A stretch of DNA of 56,310 bases from Spirogloea muscicola (taxonomy: Eukaryota > Streptophyta > Zygnematophyceae > Spirogloeales > Spirogloeaceae). This document shows, in pieces, positions 1 to 56,310 of this stretch (its first letter is position 1; each line of letters opens with the position of its first letter). The notes beneath the pieces are model-generated. The model saw only the letters and a program-made list of their open reading frames with translations. It did no database searches and had not been told where the DNA came from. The position numbers were made by a program, and so were the translations under genes. Location: positions 183,162 through 239,471 of the forward strand of contig WELB01000199.1 in NCBI GenBank assembly GCA_009602725.1, read 5' to 3'.

Positions 1-110
1 CGTGGCACTTCCAGCCCTCTTACCCCTCCATTCCTCCTGGCACTGCTGCTGCCTCACTCCACTAGCAGCTCCAGTAGCTGCTAGATGCTAGTTGCTACGT
101 CATAAGATGT

Positions 111-243
111 GCTTACCTCTGTACTTGGCCATACTGGCCTTCGATTGTTTCAATACACGAAATTTCCTCCCGTACTATGTTCATTCTTTATTGGGGCTGG
201 CTTTTCCAGCCCTTATCCTCAATGGGCGAGCACTTTCTTCTTC
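111..243 (+). mobile_element. LINE 3' UTR and hairpin tail (subfamily 3 type)
   Basis: A 3' untranslated stretch (GTACTTGGCC, TTTCAATACACGAAATTT) leads into GTTCATTCTTTATT, the hairpin arms GGCTGG and CCAGCC, and ends TCAATGGGCGAGCACTTTC followed by CTT repeats. The same UTR occurs in reverse at 30,467-30,560 and 45,905-46,020. No coding part is attached here, so this is a strongly 5'-truncated copy. Confidence 0.75.
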
Positions 244-1420
244 CTTCTTCCCAGCCCAGCTCACTGCCTTCTCCTGGAACGTCTCTCTCTCCTGGAGGGG
301 GGTGTCGTTGGCGGCTCATCCTGCGGGCCGCAGAGCCTTGTCCCCGGGCGGGAGGCTGCTGCCCCCCCCTGGCGAGCCCAGGGTCCAGCCGGCCCCCTGG
401 GAGGCGCTCCTCTGCCGCTCCACCTCCACGCCGCAGTCGCCGCCACCGCCACCGCCACCGCAACGCCGACTGCCGACCGCCGACGGCCGTGGTGGAGCAG
501 GGCCGAGCCCCCCGCGGCGCTGGGCCGCCAAACGTGGGCCTAGCGTGGCGTCAGGGCTGCCGCTCTCGCGCTTCGCGCCCTCCGCCTGGCGCACTCACAG
601 CCATTCCACGCTCTCCGCCCCGCGCTGCGGCGGGCCGGCAGCGCCGGCAGGCGCATCTGCGGTGTCCCATCCGGTCGAGCCGCAACTGCTGTCGCTGCCC
701 AAGGCAGCTGCGATGGCGGCAGCGGCCGACCTGTCTATCACGTCGCTCGGCCGGCCTCTGAGATGGCAGGGCTGTTTGGAACGGCCCTGCCATCGCTTCG
801 GCGTCGACAGCGAGCTTCCGCTGGCCGGGCAGACCTTCCTCGCTCGCGCCTGCGCGACATGGCGACCAGGCACGCGCTCCTGGAGCTCCCTTCCCCAGCA
901 CTCGCAATTGTTGCCACCGGATGTGTCCCCCTTTGCAATTGAGGAGATGCTGGTCTTGAGTGCGGCCACCCTCGCAGGGCGCTCCAAAGCACATAGCCAG
1001 TCACGCCAAGCGGCCCCTCCCAGCTCGCTTACGAAACACGTCAGAAGCTCGTTTGGAGGGCACAAAAGGAGCAACCCTTGGTGCTCCATCACAGTGCCGC
1101 ACGTCGCCCAGGAACAATGTCTCCACCAGCATTCGTCGGGTGCTGCATGTAAGCCAGCTTCTCGCTCTTCCTGATTCCAACACTAGAATGCGCGTCATGG
1201 AGATGCTGTCTTGCAATCTGGGGCACACACCCTCTCGCAGCAGCACATGGCGCAGGTCCAAACGCATGAGCAAAAACACCAGCACGGCGCTGGTGTTCAT
1301 GGCTGTATATAGGCATCCCCAACTCCATGGCACCCCGCCCAGTCCAGATCGCAACCCTCAAGCGCTGCCGCCGCTGCTGCTGCCACTGCTGCCGTAACGG
1401 CCGCAAGCACCGGCATACTT
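244..1420. other. GC-rich stretch, no recognised gene
   Basis: This stretch is very GC-rich to about position 900, and long frames are open on both strands, as expected from composition alone. I see no domain motif, no convincing splice pairs and no LINE coding signature. It may hold an exon of a gene outside the window to the left, but I cannot support one. Confidence 0.4.
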
Positions 1421-1639
1421 CAGTCAGAGTTGTTGCTGCCGCCGCTAGGTGCTGCTATCATGGCAGCGCCGTCCTTATCAGTGCAACACTGACGTAGTTG
1501 GGAGTGTGCATAAATCTGCACACAGTAACGTAGCAAATCCAATTCAGACGACACCGTGGCACTCCCTCCCGTGCTTTTGTGGGAAATCACTGGCAAGGCA
1601 GTGATCAACTTCAGCATAAAGTAACGCGATAGACTTTGG

Positions 1640-2395
1640 ACTTGAGACAGAGGAAAACTAAAGCAAACCCATCTCCTGGCTTCGGTGCTCGGCCACTAGT
1701 AAGAACAAGTTATAAGGACTTCGATGGGGTCAGCTTGCCCAGCGCTTGTCGACCAAGGCGGCGAAGCTAAGTAGCCACCAACCTCGTGCAGTGGGCTAAT
1801 GAGGTAATAAGTCACAAGGATGTTGTTGTCATGCTCAACCACAACAAGGAAGTGACTTGTGGCAACAAAGGAATCAGTGACTGAAACAGCAGGCACAATG
1901 GATGATGCACTAGTATCGGGCAGACTGTACAGCAGACACGCTGAAGCATCTCGGAGCTGTGAATTGTTTCTTATATCACAAGCCCATAATACCCAGAGCT
2001 TCGGCTTGGATGGTCAGAACGCCCACTTCGTGCATTACTATGCGGGCTTACAGGATGGGCTACAGCATACCCATTGCTAATTTGACTACGTATTGTGTCC
2101 AGTCAGTTGTTAGGTTGCAAGGAGACACTGGAAGACGTGCCTCACAAATTAAATCATCAAATACAGTCAGACAACAGTGTAGACATATGTAAGGGTCTTG
2201 CACCTTCCTCCCGGCTTTGATGCTCAAACGTCAGCAAGGACAACCCTTCTGTAGATCTAGTTGCTTAAGCTTGTCCGTTAAGTGCTCTGTCGGAGCTGCT
2301 AACGTAGGTGCTTCGAAGCTGACCCCACATACACAACATACCATACCGTGATCACAGGAAGAGAGACTTCTGCTTCACAATGATGTTGTCATGGT
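1640..2395 (-). repeat. Reverse copies of the receiver-family 3' flank
   Basis: Positions about 1,690-2,190 align in reverse to the sequence downstream of receiver genes A and C (27,800-28,200 and 41,780-42,090). Positions 2,213-2,395 are a second reverse fragment matching 28,130-28,330 and 42,100-42,290. Shared words include TGCAAGGAGACACTGGAAGA and GTCAGCAAGGACAA. A coding-like reading (EHDNxIxV) is shared with 28,070-28,190. A further family member or its flank therefore once lay here. Confidence 0.6.
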
Positions 2396-2565
2396 TGCAT
2401 GCGAGAGGGCGTCTGTGCGAGATGGCGTCGATTAGTCTAGATGACGACAAATACTGACGTGCTAGGCTCTACAATCAGCAAACCAAAAGGAATTCTCGAT
2501 CCCATTGACCAGGCTGAAAGAGAACATTCCAATGAGAGGCCAACATCGAAACTTGTTGGAGCCAC

Positions 2566-2970
2566 GAGCCACGCCTGCGCCGACACCGCGCCATAGAAGC
2601 GTGGAGCCTAGGGCAGGAGCCGCAGCAGCTAGTAAACCTTCGCACGGACCCGCGGCGCGACTGCGAGAAGTCGTGGTGATTCTGTTGTGAGCAGCCTCGA
2701 GTATTGCGCAGAGTATCGCAAGCTTCACTAGGCTGAGCACTAGTTCTCAAGTTGCATCAGTCAAGGCTGTGCGTAGAGGCCTAGTAGCACTATTATCGAT
2801 TGGCATTCACTGACCTGGCGCAAGTGATCATCTTGTGGTCAAGGAACTGCACATTTGCTTGTGTGTATGCTCTCATATTGCTCGCAATCATTCAGTAGAC
2901 AGTCATCGCCCTTTTAAAGCTACAGGTTCTGATTCGGACTGTTCCGTATTTTCTTCTTATGCAATGGGAC
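2566..2970 (-). repeat. Inverted segment inside element X'
   Basis: This roughly 400-bp block is the reverse complement of about 51,378-51,793 in element X, while sequence on both sides is collinear. AGAAGCGTGGAGCCTAGGGC here corresponds to GCCCTAGGCTCTACGCTTCT there. Similarly AAGCTACAGGTTCTGATT corresponds to AATCAGAACCTGTAGCTT. No long inverted repeats are obvious at the break points. Confidence 0.7.
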
Positions 2971-2999
2971 AAGAGGATAGAACTTGCAAAGCGGACTGC

Positions 3000-4829
3000 T
3001 TTGATCAAGTGGAGGTCCTGCAGTCCCAAGCGGGCACGCGGCAAGGAGACCCCCTCGCCGGCTTCTACTTTGCGCTCGCTCACCACCGGGCCCTGCAGGC
3101 AACCGCCGCGGCACACCCAGGAGTCCTACTCCCCTCCTTCGCGGACGACACCACCATCGTCGGCCCTCCGGAAGACGTGGCGGCGGCCTTCATCACCCTT
3201 GAGCTGCAGCTGGCCACCCTCGGCCTGTCCACCCGGGCGTCAAAGTGCGCGGCCTGGTCTCCCAGCGGCCTCCCACCCAACCTGACGCTGCCCACCGGCT
3301 GCCAAACTCCAGCAGATGGCTTCACCCTGCTGGGGGTCCCCATCGGCGCGCCGTCCTTCGTGGAGGGGCAGCTGCGAGCCCGCCTGGCGGAGCACCTTCA
3401 GCCTGCGGCCCGGCTTCCCGAGCTGGACGACATGCAACTATCGCTGGCCATGTTGACCAGGGCCATTGGGCAGCGGCCCCAGTACCTGACGCGGGCCACT
3501 CCGCCGTCCCCTGGGGCGTTGGCAGCGTATGCAGATTTCGATGCAAGCATGGTGGCGAGCTTGGCGGCCCTGGTCCGCCACCAGGGCTTCCTCCAGTCGC
3601 CAGCAGCTATCCACCAGGCGGCGCTACCCCTCAGCCACGGTGGTCTCGGCCTGCGCCCGCTCGCTCGTTCTTGCCGGGCGGCATACCTCGGCAGCTGGGC
3701 GCAGACTGCCGCCTCCGTGGCCCAGCGCTTCTTGGTCCACGGCCGGCGGGCACTGGAGCAGGCGGTGGCGGAGGTCGACATGGGCCCGCTGCCGTTCCAG
3801 GTGTCGCTTCGCTCCGCCCACCAGGAGCTGCTCGCGGCGCACCCGGACCTGGCCGGCCAGGCGGTATCCTTTGCGCACCTCGCGCACACCGCCGACTTGC
3901 GCGTCCAAGCGCGCATCGCGGCAGTGGTCGACAAGGCCGCCTACACCACCGCCGTGCTCCAGCTCCCCGAGGCCGACTTGCGCGGGCGCGCGAGACTCCA
4001 CTCGGCCTCTTCCCCGGGGGCTGCGGCGTGGCTCCAGGCCCTCCCCCTCTACGACGCCCTCACCCTCCCGGACGAGGTATTCCGAAGTGCCGTCCACCGG
4101 CTCCTGGGCCTACTGCCGCCATGTCTCCAGGGTGTGCGTCAATGTGAGTGTGGCGAGCGCGGGACCGAGCCTGGAGAGCTGGCTGCTCATGTTCTGCGCT
4201 GTTCCCACGGCGGAGAGCGGACAGCGGCCCACGACCGCCTCCGCGACGTAATGCATGGCATCCTGTTGGAGGCTGGTTTCTCCGTGGCAGCAGAGCACTC
4301 CGGAATCATGCCAATCCAGCACAGGGCCGACGGTCTCCATGCCAGGCGTGTAGACCTGGTGGCCACCCGACAGGCCGGCGGGCCACGTCTTCTCCTGGAC
4401 GTGGTGACTACTGATGCCTATGACCGCTCACACCCAGCCAAATGTGCCACCACGGCTGGGTATGCGGTCGCCTGCGCTGCTCGGGCCAAAGAGCTGAAGT
4501 ACGCGGATCATCCGCGGGAAGACGAGTTCTTCCCGTTGGCCATCGACACACATGGGGCGCTGGGCGCTCGGTGGCTCGAGCTGCTCACCCAGCTCGCCCG
4601 CCACACCATCGCCCGGCGCTTCCATGGGGAGCCGGTTGACTTCCCTGCAGCCGGGTCGCTGGCGCAAGTGTATCGAATGCGCCTGGCCGTCTCGCTGCAG
4701 AGGTCCATGGCCCGGGCGCTGCACCTTCGTGCCGGCAGAGCCCTCGCTGCTGCCTCTGGCTCTGGCCAGGGGACCCACTTCCAGGAGCCCAGCATCTCTG
4801 ATCTGCGGCTGCTTAGCAGGGGTTACTGA
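3000..4829 (+). CDS. LINE ORF: RT C-terminal half, zinc motif, nuclease-like domain (partial)
   Basis: The frame is open for about 610 codons. RT motifs in order are GTRQGDPL, the catalytic SFADDTTIVG, GLSTRASKC and LLGVPIG. After a long linker comes a Cys-His cluster (CECGE...HVLRC), then RRVDLVA followed by PRLLLDVVTTDA. The last pair resembles a PD-(D/E)XK (restriction-like) endonuclease core, which some non-LTR elements use to nick the target. The protein ends SISDLRLLSRGY. The RT fingers are missing because of 5' truncation, so this copy cannot make a full protein. The nuclease assignment is inference from motif spacing; the RT call is firm. Confidence 0.85.
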   Translation, partial: FDQVEVLQSQAGTRQGDPLAGFYFALAHHRALQATAAAHPGVLLPSFADDTTIVGPPEDVAAAFITLELQLATLGLSTRASKCAAWSPSGLPPNLTLPTGCQTPADGFTLLGVPIGAPSFVEGQLRARLAEHLQPAARLPELDDMQLSLAMLTRAIGQRPQYLTRATPPSPGALAAYADFDASMVASLAALVRHQGFLQSPAAIHQAALPLSHGGLGLRPLARSCRAAYLGSWAQTAASVAQRFLVHGRRALEQAVAEVDMGPLPFQVSLRSAHQELLAAHPDLAGQAVSFAHLAHTADLRVQARIAAVVDKAAYTTAVLQLPEADLRGRARLHSASSPGAAAWLQALPLYDALTLPDEVFRSAVHRLLGLLPPCLQGVRQCECGERGTEPGELAAHVLRCSHGGERTAAHDRLRDVMHGILLEAGFSVAAEHSGIMPIQHRADGLHARRVDLVATRQAGGPRLLLDVVTTDAYDRSHPAKCATTAGYAVACAARAKELKYADHPREDEFFPLAIDTHGALGARWLELLTQLARHTIARRFHGEPVDFPAAGSLAQVYRMRLAVSLQRSMARALHLRAGRALAAASGSGQGTHFQEPSISDLRLLSRGY

Positions 4830-4951
4830 GTGTCTCGTAGCAGCTTTGTTTCTGTTACTTAGCGCTTCCCCTGGCCCCCTTCTCGTACTCTGTTCATTCT
4901 TTTTCGGGCTGGTTGTTCCAGCCCCTATTCTCAATGGGCGAGCACTTTCTT
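3000..4951 (+). mobile_element. Non-LTR retrotransposon copy, subfamily 1, 5'-truncated
   Basis: The copy starts inside the reverse transcriptase and runs through a stop codon at 4,827-4,829, a 120-bp 3' UTR and the hairpin tail ending at 4,951. Positions 4,801-4,951 are identical by eye to 49,961-50,111. The copy sits in X' at the sequence TTGCAAAGCGGACTGCT, and TTGCAA reappears right after the tail. The right-hand duplication looks partly deleted. It is the best-preserved coding copy in the window. Confidence 0.88.
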
Positions 4952-5059
4952 TGCAAGGGCCGCTCGCCCCGACTTGGGCCGGGCGCGGCAAACAATCTAG
5001 CGCTGCCTGATAGGCCAGGTCCGTCCGTTCCACGATCGCCCCGCCACCGCTTCTTTAGC

Positions 5060-5129
5060 CCCTTCGAACCGTTGTCAATTCTTTTGGGCTGGCTTTTCGC
5101 AGCCCTTGCCCCCATTGTGAGTGCCACTT
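5060..5129 (+). mobile_element. 70-bp LINE tail insertion with 10-bp TSD
   Basis: The insert runs from CCCTTCGAACC through the hairpin (GGGCTGGCTTTTCGCAGCCC) to GTGCCACTT. The 10-bp repeat CTTCTTTAGC lies at 5,050-5,059 and 5,130-5,139. The uninterrupted counterpart is near 52,010 in element X (CTTCTGTGGC). This tail type (type B) ends ATTGGGAGTGCCACTTCTT elsewhere. Confidence 0.85.
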
Positions 5130-5183
5130 CTTCTTTAGCGCCCACCTTCACGGTCTTGTGGGTGGTTGAGGTACCTTCAGATG

Positions 5184-5269
5184 AAGAAGGGCTCGCCCAT
5201 TGAGGATAGGGGCTGGAAAAGCCAGCCCAAAAGAATGAACAAAGTACGAGAAGGGGGCCAGAGGAAGCG
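5184..5269 (-). mobile_element. 86-bp LINE tail insertion with 9-bp TSD
   Basis: Read on minus it begins CGCTTCCTCTGGCCCCCTTC, continues through the hairpin and ends GGGCGAGCCCTTCTT, matching the last part of the LINE at 4,861-4,951. CTTCAGATG is repeated at 5,175-5,183 and 5,270-5,278. The empty site is in element X near 52,055 (GGTACCTTCAGATGGGCTTC). It is a textbook 5'-truncated copy of the neighbouring family. Confidence 0.9.
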
Positions 5270-5293
5270 CTTCAGATGGGCTTCCCTCGTTGC

Positions 5294-6270
5294 CGTAGCC
5301 CCACCCGGCTCCTTTCCATCAGCTCCCCGGGCGCGTCTGAGTGGCTGAACGCTCTGCCAATATACGAGTCCCTTCGGCTCCCAGACAACCTCTTCCGCGC
5401 AGCGCTCCACCACCACCTCGGCCTCCCCCCCCCCTTGCTTGGCTGGCATCCGCCAGTGCGAGTGTGGCCACATTGCCGATGACAAGCTCGCCTTAGCTGC
5501 GCACATGCTGAGGTGTGTTGAGGGGGGTGAGCGCATTGCCTCCCACGACTCTCAGGGATATTATGTTTGGAAATGTGCGAGAGGCTGGGTATCATCCGGC
5601 GCTGGAGGTGTCCGGCATCATGCCCATCTCTTCCAGGCGGGGCAAGCCCTACGTGCGCCGTCTGGACGTAAAGGCACTCCCCGGAACGGTGGGCCTCGTC
5701 TGCTCCTGGACGTGGTACTGATCGACGCATACAAGGCTGGCGCACCCACGTCAACCGTGTCTGGATGGGCCACGTCCAGCGCGGAGCGCAAGAAGAAAAG
5801 AGGAGTGGCACTACCAGGATTATCCCCGAGGGGACCATCTCTATCCGTGTGCCATATATATGTACGGAGGCTACGGGTAAAATGGTCCTCCCTGATCCAG
5901 CATCTGGCCCGGCTGGTTGATGCGCGTCGTCGAAGTCGCGGGGGCAGCTTGGGCCACTCCAGCATTCCGCAGGCCTTAGTTGCATAAAATAGAATGCGGC
6001 TCTCGCTTAGTCTGCAGCGCTCGCAAGCATTGGCTCTTCATCAACGTGCAGGGCGCGCTCTAAGTCAGGCCTCCGGCTTTCGCGGCGGCGCTCCAGCTCC
6101 CCAAGTTAGCTTGTCAGATTTGTTTATGCTCACACGTGGGTGCTGATGTCACCTTAGGTACCTTACATTAGGTCTCTGGATTATGTAGCCTTGTTCAGTC
6201 TGCACTAGACTCTGCCTGCAATGTATTGGCTTGAGTTGGCCTCCCTTTCACTTTCATGCGCCCTGCGCGC
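5294..6270 (+). mobile_element. LINE subfamily 2 copy, 977 bp, with 13-bp imperfect TSD
   Basis: The copy encodes the C-terminal region in broken frames: an ISSPGASEWLNALPIYE-like segment, CECGHIADD...HMLRC, RRLDV and LLLDVVLIDA. Its 3' end is GGCCTCCCTTTCACTTTCAT followed by GCGCCCTGCGCGC, unlike subfamily 1. CTTCCCTCGTTGC (5,281-5,293) and CTTCCCCCATTGC (6,271-6,283) flank it and differ at 2 of 13 bases. Element X has the uninterrupted sequence near 52,068. Confidence 0.85.
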
Positions 6271-6436
6271 CTTCCCCCATTGCGCTTCGAACGGTCTTCT
6301 GACGGTCGGCGTTATGCGTGGGCTTGGGCCCTTGTAGTCGCTCCGTTGTTGTAGTCCGCGTTTGATGAGCGGTCGAGGTTGTTGTTGTCGCCCGCATTTG
6401 ATGAGCGGTCGATGTCGTTGTTGTCGCCGAGAGAAG

Positions 6437-6520
6437 TGGCACTCCCAATGGGGGCAAGGGCTGCGCAAAGCCAGCCCAAAAAGAATTGACAAAGGTTCGG
6501 AGGGGACTCTCTCTCTCTCT
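6437..6520 (-). mobile_element. 84-bp LINE tail (type B) insertion with 10-bp TSD
   Basis: On plus it reads TGGCACTCCCAATGGGGGCA, a GGGCTGCGCAAAGCCAGCCC hairpin, then AATTGACAAAGGTTCG and a CT run. CCGAGAGAAG (6,427-6,436) and CCGAGAAAAG (6,521-6,530) flank it with one mismatch. Element X has the empty site near 52,212. Confidence 0.8.
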
Positions 6521-6660
6521 CCGAGAAAAGAGAGTCAGAGATGGGTGGTCCTCCATTGTTAGCGTGAATCACACACAAGTGTATGACCCAGCCTAGAAGC
6601 CACATAGGGAGAAAAGTGGTCCTCCATCCTTAGCGTGAATCACACACAAAAGTGGATGAC

Positions 6661-7060
6661 TCCTAGCACGACAGAGCTGATTACCTTGTTTAGGTCACAA
6701 GCAGGAAGAGGACACGGACATAAGGCAGCCACTTTACTGGATCATTATACTGTTTCGTCATGGCCTGCACCTCACAGCCACAGCCCCTTGACGGAGGGCC
6801 AAGTTTAGCAATCTATTAAATGTGCTCATGTTACACACGCTAGATGAAGCAATTAGTCACAGTAATTATCAGAAGTATTCGTCCGCGTTTCAAGTTGGGC
6901 AAGGGATCAGTGAACAACCACATCCAAGCCCATACTCTGCTTGAAAACATGATCTTGCAAAATGGTGCTCAATCAAGAGGGGCAGCGGCTCCAAATCGAA
7001 AGGTTTAGCAAAGGAATGGACAAGGTCTGAAGGAGCCAGACGGTAAGCAAGGTACTAAGT
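6661..7060. other. Intergenic sequence, nothing recognised
   Basis: AT-richer sequence without coding signatures. Its last 100 bases read on minus as a decayed LINE 3' UTR leading out of the fragment that starts at 7,082. Confidence 0.4.
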
Positions 7061-7081
7061 GCTAAGACGGCAGCAAGCGGA

Positions 7082-7376
7082 TTCTCAGTAATTGCAAATC
7101 GGAATAGCCAGCAGGCGGTAGACGTCGCCCTGACGGAAAGCGGAGGCCGCAGCCAAGAGATATTGCTCGCACATAGAAAAAAAGGCCAAAACCAGCCCAG
7201 AAAAGAATGGACAATATTGGCAGGCCACAAAGGCCACAAAACGGTGTCGAAAAAGAAGAAAACACACATCAGAAGCCAAGGTGCGGCCTGCACGCAAGTG
7301 GACAGCGAAGGCAAGGGACCGCTGCAGGGAAACGGCCAAGCGCATCCGGAAATCTTGAGCAAGAAAATGCAAGCGC
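7082..7376 (-). mobile_element. LINE subfamily 1 C-terminal fragment split by a tail insertion
   Basis: On minus the protein reads FRMRLAVSLQRS...AGRTLA, is interrupted, then resumes AASAFRQGDVYR. Removing the 116-bp insert at 7,158-7,273 joins the two halves in frame as RTLAAASAFRQGDV, which matches other copies. Confidence 0.8.
7158..7273 (-). mobile_element. 116-bp LINE tail nested in a LINE coding fragment, 7-bp TSD
   Basis: AGCCAAG is repeated at 7,151-7,157 and 7,274-7,280. On minus the insert contains TTGTCCATTCTTTTCTGGGC, the hairpin start and CTATGTGCGAGC. Exact removal restores the host LINE frame, which supports the boundaries. Confidence 0.85.
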
Positions 7377-7990
7377 GGCCAGATTGACTGGTGGCTGGGA
7401 GAGGCCAGCCCAAAAGGAACGAACAAGGTCTGAAGGAGCCGGAATGAAGGAGTAAGTGAATGAGTAAGAATGTGCTCGCCCATAGAGAAGAGTGGCTGGT
7501 GAAGGAGTAAGACATCAGCCAGGGGACTCTCAGTAACCTCTAGTCAGCAGATGCAAGTCTGAGTAGCTAGCCGGCAGAAAGACGTCACCCTGACGGAAGC
7601 CAGAGGCCGCCGCCAAAGCTCGGCCTGCGCGCAAGTGAACCGCGAATGCAAGGGACCGCTGCAAAAGAGTTTGCCAAACGCATCCTGAAGACCTGAGCAA
7701 GGGACCCGGCGGCCGAAGCCAGGCTGCTCGCTCTGCTGCCCTTGTCGGCGGGCCACTGCACGCCGCGCAAGGCGCTGCAGAAGGTCAAGCCAGCGAGTTC
7801 TAAAGGCCCCGTGTACGTCGACGGTGAGCGGGACGCACTCGTCCCCCACTGGGTGATCGGCTGGCGGGCTGCAGGGCCCGCCTCCTCCGACGAGCGTTGG
7901 GCGCTCCTGGAATTGACGCTGTTGGTGGTGACGACGTCGGCAATGAGCCGGGGCCCCCGGGCCCAGCGCGCTGGCGACGAGATCGGCACG
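7377..7990 (-). mobile_element. LINE subfamily 1 copy, C-terminal part and tail, decayed
   Basis: On minus: GPRLIADVVTTN (nuclease-like core), SLAQVFRMRLANS, then a frame-broken end near 7,545. A UTR and hairpin follow (GGGCTGGCCTCTCCCAGCC near 7,400). It contains the 44-bp insertion at 7,457-7,500. Confidence 0.75.
7457..7500 (-). mobile_element. 44-bp LINE tail insertion with 11-bp direct repeats
   Basis: GAAGGAGTAAG occurs at 7,446-7,456 and 7,501-7,511. The insert on minus carries only the 3' hairpin arm (CCAGCC), CTATGGGCGAGCACATTCTT and a few more bases. Confidence 0.75.
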
Positions 7991-8014
7991 CCGGGTGGGT
8001 TTTAGGGCCTCAAT

Positions 8015-8376
8015 GGGCGAGCCCCCTCCCTTTAGGGCTGGCTTGTCCAGCCCCTCTCCTCAATGGGCGAGCCCTTTCTGCACCTGCGTGCCGGCCGAGC
8101 CCTCGCTGCTGCCTCTGAAAGAAGGCTCGCCCATAGAGAAAGAAAGGCTCTGGCCAGGGGACGTCCTTCCAGGAACATATAGCCTCTCCGACCTGCGACT
8201 GCTTAGCAGGGGTTACTGAGTAGTTAGTAGCTACTTTGTTTCTTCTTGTGTGCTTCTTTCTTAGTGCTTCACCTTAGTGCTTCGCCTGGCCCCCTTCTTC
8301 TTGGGCTTCTTGTACTCTGCTCATTCTTTTTTGGGCTGGCTGTTCCAGCCCCTATCCTCAATGGGCGAGCTCTTTC
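8015..8376 (+). mobile_element. Stacked LINE tails and a subfamily 1 C-terminal end
   Basis: Two tails lie back to back (8,020-8,085), followed by coding for LRAGRALAAAS, interrupted by a 29-bp antisense tail piece (8,118-8,146). Coding then resumes and ends YSLSDLRLLSRGY at 8,219. The UTR and a complete hairpin tail end at 8,376. The UTR subtype matches 56,094-56,310. Confidence 0.8.
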
Positions 8377-8379
8377 TTG

Positions 8380-8610
8380 GTGGGAAGGCGGCCATCCGCC
8401 CCAGCTGTCAGGAGCATGATGCTGGAGTTTTCCAGCGACACCGTGTAATCGGCCTCCAGGAATGTGCCGTACATAGCATTGCGCGGCAGGTCGAGTGCCG
8501 GTCCGCTCCCCTCCCCGTGCACCGGAGCAATGGGACGCCAAATACGTCCCAGAATGAAAACAATTAATTTAATGACGCCACATCTGGACTGCGCTTTATG
8601 GCGCAATGGG
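8380..8610 (-). mobile_element. LINE coding fragment, antisense
   Basis: On minus it reads RNAMYGTFLEADYTVSLENS, the stretch between the zinc motif and the nuclease-like core in other copies (RDVMHGILLEAGFSVAAEHS at 3 kb). It abuts a 20-bp plus-strand tail piece near 8,604. Confidence 0.65.
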
Positions 8611-8624
8611 CGAGCACTTTCTTT

Positions 8625-10200
8625 CTATGGCCGAAAGCGCTGTCTCCCCGCACTCACACTGCTGTACACCACGGAGGCAGGGTGGATCAGTAAGTAGTAT
8701 ACACCTTTCCCAGGTGTGAGCTATCTTTCCTTTTGAACTATCTCTGTATACATGCTTTTACTCTTTCTTTGCTTGTGCCTCTTCCAAGAAGGGGTGAGTG
8801 AAAGATGAAATGCTCTTAAGCGCTTCTGCATTGTCTGCATTGAGCGAACTTATCGTATCCAACCTTGTCTTCACTTGTATCGGATCATTTGATCAACTTA
8901 AGGATTCAGACCTACTCTACCACTTCTGAATACATATTTTAACTCCGGTATTTTCATGTTCCTTCTCCCTTTAGCAACACCCATAGGCGTTAGCCACTCG
9001 TTGAGTTGGAGCTGCGCTTGCATTTTTATCTCAGATCCGGGTGCAATACAACAAAATTGTCCATATATCGAACCACCGCGAGCCGACTTCTCCGGGCCAC
9101 TTTGTTTGTACTTGTTCCACCTCAACTTCTGCTTGTTTTAGAGGCATGTTAGACTCTGCTTCTTACCTTTCTTAAAGACGTGAGTTATTCAGAACACGCT
9201 GAGGAAGACCCACGGGTTGTCGTGTTTGTGCAGCTTGCTGACATTGTTGTCGTATTTGCATGAGCGTTCATTGACTCCTTCAATGAACCATCAATGAAAT
9301 TGCTGTTCCATTAGAGCGAATAAGCTTGTGATTTGTTGCAACTTCAAATCACTGCAAGAATGTCATTGTGTAAGGGAACTGCTAGGAGTAGCAGCGTCTG
9401 TCTTCAGCAGCAATAAAGCATCATTGCTGATGACACTGTTTGTGAGCATAAATTGATGTTGTCTAAGTGCAATATTCATGTATGATTGAGAAGTGGAGCT
9501 CTGTATTGGAATCTCGATTCATGTATGATTGAGAAGTGGAGCTCTGTATTGGAATCTCGAGACAGCAGGCACACACCTCATTTCGTACAGTGTCTTCTTT
9601 ACACCATGAATCAGCGGTACAAATCTGTTACTGCCTATCTCCGATGATGTAAATGAATGGAACAAGTAGCAGAGGTTGTCAAAGCGCCTGCCTGTCAAGC
9701 TGGAGATCACAAGCCTGTTCCTTCGTGCTTTGTGGGGTGGTGATGCTGGCATGCAAGGCAGAGGTGCCTGACAATGACTTGTGTTCTGCAACTTGCACAT
9801 GGAATGTGCTTCTCAGTCGCGAGCCTGAGATGCATGTGATATACAAAGCCTAGACCATAAGGAGCTTCCGGCAAGCCTCTAAATCTGCCGCATGAGTCCG
9901 ACTAGCAGGAGCAGCCCAAGTATCTGGCAGCTGTGCTTCCTACGCCGAGAACATGGCCACCCAAACAACTGCTGGCCGGCGGCATGACCATTCGCCTGCG
10001 CTTCTTCTTGTTTGCTAGCCTGCGAGCAATGACAGGCAATTTCCTGCATTAAGTGTGAAGGACATGCATGATTAAGCTGGCAGACTGGAGATTCCTATGA
10101 GATGTTGTACATGTGCAACGACCACATGCCCACTGGAGTGCCTACTAGCTGATAACACGAAAAGCAGAGCAGTTGTCAAGCCTGCAGATGCATGATTAAA
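8625..10200. other. Intergenic, AT-richer, with one tandem duplication
   Basis: No LINE coding signature and no gene that I can recognise. The only structured feature is the 43-bp tandem duplication at 9,475-9,560. The right end may contain 3' untranslated sequence of the DDT-domain gene. Confidence 0.4.
9475..9560. repeat. 43-bp perfect tandem duplication
   Basis: The unit from TTCATGTATGATTGAGAAGT to GGAATCTCGA occurs at 9,475-9,517 and 9,518-9,560 without differences, which suggests a recent local duplication. Confidence 0.95.
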
Positions 10201-10204
10201 CATG

Positions 10205-12815
10205 TTAACAAGCGGAAAACGCATACTTGACCGCAGAGAAGAATGCCTCAACAGCCGGCTGTTGCTCCTTGGAGAAGCTCGACCACCTCTCCACCACCGT
10301 GGCCGAGCCTTCCTCAAAGTCGTGCCGCAGGTCTGCATCCCAGCCCGAGCACCGTATACCGAACACATGACTTTCCACATTACTGATAAGCTGCTTAGTG
10401 CTCAAGCCCTGTCCTGCGCGATCTCCACACTGTGCAGACCATAAAATGCTGACAAGGCTGTGGGCGTCCAGCCGCACTCTGCATGAGGAGCTCGGAGCTG
10501 TCGCGGAAGCCGCGCAGCTGCCAGAAGCTGCGGCCCTGGTCGTCACGGTGGGCCGCCCGCGTCCTGACCATGTCCACGGCCGCAGCCTCTGCCTCGCCCC
10601 ACAGCGTGCACGGCAACTTTCAGAAACTGCATCACTTGATTGTCTGTCCTCCTCACCTAATTTTTTCGTGTCAAGTGGCTCATGAGAGGCAAGGGAAGGC
10701 ACCGAGCGCCTCTGTGCTGGCAAGCACACTCACTTGGAGGAGCTGCCCTCTGTTTAAGTGTAACAAGATCCTTCTGCTCCTTCAGGCTCATGGTGGAGCT
10801 GCCCTCCCGCACGCCGCCGCTGTGCACGAACTTGGTGAGCTCCATCGGCCTACCCTTGGCCATGTTCTCCTTCATCTGACACCAAGTTCATGTGAGACTG
10901 TCAGCAACAGCCTGTATCCGTCACCAAGCTAGCAAGCAGCTGCATTCTTTGGATCCACTGCTTCATCAGCAGATCGTCGCATGTAGGTGTGGTGCGGCAG
11001 TCTACCTCTCGTCGTTGGCCAAGTAGTCTCTTGCGCAACTTGTCCTGCTCTTGCACGGCGGCATTGATGCAGCTACGGAAGGCTCTGCATGCCCATAAGT
11101 CAAGCTCGGTGAATTCTGCCACTGGCCATCGAGGCGGCAGCCTCTCTAAGGCCGAGTTGCTGAATGCGAACAAGACTCAATGATAAATCTCCATGTTGTG
11201 GTACTCGGATTACTGCCACAATATTTAGTCTTGTCTTGGTTGAGTTGCAGTCTCTACTGCCTCAGAGCTGCACTCACTCAGTGGCGAGCGCGTCCTCGCA
11301 GAGCATGCGGAGCAGCGCGGCCTTCTCCTCCAGCGCCAGCAGGCCGTAGCCCGACGGCCCCTCACCGAGGTGCCGAGCCACACGGGCGACGTCGTCGTCG
11401 CCGCCGCCTCCTCCTCCACCATCGCCCACTGCCTCGGCAAAGAGAGGAGCCGTGCCGAGCCCACTGTTCTGTATATCGGACACAGTGGACGTCAAAGACG
11501 GACTACTACTGTCTTCCAGAGTCCCGGACGACCGTCACTTAGCAGGACACAGAGACCAGAACTGAGTGAGCTGAGAAGCGCGGCCTGTAATCTGACAACA
11601 GGCAGCTGGAGACAGGTATAGCGACAGCATTCTTGTTCTGTTAACCATTTTTATCTCTTGATGATTCATTTTGTACATATATAGCATTGGAGGTGACCTC
11701 GGCGTTGGCCAAAGTGGGCGTCGTGGTGGCGGCCATGGCAGCGGGCCGGCTCCAGCCGCCTGGCGGGCACGGCGCGGCCTCGAGGTGCCGCCTCAGCAGC
11801 TGCATCCAGGCGCCCTGGTCCGCGACGTTGGCCGCTGTGGGGCCCCTGCCATGGCCAAAGCCCAGACCCTCGTCTCAGCGACCACCACTAGTACCATCAT
11901 AGAAGGCCACGATGGCGGCATCCTTCATCGACTGGCCGTGTCGGAAAACCCATCAAGCATGGTGCGTCATGATGACTGGAGGCTGCACTTAGTGGAGGCG
12001 GAAGGCCGGCAGACGGCCGCCAGCAGCTTCTGGTGGACCCGCACGAGCGCCGACTGGGCGCCGCGCCTGGCCGCGCCGGCGTGCTCGAGCTCCTGCACCA
12101 TGGCCTGCGCCTCGCCAGGCCCGACGCCCACAACCTGCACTGGCGGTTCCAGTGGCAGAACATGAGGCTGGCAGCACCATCTGACCTCGTTAGAGTTGAC
12201 ACGAAGCCGTCTCGGCAATGGTCGCGTGCCACTAACCTCGCCAAATGCCGCGAGGAACTCCACGACCTGGAGCAGGTCGCCGACGGCGGCCGGCGGGAGC
12301 GCGATGCCGGCCACCTCCGTCGCCTCCAGGCCGGACGGGAGCGCTGCGCCTCTACTTGCGTTGGCCGCCATTGCCGTCACACTGGGGGACCTTGCTCGCC
12401 GTTTCAGCTGCCGCTGCCGCCTCACCTCCTCGGCGACGACCTCCCCGTCGCCATGCTCTGACGGGCCCGTGTGATCGTCACAGCGAATGGGGGTCTTCCC
12501 AACGAAGTGCAGCATCGTCTTCAGTGTTGAGGTGCGGCCTCTGACGTCTGCTGCCGCCGAGCCGCTGGAAGAGCCACTCGCGCTCAGAGCCGCCATGGCG
12601 GCCACGGCCGCAGCTCCCGCCGCGCCGCCGCGCCGTGCTGCGTGGGCCGCGACGGTGGGAACGAGGGGCCTTTTCGAATGGGGGCTAACGGTCAGTGGCA
12701 CGGTAGTTCCCGCCACGTTCGAAAGCTCGGGCGTCCTCGTCGGGCCGTGGCGCGCTGCCCCCCCGTTCCGCCGAGCGCCGTCTGCCGCCGCAGCGCCGCC
12801 TGCCGCAAAACCCAT
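10205..12815 (-). CDS. DDT-domain (chromatin-remodelling type) protein, multi-exon
   Basis: Proposed start is the ATG at 12,815. Exon 1 (12,237-12,815) ends in the DDT start LPPAAVGDLLQVVEFLAAFG. Further exons with consistent phase are 11,999-12,167, 11,698-11,845, 11,278-11,468 (LLALEEKAALLRMLCEDAL, the typical DDT helix) and 10,925-11,159 (ELDLWACRAFRSC and a charged helix EQDKLRKRLLGQRREVD). Then come less certain exons near 10,756-10,875, 10,400-10,622 (RDDQGRSFWQL, WHIM-like) and 10,205-10,432 (SGWDADLRHDFEEGSA). DDT plus WHIM motifs are known in nuclear proteins that work with ISWI-type remodellers. The first five exons are well supported. The last junctions and the stop are not resolved. 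A LINE end lies just upstream (12,830-13,180). Confidence 0.7.
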
Positions 12816-12829
12816 TCGGCTCCTCGTCC

Positions 12830-13180
12830 CCGATGGGCGGCCCGAGGATCGGAGGCCCCCTGCTCGACGTGGCCCGCAGAGGACGAGTTCCCGCCCTGCT
12901 GGCACATGTACGCGCAGGCGCCTGGTGATGAGTAGAAGAAGAAGTGCTCGCTGCCGGTTATGCGGAAATGCGCTTTCACGGCGCCTCCGGCGTCGAGCTA
13001 CTCTGACCTGATGTTGCTCACCCGTGGGTATTGAGCTTCCTGTGGTTTCGTCGTGTCTTCTTGTCTAGCTGCCTAGCTGTGTGTTTTTTCTTTCTTTGGC
13101 TTTCAGACATTGTCCATTCTTTCCGGGCTGGCTTTGCTGGCCCCCTTTTTCTTTTTCTATGGGCGAGCACTTTCTTTCTT
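12830..13180 (+). mobile_element. LINE subfamily 1 3' end and tail upstream of the DDT gene
   Basis: Coding fragments GPLLDVARRG and AEDEFPP recall LLLDVV and EDEFFP of the 3-kb copy. The end SSYSDLMLLTRGY-stop lies at about 12,995-13,035. A UTR and the tail follow (TTGTCCATTCTTTCCGGGCT, CTATGGGCGAGCACTTTC). It starts about 15 bp upstream of the proposed DDT ATG, so it occupies that gene's leader or promoter. Confidence 0.75.
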
Positions 13181-13194
13181 CGGACCTTGTCCAT

Positions 13195-13960
13195 CTGCAC
13201 TGGTCTGGCCTTTCACAGCCATTCTTTTCGGGATGGCTTTCACCAGAAGAAAGTGCGCGCCCATAGAGAAAGGGGGCCAGCAAAGCCCCCTTCGGCTGAC
13301 TCGTGGTTACCGAGCGGGTCAGCTTAGCAGCAGGCGATGTACATCTGTCAATGTGCTTGCCTTGTACTTGGCCACTCAGGCCCTCCAACACACACAATCC
13401 CTTCGGAAGAGCTTACTTCACAGCGCACGGATGCCAATGTGGTCATCACAGGTGTGATAGCCGCTCCAGTTCGGGGCTCTCAGCTTGCAAGGCTGAGCAT
13501 GCAGCAGCCAACGCAGCTTGTGGCAAAGAGGCCAAGTACACAGACAACCCGGAAGGCGACAAATAGGCTCTGGTGGCCATCGATGTCAAAGGAGCATTTC
13601 GTTCTCAGTGGCTGGGCCTCTTGACCGGGCTTGCGTGCCGCGCAATGTCGAAACGGCGGCATGGCGAGACAACCAAATTCAACGCCGCTAGCTCGCTAGT
13701 GCAGATGTTTCGTATGCGCCTTGCATCCAGCTGAACCATGATCTAGCTGCCGGCTCTGCCTAGTGGCGAAGGGACTGCTTTGTGGATAAAATTCTTCCTA
13801 AATTGCGGCTGTAAGTAGAGGTTACCGAGCAGATTTCTTTGATGGTACTTGCACAGCTGTGTGATTGACCAATTCTCGGCCTTTGGATCCTGTCCATTCA
13901 TTTCGGGCTGGCCTCTCACAGCCCTCGCCTCTTCTGTAGAGCTGCTTTCTTCTCACAGCC
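13195..13960 (+). mobile_element. Decayed LINE fragments and tails
   Basis: An antisense tail piece (13,250-13,275, GTGCGCGCCCATAGAG) is followed by plus-strand relics: AAANAACGKEAKYTDNPEGD, then ALVAIDVKGAF (compare PLAIDTHGALGARWLELL) and SLVQMFRMRLAS, all with stops. A hairpin tail lies at 13,890-13,950. Confidence 0.65.
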
Positions 13961-14365
13961 ATCGCCACCTTTTGGATGCAATTTCGTCTGCAACTCCTGA
14001 TGGATCTCCCCGCTTTCGCATAGAACGCAAGAGCCGCCGTCACAAACGCCACCGTCACTTTGTTATACTTCCTAGTACTTGTATCATCGAAAGCATTATA
14101 CAAGTAGGTGTTGTGAAGATGCCGACTATCAATCAGTCGTCACACAATACATAGTCAAGCCGAAAGCTTATGTTCTGGTTTGTGATGGGCTGTTATAAAT
14201 CTCTCATATGGTGCCAATGTTGTGCCAGGCACAGGCACAAAGGCATTCGCAAAATTGCACTCTACCACTCTGCCGGTCCACTCTACAGTTGCTGGGCTCA
14301 AAGAAGCAACTGTCATGCATGTGCCTGTTTCAAAAATGGGTTTGGACCTCTGTATTGCCCCTCGC

Positions 14366-17300
14366 TCACAAGCGAGAGGCCAGTGCCCCAGATGGGGCCA
14401 ACCTGGATTTGGAGCTGTGTGCATGGTCTTCCTCCACAGCTTCATCTGCCTCAGACGGAGGTACATCAATTGCAGGCGACGCGTTGAAGAACCCGTCAGG
14501 CTGCAGAGAGTAAGTGACAGTATCAATGAAGATACATGGCAGATATCAGATAGTGTAAGGGATCTTATAGCTCTGTGGGATAAGCATGGCGTGGTCTACG
14601 AAGCATAGTAAGGTGGAACATCAAGCAGAAGTAAGAGAGCCCTTTGCTGGACAGCTAACTCATAACCCCTCGCAGGTAAGTGATCTCCACTAGCTAGATT
14701 GCAGGTCTGGCATTAAGCCCATTCTGCTCCAAAGAGTAGACAGCACAAGCAGACGCAGAGGTAAACTCACCGCTAAGGTGAAGCCAATGTGCTCAACTGG
14801 CATCACCGGCCAGTCTTCCAACCGTGGTACATGAGTGATCCCAAAGACATACCTGGCAACTAAGACAGTGGCTGAGCTTTTGACGTCCCAATTCAAGCCT
14901 CCCAGTCGCATTCATTAAGCAGCAGACTTCATTAGTACAGCTGCTAATGACTTTGACTCTCATGAAGAAATGGACAAGAAGTATCTGCTTAAAAGTTTGT
15001 GAGCACAGACACAGTACTGCGCTTGTTACTTGTGAAGTTTGCTGCTAATGCAGATGAGAAAAGTGCTATGTTGTAACCACAACCAACTCTTCCTCTGTGA
15101 CACTCGGTAAAATAAAATAAATAGTGACACAACCCGGCCTTACCAGAGCACCAAGTCGGTGTCGACCAAAGACCTGTCTGCTTTGATCCAGGAGCATATG
15201 CCTTCACCCACTCTTGGGTTCTGGTTGGGAAATTCGCCACCTGGGTACCTCTCGTTTGGCTCAAACTTGGTCACCCACAGATTATGCTTAAGGAACTCTG
15301 CCCTCCTCATGAATTTTGCATCAGGGTCAGCTAAAGGCAGCACATTTGCGCCAGGGATGAGCTTGTATCCAGTGGGCCTCCCCGTTCGGTTGACAGTTCG
15401 TGAATTTTGCACCTGTGTAAGCACCCAAACTATCTCATCCTCAATTTGCATAGAAATTGACTGTGACAAGACCCTTCTCGGTGCAGAAAGAGTGTCATGA
15501 ATACTGTGGCAAGAAGCACAATATTTGCACTTCGGACAAGCAGCACACTCTTATTCATTAGCATATTCCTGCAAGACTTTATGTTGTGCACTGTACCCAA
15601 GTGCACCAGATATTATAGTAAACAAGTGACTGTTTGCAGTCAAGTCCCAACTTGCGACGACAACAACCAGTCCCGGATCTGTGCCCCACTGCAAGCCCAA
15701 CTTCAGTCCATACTCAAGCAAGCATATTTACATTGTGACCAGGGGCGTAGCTGCGTTGAAGCAAAGTGCAGTACCGTCCAGTGACGAGCTGAAAGTGGGT
15801 CGCAATCTCTGCACCCTTGAAGTTCTGAAGCAAGGAGAGTTTGCTCCGCATGGAAGGCATTCTTGTGAGGGTTCTCGGGGCCTGGCTCATCGACCTGCAC
15901 GTTCCATTCCACAACCTGCTGACACAGCCAACAGCAGAAGCTGAGATTCGAGGTATATGCTACACATCACTGCCGCCTCACTTGATGGGTACCACGATGG
16001 GACCTGTGCCTTTCAGCTAACGACAAGCATTGCAAAATCGTTACTACTGGTATATAACCAGGCCAAATACAGATTAGACCAATAATAAGAAGGTGTTTCT
16101 TCGTTTGTTGCTTTGCAGCTGACCTGATTGGACGGCTGCCCTGGCCTGGAGTCCACGGCCATGTTAAGCCTCGCCACAAAGAAGTGTTGGTGCACAGGAG
16201 CGTACAACCCAGGCGCAATCGTAGTGCCATGCTTTCGGAAGCTCTCATTCTCCTTGAGGGCTCCCAGGCTTAGGATGCCTGTCAACTTGACCTCCGCTTC
16301 TAGCTTCCCATCCTGTTCAGGGGCACCACATGACATATTCAGCTTCATCTGCTTGGTGCATTGAACCATCTCATGCACGTGTAATCAAGTGGCAATACTT
16401 GAGCATCTCTGGCAATCCCTACTGTCTATAAATTTCAAGATAGTAAGCAGCTTCAGCTAGAGCACAAGAAGTTCATAGAGTTGCTTGCAGCAGAGAAAAA
16501 GATTTCACCAATGAAATTGTTGCACATGTACGACATAGTTGCACATGTACGACATATGAAGTAGCCTACAACCAGGTCCAGGAAGGGACAAATTACTTGG
16601 TAGAAGTACCAGAAGAAGCCATACTCATAGTTTGCCACAGTGCAGAAGAAGGACAACACCAGCCGCCTCGACCGCCGGACCTCCGTCTCGCCGGACCTCC
16701 AGTCCATGTGCTTCCAGAGAACCCCCGCATCCTCCTCGTGCATACACACGCAATTCTCGATGGTCTCCACGCCACCGCCAAAGTTGGAAAAGTGCGCGTC
16801 CCAGTAGTGGATGTGCCCCACGCAGTCGCAACCCTGCCCAAAAGGAAGCGCTGATCTGTGAGAGCTGCAGCTTGCGGCCAACAAGCTAAAGGATGGGAAA
16901 GGTGAGGTGCGACCAGGGGGAGACGAGGTACGACCAGCATACACAATAGTCATTAGCTCGCAGATTAACAGAGTACTGCATGCTCATGCCGGCATGAAGT
17001 GTACAATTAAAGTACATTGTTGACACCACAACACACTATTGGCAACCAGAGGCGCATATTACCTTCTTCAGTGAGTTTGCATTCTTTCCCAGTCCGTCCT
17101 CCCCAGCATCAAATGCGTTCTTCCTGAAGTGCGGCTCACTGGGATCGCCGTAAGGGACTACCATCTCGCAGAAGCTCAGCCGGTTCGCAATGCTCCGCCT
17201 CCCCCGGCTTCCATCATCGTATGCCACACTGTGGAGCACGAGGCCCTCCCGGGGCGTGAAGCCCACCCTGAAACTCCACTGCACGACAACAAGAGCAATC

Positions 17301-19824
17301 CAAACCGCATGCTGAGTGACTGGGGGATTCAGAACGAGTGGAAGATGCTGGGGAAAGACATTACTTATGCACTCATATGATCGATCAACCAATCACATCT
17401 CTGATCTGGGATATCAGTAACAACCATGTAAGTGGCTGCTAATGCCCATGCGCCACAGAGCTCCAGTGGCGACTTCCGCGGCACAGGCATGCAACTATCG
17501 CACATTGCTAAGTGTGGCTACGATTGCTACAATGTCAGGGTAACATGGAGAGGGTGCAAGGAACGCACCTTCTGCCAGTCGACCGCATGGCCTGTGACGC
17601 GGAAGCTCGGGCCCTCGGGCTGCGTGATGAGGAGGGGCCGGACATCGGCGCGATCCGGGAAGGTGCCGCGGGAGCTCTCGTCCGTATAGTTCCTTAGTGG
17701 GTCCGGCGGCGGCAGCGGCACGAGCTGCCGGTCCTCAAACTCCAGGATGCGCATGTGGCGCAGGTCGACGAGGATGTGCAGGCCTTCCACCGGCCGCGCG
17801 TAGCCGTTGTCGAGCAGCTGGCGCTCGCTGGGCGTGCGGCAGAAGACCAGCGGCTTCGCCAGGCGCTGCGCCGGGTCGTCCCGCTCGTCAAAATATCCTA
17901 CACACCTGCGGACGTGCCAGCCTTAAGCACAGCTACACGATGCATATAGGGGTTGACTGAAGCCCAAAGTCTATGGCCGCTTGTCACAGAAGACGAGCTG
18001 ATGCCTGAGATGCTGTCCATCTTATGTTTCATATATAGCAAAGTGAACATTAGATGGAGATTATGCACAAATTGACGCCTGCCGGTGATTCAGAGGAGGA
18101 GCAGTACCACGGGTCGACCATGACGAGCTCCATGTCGTCCACACCCCGCTTTCTCATTGCGTCGACAAATGGGACGTGGGCCTTCACAACAGCCTCGCAC
18201 TCTGCGTATTCCTCGGCATCCTAAGGGGCAGAACACACAGTAGAGCCTTCTGAGGTGTTGCTGCGATGCTTAGTGCTAGAGCATACAGCCGGACTGCTAT
18301 TGTTAGTGTACACTCAGCTCCTGTGACTTCTTCAGAGACACACACACACACACTCACACAAATACATGCAGAACTCTTCTCATACATCCCTTTTGTATGC
18401 GTGTATCTATATAGACTAAATTCTGAACATGCGTGATCTTAGTGAAGAAAGAACATGAGACTTATTTGCTCGTCTAGATGAATGTACGGAGCACTGACTT
18501 CTGTGTGCATCATGATTGTTGTTCTGCCTTAAGAAGGAACGCACACAGTTCAATTCAAGACTTGAAGGAGAGAAAATCCCACTGGTATGCTTGCGGTCCT
18601 TACCATGGGCGGTTGTACATCAGGAACGACCTCGGCACTCACAACCTTGCCACGCGAGTGGCCACTGCGCGGCGCGGCCTTGACCTCCAGGAGCTCCACG
18701 ACCAGCACGGTCGTCTCATTGGTCTTCTTGTTGTAGACGATCACACGGGCCTGGCGGTTGGGCAGGGCTGGCGGCGGTGCGGGGCCGCTCCGTGTGCGCT
18801 CGGGCAGGTGCCAGTCCTGCCGGAAGGGCGGGAAGAAGTGGGCGTCGGCCATGGCCACCACGTCCTTGGACGGCTCGTGCAGGCTGCACTCCACGATGCG
18901 CATTGCATCCCGGACCTGCAGGCGCCCAGAGAGAGAGAAGAGAAGGGAGGTGGAGGTGGGAGAGAAGGCGGGGACAAGGGGGGATGGAGAAAAGAGGTGG
19001 AGGGAGAGAGAGAGAGAGAGGGAGACAGAGAGAGGGAGAGGGGGGGAAGAAGATCAGGGGGAGAGAGGAGGGGAGGAGGGGAGTCGAGTAAGTGCAGGTC
19101 AGGGTTGGGGTTTAGCCAATATCCTCAAACCTAAACCTCAACAGTGACTCATGTCATGGTCCAGAGCGAGATAGTCCTTGTCATTCAACGCCAAGGCCCT
19201 GGATTTGAAGCTACAGTGAATGTGGTGCTGTCTTTGAAGCTTGAGCTAACTTTTATTGCAGTCCGGCCGGAAGCTCGGCAGGAGGTCAAGTCACCGTGTG
19301 AAGCAGGGGGCCAATACTGCGGTCCTTTAATGCACTTCCCACAAACCCATCAAATTTGGCCACGTCTACAATTGTGCGGGTGCTAGCTGTGTAGAGTCCT
19401 TGTGAGAGGCTCACCTCTGGAGTAGAGCCCGTCATGCGGGCGGTGGCGATGGCGACGGCGATCTCCGCCGGGTGCAGGGGGTCCAGCGGGTGCGGCACCG
19501 GGGCACGGGCAAATGACTGCGTCAGCCCTGTGGAGATGGCCACAAAATCGGGACTTTAAGCCGCATCTCTTGTACGCTGCTTCTGTAGACAGTTAGTAGT
19601 CGAATGCAAGTGATTGCTCACATTCCACATACGATTCGCACACGGTTTTCCTTCTTCAGATGCATAGAGCTGCGCGGAGGCTGGGAGCACGATCAGCGGC
19701 TTCGGGGTGCGGGGTTCTAGGGCGCACTCTTGGAGGCCGCGGCTTGGTCCAGCGGCGGCACCGTGGGGCGGCTCGCCGGGTTGCCCAGCGCCGGGTTCAT
19801 GGGATCCCTGGCCGCCGGATCCAT
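14366..19824 (-). CDS. Peroxisomal copper-containing primary amine oxidase
   Basis: Twelve exons with matching phases give 753 residues: 19,728-19,824; 19,415-19,527; 18,604-18,915; 18,079-18,220; 17,569-17,897; 17,063-17,278; 16,597-16,833; 16,124-16,312; 15,775-15,915; 15,144-15,412; 14,771-14,852; 14,366-14,500. The enzyme oxidatively deaminates primary amines to aldehyde, ammonia and hydrogen peroxide. Visible family marks are N2/N3 domain sequence ([33 protein letters not shown]), [13 protein letters not shown] with the catalytic Asp, TVANYEYG whose first Tyr is the topaquinone precursor, copper ligands HQH and a later His near [10 protein letters not shown], and FPNQNPR. It ends SRL, a peroxisomal PTS1 signal. 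Length is normal for plant homologues. Eleven donors fit GT; the one after exon 4 appears to be GC (CGGCAG then GCGTCA). It looks intact. Confidence 0.95.
16519..16556. repeat. 19-bp tandem duplication in an amine oxidase intron
   Basis: GTTGCACATGTACGACATA is repeated exactly at 16,519-16,537 and 16,538-16,556, inside the intron between exons 7 and 8. Confidence 0.95.
18926..19090. repeat. GA-rich low-complexity stretch in an intron
   Basis: Runs of GAGAGAGAGAGA and GGAGGGG on plus (a pyrimidine tract on the transcribed minus strand) lie in the intron between exons 2 and 3 of the amine oxidase gene. Confidence 0.9.
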
Positions 19825-20190
19825 GCCCGCCGGCGGCGCTACGCCCCCGCCGAGGCCGCTGCCGGCCCGCTGCCTCGGCGCCCTGAACTCTAATTCCCGA
19901 AGCGCTCTCTGCACTCGGGCTGCGCGCTTCCTCTGCCGCTGCTGCGGCGGGCTCCGCGGCGGGGCCGCTGAGCGGCGGCGCCACGCGGCGGGGGTGTCGC
20001 TTTGAGCTGCACTTCGACTGTTATGGAAGTGCTGGGCGCGCACGAAGCCAGGCCACTTGGGTGGTGCTCCGACGGATACTTCATTCGACGCCCCAGAAAC
20101 GAAAGATGCTGTAATGGAAGCCAAATGGTTATTCGAGAAAAGTGAGCTCTTCCAACGCATTTCCAGGCCCATCCGTCATTGTGGCCCGTT
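19825..20190. other. Upstream region of the amine oxidase gene
   Basis: GC-rich at first, then mixed sequence up to the nested tails at 20,199. It should contain the promoter of the minus-strand gene, but I see no specific motif I can name. Confidence 0.4.
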
Positions 20191-20198
20191 CGACCATT

Positions 20199-20355
20199 TG
20201 TCAATTCTTTTCGGGCTGGCTTTTCACTTTGTTCATTCTTTCTTGGGCTGGGTTTAGGGTTTAGGGTTCAAGGGTTTAGGGTTTATCCCCAGTGGGCGAG
20301 CCCTTCCCCTTTTCACAGCCCTTGCCCCCATTGGGAGAGCCACTTATCTTCTGTT
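20199..20355 (+). mobile_element. Type B LINE tail carrying a nested type A tail
   Basis: The outer tail starts TGTCAATTCTTTTCGGGCTG and resumes after the insert as AGCCCTTGCCCCCATTGGGA then GAGCCACTT. The inner 81-bp tail (20,228-20,308) is bounded by CTTTTCAC at 20,220-20,227 and 20,309-20,316. Confidence 0.85.
20252..20286 (+). repeat. Short interstitial TTTAGGG telomere-type array
   Basis: Five near-perfect units (GTTTAGGGTTTAGGG, a variant TTCAAGGG, then TTTAGGGTTTA) take the place of the loop and right hairpin arm of the inner tail. TCCCCAGTGGGCGAGCCCTT follows. TTTAGGG is the plant and many-algae telomere repeat. Confidence 0.9.
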
Positions 20356-20470
20356 GCTTAGCAGGGGTTACTGAGTGACTCGTAGCTGCTTGAAGATAGC
20401 GCTTTGCTTCATTTTGTGCTTGCTATTCCTTCTCTTCGAAGACGACACCCAGAAGTAGCAGCCAAAGCCT
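20355..20470 (+). mobile_element. LINE subfamily 1 3' UTR piece
   Basis: GCTTAGCAGGGGTTACTGAG at 20,355 is the end of the LINE coding region and its stop (LSRGY). It is followed by UTR sequence such as TTCATTTTGTGCTTGC, also seen at 50,175. No tail follows. Confidence 0.65.
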
Positions 20471-20509
20471 GGCCTGCCTACCAATGCCCACATACGCGTG
20501 AGCCTGGGA

Positions 20510-20537
20510 AGAAGAAGAAGTGGCACTCCCAAACCTG
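20510..20537 (-). mobile_element. 28-bp type B tail insertion with 7-bp TSD
   Basis: CCTGGGA occurs at 20,503-20,509 and 20,538-20,544. The insert is AGAAGAAGAAGTGGCACTCC plus CAAACCTG. Its minus-strand reading ends GGGAGTGCCACTTCTTCTTC, the last 20 or so bases of the type B tail without any hairpin. Confidence 0.75.
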
Positions 20538-20866
20538 CCTGGGAACGTTGGAAGGAGATGGATAACCGTATGCGGAAAACCTAAGCCCGGCGGCGTTGAA
20601 TCCAAGCTCTTCACTTTGCTGTCCCTGCCGACGATCGATGGGCCGCCAGCCGTTAACGTGGCAAAGCGACAGATGTCAGCAGGATTGCATAAATTGGCTT
20701 GGGGTATATATAATTGCGACTGAAAAGCCTCCACGGGATAGGGAACAGGACTGAGTCGAGGTATAAGGGTTCTGTGCTCTTCAGCATCTTAAGAGACCTG
20801 ATGGTCAAGTTCATGATCACCGTTGTCAATATTGGGTTCATCAGGGCGGAGCTCAAGGTGTAAAGA

Positions 20867-20896
20867 AGAAAGAGCGCGCCCATTGAGGAAGAACGC
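20867..20896 (-). mobile_element. 30-bp LINE tail piece just after a stop codon
   Basis: On minus it reads TTCTTCCTCAATGGGCGCGC then TCTTTCTTC, beginning about 7 bases after the TAG at 20,903-20,905. No hairpin is present. Confidence 0.65.
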
Positions 20897-20902
20897 GCCT
20901 CG

Positions 20903-21037
20903 CTAGCCCTGGTACTGCGGCCATCTCAAGCCCTTGGGCATCGCCTCCATGTTCTCCAGGACGAAGGGCAGCTGCTGATGCTCGGGCACCTCAAACATCT
21001 GTAACAGCTCCATCCAGCCCGGGCAGTAGGTCGTGAC
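20903..21037 (-). CDS. Orphan terminal exon of an unrecognised protein
   Basis: After a good acceptor (TTGCTGCAG at 21,038-21,046) an open segment encodes VTTYCPGWMELLQMFEVPEH and on to RWPQYQG-stop. It looks protein-coding (balanced hydrophobic and acidic residues, no repeats), but I cannot assign a family. Sequence upstream on minus has no partner exon that I can see before LINE sequence begins at 21,330. It may be a relic or the last exon of a small gene. Confidence 0.45.
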   Translation of the reverse strand, partial: VTTYCPGWMELLQMFEVPEHQQLPFVLENMEAMPKGLRWPQYQG

Positions 21038-21329
21038 CTGCAGCAATGTCTGGGATGTAAGAGAGACCTGGCCATTGATCAGGTCGATGCAACCCATCAG
21101 GCTAGAAAGCTTGACTGTGAATAGAAAGTAGAAGCTCATCCATAAGAGAAACACTTTGAGGAATGATGTGTGAAAAAATCTCTTGGAAGAGCAATGGAAG
21201 AGCAGCAGTTCTTTCAATGGGGCGAGGCCTGCTGAGGGCCAGCGCATAAAAGTCTGACAAGGATAGCTCTCAGCAAGGCGCCTTCGGCCCTTTAAGGTCT
21301 TATTCACTCTATTGGGCTAAGAGCTGTTT

Positions 21330-21745
21330 CTTTATCAAAGAGAAGCAGCTCTACCACAGGGGCCAGTACTTGGCCGGAGTGGCCAAGCACAAACGCATGC
21401 ACATCTGCAGATGTACGTAGCCTGCTGCTAAGCAGACCCGCTCAGTAAGCACGGGTCAGCAAGTAGAGGTCGCCAGTCGCTGATTGAATGTCGGACGCCA
21501 AACTCCAAGTCCTTCTGTCACCAACTAAACCTCGTCCAGCTTTCTGGTACAGCATGAGCGTGGCCTAGCTGCAAACAGGCTGACACACACTGATGCAAAA
21601 TATGAAACATGCTGCCGGCAAGCCCATATCAGCCACAAGCACATCCTCATGTCGTGCAATACAATCGAGTAGGCTGTAGCATGGGGCGAGGGCTGTCAAA
21701 AGCCAGCCCACAAAAGAATGAACAAGGTCCAGAGTGGGAAAGGCC
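21330..21745 (-). mobile_element. LINE subfamily 3 3' end, antisense
   Basis: On plus it starts with UTR words shared with 30,480-30,690 (AAGCAGACCCGCTCAGTAAG, GGACGCCAAACTCCAAGTCC) and continues into C-terminal coding read on minus near 21,560-21,660. A separate antisense tail (GGCTGTCAAAAGCCAGCC, AAAAGAATGAACAAGGTCC) lies at about 21,680-21,740. Confidence 0.65.
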
Positions 21746-22069
21746 AGCCCGTGTGATCCAGGTTGGACAAGGTCTTTGGTGAAGCCCCAACATGGAAAGC
21801 GCAACCTACTCAGAAAGAGGAGCACTGAAAACGCAAGAAAAGCTTATACCAGAAGAGGGCAATGGCTGTGGAAGTCCAGCCAAACAGAAGGACGAGGTCC
21901 AAGGGGGCCAGAACGCAAGTGACTATGAACACAGGTGCTCATTGTATCGTCGGTGTGGTGCAGTTCAAGTGCGGAGCACACGACTCCGCTGCGGAGTGGG
22001 CTGCGGACATGCTTTCGCTGTGCACACAGGTAAGAGCGGGCCGGAGGTCGCACGACCTCCTGCGAGACG

Positions 22070-22163
22070 GCGAGAGAGAAGGCGCGCGGTGCGCATGAAA
22101 TTGAAAGGGAGGCCAATTCTAGCCTTCCAAATGTCCTGTTAACTGGGTAATGAGCTGGCTAAG
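22070..22163 (-). mobile_element. LINE subfamily 2 3' end, antisense
   Basis: AAGGCGCGCGGTGCGCATGA, then AATTGAAAGGGAGGCCAAT and TTAACTGGGTAATGAGCTGG, is the reverse of the subfamily 2 end at 52,970-53,056. A similar copy lies at 28,398-28,530. The stretch ends with the left copy of the 18-bp TSD described next. Confidence 0.75.
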
Positions 22164-22255
22164 AAGAAGGCTCGCCTATAAAGAAAGAGGGGCTGGCAAA
22201 GCCAGCCCAAAAAGAATGGACGATGTCCAAAGCCGAAGAATGAGAAGCCGAGGAC
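22164..22255 (-). mobile_element. 92-bp LINE tail insertion with 18-bp perfect TSD
   Basis: GGTAATGAGCTGGCTAAG is repeated exactly at 22,146-22,163 and 22,256-22,273. The homologous site without insert is at about 28,467-28,484. The insert has AAGAAGGCTCGCCTATAAAG, the hairpin GGCTGGCAAAGCCAGCC and AAAGAATGGACGATGTCC. Confidence 0.9.
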
Positions 22256-22273
22256 GGTAATGAGCTGGCTAAG

Positions 22274-22827
22274 GGGGACGGCATGTTCGGCGTGCCTTGG
22301 AGGCCGGCTACACCGTGGCCATGGAACACGCGTCTGTCATGCCCATTCAGATGGGGCTAACGGTCCTATCCACGCTGGCCCGTCGCCACCAAGAAGAAAG
22401 CGGCTGCTGATATGAAAGAATCGGCTGTGAAATGCCAGCCAGATGCATACAGGTGTTCCTGACGGAGCCAAAGGCTAGGCAGACAGGGCGCCCTCAATAC
22501 CCCCGTGTCAGCAGGAGGAAGTCAGATGAGCTGAGGGGAGGAAGAGCAACCCCGCTGTGCAAGCGAAGAAGTGGCACTCCCAATGGGGGCAAGGGCTGCG
22601 AAAAGCCAGCCCAACAGGAATTCACAAAGGTTCAGAGGGGCCTAAGAGCGGTGAGCAGCTACAAAGGGGCCTGAGGATGCAATGGTAAAACAGGGGGAGG
22701 ATGGATCACTCAATAAGTACGAGTGAGGAGCCTCAGATCCGACAGACTAGCTGCCGGGAAGCTATCACCCTGACGAAAGCCAGAGCCCGCAGCGAGAGCA
22801 CGGCCAGCTCGCAGATGCAGAGCGTGG
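22274..22827. mobile_element. LINE coding and UTR relics in both orientations
   Basis: Plus-strand coding relic at 22,290-22,400 (ALEAGYTVAMEHASVMPIQ). An antisense type B tail lies at 22,566-22,640 (GAAGTGGCACTCCCAATGGG). A minus-strand C-terminal end and UTR occupies 22,640-22,827, related to 49,640-49,790 (GATCCGACAGACTAGCTGCC). Confidence 0.7.
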
Positions 22828-22828
22828 N

Positions 22829-24576
22829 GACGACCATGTTTGGGTGGGCAGCCACCACCCCGCCCATGTGACCACCCATTGGACCCCGGAAGCCGGCCGG
22901 CACGCTGAGCATACCAAACGGCGGCATTGGCGGCGGCATGCCGCCGTGGCCGACAATCATGGGGTGAAGGTTCAGGCCGGCCATGAGGCCAGTGCGGTAC
23001 GCGCCCGCCTGCGCTTCAATCTGTGCCTGAAAGATGCAGAAGGGCTGCGTATGTTTCAACGGCGCAGCCGACTTACTCGCACAGTATCTGAGAAGCCTGG
23101 GCAGCTCAGAGAGGTGCAAAACCCTGCAGCAAGCCTGACCTTCAGCTGCGCCTGAAGCTGGAGGTTGGCAATCTGCGTGAGCTGCGCAACATGTGCAGCT
23201 TGCGCGGCCTGCAGCTGGGCCGCTCTGAGCGCAGCAGCATTCGGGTGGAGCGGCGCGCGACTTCCCCCTGGCAGCGCAAGCCCTGACTTCAGGGCATACA
23301 CAACTGCCATTTTGCACATGAGGAACCCTGAGCGCACCCTGAACGAATTTGCTTTTTAGCTAGCGATGTGCCTGCCACAACATACTGGCAAACTGTTGCA
23401 CGCAAGAGCGATGGGGCTTTGCAAATCTCCACCTTGACACATAGACCGCGCGGTTCGCAGGAGCGGCAATGGTGAGCCGCCCCTTGCCAGTGCTGTGGTG
23501 CTGTGTGCTCGCTTCAGGGTGCCCGGCGGGCCGCAGCCGTCGCGCCGTCCCAGCCGCCGTGCTGAGGACGGCGCGGACGACACCGAGCTGACCGAATGCT
23601 CCGACCTGCGAAAGCACAGCACAGCAGTCAGACATTGGCATCCTTGTGACAGGAGCGACGGCGACCCCTGCCAAAGACTGACGTCATGCGGTCTTTTTCC
23701 ACCAGAGCAATGCAGGGGTTGTGGGCGGCGGCTACTGAGGCCCACGTACGTACCCAGAGGGCGATGAGGGCTTGCTGGAGCACGAGCTCGACGGGCGCTT
23801 GGGGTTAGCCGACTTGACTTGCAGCGGCTGGCCGTGGAGGACGTGCTCTGGCGCCTGCAGGTCGCCGCACCAGCCACGCGTATCAGCACCAATGCCATGA
23901 CAGTTACAGGCACGGCAACTGTGCGCCCATGCTCAGCAGCTCGGATGCCAGCACACAAATGACCGGCACAATCCGACAGGCGGGTTCGCTGAGAATGACT
24001 TCACGCACGTCGAGGGCAGCCTGGGCGGCCGCTTCCTCGTGATAAGTAACAAACGCGAAGCCGCGGTTCGGCCTCGGCAGGAAGATGCTGGCCACAGTCC
24101 CGAATCTGCAAAGTCAGTCACGAGCGCTGGCATGAGATGTTCTGTCACTCCATCTGAGAGTCCAGTTTGGCTCGGATGTAATGGCCTGGGAATCCAGTAC
24201 TGTGTATTGGTATGTGAACGTTCACTGGCATTGAGGGGTGTGAGTGCTGCACTGGCTGCTCCAGGAGCTGTTTGATGGCACAGTGGTTGAGTTGGTAAGA
24301 GCGACGGAATGGTGATTCGTAGGTGGGGGGGTCGAGCCGCCGGGCGCACCGGGCAAAGTGGGCGTGGAGGTCCGCCTCGGTGGCCTCCGGGGTGACCAGC
24401 CCCACGAAGACGCGCCGCAGGAGGCCCGGATCCACCTCCCACGGCGCCTCCCCGCCGCTGCCGCCGCCGCCGCCGCCGTCGCCGCCGCGGCCGGTCACCG
24501 TGGCCAAGCCGGCTGCCGTCGCCGGAATGGGCGGCGACGGCGAAGGAGACGAGGCACCAGCAACCGGCACGGACAT
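22829..24576 (-). CDS. Single-RRM RNA-binding protein, 3' end lost in a LINE
   Basis: Six exons with consistent phases: 24,350-24,576; 24,009-24,105; 23,754-23,854; 23,433-23,605; 23,140-23,282; 22,829-23,026. After an Ala/Pro/Gly-rich N-terminus comes one RRM: LLRRVFVGLVTPEATEADL (RNP2 side), FGTVASIFLP, RGFAFVTY (RNP1 core), AAQAALDAPEHVLHGQPLQV, KSANPKR. A Ser-rich linker, a Gln/Ala helix (ALRAAQLQAAQAAHVAQL) and a Gly/Met/Pro tail (GHGGMPPPMPPFGML) follow, as in hnRNP- or DAZAP1-like proteins. Sequence after 22,829 is LINE on the same strand, and an unknown base (n) sits at 22,828. The true C-terminus is therefore missing or fused to the LINE. Exon 1 overlaps exon 1 of receiver gene A antisense by 50 bp. 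Confidence 0.82.
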
Positions 24577-27500
24577 GCTCACCGCAGCGGACCCGCTGAT
24601 TGGGGCCGCCGCCGCCGCCGTCGTCGGGATCCCCTGTGTTAGCGACGATAGCCGTGGCGGCGGGGACCAAGGGCTCCTCACCTCGAAGCGCCCGCCATTG
24701 CTGCAGCTCGAAGCACCGCAGACGCTGGCGGAGCTGCTGCGCCAGCAGCACGAGCAGCGCCGCCGGCTTCAGCCCCTTGAGGTGCGAAAGCCAGGCGTGA
24801 TGGCGCATGCAGACCATCACAGAACTTGGCCAGCTTCGCCAGGCTTGCTTGGTCAGGCATTTTCCGCAGCAAGCACCGGTTGCTGAGGTTGCGGCGCTAA
24901 CCACCGAGAGGGCTGTCCATCGTCTTGTGGCTTGCCGCAGCTGCTGCAGATGAAGCTTTTCGTGCAGAAGGCGGTGCAGCTGCAGGCTGAGGTGCACTGC
25001 AAGCACCTGCAGAACATGATCGATCAGCGACAGCCGGCTGCGAGCTCGGTGCTCGCCTCCAGCAGAGCTGCTAGCGGCTGCAGCTCTCTGATGGTGGGGG
25101 GCACGACGCAGGCAGGCCTGCTGGACGGCCGTGACAGAAGCAGCGGCGGCGCCGGCATTGGTGGCGCTGGCGGCGGCGTCAACAGCAGGGAGGGAAGCAC
25201 TGTTGTGGCCGCGGCACCAGCGGAAGTGGAACCACCTGGGGCCGCCGACACTGCTGCCAAGGCGAGCTCGTGTAGCGGCGGCGGCGGCGGTGGTGGCCAT
25301 GGAGGCGCGCGCTACAGGGTGGCCACTGGAAGAGGTCCACCAATGCCGCAACCTTCAGAACAGCCACTCCCCTCGGAGCTGAGCCAGGTGATGGAGCGGC
25401 TGGCCGTTGCACATGGACACTCGTGGAGCTTCCGGGTGGTGCGTGAAGTTGTGAGGCCCCACGCGGCAGCGGTGCTGGCAGAGGTCACTGTCGGTGCCGC
25501 GACCCGCCAGCAGTGGGGAGCTGCTGAAGCTGCGGCAGTGGCGGCAGGAGAAGGCGGCGACGACATCGGCATTGTTCTGCTGCCAGCTGCAACGGCACAG
25601 GCCCTGGCGAATGCTGCGCTGCTGTTCCTCCCCTCTGCCGGGTTACCGGCGTTTGTGGCTGTGAAGCAGCCAGCTGTCGTTCCTCACAGCAGCGCAGTGC
25701 AGAAGGAAGCGGCGGTGGATACGGCGGCGTTGTCGGTGGCGGCGACGGCGGCGGCGGCATCAGCCATGCAGGACGGCAAAGAGCAAGCTTCGCCAACCTG
25801 CGCAGCTCCTTCTACTTTGACATTTGGTTGTTCTTCGCCGACGCTCGGCGTCAATGATGTCAACAGCATGGCACAGCTCAATGGTGCAAGTGCCAGGCTC
25901 AGTCCTCGCGACCCTATGGAGGGGGCGGCAACGCACCTGCCGCCCCCGGCATTGCTGCCAACAGCGTTGGCCACGACAAGCTCTGGTGGCCAGCTGGCAG
26001 GCAGCATTGACCTGAGGTCGTCAGCAGCAGAAACTCAAGCACTAGAGCCCATGCCCGCCTCAGCAGACCCCTTGCTGGACGCTCCGACGACGGCGGCTGG
26101 GCTGCCCGTGCAACCTCCACTGCCACCGGGAAGCTCAAGCTCCGGAGGGGCCTCAGTCCTCATCCCAGGGCCGCGCCTGTCGTCATCATCTCCGTCAGTC
26201 CAGAATCCCCAGCTCGTCTGCGAGCTGCCAAGCAATATGTCTCTCCTGCCTACTGGTCCTCGTGGGTCAGCCACGCATGCTCTTGACACCAACACTGGGA
26301 GCAAGTTATCGTCTAGCAGCTCATTGACCACTGCACGGTCCCCTGCTTCAGGTCCTTCCAGTACACCTGGACTGAAGGTAAGTCACCCCTCTTTTGTTGC
26401 CCTCTGGATGTTATTATGGCTTTATATCATCTCAGCAAGCTCTGGCATGTCAGTAAGATTCATTGTTCAGCGGTTCTTGGTGTACCAGTACTGAGTTTGC
26501 TAAAGCTGTACAGGAGCGGCAGTCCTGTGTGTTTCTAAGATGAATCTTGCCTATGCCAAGGAGTCAAGGTTGGGAAGCAACAGTGACTGGTCACATAGGT
26601 GAAGATTGAGAGTTGCCTGATGAGGGCTTTGTATGTGACTTTGAGAAAGGTGCAGGTTTTGGTCACTAGCGACGGACCTGACAGTGTCAGGAATGTCGAA
26701 CACGCACTGGACAAGTACTACTTTGACGTACCTGAACTGGGCATTGCACAGTGAGGACTAAGCTGGATACATTGAATCCAGCTCTAGTTGATAGCTTCTT
26801 CTGAAATACCTGGGCCTCTGCGACGTGGTGTCAGGCTGCAAATAATTCGATGTGCAATTCTCAATACTGTAGTGTAATCCTTCTGCATTTTGACTCCATC
26901 ACATTCCAGTCCATGTTATTCCATTGTTTTAGTTCTACTTCAAATATGTGTGACAACTGCAGTTTATTGACGACTGACATGTATTTGGCTGTACTTCAGT
27001 GACAGAGTGGAGTATGAGGTGATGGCATGGGCAAACATGATCCACAAACTTCTTGAGGGAGAGAAAATTGACGCCCTTCTTCTTCATGAAAGGTGGAGTG
27101 ATGATGAACTACTCGTAGATTCATCTCTGCTAAGCCTTGTGCCCTGCTGTCACCTGGGCCGCGTACGAAGCCAGTGCTATGATCATCTGACTCGTCGGCA
27201 ATGTCAGCAAGATCATTAGTCAGTGGCTTCATGGACAGCCAGATGGTAACTTTCTGCTTGCATTCTCATGTGAAGGTTCCAAGTCATAAATGGCTCCAAC
27301 ACGTGCCAGCTGGTTCGACAATACGAACTGGAGCACAACCTGCCGGAGATGCCCATCATTGGCATCTCCGCAAAAGTGAAGCGTGCTGACCTGGTAATGA
27401 TGGCTTTTCCTAGCACCACAGGGCCATGCGTTTGGTTGGTGTCAGCATCTCCGTGAGCATGAGTTGTGGCGCCAAGATAGGTTCTAGTCCCATGAGCCTG

Positions 27501-27787
27501 TCACGTACTTGCAAGCCTTCAAACTTCGGCACAACAAGGCCCTGCAAGCCGACTTCCGTACTGGACCTTCATGCTGACATCTGGGCTGTCACATGCAGAT
27601 AAAGTACGCTATGTCAGGATACTCAGCTATCTTGGGAAAGCATATCAATGGATGCACAGCTGGCAAGTGGCTTCGCAACTACGTCACAACTTACAAACCG
27701 CCCTCAAAAAGAAGACGAGCTCAACTGAAGCTAGGAGATGTTGCAGAGATCAAGAAACCGTTCAATGGCTTCATGGCATTTGTATAG
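24527..27787 (+). CDS. Receiver-family gene A: Ala-rich protein with degenerate CheY-like domain (intact)
   Basis: Six exons in phase (24,527-24,781; 24,950-26,377; 26,656-26,750; 27,006-27,092; 27,276-27,393; 27,599-27,787) give 723 residues from an ATG shared in context with copies B and C. The C-terminal 160 residues follow the receiver order: VLVTSDGPDSVRNVEHALDK (beta-1 and acidic pocket), KIDALLLHER where the phospho-acceptor Asp is His, INGSNTCQLVRQYE, MPIIGISA (beta-4) and GYSAILGKHI with the conserved Lys. The middle (ELSQVMERLA, VVREVVRPHAAAVLAEVTVG) faintly recalls the end of a histidine-kinase ATPase domain. Gln-rich helices precede it (LLRQQHEQRRRLQ). It may derive from a hybrid histidine kinase that lost signalling residues. 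The receiver call rests on my reading of the motif order; the kinase part is weak. Confidence 0.6.
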
Positions 27788-28397
27788 CAAGGTGAGATAC
27801 TGCTTAGCTGTTGGCCATCTTCACTCCTGCAATTCTTAAAAGCTCAGGTGTGTCTTTCCTTGTGTGATACATGTTTGATGGAGAAGGGAAGCACTCCTTC
27901 TAGTATCCCTTGCCCCCTCAGTAATAGCGTATACGAGTAACACTACACAGTAGGGATGGTGCTATGTACGCCCCTCATGTACTCTGTGCACTGTATGGAG
28001 GCTCTGACCATCCAACACCAAGCTTGGGTATGTTGGGCTGTGACATACGAAGAGCTTATAGCTTCAAGTAATGGATGTGCCTGCGGTTACTGTTGTCGAT
28101 ACAAGTCATGTTATTGTGGAGCAGCTCCTTATCGCGACTGAGCATGACAACATCATCGTGAAGCATAGAAGGTCTTCTCTTCTTGTTATCACAGCATGTA
28201 AGGTTGTGTGGTGGGGTCAGCTTTAAATCACCTAACTTAGCAGCTCCAATGAAGCAATTACTGGACAAGCTTAAACCCATTGGATTTATGGAAGGCTTGT
28301 CCTTGCTGACGTGTGAGCACCAAAGCCGGGCGAAGGTCCATGGAGAGGTTCAACTCAGTCTGACTTTGCCAGCAGGTTGGTGGTTTTTAAGTCACAG
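27788..28397. repeat. 3' flank of gene A, shared with gene C
   Basis: Aligns through its length to 41,750-42,350. It includes a coding-like stretch after 28,067 (MDVPAVTVVDTSHVIVEQLL, EHDNIIVKH) whose product I do not recognise. This flank and 29,976-30,345 are contiguous in copy C. Confidence 0.6.
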
Positions 28398-29975
28398 AGA
28401 AAAGGCGCGCGGTGCGCATGAAATTTAAGGGAGGCCAACTCTAGCCTTACAATAGTCCTGTTAACTGGGTAATGAGCTGGCCAGGGGGGACACTAAATAT
28501 CCCCGAGTGAGCACATGCATATGTCATGCGATATCCCGTCGGTGGCTCATTGGTGTCGGTGCTGACAAGGATGCGGAGGTGGCTGCTCACGTGGATATCC
28601 GAGGGTGCGTCACTTTTAAATTAGGTGTGAAGGTGGGGTCACGAGCGCGGCATCTCCAACCAAGATACGTTTCGATTTGGTCAGCGTCGGAGCATCATCC
28701 GGATCCGGCGCCAGTGCCTCGCCATCAACGGTGCTTAGGCTTCCTCGCCGCCATGGTCAATCAGTGCCTCGGCGTGCAGCGCATTGCCCTCTTGCCACCT
28801 TCGCCACACAAAGCCCTGCTGATTTATTTAAGCCAAGAAAGCTCACAAAAGCACGTCGAAGGTGTGATATGCCTCGATAAGCCGTGAGGGACCAGTAGGG
28901 CAGTGGTAGGGTAATGGTAGGTAGTGGTAGAAGCGAGTCTCAGGCTACACTAGCCTTGAGGCTGGGGAACCCAAATGGGCCAAATAGCCCACCCCAACAA
29001 ATAATGTCATTCTTTATCTGACCAAGCATAAAGGGTGTGGAGGGCCGGGGGCCGAGCAACTCGCTCGGCCTAGTCTCTTCCTTTGGCTGCTGCCAACCTC
29101 TGCCGCCGCCGCTGCCGCTGCCGCCGCCGCTGCTGCTGCCACTGCACAGTAAGCGTAGCGCGCGCGCCCAGGGCCACGCCACGAAGGCGTGGGCACAGGC
29201 AAAAGCACAGACCTGCAAAGAGCCTCACCCGACGAGCCCCGCATCCGGTCGCGAAAGACCGAGCGTGCACTTGGTAAGCCGCTAACATTGCGACCTTGTG
29301 CGAATCATCCCCAAGTCCAAGCCTAACCTTGGATCATCAAAGAGCCTTGCCGAACACGCGCGAGCGACTCTTATCGTGCTCCATTGCATCTACTGGATTG
29401 TGAGCTTGTTTCTCCGGCATCTTGTCATTGTTACTCGAAGTTTCCAGTTACTGGGGCCACTCCCCTTGGTTCGAGTTCGCTGTTACTGGGGCCACTCCCC
29501 TTGGTTCGAGTTCGCTGTTACTTGGGGCCACTCCCCTTTGGGTCGCGGTTACTGTTATTTGGGGCCACTCCCCTTTGGGTCGCATTACTGTTACCTTTGA
29601 AACTCTCTTTGAGGGTACTCTTGGCTCATTCTGGTTTCTTCTTCATGCGCTTTGCTTGTGACTTGTCCATTCGATCCCATTTTACTGGAGTAAATTGATC
29701 ATTTCCATTCCAAGTTCTTAATTGCCAACCACGTCATCTGTTGGTTACTCCTATTCTGTTATTTTCTGTTGTGTTGTTTTCATTTGATATCCAAGTAGCT
29801 CCTGAATTCCTCGCGGACCTATTTCCACCTCAATTCATTGAGTGCCCACCACGCGAGACTGATTTCTTGCCTGCTTCCGTACTAATCTGACTTCTCGACG
29901 CTATCTGGCAATCGACGCCCTGTGGCACGACACATATCTGACAAGCTATACTGACGAGCCAAACCAAAACCTGTT
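28398..29975. mobile_element. Composite 1.58-kb insertion in the flank of gene A
   Basis: Absent from the otherwise matching flank of gene C near 42,350. The first 130 bp are an antisense LINE subfamily 2 end. The rest is unassigned: GC-rich around 29,040-29,290 with a GCC/GCT run, then tandem 35-bp repeats, then AT-richer sequence. ACAG occurs at both junctions (28,394-28,397 and 29,976-29,979). The unassigned part could be an LTR or the 5' region of an element, but I see no ORF to say so. Confidence 0.6.
29447..29596. repeat. Four tandem repeats of about 35 bp
   Basis: Units start GTTACTGGGGCCACTCCCCT. The first two (29,447-29,481 and 29,482-29,516) are identical. Two further units with TTGGGTCGC follow to about 29,596. 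Confidence 0.9.
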
Positions 29976-30345
29976 ACAGGAATGAAGCTCTTCCAAGAGG
30001 AGGCAGCGGCTGTAAAAAGCCAGCTAGAAGGAGTAGGCAAGGTGTCAAGGAGACACTAGAGCGGAAAGGCGGACCACTCATCACAGAAGTAGCTATGCAG
30101 GTTGTCCGACCGTACTATATACACTCAGGAATTCCTTGTCGACAGCAGCAAGTCGGCATGACTGAAGAAGAGGCTTACTGCCCCGGCATTCGGTCTAGGG
30201 GGCAGCCAAGGCACGGCCGGCATGAAGTTACAAGGCGAAATACAGGCGAAGAATTAGAAATAATGCAGCGACACGGGGAAAGCATGCAGTCCATCAGGGC
30301 CTACAAGCCCGCGGCACAAATGTCTGGCTGCTCACCCTGCTGCCT
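29976..30345. repeat. Continuation of the duplicated flank of genes A and C
   Basis: Matches 42,351-42,685: AGGAATGAAGCTCTTCCAAG, GCGGAAAGGCGGACCACTC, GGCAGCCAAGGCACGGCCGG, GACACGGGGAAAGCATGCAG. No coding assignment. Confidence 0.7.
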
Positions 30346-30439
30346 CAGCCGTCATGCAAGCGGCTGAAGGAGGTCAAGCCATCGAGCCCCAAACGCACCG
30401 CAGAAGTCTTATGCTAGTGAACAGACTCATCCCCTGCAG

Positions 30440-30955
30440 AAAGAAAGTGCGCGCCCATAGAGAAAGGAAAATTTCGTGTATAAGAAACAAACATAGGCCA
30501 ATGGCCAAGTACAAAGGCAAGCAAGCACATCTAAATATCTACATAACCTACAGCAGGTTGACCCGCTCAAAATCCACGGGTCAAAACATAAAGGACGCTA
30601 ACCGATGCATGAATACTAGATGTCAGGTACGAAGCCCTTCTGTCACCAACTAGAGCTCGCCCAGCTTTCTGATGCAAGGCATTAGCCTGAGCTCGCTGCA
30701 AACAGGCCGAAACTCGACGTCGCAAGAACGACAAATATGCAGCTGGCAAGCCCATTTCAGCCGGAAACACATCTGCACGTCGTGTGTAGCCTAGATTGGC
30801 AATCTTTTGGAGGAGGGTGTGAAATCGAGGACCCAGACAGCCATAGATGTCGATTGCCGCTGGCAGGAGCTGGTCGCATCGAGGGTAGTCGGAGTAGTGC
30901 TGCATCTTCCTTTGTTCTGCACTGCCCACTGCGTGACCAGCGATGTGTGTTGACG
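30440..30955 (-). mobile_element. LINE subfamily 3 C-terminal end and UTR, antisense
   Basis: On minus the reading is EQRKMQHYSDYPRCDQLLPA, AIDIYGCLGPRFHTLLQKIA and, after a frame change, an end of the type YVLTRGF. A UTR follows (CTTTGTACTTGGCCATTGGC, ACACGAAATTTTCC) to CTATGGGCGCGCACTTTCTT at about 30,440. Confidence 0.75.
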
Positions 30956-31330
30956 CTGGACAGGGGGCCAGCAAAGCCAGCCCAGAAAGAATGGACAATG
31001 TCAAAAGCCAAAACAACAAAAAACACACAGCCGCTAGAGAATAAGACACGACGAGATCACAGGAAGCTCAATACCCCCGGGTGAGCAACATCAGGTCGGA
31101 GTAGCTCGACGCAGGAAAAGCAGCCAGACGCGACGCAGAAGCAGCCGCGATAGCGCGGCCCGCACGCGAGTGGACGGTATAGGCGAGGGAGCGTTGGAGG
31201 GACACGGAGAGCCGCATCCGGAACACCTGGGCCTGGGAGCCGGCCGCGTTGAAGCCGGGCAGCCCCCCTGGCAGACCCGGCCGCCGACTGGTCGGCAAAT
31301 GTGAGCATCTCACTCGGGGCAGCATGGGCG
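30956..31330 (-). mobile_element. LINE subfamily 1 3' end, antisense
   Basis: On minus: GSQAQVFRMRLSVSLQRSLA, AGRAIAAASASRLA, SSYSDLMLLTRGY-stop at about 31,070. The UTR and hairpin follow (TTGTCCATTCTTTCTGGGCT, GGCTTTGCTGGCCCCCTG). It is the same subtype as 12,830-13,180 and meets the next LINE head to head. Confidence 0.8.
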
Positions 31331-32750
31331 ACCGAATGCCTCAGCTTCGACGCAGGTGTGGTGGCGAGCCTGGCGGCTCTGGTCCCGCACAAGGGCTTTC
31401 TCCAGTAGCTAGCTGCCCTGCATCGGGCGACGCTGCTCTTCGGCTACGGCGGCCTCGGCTTCCGCCCTCTCGTCCACGCATGCAGGGCGGCGTACCTGGG
31501 CAGCTGGGTGCAGGTCGCCGCTTTGGTGTCCTAGCGTTTCTCGTACACGGACGATGCTCACTGGAGCAGACGGTGGTGGAAGCTGGCATTGGTGCGATGC
31601 CGTTCCAGGTGTCGCTCCGCTTTGCCCACCAGAACGTGCTGGCGGAGAACCAGACCTGGCCGGAACGGCGGTCATTTGTGAGCATCTCGCGCTCACTATC
31701 GACCTGGCGTGCAAGCGCGCTACAAGGCCGAGCTGGACAAGGCGGCCTTCGCGGCCGCCCTGCAGCTGCTTTCGAAGCCCGAACTGAGAGGTCGCGCTCG
31801 ACTGCGGTTGGCCTCGTTACCTGGAGCAAAGGCGTGGCTAGTTGCCCTCCCCCTCAACAACGCGCTCCGCATTCGGACGAGGCTTTCCGGATAGCCGTCC
31901 ACCGGCTCCTTGGTCTGCCGCCACCCTGCCTTCAGGGGGTGTTACGGTGCGAATGTGGCGAGCGGGAGGCCGAGGTTCCTGAGTTGGCTGCGCACGTACT
32001 CGGATGTGCGCATGGTGGCGAGCGGACGGCGGGTCACGACCTCCTCCGCAACGTCATGCACGGCATTGCTGGGGAGGCGGGCTTCACGGTGGCCACGAGA
32101 ACACATCGGTCATGCTGCTCCACAAGAATGGCGACGGCCTTCACACTCGGCGAGTCGACCTGCTGGCTACTCCACTGGCTGGTGGACCGCACCTTACTAT
32201 AACGTGGTGACGACTGACGCGTTCGACCTGGCCAACCCCACTGTTTCTGCCTCAAAGGCAGGGCAAGCAGTTGCCAGTGCAGCTCGAGGTTAGGAGGCAA
32301 AACGTGCTGATCATAAGCCAGAGGCGTGTTCTTTCCCTTGCCATCGACGTCCAAGGAGCGTTCGGCGCTCGGTGGCTCGAGCTCCTGCAACGGCTAGAGC
32401 GCAGCGCTGTGTTACGACGTTACCACGGGGAGCAAGCCGGGCTCAAAGCGGCAGGCTCTCTCGCCCAGGTGTGTTGCATGCGTCTGTCTGTATTGCTGCA
32501 GCAGTCAATGGCACACGCGTTGGATCTGCGTGCTGGCGCCTCTTTGGTCAGCCTCTGGCATAGACAGGGGACCCGCTACCCGGAAACTCTTTTCTCTGAC
32601 CTGCATCTGCTCAACATAGATTGAGCACCCAGTGGCCACTTGAGTCGCTGTGTGCTTTAGCGCTTTTACTGGCACCTAAAAACTTTGTTCACCATATTTC
32701 CTGGGCTGGCCGATCACAGTGAGTCGCCCTACACTGGAAGAGTCTTCCTA
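31300..32750 (+). mobile_element. LINE subfamily 1 copy, several frame breaks
   Basis: Fragments in order match 3,530-4,829 of the reference copy: FDAGVVASLAALVPHKGFLQ then a stop, GGLGFRPLVHACRAAYLGSW, RARLRLASLPGAKAWL, CECGEREAEVPELAAHVLGC, EAGFTVAT, LAIDVQGAFGARWLELLQRL, SLAQVCCMRLSVLLQQSMAH, SDLHLLNID. A tail with a poor hairpin ends near 32,750. It is old compared with the 3-kb copy. Confidence 0.85.
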
Positions 32751-33540
32751 CTTGAGATCTGCTCTACTGAGCCCACGTAAGGTCGAACGTCGGGCTTCGA
32801 CGACAGGATGGACGTTATACCAAATGGTGGTATCAATACGCCGACCAACTCGTGGGGGATGAGTTCGTCCAGCTCGTCGTCGACGTACATGGGGCTTTTG
32901 GGACTGGATGGCTTGACCTTCTCCAGCGCCTTGCGCGGAGGTTACTGACAGCCCTCTTGCTGCCGTCTTAGCTCTTAGTACCTTGCTTTCTGCGCCATCC
33001 GGCTTCTTCAGACCTTGTCCATTCCCTTGAGCTGGCCTCTCACAGCACCAGTCAATCTGGAAGCGCTGTTCGATAGTGTGGCCAAGCTGGCCCCCCCGAC
33101 TTCGACGACGCGCGTCACCCAGTCGGGCAAGATGCTGGATAAGGGAGGACCACTTTCATGCCATATCAACCGCAAATATCCATAGCGCACGGATAAAGTG
33201 GTCCCCTCGGGGGTGGTCTTTGAGTTACAGGGAAGAGCGGACCGGATTTCACGACACTCCTGCGACACAGCGTGCTTTGGAGGCCCAGAAAAGAATGGAC
33301 ATTATCCGCAGGCCACAAAGGCCACAAAAGCGGTGCCTTGGAGGCTGGCTACACCGTGGCCACGAAATACACGTCTGTCATGCCCGTTCGGTGGTCACTT
33401 GCATTTTGCGCCATCCGGGCTCCTTCACATCTTGTCCATACCCTTGGGCTGGCCTCTCACAGCCACCAGTCAATATGGAAGCGCTGTTTTGTAGTCTCAG
33501 CTGAGGCTGACGGTCTTATCCACGCTGACCCGTCGCCATC
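32751..33540 (+). mobile_element. LINE relics upstream of receiver copy B
   Basis: Relics include AIDVHGAFGTGWLDLLQRLA-like coding near 32,880, hairpin tails at about 33,015-33,065 and 33,430-33,490 (GGCTGGCCTCTCACAGCC), and GLATPWPRNTR-type relics near 33,340. The last 120 bp (GCTGAGGCTGACGGTCTTAT) are shared with the region before copy C (38,225), so they duplicated together. Confidence 0.7.
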
Positions 33541-33616
33541 TCATTCGGAGGGTAGTGCCCGCATGTCGCGGCCGTCGTTGTCAGCCGACTCCGTCGCTTC
33601 CGCCAACCCCGCCGCC

Positions 33617-33648
<32 letters not shown>

Positions 33649-33686
33649 CCCGAGCCGCCAAGGCCAAGCCGGCTGCCGACGCCAGA

Positions 33687-36600
33687 ATGGCCGGCGGTGG
33701 CGACCGAGACGAGGCATCGGCAATCGGCATGGACATCCTCACGGCCCCGGCGGTCGCCGCATCGGACCCGTTGATTGGGGCCGCCACCACTGTCGGGCTG
33801 GTGGAGCTCCAGCGCCAGCAGCACGAGCAGCACCAACGGCTTGAGTACCTTGAGGTACGACAGCCAGGCGCGACGGCGCATGCAGGCTATCACAGTAACC
33901 TGGCCAGCTTCGCCAGGCTTGGCTGGTCAGGCGTTTGCCCGTTCAAGCACCTGTCGCTGAGGTTGGGCGGCTGACCACCGTGAGGGCTGTCCGTCTTCCT
34001 GTGGCTTGCAGTGGTGAGCTAGGCACCTTCAAAACATGATCAATCAGCAACAGGTGGCTGCGAGCTCGGCGCTCACCTCCAGCAGAGCTGCTGGCGGCTG
34101 CAGGTGGTAGTGTTTGGCAAGACGCATGCACGCCTGCTGGATGGCTGTGGCAGAAGCAGCAACAGCGCCAGCATCGGCGGCGCTGACGGCAGCGTCAAGG
34201 GCAGGGAAGAAAGCACTGTTGTGGCCGCGGCACCAGTGGGAACGGAGATACCGGCGTCAGCATCAGCAATGAGCATGACAGACGTGCTCACGGCACCAGC
34301 ACTTGACACGGCAGACGTACCACCTGGGGCCGCCGACACTGCTGCCAAAGCGAGCTCGTGTAGCAACGTCGGCGGCGCTGGTGGCCATGGAGGCGGGCGC
34401 TACGGGGTGGCCACTGGAAGAGGTCCAACATTGCTGCAGCCACTTCCCTCGGAGCTGAGCCAGGTGATGGACCGCCTGGCCCTGGCGCATGGAGACTTGT
34501 GGAGCTTCCGAGTGGTGCGTGAGATTGTGAGGCCCCGTGCGGCAGCGGTGCTGGCAGAGGTCACCGTCGGTGCCGCGACCCGCCAGCAGTGGGGAGCTGC
34601 CGAAGCTGCGGCAGTGGCGGCAGGAGAGGGCGGCGACGACATCGGCGTTGTGCTGCTGCCGGCTGCAACGGCACAGGCCCTGGCGAACGCAGCGCTGCTG
34701 TTCCTCCCCTCTGCCGGGCTGTCGGCGGTTGAGGCTGTGAAGCAGCCAGCTGCCGCTCCTCACAGCAGCGCAGCGCATAAAGATGCGGTGGTGGAGACGG
34801 CAGCGTTGCCGGCGGCGGAGGTGGCGGCGACGGCAGCCATGGAGGACCGCAAAGAGCAAGCTTCGCCGACCTGCGAGGCTCCTTCCAGATTGACGGTTGG
34901 TTGTCTTTCGCCGACACCGGTCGTCAATGATGTCAAGCACATGGCACAGCTGAATGTTGCAAGATTCGGCGGATTCAGTCCTATCGACCCAAGAAAGGGG
35001 TGGTTATGGCACCCAACAATGAAGAATGGGTTGCTGCCAACGGCGGTAGCCATGATGAGCTCTGGCGGCCAGCTTGCTGGCAGCATTGGCCTGAGGTTGT
35101 CAGCTGCAGAAGCCCAAGCCCAGGGGCCCATGCCCGCCTCAGCAGACCACTTGCTGGACGCTCCGACCACGGCCGCTGGGCTGCCCTTGCAACCTCCACT
35201 GCCACCGGGAAGCTCAAGCTCCGGAGGGTCCTCAGTCCTCGTCCCAGGGCCGTGCCTGTCGCCATCATCTCCGGCAGTCCAGAATCCCCAGCTCGTCTGC
35301 GAGCTGCCAAGCGATTCGTCTCTCCTGCCTACTATTCCTCTCGCATCGTCAAGGCATGCTCCCAATACCAACACTGATGGCAAGTTTTTGTCTAGCAGCT
35401 CAATGACCACTGCACAGTCCCCTGCTCTAGGTACTTCCAGGACACGTGGACCGAAGGTAAGTCACCCCTCTTTCGTTGCCCTCTGGATATTGTCATGGTT
35501 TCATGTCTCCTCTAGCAAGCTCTGGCATGTCAATATAGATGATTTGTTGAGCGATCCTCAGTGATAGCAATATTACGTCTAGCGTAAGTTGTACAGAAGC
35601 GGCAGTCCTGGTGTATATCCAAGATATCTCTTGCCTATGCCAAGGAGTCAAATTTGGGAAGCAACATTGACTGGTCATGTAGGTAAAGACTTAGACTTGC
35701 CTGAGAAGAGCTTTGTACGTGACTTTGTGAGCCTGTGCAGGCCTTGGTCCTTGGCGACAACTCTGTCAATCTCAGGATTGTCAAGCATGCACTTCACAAG
35801 TACTATCTTGAAGCACCTCAACTGGGCATTCCTCAGTGAGTTGTAAGCTGGATACATTTATTCCAGCTTTAGTTGAGAGCCTCTCCAAAGTATCTGGCCG
35901 CTGCGATGTGGTATCGGGCTGCAACATGTTTGACTTGCAACGCTCAGAATTGCAGTGCGATCCTCTTGTATTTTGATTGCATCCCATTCCATTTCATGTC
36001 ATTCCATCGTTTGGGTAGCTTCTTCAAACATGTGTGACAACTGCAATTTCTCATCGACGATTGACATATATTCGGCTGTAATTTGGTGACAGGATTGAAT
36101 TTGAGGTGGTAACAGGGGCAGACCTGATCTGCAAAATTCTTGAGGGACTAGAAAAGATTGACGCCCTTCTTCTCGATGAAAGGTGGAGTGATGATGAACT
36201 AATCAGAGATTTATCTCTGCTATGCCTTATGCTATGACTATGTTACCTGGGCCGCATATGAAGCCAGTGCAATGATCATGTGACCTGTTGGCAGTGTCAG
36301 CAACATCAATATCAAAAGCTTTGTGGATAGCCAGATGGTAATCTTCTGCTTGCATACTCGTGTGAAGGTTCAAAGCCATAGATGGCTCCAACACGTGCCA
36401 GCTGGTTCGACAACACGAAGTGGATCGCAACTTGCCAGAAATGCCCATCATTGGCATTTCCGCAAATGTTAAGCGTGCTGACCTGGTAATGTTGACTGTT
36501 TCCGGCACCATGGGGCCCATGCATTTGTTGGTGTCAGCATCTCCGTGAGCATGAATTGTGGCGCCCAGATAGCTTGCGGTCCCATGAGCTTGTCACGTAC

Positions 36601-36875
36601 TTGCAAGCTAGTTAGATTTTGGCACAACAAGGCCCTACAAGCAGACTGCTGGACTTCTGTGATGACATCGCGACTGTCACTTGCAGGAAGAGTACGCTAA
36701 GTCAGGTTACTCAGCTGTCTTGGGAAATCTAGTCAATGAGCGCACAGTTGGCAAGTCGCTCTGCAACTACTTAACTACATACCGACCGCCCTCAACTGGA
36801 AGACGAGCTCAACTGGAGCGAGGAGGCATTGTAGAGGTTAAGCAACCATTCAACGGCTTTATCGCATTTGTATAG
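33687..36875 (+). pseudogene. Receiver-family copy B, broken
   Basis: The first exon (33,687-33,854, MAGGGDRDEASAIG...) matches A and C. The start of exon 2 (about 34,003-34,110) lacks the Gln-rich helix and has an in-frame TGA before HLQNMIN and a TAG with frame shift at about 34,108-34,110. The rest is open: to 35,456, then exons 35,741-35,835, 36,093-36,182, 36,368-36,485 and 36,687-36,875. The receiver part keeps the acceptor Asp (DALLLDER) but has GYSAVLGNLV, so the conserved Lys is lost. An alternative start after 34,110 could still give a shortened product. Confidence 0.6.
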
Positions 36876-37335
36876 CAAGGTGAGGTTCTGCTTAGCTGTT
36901 AACTATGTTCACTCCTGCAAGTTTTAAAAACTCAGGTGTGGCTTTTGTTGAGTGATACATGTTTGATGGAGGAATGGGGCACGCCCTCCAGTGTCTCCTT
37001 GCACCCTTAGTGCTAGTGTATACGAGTAACACTATGTTATAGAAAGGTGCTTCGTACGCCCCTCATGTACTCTGTGCACTATTTGGAGGACACGCTCTGA
37101 TCATTGTCGTGCCACACAGTGTCGACTGCCAGGTAATATCGATAGGGCGGATCTGTATGGGATTCAGGTGACATGTCAGAGTCCATGTGGCCGGCAACGC
37201 AACACATTGTGATTGGAAGTGAAAGCAAGGAATTCAGGTCTTCGTTTAAATTTAGGAACATATACGAGTAGACAGCCTAGTAACGACATGAAAAGATAAC
37301 TCGAGCTTGTGGCGGATGACTTCAGATTACATTCA
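36876..37335. other. 3' flank of copy B
   Basis: Up to about 37,085 it resembles the flanks of A and C (CACTCCTGCAA, GTATACGAGTAACACTA, CCCCTCATGTACTCTGTGCA). After that the sequence is unrelated to them and unrecognised. Confidence 0.5.
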
Positions 37336-37341
37336 TCTCAG

Positions 37342-37536
37342 CCTTCGCCGCGGGTGTGGGAAACTCCGCCGCACTCTCGCTAGGCGCCAACTATGCAATG
37401 CTCGCCTCCCTGCCCCACACGTTCGTCCACTGCTACAAGAAAGTCATTGCTGTTGCGTTGGGCCTGAAAAATTACTCCTTCCCCGCTGCAGACAAGGTCA
37501 AGAAGATCCTTGCAGATCCTTCAAAGTTCATGGTTG
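37342..37536 (+). pseudogene. Captured fragment of a ribosomal protein P0-like gene
   Basis: After an intron-like acceptor (TTCATCTCAG) the frame reads AFAAGVGNSAALSLGANYAM, LASLPHTFVHCYKKVIAVAL and FPAADKVKKILADPSKF. The last part matches the pattern of eukaryotic 60S acidic protein P0 near its C-terminal third (PHxxxNGYKNVLA, FPLAEKVKxxLADPSxF). Antisense LINE coding follows directly (after 37,540) and no other P0 exon is nearby, so it is a displaced exon piece. Confidence 0.6.
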
Positions 37537-37539
37537 TAG

Positions 37540-38235
37540 AGCCCCAGCCGGCAGCAAGAGCACGGCCAGCACGCAGATGCAAGGCTTGGGCCATGGACCG
37601 CTGAAGGGAGACCGCCAATCTCATGCGTTAGTCTTGGGCCCACGAGCCAGCGGCGTTGAAGTCAGCCCATTGGGAGTGCCACTTCTTCTTTTCAGACCTT
37701 GTCCACTCCTTGGGCTGGCCACCAGTCGATTTGGAAGCGCTGTTCGATAGTGTGGCCTAAGCTGCCCCCCCGACTTCGACGACGCCGTCAACCAGTCGGG
37801 CCAGATGCTGGATGAGGGAGGACCACTTTATGCCATAGCCACCGTAAATAATCATAGAGCACGTATAAAGTGGTCTCCTCGGGGGTGTTCTTTGTGTTGT
37901 AGCAAAGAGCGGACCGGATCTCACGACCTCTTGCGAAACAGCATGTTCGGCGTGCCTTGGAGGCTGGCTACACCGTGGCCATGGAATACACGTCTGTCAT
38001 GCCCGTTCAGTGATCACTTGCTCTTTGCGCCATCCGGGCTCCTTCAGATCTTGTCCATACCTTGGGCTGGCCTCTCACAGAAAGAAGTGGCACTCTAAAT
38101 GGGGGAAGAAAGGAACAAAATGGGGGCAAGGGCTGTGAAAAGCCAGCCCGAAAGGAATTGACAAAGGTCCGAAAGAGCCAAATGACGGATTGGCCGAAAA
38201 GCGCTGTTGTTTTATTGTGTGTCCAGCTGAGGCTG
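37540..38235. mobile_element. LINE relics and tails upstream of receiver copy C
   Basis: Antisense C-terminal relic at 37,545-37,660. Plus-strand type B tail end at 37,672-37,695 and a hairpin at 37,715-37,745. Coding relics near 37,940-38,010 are shared with 33,340. Then a tail (38,050-38,080), and an antisense type B tail (38,083-38,165) absent from the matching place before copy B. Confidence 0.7.
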
Positions 38236-38403
38236 ACGGTCTAATCCACGCTGACCCGTCGCCATCTCACTCGGAGGGGACTCCCCGCATGTCGCGGACG
38301 TCGTTGCCAGCCGACTCCGTCGCTTCCGCCAACCCCGCCGCCGCGCCGCCGCCGCCGCCGCCGAGCCCGAGCCGCCAAGGCCAAGCCGGCTACCGACGCC
38401 AGA

Positions 38404-41400
38404 ATGGCCGGCGGTGGCGACCGAGACGAGGCATCGGCAACCGGCACGAATATGCTCAGCGCACCGGCGTTCGCCGCAGTGGACCCGTTGATTGGGGCCG
38501 CCACCACTGCCGGGCTGGTGGAGCTCCAGCGCCAGCAGCACGAGCAGCACCAGCGGCCTGAGCAGCTCGAGGTACGAAAGCCAGGCGTGTCTCAGTCAGT
38601 CAGTCAGTCTCGCATGCAGGCTCTCACAGCACTTGGCCAGCTTCGCCAGCCTCGCTTCGTCAGGCGTCCAAGCACCTGTTGCCGACGTTGGGCCACTGAC
38701 CACCGTGAGGGCTGTCCATCCTCTTGTGGCTTGCCGTTGCTGCAGCTGCAGCTGCAGCTTCGTGAGCAGATGACGCTGCAGCTGCAGAAGGCGGCGCAAC
38801 GCAATACATGCAACCTGCAGTACATGATCGATCAGCAAGAGCTGGCTGCGAGCTCTGCGCTCGCCTCCAGCAGAGCTGCTGGCGGCCGCAACGCTCTGAT
38901 GGTGGGGGGCAAGGCGCAGGCAGACCTGCTGGATGGCCGTGGCACAAGCAGCAGCGGCGCCAGCATCGGCGGCGCTGGCGACGGCGTCAAGAGCAGGGAG
39001 GCTGTGGCACCAGCGGAGACGGAGCCACCAGTGGCCGCCAACACTGCTGCCAAGGCGAGCTCGTGTAGCAACGTCGGCGGCGCTGGTGACCATGGAGGCG
39101 GGCGCTACGGGGTGGCCACTGGAAGAGGTCCTCCAGTGCTGCAGCCACTGCCCTCGGAGCTGAGCCAGGTGATGGAGCGGCTGGCCCTCGAGCATGGAAA
39201 CTCGTGGAGCTTCCGAGTGCTGCGTGAAGTTGTAAGGCCCCGCTCGGCTGCGGTGCCGGCAGAGGTCACCGTCGGCGCCGTGACCCGCCAGCATTGGGGA
39301 GCTGCCAAGGCTGTGGCAGTTGCGGCAGGAGAGGGCGGCGGCGACATCGGCATCGTGCTGCTGCCGGCCGCAACGGCACAGGCCCTGGCGAACGCCGCGC
39401 TGCTCTTCCTCCCCTCTGCCGAGTTGCCGGCGGTTGAGGCTGTGAAGCAGCCAGCTGTCGTTCCTCGCAGCAGCAAAGTGCAGAAGAAAGCGGCAGCGGA
39501 GGTGGCGGCGGCATGGGAGGCGGCAGTGGTGGCAGTGGCGGCAGGGGCGGCATCCATGCAGGACGGCGAAGAGCAAGCTTCGCCGACCTCTGCCGAGTTG
39601 CCATCGGCGGCGGCGCCAGCGACGGCGGCATCCATGCAGGACGGCAAAGAGCAAGCTTCGCCGACCCGTGGCTCCTTCCGATTTGACAATCCCTTGTTCT
39701 TCGCCGGAAATCGTCGTCCAGGATGTCAACAGCCTGGCACAGCTCGATGCTCCACGTGCCGGTTACAATCCTCGCCACCTAAGGGAGGTGGCGGCAATGC
39801 ATTGGCATCCGCCGACGGCCGTCGTCCAGGTTGCCAACAGCATGGCACAGCTCTATACTCCAAGTGCCGATTACATTACTCATCACCTAAGGGAGGCGGC
39901 GGCAATGCGCCTGGCGCATGCGGCCTATCTGCCGACGGTGGTGGCCAAGACGAGCTCTGGCGGCCAGCTTGCTGGCAGCATTGGCCTGAGGTTGTCAGCA
40001 GCAGAAGCTCAAGCACAGGGGCCCATGCCCGCCTCAGCAGACCCCTTGCTGGACGCTTCGACGACGGCGGCTGGGCTGCCCTTGCAACCTCTACTGCCAA
40101 GCTTAAGCTTCGGAAGCTTAAGCTCCGGAGGGTCCTCAGGCCTCGTCCCAGCGCCGTGCCTGTCGCCATCATCTCCATCAGTCCAGGATAACCCCCAGCC
40201 CGAGCTGCCAAGCGATGTGTCTCTCCTGCCTACTGGTCATCTTGCGTCGTCAAGTAATGCTCCCAACACCAACACAGGGAGCAAGTTATCGTCTAGCACC
40301 TCATTAACCACTGCACAGTCCCCCGCGTCAGGTCCTTCGAGAACACGTACACTGAAGGTAAGTCACCCCTCTTTCTTTGTCCTCTGCATGTTGTCATGGT
40401 CCCATGTCTCCTCAGCAAGCTCTGGCATGTTAGTATGGATTCATTGTTCATTGGTTCTTGGCGTACAAGTTTTGACTTAGCTGAACAGAAGCGGCAGTCC
40501 TGTGTGTTTCAAGATGAATCTTGCCTATGCCAAGGAGTCAAGATTGGGAAGCAACAGTGTGTGGTCACATGCTTGAAGATTGAGACTTGCCTGATGAGGG
40601 TTTTGTGCGTGACTTTGAGAGCTTGTGCAGATTTTGGTCACCAGCGATGGACCTGACAATGTCAGGGATGTCGAGCATGCACTTGACAAGTACTGTCTTG
40701 ACGCACCTCAACTGGGCAATGCACAGTGAGAACTAAGCTGGATGCATTTGAATCCAGCTTTTGTGATAGCTTCTTCAAAGACATCTGGCCGCTGCGATGT
40801 GGTGTCAGGCTGCAACATTTGACTGGCAGTTCTTGCTGTGCAATGCCCTTGTATTCTGATACCATCTTATTCCATCCCATGTCGTTTCATTGTTTGGGTA
40901 TCCACTTCAGATACCTGTGACAACTGCAGTTTCTTGTTGACGACTGAAATGTATTCGGCTGTACTTTGGTGACAGAGTTGAGTTTGAGGTTGTAGCATGG
41001 GCAGACGTGATATGTAAAATCCTTAGGGGAGAGAAGATTGGCGCCCTTCTTCTTGATGAAAGGTTTGTGCTAGGATGAAGTGATCCATCTCTGCTATGCC
41101 TGGTGCTGTCCAAGTTACCTGGGCCGCATAAAAAGCCAGTGCTATGATTATGTGACTCGTTGGCAGTGTCAGCAACACAGATATTAAAGCTTCATGGACA
41201 GCCAGATGGTAACTTTCTGGCTGCATCCTCGTGTGAAGGCTGAAAGCCAAGACTGGCTTCTACACGTGCCAGCTGGTTCGGCAATACGAAGTGGATCACA
41301 ACTGCCCACAGATGCCCATCATTGGCATCTCCGCAACTGTGAAGCGTGCTGACCTGGTAATGATGGCTGTTTCAGCACCACGGGGGCCATGCGTTTGGTT

Positions 41401-41749
41401 GGTGTCAGCATTTCCGTGAACATAGAGTTGTGGCGCCAAAATAGCTAATATTTCCATAAGCCTGTCACTTACTTGCAAGCTTGTTTGACTTCGACACAAT
41501 AAGGCCCTGCAAGCGGACTCCTGTGCTGGAGTATCGTGCTGACACCTGCGCTGTCACTTACAGGAAAGGTACGCTACATCAGGTTACTCAGCTATCTGGG
41601 GATATTCGATCAATGAGTACACAGCTGGCAAGATGTGCAACTACTTGACAACATACAAACCGCCCTCAAAGAAAAGACGAGCTGAAATGAAGCGAGGAGA
41701 CATTGTAGACTTCACGAGACCGTTCAACGGCTTTATGGCATTTATATAG
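38404..41749 (+). pseudogene. Receiver-family copy C, frameshifted
   Basis: Exons 38,404-38,571; 38,746-40,357; 40,631-40,725; 40,976-41,062; 41,239-41,356; 41,564-41,749. Exon 2 reads well to about 39,660, where GACCCGTGGCTCC lacks two bases relative to copy D (GACCTGCGTGGCTCC). The homologous frame then continues as APSDLTIPCSSPEIVVQDVN. The receiver part has ILVTSDGPDNVRDVEHALDK, DALLLDER-like GALLLDER, MPIIGISA and GYSAIWGYSI, so the conserved Lys is missing, and one codon is lost afterwards. Internal duplications occur at 39,555-39,660 and 39,713-39,905. Confidence 0.65.
39713..39905 (+). repeat. Internal duplication in copy C
   Basis: Two diverged units (39,713-39,822 and 39,823-39,905) both read, in the homologous frame, VVQxxNSxAQL...PSADYITHHLREAA-like sequence. 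Copy D has one such unit. Confidence 0.7.
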
Positions 41750-42680
41750 CAAAGCGAAACACTGGTTAGCGGTTGGCCATGGTCACTCCTGCAATTCTTC
41801 AAAGCTCAGGTGCGTCTTGTGCTGTGTGATACATGTTAGATGGCGCCAGGAGGCAGTTCTTCCAGTGTCTCCTTGCACCCTTAGTAATAGCGTATACGAG
41901 TAACAGTGATGTAATAGAGGGATGGTGATTTTATCGCCCCTCATGTACTCTGTGCCCTTGAATGGAGAACAAGCTCTGACCATCCAGAACCAAGCTCTAA
42001 GTCTATTGGGTTGTGTTATACAAAGGGCTTATAGCTTTAAGTAATGGATATGCCTGCATTTTAATTGTCGACACAAGTCATGACATTATTGTGAGCATGA
42101 CAACATCATAGTGAAGCATAGAAGGTCTTCCCTTCCTGCTATCACTGTACGTAAAGTTGTTAAGTGGGGTCAGCAGGTCGAAGCACCTAACTCAGCAGCT
42201 CCCACAGAGCACTCATTGAACAAGCTTAAAGCCATTGGATCTACAGAAGGCTTGTCCTTGCTGACGTGTGAGCACCAAAGCCGGGCCGAAGGTCCAGGAT
42301 AGGTCCAACTCAGTCTGACTTTGCCAGCAGGTTGCTGGTCTTTATTTCACAGGAATGAAGCTCTTCCAAGAGGAGGCAGCAGCTGTAAATAGCCAGCTAG
42401 AGGGAGTAGGCAAGGTCTCAAGGAGACACTAGCGCGGAAAGGCGGACCACTCCACACAGAAGTAGCTATGCTGATTGTCTGACTGTATCATGTACACTCA
42501 GAAACTCCTTGCCAACAGCAGCAAGTCGGCATGACTAAAATAGAGGCTTTTCTTGTCCCGGCATTCAGTCCTAGGGGGCAGCCAAGGCACGGCCGGCATA
42601 AAGATACAATGCGTATAAAGTTGGAAAATATGTACCGACACGGGGAAAGCATGCAGTCCATCAGGGCCAGCAAGCCTGCA
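41750..42680. repeat. 3' flank of copy C
   Basis: Matches 27,788-28,397 and then, without interruption, 29,976-30,345. It is therefore the empty-site version of the composite insertion at 28,398. EHDNIIVKHRRSSLPAITV is open near 42,100 as in A. Confidence 0.65.
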
Positions 42681-43030
42681 GCAGTCAATGACACAAACGT
42701 TGCATCTGCGTGCTGGGCGCGCTGTGCTGCAGCCTCTGGCTATGGACAGGAGCCCCGCTACCCGGAGACTAGTTTCTCTGACTTGCGGCTGCTCAACAGG
42801 GCACATTGAACACCCACTGGCCACTTGAGTCGGTGTGCTTTAGCGCTTTAGGCCCCTCTGAACCTTTGTGAATTCTTTTTGGGCTGGCTTTTTGCAGCCC
42901 TTGCCCCCATTGGGAGTGCCACTTCTTCTTCTTTTCTGGCCCCTTCGAAGAATGTTCAACGTTTATTCTGGGCTGGCCAATTGTAAAAAGCCAATCGCCA
43001 CTTACTGAAAGAGTCATTTTTCTTGAGATC
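42681..43030 (+). mobile_element. LINE subfamily 1 3' end with an inserted type B tail
   Basis: Coding ends TSFSDLRLLNRAH near 42,809. In the UTR a type B tail (42,850-42,935, TTTTTGGGCTGGCTTTTTGC, CCCATTGGGAGTGCCACTTC) interrupts the sequence. The host tail continues at 42,940 with CTGGCCCCTTCGAAGAATGT and CTGGGCTGGCC. Confidence 0.75.
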
Positions 43031-43184
43031 TGCTCAATGTAGCCCACGTCCACATTGTAAGGACGAATGCCGGGCTTGGACCACAGGATGGAGCGTACCC
43101 AAAAGCCGTCTTCATTTACTGGGGCCGCTCGCCCAAGTACGAATGTTTGTCAGGCGGTGTCAGGCCGCCGGGAGAGGCGCGCGC

Positions 43185-43440
43185 CGAAGAAAGAGCTCGC
43201 CCATTGAGGATAGGGGCGTTCCACATGCGCGCGGGGAGTGGGGCAGCCCCCAACGTCGGGCTTGCTGGCGGGGAGGGAACAACATTTGCCCTCCACCTTC
43301 CTGCCCTCAGAGCACTCGCCCTCAGAGCAGGCCCCTCCGTCATCTGGCCCCTTGTCAATTTTTCCAGGCTCGCTTTTCACAGCCCTTGCCGCCACTGGAA
43401 GAGCCACTCCTTTCTTTCTCAGAACAGCTATCCAGGGCAG
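43185..43440. mobile_element. LINE tail pieces upstream of the 43.75-kb gene
   Basis: Antisense short piece at 43,188-43,213 (AAGAAAGAGCTCGCCCATTG then AGGATAGG, no hairpin) and a plus-strand type B tail at 43,353-43,412 (TGTCAATTTTTCCAGGCTCG, CACTGGAAGAGCCACTCC). Confidence 0.7.
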
Positions 43441-43520
43441 CGTCAGACGTCGATCCAATCCCGGGGGAGGGGGGTAAATCGGCCTCTCGCCTGGTCGGGC
43501 TTGCCGGGGAGCCGATCATC

Positions 43521-43543
43521 AGAAGAAGGGCTCGCCCATTGAG
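43521..43543 (-). mobile_element. 23-bp LINE tail insertion with 7-bp TSD
   Basis: GATCATC flanks it at 43,514-43,520 and 43,544-43,550. The insert read on minus is CTCAATGGGCGAGCCCTTCT plus TCT, the very end of the type A tail with no hairpin. It lies 210 bp upstream of the ATG at 43,753. Confidence 0.75.
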
Positions 43544-43752
43544 GATCATCCCTCCCTCCTCCCCCTTCCCTGCATGCATGCCCCAGGGCCCCCGAGCTTG
43601 CCGACGACGCCGCCGCCGTCGCCAGCGCCGCCGCAGCCAGCGCCGCCGCCGCGCCGCCGCCGCCGACGACGAGGACGGCGCGGTCGTCGGCGAGCCCAGC
43701 CAGCGCCGGTCGCCGAGCCAAGCGCTGATCGCGAGCCGGCACCAGCCCCGCC

Positions 43753-45168
43753 ATGGGCGATGGCGACCGAGACGAGGGGGCGAAGGTCCACAACCCGCTG
43801 CCTGACTCAGAGGGCGGCGGCGGCTGCGGCGAGCGCTTGCCGCCCGTAGGCGAGCCGCGGCTGAGCAAAGTGTTGGATGCCTGCAGACAGGTCGCCTCCG
43901 CTGCGGGCGCCGCCGAAGAGGCCATCCCCGCCGTCGCAGCTGACAGCGACCGCGAGGGAGAGTCAGCGAAGGACATCGGGCGGGGGAAGCGAAAAGCGGA
44001 AGAGCAGCCGAAACAGCATGATCCACAATCGCCGCTGGCCCAAGATTCTCTCAAGGCCCCTTGGTTACACAAGGACACTCGGGAGAATCGTCAATTCCTT
44101 CAACTGGAGAAGGGATTGGCGTTTCTCGAGGAGAAAGATGATGCGCACGCGAGTGCAGCGGAGGGCGTGAAGGAGAAGGGGAAAGCCCCAGCGGTCGATG
44201 AGTCCAGGAGGGATGCGGATGAGCTGAACGCCAGCATCATAGGCCAAGGAGAGCGCAGTGCGAGGCTGCGCGACGAGCAGGTGGGGAGGCTGGCGGAGGC
44301 ATGGGCAACCCTCACCAAGAGCATGGAGATCGACGACTCGTTGCAGATCACGTTCACGCCGAGCAGCAAGTACGTGGGCTTCGATCGCTCGCGCTCACGC
44401 AAGCGAATTGTCTTGCGCGAATGTATGCTGAACGTTGTGGGCCATGACAAGTACCAGGTCTGCATGTCCGGCCCCCACAAGACCGCAGTTGGTGACACGG
44501 TCGTGTACTTCAGCGAGGTCGGCATCAAGTACGAGGACAAGTCCCTCATCACGCAGATAGTCAGCGCCGACGTCATTATCGAAGAATTGGACTCGATAAC
44601 ACTGGGCAAGACGCAGGAACTCAAGGGCGCGGTCGACAGGCAAATGGGGGCTCAGTACTGCAGGCTGGGCTTCCCCATCCAGGACTTCACCAAGGTTTTT
44701 CACTCAATCGCCATGGTGAGGCCGAGCGTCATGAACGCACTGCAGGTGTCTCCCGGACACTATTGGGCAGTCTCGGGCTGTGGTGTGAGCGACGACCCCT
44801 GCCCTTTCCAGTGGAGGGAGGGCGGCGGCTGGAATTTCAGCTACAACCAGCACGCCATCCACTCCAAATTCAAGCGCAGGGCACTAAGAAGCACAGCCAC
44901 AGTTGCCGTCTCGATCAGTGCGCCCCCCTTGGTCAAGGATAGTATGGAGTACGAGAACGTGCATTATAGCATCTTCGATTTTGATCTGCTGCGCTTCACG
45001 CTCGATGATGCGGTGGATGCGCCGCCGCAAGTCCAGACCCAGATTGCTGGCTCGGTGGTGAGCAGCAGGGATAGGCTTCAAAGAACAGGGCTGCCAGGTC
45101 ATCTCGCCCCTGGAGCCGCATCTGGCACCTGGAGTTCCGCCTTTCACAGCTACAGAGGCGAGAACTAG
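43753..45168 (+). CDS. Intronless 471-residue protein, unrecognised
   Basis: The ATG context (GCGATGGCGACCGAGACGAG just after it) resembles the start of receiver copies A-C, giving MGDGDRDEGAKV against MAGGGDRDEASA. The first 200 residues are charged and low-complexity (GRGKRKAEEQPKQH, a possible nuclear signal). From about residue 195 the protein looks globular: MEIDDSLQITFTPSSKYVGF, YQVCMSGPHKTAVGDTVVYF, MGAQYCRLGFPIQDFTKVFH, PGHYWAVSGCGVSD, YSIFDFDLLRFTLDDAVD. I see no known catalytic motif. It stops at 45,166-45,168 with no visible intron. I cannot assign a function. The length and composition argue for a real gene, though one close to LINE tails on both sides. Confidence 0.6.
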   Translation: MGDGDRDEGAKVHNPLPDSEGGGGCGERLPPVGEPRLSKVLDACRQVASAAGAAEEAIPAVAADSDREGESAKDIGRGKRKAEEQPKQHDPQSPLAQDSLKAPWLHKDTRENRQFLQLEKGLAFLEEKDDAHASAAEGVKEKGKAPAVDESRRDADELNASIIGQGERSARLRDEQVGRLAEAWATLTKSMEIDDSLQITFTPSSKYVGFDRSRSRKRIVLRECMLNVVGHDKYQVCMSGPHKTAVGDTVVYFSEVGIKYEDKSLITQIVSADVIIEELDSITLGKTQELKGAVDRQMGAQYCRLGFPIQDFTKVFHSIAMVRPSVMNALQVSPGHYWAVSGCGVSDDPCPFQWREGGGWNFSYNQHAIHSKFKRRALRSTATVAVSISAPPLVKDSMEYENVHYSIFDFDLLRFTLDDAVDAPPQVQTQIAGSVVSSRDRLQRTGLPGHLAPGAASGTWSSAFHSYRGEN

Positions 45169-45540
45169 CACCACCGACTTCCTATAATGTTCACGTCCTG
45201 CCTGCCACGGTCCCACATGGCTCGACAGGCCAAGGGCGATGGCATGAACACTCCCAACCCTCAAAACCTCCATTATCGCTGTCCATCGTTGTCCATCTTA
45301 TGATCGCAAGGGAACTATGCATGCAGCGGGAGCACTCGTCCGTCAATGGGTGCAACCAGTCAGGGCGGTGGCCAGCTTGCCAGCTGCCAGCTCGCTTGGC
45401 GGCCAGCTTGCTTGTCTTTGCCACCCTTGCATTTCAGCTTATCTGCCTCAGCTCATCTGATTCCTACTGCTGACACGGGGTAACTATTCAAGAGCGCCCT
45501 GTCTGCCTAGCCTGTGGCTCCGTTATGAACACCTGTATGC
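45169..45540. other. Downstream of the 471-residue gene
   Basis: Part of it (45,235-45,440: CTTGTCTTTGCCACC, GCCAGCTTGCCAGCTGCCAG, GACGGTGGCC-like words) recurs in reverse at 53,280-53,480, so it is a dispersed repeat. No coding evidence. Confidence 0.5.
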
Positions 45541-45549
45541 ATCTGGCTG

Positions 45550-46062
45550 GCTTTTACAGCCGCTCTTTGAATTTCAGTAGCGGCATTCTTTACAGTTCAT
45601 GCGCACTGCGCGCCTTCTCTCTCTCTTTTGGCTGGGCTCTCGCAGCCATTGCCTTACACTGGCAGAGCTGTTACTCTTTGCCAGCTTGCATCCACATCTC
45701 TGAGTCAGTCGGAATAGTAAAAGACTTTTCCACTAGAGGGCGATTGCTGTGATCGGCCAGCCAAGGAAATAGAATAAACAAGGCTCGGAAGGGGCCCGAA
45801 GATTGCTGAAGCACACAGCGACCAAAGTGGCCACTGATGCTTATTATCAGAAAAGTAAACGGCTCTTCCAATATGACGGCAGTGACTGTGAGAGGACAGC
45901 ACAAAGAAATGAAAAAGTTTCGTGTATTTGAAACAAACAAAGGCCAAATGGCCAAGTACATAGGCAAGCACATCTAAACACGTATATCACCTACAGCACG
46001 TTGACCCGCTCAGTAAGCGCTGGTCAATACATAAAGGACAGCCCATAGGAATGGACAAGGTC
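45550..46062. mobile_element. LINE subfamily 2 tail (plus) next to subfamily 3 UTR (minus)
   Basis: Plus: TTCATGCGCACTGCGCGCCT then TCTCTCTC, GGCTGGGCTCTCGCAGCC, CTTTGCCAGCTTGCATCCAC (45,597-45,705). Minus from 46,060 to about 45,725: UTR words shared with 30,480-30,690, then GGCTGGCCGATCACAGC and an ACTTTTCC end. Confidence 0.7.
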
Positions 46063-46139
46063 CGAAAGAGCTGGATGGCGCAAAAGCAGGATACTAGTCG
46101 CTAAGACGTCAGCAAGTGGGGGTCTCAGTAACCTCTAGA

Positions 46140-46384
46140 CAACTAGTGCAAGTCAGGATTAGTAGAGGGCGTAAAAGCGTCGCCGCGACGGAACCCGGAG
46201 GCAGCAGCGAAGGCGCAGCCTGCACGCAAGTGGACGGCCAAGATTAAGGACCTCTGCAGGGAGACCGCCAGGCACATCCTGTACACTTGAGCAAGCGACG
46301 ACCCGGCGGCATTGAAGCCCGGCTGCTCGCTCTGCTGACCTTGGCGGCAGGACACTGCACGCCTCGCAAAGCGCTGTATCTGAA
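46140..46384 (-). mobile_element. LINE subfamily 1 C-terminal end that cuts off receiver copy D
   Basis: On minus: SLAQVYRMCLAVSLQRSLIL, AVHLRAGCAFAAASGFRRGD. It ends near 46,140 and starts at about 46,384, exactly where homology of copy D to the other receiver introns stops. Confidence 0.7.
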
Positions 46385-47845
46385 GTAGCTACCAAAATAA
46401 TGGAACGACATGGAATGGAATGGGATGGAATCAAAAGACAAGAGGATTGCACTACGCTTTTGAGAATCGCAAGTCGAACACGCTGCAGCCTGACACCACA
46501 TTGCAGCGGCCAGAAATCTTTGAAGAAGCTAAAGTGTAAAGCTGGATGTAAGTATCCACCTTACTGTGCAAAGTTGAGGTGCGTCAAGACAGTACTTGTC
46601 CAGTGCATCCAAGACATCCCTGACATTGTCAGGTCCGTTGCTAACGACCAAACCTGCACAAGCTCTCAAAGTCAAGTACAAAGCTCTCATCATGCAAGTC
46701 TCAAGCTTCACCTATGTGACCAGACAATGTTGCTTCCCAATCTTGACTCCTTAGCGTAGGCGAAATATATCATCAAATCACACAGGACTGGCGCTTCTGT
46801 ACAACTTCGGCTAATTTCAACATTGATATCACTGAGGATCGCTGAACAATAACCATACTGACATGCCAAAGCTTGCTAGAGGAGATGCAAAAGCATGACA
46901 ACATCCAGAGGGCAACGAAACAGGGGTGACTTACCTTCAGTCCACACGTACTGGAAGGACCTGAAGCAGGGGACCGTGCAGTGGTCAATGAGCTGCTAGA
47001 CGATAACTTGCTCCCAGTGTTGGTGTCAAGAGCATGCGTGGCTGACCCACGAGGACCAGTAGGCAGGAGAGACATATTGCTTGGCAGCTCGCAGACGAGC
47101 TGGGGATTCTGGACTGACAGAGATGATGACGACAGGCGCGGCCCTGGGATGAGGACTGAGGCCCCTCCGGAGCTTGAGCTTCCCGGTGGCAGTGGAGGTT
47201 GCACGGGCAGCCCAGCCGCCGTCGTCGGAGCGTCCAGCAAGGGGTCTGCTGAGGCGGGCATGGGCCCCTGTCCTTGAGCTTCTGCTGCTGACGACCTCAG
47301 GCTGATGCTGCCAGCAACCTGGCCGCCAGAGCTCGTCTTGGCCACCGTTGTCGGCAGCAATGCCGCATGCGCCGGGTACGTTGCCGCCGCCTCCCTTAAG
47401 TGACGAGGAATGTAATTGGCACTTGGAGTATTGAGCTCTGTCATGCTGTTGACATCATGGACGACAACGGTCGGCAAAGACCAACGGATTGTAAAATTGG
47501 TAGGAGCCACGCAGGTCTGCGAAGCTTGCTCTTTACCGTCCTGCATGGCTATCGCCGCTGCCATCCCCGCAGCAGCCGCCAACTCCAATGCCGCTGCCGC
47601 CGCCACTGCCACTTCCTTCCGCACTGCGCTGCAGTGAGAAACGGCAGCTGGCTGCTTCACAACATCAACCGCCGACAACCCGGCAGAGGGGAGGAACAGC
47701 AGCGCTGCATTTGCTAGGGCCTGTGCCGTTGCATCGGGCAGCAGCACAACGCCGATGTTGTCGCCACCCTCTCCTGACACCCCTGCCGCCACTGCCGCAG
47801 CTTCGGCAGCTCCCCACTGCTGGCGGGTCGCATCACCAACATCCC
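46385..47845 (-). pseudogene. Receiver-family copy D, truncated at both ends
   Basis: On minus, homology begins at TRQQWGAAEAAAVAAG (47,845) and runs to the donor at 46,935 (CTGAAG then GTAAGTC). Over the last 120 codons it is nearly identical to gene A. The second receiver exon is recognisable at 46,565-46,653 (VSNGPDNVRDVLDALDKYCL), but it lost one base at the start and five near its end. Intron homology stops at 46,385, and the exons for beta-3 to beta-5 are gone. Confidence 0.7.
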
Positions 47846-47859
47846 ATTGGGCCCAGGAC

Positions 47860-49290
47860 TTGGCATCCTCGCCCATGGCGGAGCCGCCAGAACCGGCAGC
47901 AGCCCTAGCAGCGTGCACTCTGGGACATGGTCAACTGGCAGTCTGTTAGCCATCTTCTGAGCTATAGTGGCAGCGCTGCGGAGGCAGCATGGGTGGAGTC
48001 CTCACAATTCAAAAGGCGGGCCGCCAGGCTGTTGCACGCTGCCGCCGTCACCACCAGCCGAGCTCAGAGGCAGCATGCCCGCCGGGTCCACCATCTCCTG
48101 CGTGAGCCGGGGGAGATGTGGCGTTCTTTTGTACTGGCAAACAAATGAGAGAACACAAGTCTCCGTGTTCCTGCAAGGATCGCCACAGGGCCGCCATTCG
48201 GTTAAGAAGTGCTGCTTGCAAGACAACCAGGCAATCACTGCCAGCCTGCACTGCGTTCCGTGTGGCTTGCCAAGCTGCCATGCCGGCTGTGGCAGGCCGG
48301 CAAGACAGCGGCTGCTGCGGTGGGGTGAGGGCCGACTGCCAATGCTGACTTCTAGGAGGGACTTGATGTGGTCGATTGGGGGGCCCTGGGCGCCCATGAC
48401 CCTTCAAACGCCCTCTGGCGTCGCACCTGACAGTAGCCCGGCGGCGGCAGGGGTGAGCGTCGTGCACCAGACGGCAGGGGGCGTGTCAGGGCGGCAGCGA
48501 GGGAAGCACCAGGCAGGCGGGCTCACAGTCGAGGCCGCCGAGTGAGTACACCGCATCAGTGAAACGACGGCCCAGCTTCATTAACAACCGCACAGCATTG
48601 CGTTGTCCAGACGGGAGCCGGCCGCCACCACCTTGCTCAAATGGCCACAGTCGTGCATAATGCAGTTTGGCACCACCACAGCCGCTGCCGCTCACCACCG
48701 CCGGGGGACTGTTGTTTTGTACGTCGTGGAACCCATGGCTTGGCTGCAGCCCTCCGCTTGGCTGCCCGACCGTATTTGCCTCATGCATGGGCTGTGTCGC
48801 ACCACCGGCAGCCATTGCGCAGCCAGGGGGTGAGCTGAGCCCTCAGCATTGCCGTGAAGCAGCACTGAAGGCGACAACGAGCGCGAGTTGGCGTGAGGCT
48901 GGAGGCAGACAAGTGCAGAGGCCACTGCTGGAGTCTCACCGGGGGCGCCGCTGAGAGTGCGCTCAGCGCTGCTGCACGCTGCCGGCGCCGGCTGCCAGGA
49001 CTCGTCAAGGACGGCACCGTTGAGGTCTTCAGAGGCCGCCGCCTTGTCCGCGCTTCCGTCAGCGCCGTGCTCCCTGAGCCATCCCCCGTGGCCGTCGCTA
49101 TCGGCGGCGGCGGTGGCGGCGAGGCCGGGCTGGAAGCTGGCCAGCGCCGCTTGGCTCGGCGGCAGCTCGGCGGGCGCCGGAGGAGGAGGAGGCTGCACTG
49201 GGCCGCGCATCACCGACGTCCATCACGCCGTCTCGGTCGCCACCGCCGCCCGTTCTGGCGTCGCCACCGGCTTGGCCTCGTTGGGGTGGA
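47860..49290 (-). other. GC-rich region with possible minus-strand coding, unassigned
   Basis: At 49,215-49,290 the minus strand carries the same module as the starts of copies B and C (GGCCAAGCCGG, GGCGGTGGCGACCGAGACG). Between, minus-strand stretches look coding in parts (VRLLMKLGRRFTDAVYSLGG near 48,580; MAAWQATRNAVQAGSDCLVV near 48,270) but frames change and splice sites are unclear. It could be the diverged 5' half of copy D or a separate gene. I cannot decide. Confidence 0.35.
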
Positions 49291-49297
49291 CTTGGGA

Positions 49298-49660
49298 AGA
49301 AGTGGCACTCCCACCAATGGGGGCAAGGGCTGCAAAAAGCCAGCCCAAAAAAGAATTGACAAAGAAAGAAAGAAGAAAGTGCTCGCCCATTGAGAATAGG
49401 GGCTGGAATAACCAGCCCGAAAAAGAATGAACAGAGTACGAGAAGGGGGCCAGGGGAAGCGCTAAGTAACAGAAACAAAGCTGCTACGAGACTCAGTAAC
49501 CCCTGCTAAGCAGCCGCAGATCAGAGATGCTGGGCTCCTGGAAGTGGGTCCCCTGGCCAGAGCCAGAGGCAGCAGCGAGGGCTCTGCCGGCACGAAGGTG
49601 CACAAAGAAAGGGCTCGCCCATTGAGAATTGACAAAGGTTCGAAGGGGCCGAAAAAGCAT
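49298..49660 (-). mobile_element. Three-level nest of LINE tails
   Basis: Outer: a type B tail (49,298-49,364, continuing after 49,638). Inside it: a 19-bp tail piece, now split as 49,365-49,368 plus 49,612-49,626, between two copies of AATTGACAAAG (49,354-49,364 and 49,627-49,637). Inside that: a 233-bp LINE end (49,369-49,601) between ACAAAGAAAG at 49,359-49,368 and 49,602-49,611. Confidence 0.8.
49369..49601 (-). mobile_element. 233-bp LINE subfamily 1 copy, nearly identical to the 3-kb copy
   Basis: On minus it starts CACGAAGG-complement within LHLRAGRALAAASGSGQG, passes SISDLRLLSRGY-stop and ends with the complete tail. Against 4,722-4,951 I count a two-base gap (GAGTCTC for GAGTGTCTC) and one substitution in the loop (GGTTATTCC for GGTTGTTCC). 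Confidence 0.9.
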
Positions 49661-49739
49661 TGAGCAGCTACAAAGGGGTCTGAAGATGCTGTGGTAGAGC
49701 AGGGGGAGGATCGATCACTCAGTAGTTACGAGTGAAGAG

Positions 49740-50460
49740 CCTCGGATCCGACAGACTAGCTGCCGGAAAACTATCCCCCAAGGGAAGGCTGGGAAGGCTG
49801 CCGTCAGTCGACCCCTCGCTATCAGCGTCCACGGGGCCTTCGGCGCTCGGTGGCTCGAGCTGCCGGCATCAGCTCGCGCGCAACACAGTCTCCCGACGGT
49901 CTAAAAGTAAGCAGGCCAACGGCGACGCGGCAGGCTCTCTAGGCTCCCCTTCCATCTCTGATCTGCGGCTGCTTAGCAGGGGTTACTGAGTGTCTCGTAG
50001 CAGCTTTGTTTCTGTTACTTAGCGCTTCCCCTGGCCCCCTTCTCGTACTCTGTTCATTCTTTTTCGGGCTGGTTGTTCCAGCCCCTATTCTCAATGGGCG
50101 AGCACTTTCTTCCAGGCGCCTAGCCTCTCTGATCTGCGGCTGCTTAGCAGGGGTTACTCAGTGATTCGTAGCAGCTATGCTTCATTTTGTGCTTGCTTTC
50201 CTTAGCGCCTCCCCTGGCCCCCTACTCGTACTTTGTTCATTCTTTTTAGGGCTGGCTTGTCCAGCCCCTCTCCTCAATGGGCGAGCCCTTTCTCTAGCCG
50301 AGGTGTACCGCATGCGCCTGTCAGTACTCCTGGAGCGGTCAATGGCACACGCGCTTCATCTGCGTCCTGGTCGTGCTTCGACTGCAGCCTCTGGCTGTAG
50401 TCAGGGGACCCGCCACCCGGAGACTAGCTTCTCCGACCTGCGGCTGCTTAACAGGGGAAC
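49740..50460 (+). mobile_element. LINE subfamily 1 end interrupted by two tandem LINE ends
   Basis: The host LINE reads GDAAGSL up to 49,942 and resumes at 50,298 as AEVYRMRLSVLLERSMAHAL, LHLRPGRASTAASG, TSFSDLRLLNRG. The 348-bp insert (49,943-50,290) is bounded by TCTCTAG at 49,936-49,942 and 50,291-50,297. It holds two successive LINE ends, each with SDLRLLSRGY, UTR and tail (tails end at about 50,111 and 50,290). The first is identical to 4,801-4,951. Confidence 0.85.
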
Positions 50461-50539
50461 TACGCTTCTTCTCCTGAGAGCCCCCTTGCTGCCGTCTTAG
50501 CTCATAGCACCTTGCTTTCTGCGCCGTCCGGCTCGTTTA

Positions 50540-50660
50540 CACCTTGTCCATTTCTTTGGGCTGCGCCTCTCACAGCCACCAGTCAATTTTTTGTAAGCGC
50601 TGTTCTCTTTTCCTGGGCTGGCCTCTCACAGCCACTGCCCTCGGCTGGAAGCGTCTCTCC
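50540..50660 (+). mobile_element. Two LINE hairpin tails
   Basis: CTTGTCCATTTCTTTGGGCT with CTCACAGCC, and TTTTCCTGGGCTGGCCTCTC with ACAGCCACTGCC, follow one another upstream of the subfamily 2 copy. Confidence 0.65.
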
Positions 50661-50669
50661 TCTTCTGGA

Positions 50670-53056
50670 GTGGCAAATGGGACCCTGCCCTTTCAAACCT
50701 CCCTCTCTGGCGTTCGCAGAGACCTTCTCCGCTCCTTCCCATCACTTGCGGCAGATCAGGTCGGTTTTGCGGCGTGGGCAAGATGCTCTGATCTGAAGGC
50801 TCAAGCTCGTCTTTCATGCGCAGCCAATGAGCACGCCATGAGCCAGCTCCAAGCTCTGCTCAAGGAGAATGGGCGTGGGCTCTCTCGTCTCCACTCCATC
50901 AGCTCTCCGGGGGCGTCGGAGTGGCTCAACGCTTTGCCAATATACGAATTCCTCCGGCTCTCCGACGACCTCTTCCGGACGGCTGTCCACCACCATCTCG
51001 GCGTCCCTCCACTTTGTTTGGCTGGCATTCGACAGTGTGAATGTGGTCATCATTCGGAGGATGAAGTCTCTTTGGCAGCTCACATGCTTCGATGTGTGGA
51101 GGGAAGCGAACGTAATGCCTCCCACAATCTTCTCAGAGATGCTATGTATGGCTTGGTGCGCGAGGCAGGTCATTATGCGGCCATGGAAGTGCCGGGCATT
51201 ATGCCGGTACTTGTCATGCGAGAAGGCATCGATCGCGCAATGGCGTCGATAGGTCTAGAATAAAGACAAACACTGACATGCTAGACTCCACAATCAGCAA
51301 ACCGAGAGTTGTCGATCCCGTTGGCCAGACTGAGAGGAAAACAGTCCAATGAGAGGCCAACATTGAGAATTGTCAACAGTCTCACAACATAAGAAGAAAG
51401 TACAAATTTCTCCAAATCAGAACCTGTAGCTTCCAGTGAAACTAGGATGGACCGTCTACTGAGTTGACTCTCTTCAGCATCAAATGAGAGCAATAGAAGA
51501 AGCGCAAACACAAGTAAATGTGCAGTCCCTTGTCCACAAGCTCGTCACTTGTGCAAGGTCAGTAAATGCCAATCGTTGATAGTGCTACTAGGCCTCAATG
51601 CACAGCCTTGACCGGTGCAACTTGAGAACTAGTGCGACAAGCAGCTCAATACTCGAGGCTGCTCACCACAGAATCACCACGTTTTCTAGCAGTCGCGCCG
51701 CGGGTCCGTGCTAAGGTTGAATAGCTGCTGCGGCTCCTGCCCTAGGCTCTACGCTTCTATGGCGCGGCGTTGGCGCAGGCGTGGCTCACGGCAGGAGGGT
51801 CAGACTTGCAAAGCGGACTGCTCTGCTAGGGCTGCTCGCCCCGACTTGGGCCGGGCGCGACGAAACCCTAGCGCTACCTGATAGGCCAGGGGCGGCCGTT
51901 GGCTACGCTGGTTGGCTAAGCTGGATGGTCGGCTGTCCGTCGCAGGGGCTGGCTTGACCGTAGGATGGTCATCTTCAGCCGTCCGTTCCACGATCGCCCT
52001 GCTACCGCTTCTGTGGCGCCCACCTTCACGGTCTTGTGGGTGGTTGAGGTACCTTCAGATGGGCTTCCCTCGTTGCGCCTCGAACGGTCTTCTGACGGTA
52101 GGCGTCGCGTGTGGGCCTGGGCCCTTGTAGTCGCTCCGTTGTTGTAGTCGTCCGCATTTGATGAGCGGTCGATGTTGTTGTTATCGTCCGCATTGAGGAG
52201 CGGTCGATGTCGTTGGTATCGCCGAGAGAGAGGATCAAAGATGGGTGGTCCTCCATTGTTGGCGTGAATCACACACAAAAGTGTATGACCCAGCCTAGGA
52301 GCCACATAGGGAGAAAAGTGGTCCTCCATCCTTAGCGTGAATCACACACAAAAGTGGATGAGTCAGCCTAGGAGGCCACGAGTGAAGTCCAGTCAGCTGT
52401 CCTAGTCAGATCGACACAAATAGGCAGTCGACAGGATATAGCACGACATACTCCAGAAGCGTGGCAGGCCTTACGTCAGGCGTCTGGATGTGGTGGCCAC
52501 CCCCCGGAGTGGTGGGCCTCGTCTTCTCCTCGACGTCGTTCTCATCGACGCATTCCCACCAGGGGCACCCACACCGACTGTGCCAGGTTGGGCGACACAT
52601 CATGCGGAGAGGAAGAAGGAGAGGCACTATAGTGACCACCCCCGGGGCGACCACTTCTTCCCATGCGCCATGGACATCTACGGCGGCTACGGAACGAAGT
52701 GGTCTGCCCTCCTCCATCGCCTGGCACTGCATGTCGATGCCGTAGTCGGGCGGGTAGCTTAGGCCATTCTAGCGTCCCGCAAGCCATAGTTGCATGCTTT
52801 GGATTGCGATTATCGTTGAGTCTGCAGCGCTCTCAGGCACTCGCGATCCACCAGCGTGCTGGTCATGCATATTAGCCCAGGCTAATGGCTTCCGTGGGGG
52901 TGGTTTGGCTCCTCAGTATAGTTTGTCAGATATGCATGTGCTCACTCGGGGATATTAGTGTTCCCCTTAGCCAGCTCATTACCCAATTAAAAAGACATTT
53001 GTAAGGATAGAATTGGCCTCCCTTTCAATTTCATGCGCACCGCGCGCCTTCTCCTC
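50670..53056 (+). mobile_element. LINE subfamily 2 copy, split by element X
   Basis: Coding before the break (50,670-51,211): VANGTLPFQTSLSGV, SSPGASEWLNALPIYEFLRL, CECGHHSEDEVSLAAHMLRC, EVPGIMPVL. After the break (from 52,453): QKRGRPYVRRLDVVATPRSG, LLLDVVLIDAFPPGAPTPTV, DHFFPCAMDIYGGYGTKWSA. After a frame change SLSDMHVLTRGY ends at about 52,950. The 3' end is GGCCTCCCTTTCAATTTCAT then GCGCACCGCGCGCC. Joining across X is in frame. Confidence 0.85.
51212..52448. mobile_element. Element X: 1,237-bp element with TG...CA ends and 4-bp TSD
   Basis: It starts TGTCATGC and ends GCACGACA (8-bp imperfect inverted ends). TACT flanks it at 51,208-51,211 and 52,449-52,452. Removing X and one TACT restores the LINE frame MPVLQKRGRPYVRRLD. 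No ORF of note. TG...CA ends and a short duplication suit a solo LTR. A non-autonomous terminal-inverted-repeat transposon is the alternative. Confidence 0.8.
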
Positions 53057-53275
53057 TCTCTTCTGGCCCCGTCGATATTGTTCATTCTTCTTCCTGGGCT
53101 GGCCGATTGCAGCCATCGCCCTCTACCAGAAGAGTCTTCCTTATTTCTTTCATTCGTTCAACTCAGAAATGTGGATGCAAGCTGGCAAAGAGAAGCAACT
53201 CTACCAGTGTAAGGCAATGAGGCTGCGAGAGGTCAGCCCAAAGAGAGAGAGAAGGCGCGCCGTGCGCATGAAATG
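53025..53275. repeat. Two LINE subfamily 2 tails in inverted orientation
   Basis: The left arm (CCTTTCAATTTCATGCGCAC, CGCGCGCCTTCTC) and the right arm (GAGAAGGCGCGCCGTGCGCA, TGAAATGAAAGG) mirror each other over about 30 bp. The right half, read on minus, matches the plus-strand tail at 45,597-45,705. Confidence 0.8.
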
Positions 53276-54055
53276 AAAGGGTGGCCACTTCAAGTGAAGA
53301 CAAGCAAGCTGGCCGCCAGGCGAGCTGGCAGCTGGCAAGCTGGCCACCGTCCTGATTGGTTGCACCGATGCACCGGCGCGTGCTTCCCGCTGCATGCGTG
53401 GTTCCCTTGCGATCGCGAAGCTGGACGACAATGGACAGCGATGAAGGAGCTTTTGAGGGTTGGAATTGTGAACGCCATAGCCCTTGGCCTGCTCCTACAG
53501 CCAGTTCCTCATACAGGAGCCCATTTCTATGAGCCCTATGTTGCCAATGAGCCCTTGGTATTATGCAGCCGATCATGGCTCGAACCTGCTGCAGGAGCTG
53601 CACAGAGAGATGTTCCCCTGCCAGTTTGCCACCTATTCACATCGTTTGGGCTCACCCGTTCTCAGGCTACATTATGCTTCGTATTAAGAGGTATCTGTGT
53701 ACTTGCAATACAAAACCTTTCTGCAATCATGCTAGCCTGCAATGACCTCACTCTGTTTGAAGGCTCCCAGGATCTGCATCAAGGTCCTTGGACCCATCAC
53801 TGCCTCTAGGAGAGCCCATTTTCATGCCACAGTGACCAGCACAAGGCTACTCGATGCAAGAATTCTTACTTCCATGCACCCCACATCGGAATAAACCAGC
53901 ACCTTTGCTTGAGCCTCACTTCCATTTCAATGAGAGTGGCTGAAGCATTGTCCACATCGATGGACATGATATGTAATATAGACCGTGTCAAACCGATCTG
54001 GATCACAATCACCCCAATCGAGTCCCCAGTCTCCATCTACAATTTCTAAGTGCAC
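53276..54055. other. Dispersed repeat and unassigned intergenic sequence
   Basis: Positions 53,280-53,480 resemble 45,235-45,440 in reverse (GCTGGCCGCCAGGCGAGCTG). The rest up to the F-box gene has no visible gene or element. Confidence 0.45.
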
Positions 54056-54059
54056 CATC

Positions 54060-55968
54060 TCACATACATGCCCTCGGCGAACATGCCGCTTCGCTTGCTA
54101 AGCAAGCCGTCGAATTTGAAGCAGCCACAGAGCATTCCCAGAATCTGATGTAGTTAACTTCGGGGCACGAAGAGAGAAGGTCAAGGACTGACTCCATCCG
54201 TACAGTCATGCAGGCTCTCAAGTGCACTTCTCGCAAATGCGGGGACGCCTTTGCTATTGCAGCCAAGTCTTGCCAATGCACACTCGTGCAGATAAGAGTT
54301 CTCAGGGCCCCCAGTGGAGGACAGGTCCATACGAGTCGCTCGTGACGATCCACCTTCCCCGGTTGGGGTCTGGTCAGACCAGACCAAACCCCAACTGTGA
54401 GAGTCACCAACTTGCTGCATCCCGCAAATGATGTAGCCAAGATTTCGCTTCCACAAAATAAAAAGGTGCTCATCACCAAGGAGTGCAGGTTGGGGCACCA
54501 TCCACCAAATTTCCAGAAGTCAACTGATGTCTTAGTGGACATCCTGTCACACTCAAGGAAGCGGAGAGAAGTTATAGCGGGTAGCGCCTGCTCGGGTAGC
54601 GCCTGTGTTGTACCAACCAACTCGCAAGCGTCTAAGCTCAATCTCTCCAGTTGGGGGGCATTGAGTATGAACGCCATGAAGGATGTAGTCCTTGTTACAA
54701 ATCCCCCCATTGACAGTCTCACAAGCGCTGGCATAGGTGGGCAGTTCTCCAAGGGGTCGGGCCTGATGACATCTTTATGTGGTGTGTGCAAATGTAGTTC
54801 ACGCAATTGTATGCAGCATGAAGCCAGGATAGCCATGGCAGTAGAGGCGACACCCTCATCATTGGGCATGTAAAGCTCCAGTACTTCCAGCCTTGATATA
54901 CTTGCAGTCTGCAAGGACTGCAGCCAATGGCAGCTCCAGCTTTGTTGACAACGCAGCCTCCTCATCTCAGGGCACGTCGTCAGGATGTCATAAGCACATT
55001 GTCCAGAGAGATCAAGGCAGTCCCGCACACGGAAATCTTGCAGCAGCTGGCAACCCACGGCCAACTGCCTTATCCCATTGTCCGTAAGGCTGGGGCAACC
55101 TTGGATGTGGAGTTTGAGAAGCTGGGGCATATGCTTGGAGATTGATTCCAAGCCGATGTCAGTAATGCGAGTAGACACGTGTGTTACCACCCCCCCCCAT
55201 GTACATGTGTCAGGGGAGAGCCACAGCTCAAGTTCTGTCAGGCGCCGGCAAGCAGCAGCAACGATGTGTATGTCTGCATCTGCTTGAGATGAGAGGATAT
55301 GAAAGTCAGCACTTAGAGTATCTGCAATTGCATCAGAAAGAGAGGTGTCGGATTTAGACATATTTGCGCGTGGAACAAGTAGAAGCATGCAGCAAGACAT
55401 TGGGCAATGCCCAATAGAATCAGGAAGTTACCAGCAGCTCGCGAGTGTTCCAAAGCGAGGCTCTCAAGTCAAGTGCCGTGAAGCCGGCAATGTCAGCCAG
55501 GGACAAGTCAAGACGCGTGTCATGTAATGTGAGCGCTCGCTCAATGTTGCTGAGCATGCATGAGGCCCCAAAGGTGCGCTGCAGGTCTTCAACGTCGAAT
55601 TTATTTTCATACAAGCGAAACGCCGTCAGCCTGACTCGCAAGTTGGTGAGCGTCGTGATAGCCGACAGGAGGCTGAGTTCGGTGGCGTGGCGGCGGCCTC
55701 GCACAAAGCTGAAGGCAAGACTGAGGCGCGTCAGAGAAGGGAAGGTGGCGACTAGCGCAGGGCCCAGCACCGCCGGCTCCCTCCGCCGCCGGGGGTAGTC
55801 GTGACCCACACCCGGGACCCGCAGAGAGACCTCCGTGATGGCGGCTCGGGCAAGGCGGCGCCACCGGCGGCACACTCCAGCGATGGCGGCCCAAGCCGGC
55901 GGGGCCTCTGGCCTGGCGGCGGCGCGCTCCAGCACCGCGGAGAGGCACTCGTCCGGCAGGTCGTCCAT
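54060..55968 (-). CDS. F-box / leucine-rich-repeat protein
   Basis: Exon 1 (55,432-55,968) starts MDDLPDECLSAVLERAAARP, AWAAIAGVCRRWRRLARAAI, a clear F-box that would bind Skp1 in an SCF ubiquitin ligase. It continues with leucine-rich sequence (FPSLTRLSLAFSFV, TNLRVRLTAFRL). Exon 2 (about 54,060-55,321) adds about 420 residues of irregular LRRs: LTELELWLSP, ITDIGLESISKHMPQLLKLH, CPSLTDNGIRQLAVGC, LRELHLHTP, LERLSLDACELVG, LREVHLRACMTV. LRRs would select the substrate. The donor (CTG then GTAACT) and the only good acceptor (ATTGCAG at 55,322-55,328) differ in phase by one. Either another junction is used or a frameshift is present. Start and domains are secure. Confidence 0.82.
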
Positions 55969-56093
55969 GGCGGCGGGCCTCGTGGGCGGGCGGAGGAAGG
56001 AGAAGGACGCTGTCGGGAGAGGGCAGGTGGCTGGGAGAGAGGCCAGCACCGAAACAAGAGTGAACCAAGGCGGAGGGCTCCGGCCTCCGAAGA

Positions 56094-56310
56094 AGAAGGG
56101 CTCGCCCATTGAGAATATGGGCTGGAACAGCCAGCCCAAAAAAGAATGAACAGAGTACAAGAAGAGGGGGGGGGAAGCCAGGCGAAGCCCTAAGGCGAAG
56201 CAGCAGAAATGACAAGCACACAAGAAAAAACAAAGCAGCTACTAACCACTCAGTAACCCCTGCTAAGCAGGCGCAGGTCGGAGAGGCTATGCTCCTGGAA
56301 GTATGTCCCC
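56094..56310 (-). mobile_element. LINE subfamily 1 end upstream of the F-box gene
   Basis: On plus: AAGAAGAAGGGCTCGCCCAT, hairpin GGGCTGGAACAGCCAGCCC, AAAAAAGAATGAACAGAGTA, UTR, then TCAGTAACCCCTGCTAAGCA (reverse of the SRGY end) and coding that runs out of the window. The tail end lies 126 bp from the F-box ATG. The subtype equals 8,200-8,376. Confidence 0.85.

Follow-up and report, generated by a model that had tools for sequence, protein, structure and literature searches.

The window, a 56,310-nucleotide stretch of a Spirogloea muscicola contig, holds a long 5′-truncated LINE copy and a series of short inserts made of LINE 3′ tails of two types, A and B (window coordinates):

3003..4951, + strand: 5′-truncated LINE copy of lineage A1 (C-terminal part of the ORF plus 3′ tail), 1,949 bp, matching the full-length copy at C254 (L141) with 100% identity
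5060..5129, + strand: type-B tail copy, 70 bp, 10-bp duplication CTTCTTTAGC
5184..5269, - strand: type-A tail copy, 86 bp, 9-bp duplication (CTTCAGATG on the + strand)
6437..6520, - strand: type-B tail copy, 84 bp, 10-bp duplication with one mismatch
7158..7273, - strand: degenerate type-A2 tail copy, 116 bp, 7-bp duplication (weak)
7457..7500, - strand: type-A2 copy, 44 bp, 11-bp duplication (alternatively 29 bp with 14, one mismatch)
8009..8030, + strand: type-A copy, 22 bp, duplication TTTAGGGC, within a second type-A tail copy
20228..20308, + strand: type-A-like copy, 81 bp, duplication CTTTTCAC, within the hairpin of a type-B tail; contains TTTAGGG-like repeats
20510..20537, - strand: type-B fragment, 28 bp, 7-bp duplication (one-base shift possible)
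22164..22255, - strand: type-A2-like copy, 92 bp, perfect 18-bp duplication
43521..43543, - strand: type-A copy, 23 bp, 7-bp duplication
49369..49601, - strand: type-A1 copy, 233 bp, duplication ACAAAGAAAG, in the tail of an older 17-bp copy
49608..49624, - strand: type-A copy, 17 bp (CAATGGGCGAGCCCTTT on the - strand), separated from its tail by the 233-bp insertion at 49,369
49943..50290, + strand: tandem pair of type-A copies (cores 50,091 and 50,274) sharing one 7-bp duplication

An initial annotation had proposed that LINE 3′ ends are inserted between target duplications, and had listed twelve pairs of insert and duplication lengths. Eleven were recovered at the lengths given, comprising every short copy above except those at 8009 (absent from that list) and 49608, and including the single mismatch at 6,437. 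The twelfth, a 19-bp insert with an 11-bp duplication at 49,365, could not be reproduced in that form; with the later 233-bp copy and one 10-bp duplication excised, the 30 gained bases read as 17 bp of insert and 13 bp of duplication, CTTTGTCAATTCT, an outcome that the 19/11 description also fits. The 17-bp copy, whose boundaries could move by a few bases, lies in a type-B LINE. At 7,158 the seven duplicated bases are the whole of the support; the second reading at 7,457 is possible because the target is locally repetitive; and six bases of the 20,510 insert are non-tail as read from the sequence. The type-B hairpin stretch interrupted at 20,228 had four intact matches among the retrieved loci, and the 233-bp copy had 39 further near-identical 233-bp matches among 40 candidates scored. 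For the 6,437 copy, a possible paralogous site with 85-88% identical flanks, at window 52,219, failed a stricter filter.

The two tails mark the 3′ ends of two lineages within a single young LINE group, whose reverse transcriptase (RT) is R2-like and whose length is about 4.1 kb. This length is common to three copies sharing one 5′ start, two of them with a complete 3′ tail. An RT ORF (Pfam RVT_1, E 8e-16), a common 3′ tail, 5′ truncation and target-site duplications identify the family as a LINE (non-LTR retrotransposon); the ORF across the truncated copy at 3003..4951 (window 2,835-4,829) matched RVT_1 at E 6e-6, below the curated cut-off. Among solved structures the RT appears closest to R2, since only three R2 sequences matched it at E<=0.1 (E 7e-7 to 1e-6) and a profile search of structures returned R2 at E 1e-7 to 1e-6 and, besides, two cytochromes near E 0.3. 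At the N-terminus, C2H2 zinc-finger models scored E 0.1-0.4 (below cut-off), a finger aligned weakly to R2, and two fingers were discernible by eye. Towards the C-terminus lie CxC..HxxxC (in lineage A; type-B pieces end short of it), a putative CCHC motif, and RVDLVA..DVVTTD, a putative PD-(D/E)xK-type endonuclease motif that both lineages retain, with changes in one locus (L119). The C-terminal part had no PDB match, no APE domain was found among the Pfam hits, and two fold models were both poor (pLDDT 42 and 35) and unfit for structure search. The hairpin stem of the tail is kept in both lineages, and a test for stem covariation found paired cells across 110 tails to be no more numerous than in shuffles (706 vs 705.1, sd 1.5). 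A single ORF and an R2-like RT are shared with R2 of 28S rDNA (PDB 9nl3, 9dou, 9nl2). However, R2 occupies one rDNA site, whereas the copies found here had no 28S-type single insertion site and are dispersed over many places and flanks with variable duplications.

Genome-wide, the two tail cores occurred 3,843 and 1,468 times (reversed controls, 1 and 0). Sequences of 236 tails and 28 later regions were read with their flanks, and duplications were scored at the point where homology breaks, using swapped flanks as the control and a threshold score of >=7. Under this test 59 of the 236 copies carried a duplication, against 8.7 expected by chance, and the excess held for the shortest copies, those breaking <=60 bases from the core end (23/91 vs 3.4 expected). 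Together with the window sites, these counts bear out the proposal that LINE 3′ ends insert with duplications. Target-site duplications are present in a minority of copies, most (149/236) scoring <5 near the break. Individually supported duplications numbered 54 (score >=7 by selection; inserts 22-335 bp), about 15% of which may be false, judged from group totals. A scan free of the homology break gave a small excess (29 vs 16.4 at score >=8); it was weak because LINE pieces crowd the flanks, and was therefore replaced by the break-anchored test.

Candidate paralogous empty sites were found for 19 of 175 copies, self matches excluded, and about 14 were convincing by eye; examples are L091 (about 23 bp), L003 minus (31), L123 (42) and L003 plus (49). 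Judged doubtful were L014 and L044, where the "empty" stretch holds another tail, L016 and L023, whose 25-base overlaps fall in repetitive sequence, and L073:1460. It is extremely improbable that the short pieces are longer copies that later lost their 5′ parts by deletion: deletion should remove or separate the upstream duplication, whereas in supported copies the duplication adjoins the short insert, and matching empty sites contradict it for duplication-flanked copies. The upstream duplication is missing in some other copies, some of which may therefore be shortened secondarily.

The supported duplications showed a target preference, starting with C or T in 46 of 54 copies and carrying T at positions 2-4 in 27/54, 30/54 and 28/54 (background T 0.20). 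These observations bear on whether DNA breaks were patched with scraps of LINE cDNA or RNA, the element's endonuclease being uninvolved. Such filler would account for duplication-free copies, among them the insert at one candidate empty site (window 8,125), which lacks any duplication, and three core-truncated copies. Yet duplications of mostly 7-15 bases with a YTTY start indicate a staggered, sequence-biased cut, and the true 3′ tail ends every counted insert, though the search itself selected for the tail. We consider repair filler unlikely.

Median length was 75 for type A (n=143) and 88.5 for type B (n=68), and drop-off per base up to 300 bases was 0.005-0.016 for A and 0.004-0.018 for B. 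Subfamily 18-mers at about 38, 100, 320 and 4,070 bases from the core end occurred 1,174, 685, 187 and 24 times; the 3′-most 18-mer (1,853), not confined to one subfamily, was left out of the drop-off figures. The copy-length distribution thus declines smoothly into longer copies with no separate short class, in line with the earlier suggestion that the LINE stops extremely early. No excess of starts was seen at the hairpin (0.53-0.67 starts per base from 15 to 75; 0.8 at 75-90). The largest pile-up of type-A 5′ starts was 10 within 3 nt at 67-69 bases (p 0.04), perhaps due to junction microhomology, and type B had none (p 0.95). A first length-floor test in retrieved loci found type-A tails cut inside the core in 1/101 and 1/159 cases and type-B tails in 5/50 (at least one an internal variant instead of a cut), a test biased because most loci had been retrieved for carrying the core. 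Among 45 unselected tail 15-mers, 3 were cut off inside the core, none of these with a clear duplication.

The tail had also been proposed to be a separate short mobile unit, which would resemble a SINE, having a transcript of its own and relying on the LINE protein for mobility. The 3,843 tail cores against 24 exact matches to the 5′-end 18-mer (few full-length LINEs) and the mild type-A pile-up would fit such a unit. However, the copies have no common start and form no length class, 5′ starts are spread along the element in coding sequence and 3′ UTR alike, and the length spectrum is shared by two lineages whose tails differ. A separate unit is therefore very unlikely, and the smooth lengths point instead to target-primed reverse transcription that usually stops early.

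New copies behind older tails were in the same orientation in 26 cases and opposed in 0 (among the 236 copies). Template jumping within one reaction, with no second insertion, predicts this 26/26 agreement and would suit the insert at 49,943, which is a composite because it contains two tail cores, yet is flanked by a single duplication. Same orientation is equally predicted by tail-like targets, however, and a separate 10-bp duplication flanks the 233-bp copy at 49,369 within the older copy's tail, so that template jumping seems a rather doubtful, if possible, account of the tandem tails.

Taken together, the short pieces are very probably ordinary LINE insertions cut short by an early stop in target-primed reverse transcription. 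In such a mechanism, the R2-like LINE would nick one DNA strand at a preferred target resembling its own tail (YTTY), and reverse transcription, primed at this nick, would begin on the RNA's CTTTCTTC end. Within the first few hundred bases the stopping of the cDNA would be nearly memoryless (~1% drop-off per base), and far less so further up. A second-strand cut, mostly 7-15 bases away in supported cases, and gap filling would then duplicate the target around the available cDNA, down to about 17-23 bases. A genomic tail would itself be a suitable target, so fresh insertions would accumulate behind earlier tails, oriented alike. Of this account, the anatomy, duplications, empty sites, length spectrum, target bias and orientation bias are observed, while target priming, the cause of the stop and the second-strand order are inferred. 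The initial annotation had concluded from hairpin-less copies that the last 20 bases suffice, which does not follow: loss of the 5′ end happens at or after the cDNA stage, and the reaction may have started on a full-length RNA, hairpin included, and such copies are uninformative on the RNA requirement. More tentatively, as a possible rather than a probable extension, there may be no visible lower length limit, second-strand cutting and joining being completed with 17 or with 4,000 bases of cDNA; the fragments, whose tail resembles the preferred target, may serve as fresh landing pads, and the genome may thereby gain oriented, non-coding, self-seeding tail stacks.

5′-truncated LINE copies are well known. 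According to the accessible text of one study, truncation in Anolis CR1 and L2 increases towards the 3′ end with few complete copies, and "severely truncated insertions (<50 bp)" had previously been noted for CR1 (PMC5389967). The LINE described here is alike in these three respects, and differs in LINE group by the domains found. In the same text 41% of Anolis R4 insertions are complete, compared with 24 exact 5′-end word matches to 1,174 subfamily tail-word matches here (PMC5389967). For R2, 5′ truncations with microhomology are described in the part seen of PMC2718515. The HERO clade, described in PMC4640811 as RLE-type LINEs that include many non-specific families, may be comparable to this LINE. 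RTE elements with simple-repeat tails belong to a different clade; in the portion of PMC2887409 consulted, truncated 3′ ends lie between 6-12 bp duplications, five copies of Ag-JAMMIN-2 are cited as intact and about 1,940 as truncated, and a tail-on-tail bias is undescribed. A literature search largely confined to openly available papers found no description of this LINE family.

LINE truncation has mostly been studied on copies of repeat-finder length, and the shortest class is easily overlooked. The distinctive 3′ tail here makes inserts of 17-50 bases readable, and the chance of stopping can therefore be measured from nearly the first bases. This young LINE group illustrates how short truncated copies can get, some about 20 letters. 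Should this reading be correct, second-strand completion would appear to be uncoupled from reverse-transcriptase processivity, and a single active LINE group would appear able to scatter many tiny insertions that would otherwise be taken for unexplained small indels.

The type-A tail core (CCTCAATGGGCGAGC), the exact tail word of one 3′ variant of this R2-like LINE group, is matched exactly 3,843 times across the 153-Mb genome, compared with 1,468 times for the type-B core (CATTGGGAGTGCCACTT); the reversed controls had 1 and 0 matches, respectively. Enough flank was read for 236 distinct copies, of which 143 were type A, 68 type B and 25 the A2 variant. They came from 86 merged regions (80 + 6) around the first 100 type-A places, from 60 merged regions surrounding the initial 64 type-B places minus one at a contig edge, from the window and from three full-length elements. 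Outside these elements and the window, the sampled places lie on contigs C1 to C3, a non-random draw.

Three long LINE copies have ~4.1 kb in common at 99.85-99.95% identity and begin at one 5′ start. Two of the three keep the whole 3′ tail, whereas the nearly full-length L143 (contig C165) lacks the last tail bases. The ORF spans 1,348-1,357 residues from stop to stop (~1,300 counted from the first shared ATG). Pfam matched a reverse transcriptase (E 8e-16) and, weakly, C2H2 fingers, and the only solved structures with E <0.1 were R2 proteins. The C-terminal part carries a CCHC-like motif and an RVDLVA..DVVTTD motif, which we take to be candidates for the restriction-like-endonuclease type; none of the searches with the LINE protein confirmed this type for the C-terminal part. 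Reverse transcriptase segments without stops, at 99-100% identity and each spanning at least residues 54 to 662, were found at 17 other places (67 candidates scored), which marks a young family. At three type-B loci (L105, L101 and L103), sequence with 61-67% identity to the end of the LINE protein stops ~115-130 bases ahead of the type-B core; the type-B tail terminates a lineage related to the type-A LINE.

To detect duplications, blastn was used to locate the break (the end of homology to other copies) in each copy, and the sequences at the break and past the tail were compared for a repeat, with downstream flanks swapped between copies as a control. A duplication score of at least 7 was reached by 59 of the 236 copies versus 8.7 expected, and a score of at least 10 by 22 versus 1.3 expected. 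The excess held for the shortest copies: scores of at least 7 were found for 12/43 copies with breaks below 30 bases (2.2 expected) and for 11/48 with breaks at 30-60 bases (1.2 expected). An earlier version of the test, run on 100 exact type-A cores (first 80 regions plus window), gave 25/100 versus 2.1%. The majority of copies (149/236) scored below 5 near the break, and a break-independent repeat search gave little excess over control. A stricter list retained 54 copies, whose inserts measure 22-335 bases. With duplications in excess of the swapped-flank control, the short inserts are real.

The initial annotation had listed 12 short tail inserts with duplications in the window, and 11 of them reproduce at the same lengths. 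A "split 19-mer" at 49,365 does not stand as a 19-mer, but does as an older copy split by a later insertion. Here a 233-bp copy (duplication ACAAAGAAAG) sits in the tail of the older copy; when it was excised together with one of its duplications, a 17-bp insert (CAATGGGCGAGCCCTTT) flanked by two CTTTGTCAATTCT copies was restored inside a type-B LINE. The puzzle is thus resolved by the order of events, the 17-bp copy first and the 233-bp copy later. The uninterrupted CTTTGTCAATTCT-site stretch has 15 matches in the loci read, some of which overlap. The listed 348-bp insert at 49,943 is two tandem tails. In a short tail copy at 20,228-20,308, TTTAGGG-like (telomere-type) repeats largely take the place of the hairpin.

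Candidate empty sites were also recovered. Of the 175 copies whose break lay below 130 bases, 19 had a counterpart in the loci read, an insert-free stretch with the same flanks that passed the filter; five of these are doubtful by eye. Clear cases are L091 (a tail of ~23 bases in a type-B body), L003 minus (31 bases), L123 (42 bases, with CTTCAGG doubled) and L003 plus (49 bases). At window position 8,125 the candidate empty site reveals an insert without any duplication.

The median break lay 94.5 bases from the core end in the 100 type-A copies, with 0.5-0.8 starts per base over 15-90 bases and fewer beyond; across all copies medians were 75 (A, n=143), 33 (A2, n=25) and 88.5 (B, n=68). Per-base drop-off ranged over 0.005-0.016 in the first 450 bases of type A and over 0.004-0.018 in the first 300 of type B, with four B copies remaining further out. 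With distance from the core end (~38, 100, 320 and 4,070 bases), counts of exact 18-mers of one young subfamily fell from 1,174 to 685, 187 and 24, implying by simple arithmetic a drop-off of ~0.9%, 0.6% and 0.06% per base, figures that are rough because mutation also erases exact words and the first word misses one loop variant. Among 45 unselected tail 15-mers (22 from core matches, 3 from loci read and 20 newly fetched), three were cut within the core, consistent with the same drop-off rate; a clear duplication was sought for these three and none was seen. The initial annotation had raised the idea that the tail is now a separate mobile unit. This is unlikely, as the copies lack a common start, the length spectra set no short class apart, and the two lineages behave alike.

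In the stricter list, C or T is the first base of the duplication in 46/54 copies, and T occupies positions 2, 3 and 4 in 27, 30 and 28, a start resembling the LINE's own CTTTCTTC end. In the 35 bases upstream from the break, 26/236 copies have another tail core in the same orientation and 0/236 have one in the opposite orientation; in the control, 5.1% of random 38-mers from the same loci contained a core on either strand. By eye, 19 of these 26 cases are tail-behind-tail and the other 7 involve another copy's body. TTTGTAGCTGCT, allowing at most one mismatch and with some occurrences in lineage A, had a tail just upstream in 9/78 occurrences, one locus being included twice (L065, L111). Several type-A tails were seen at this site in type-B bodies, for example at L091:597-625, L118 (minus) ~598 and L065:522, and the TTTGTAGCTGCT site of type-B copies is a possible insertion hot spot. 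Four tiny copies (L009, L006, L052, L061) have nearly the same start base (TATCCTCAATGGG) behind CTT-rich sequence, and this common start may be junction microhomology.

The window also contains four ORFs of a repeated protein, with long stretches in common by eye, and some adjacent ORFs:
24,932-26,494, plus strand, ORF of the repeated protein
34,104-35,564, plus strand, ORF of the repeated protein
38,404-40,191, plus strand, ORF of the repeated protein
46,773-47,918, minus strand, ORF of the repeated protein
54,060-56,223, minus strand, adjacent ORFs matching LRR_4 (E 4e-6) and F-box-like (E 4e-5, just under the cut-off), perhaps one host F-box/LRR gene
Two of the four repeated ORFs (24,932-26,494 and 38,404-40,191) were scanned against Pfam at E 0.01, with no match.

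It is a classic property of LINEs that copying stops early and leaves 5′-truncated insertions, and the simplest account of the tiny copies is target-primed reverse transcription that usually stops early. Likeness between the RNA end and the target would aid priming, reverse transcription would usually stop early, and a second strand would then be made for a copy of any length. The initial annotation had proposed that delivery of just the last 20 bases to the target is enough; this does not follow, as a complete RNA may have started the reaction. Passages in PMC5389967 describe many CR1 insertions below 50 bp in Anolis and LINE clades differing in processivity, and put complete copies at 41% for R4; sections of other reports describe truncated RTE 3′ ends flanked by duplications (PMC2887409), R2 truncations with microhomology (PMC2718515), and RLE LINEs as mostly target-specific, HERO often not (PMC4640811). 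What is added here is a dispersed R2-like family in which truncation, accompanied by duplications and empty sites, is traceable down to ~17-23 bases and in which tails are stacked in one orientation.
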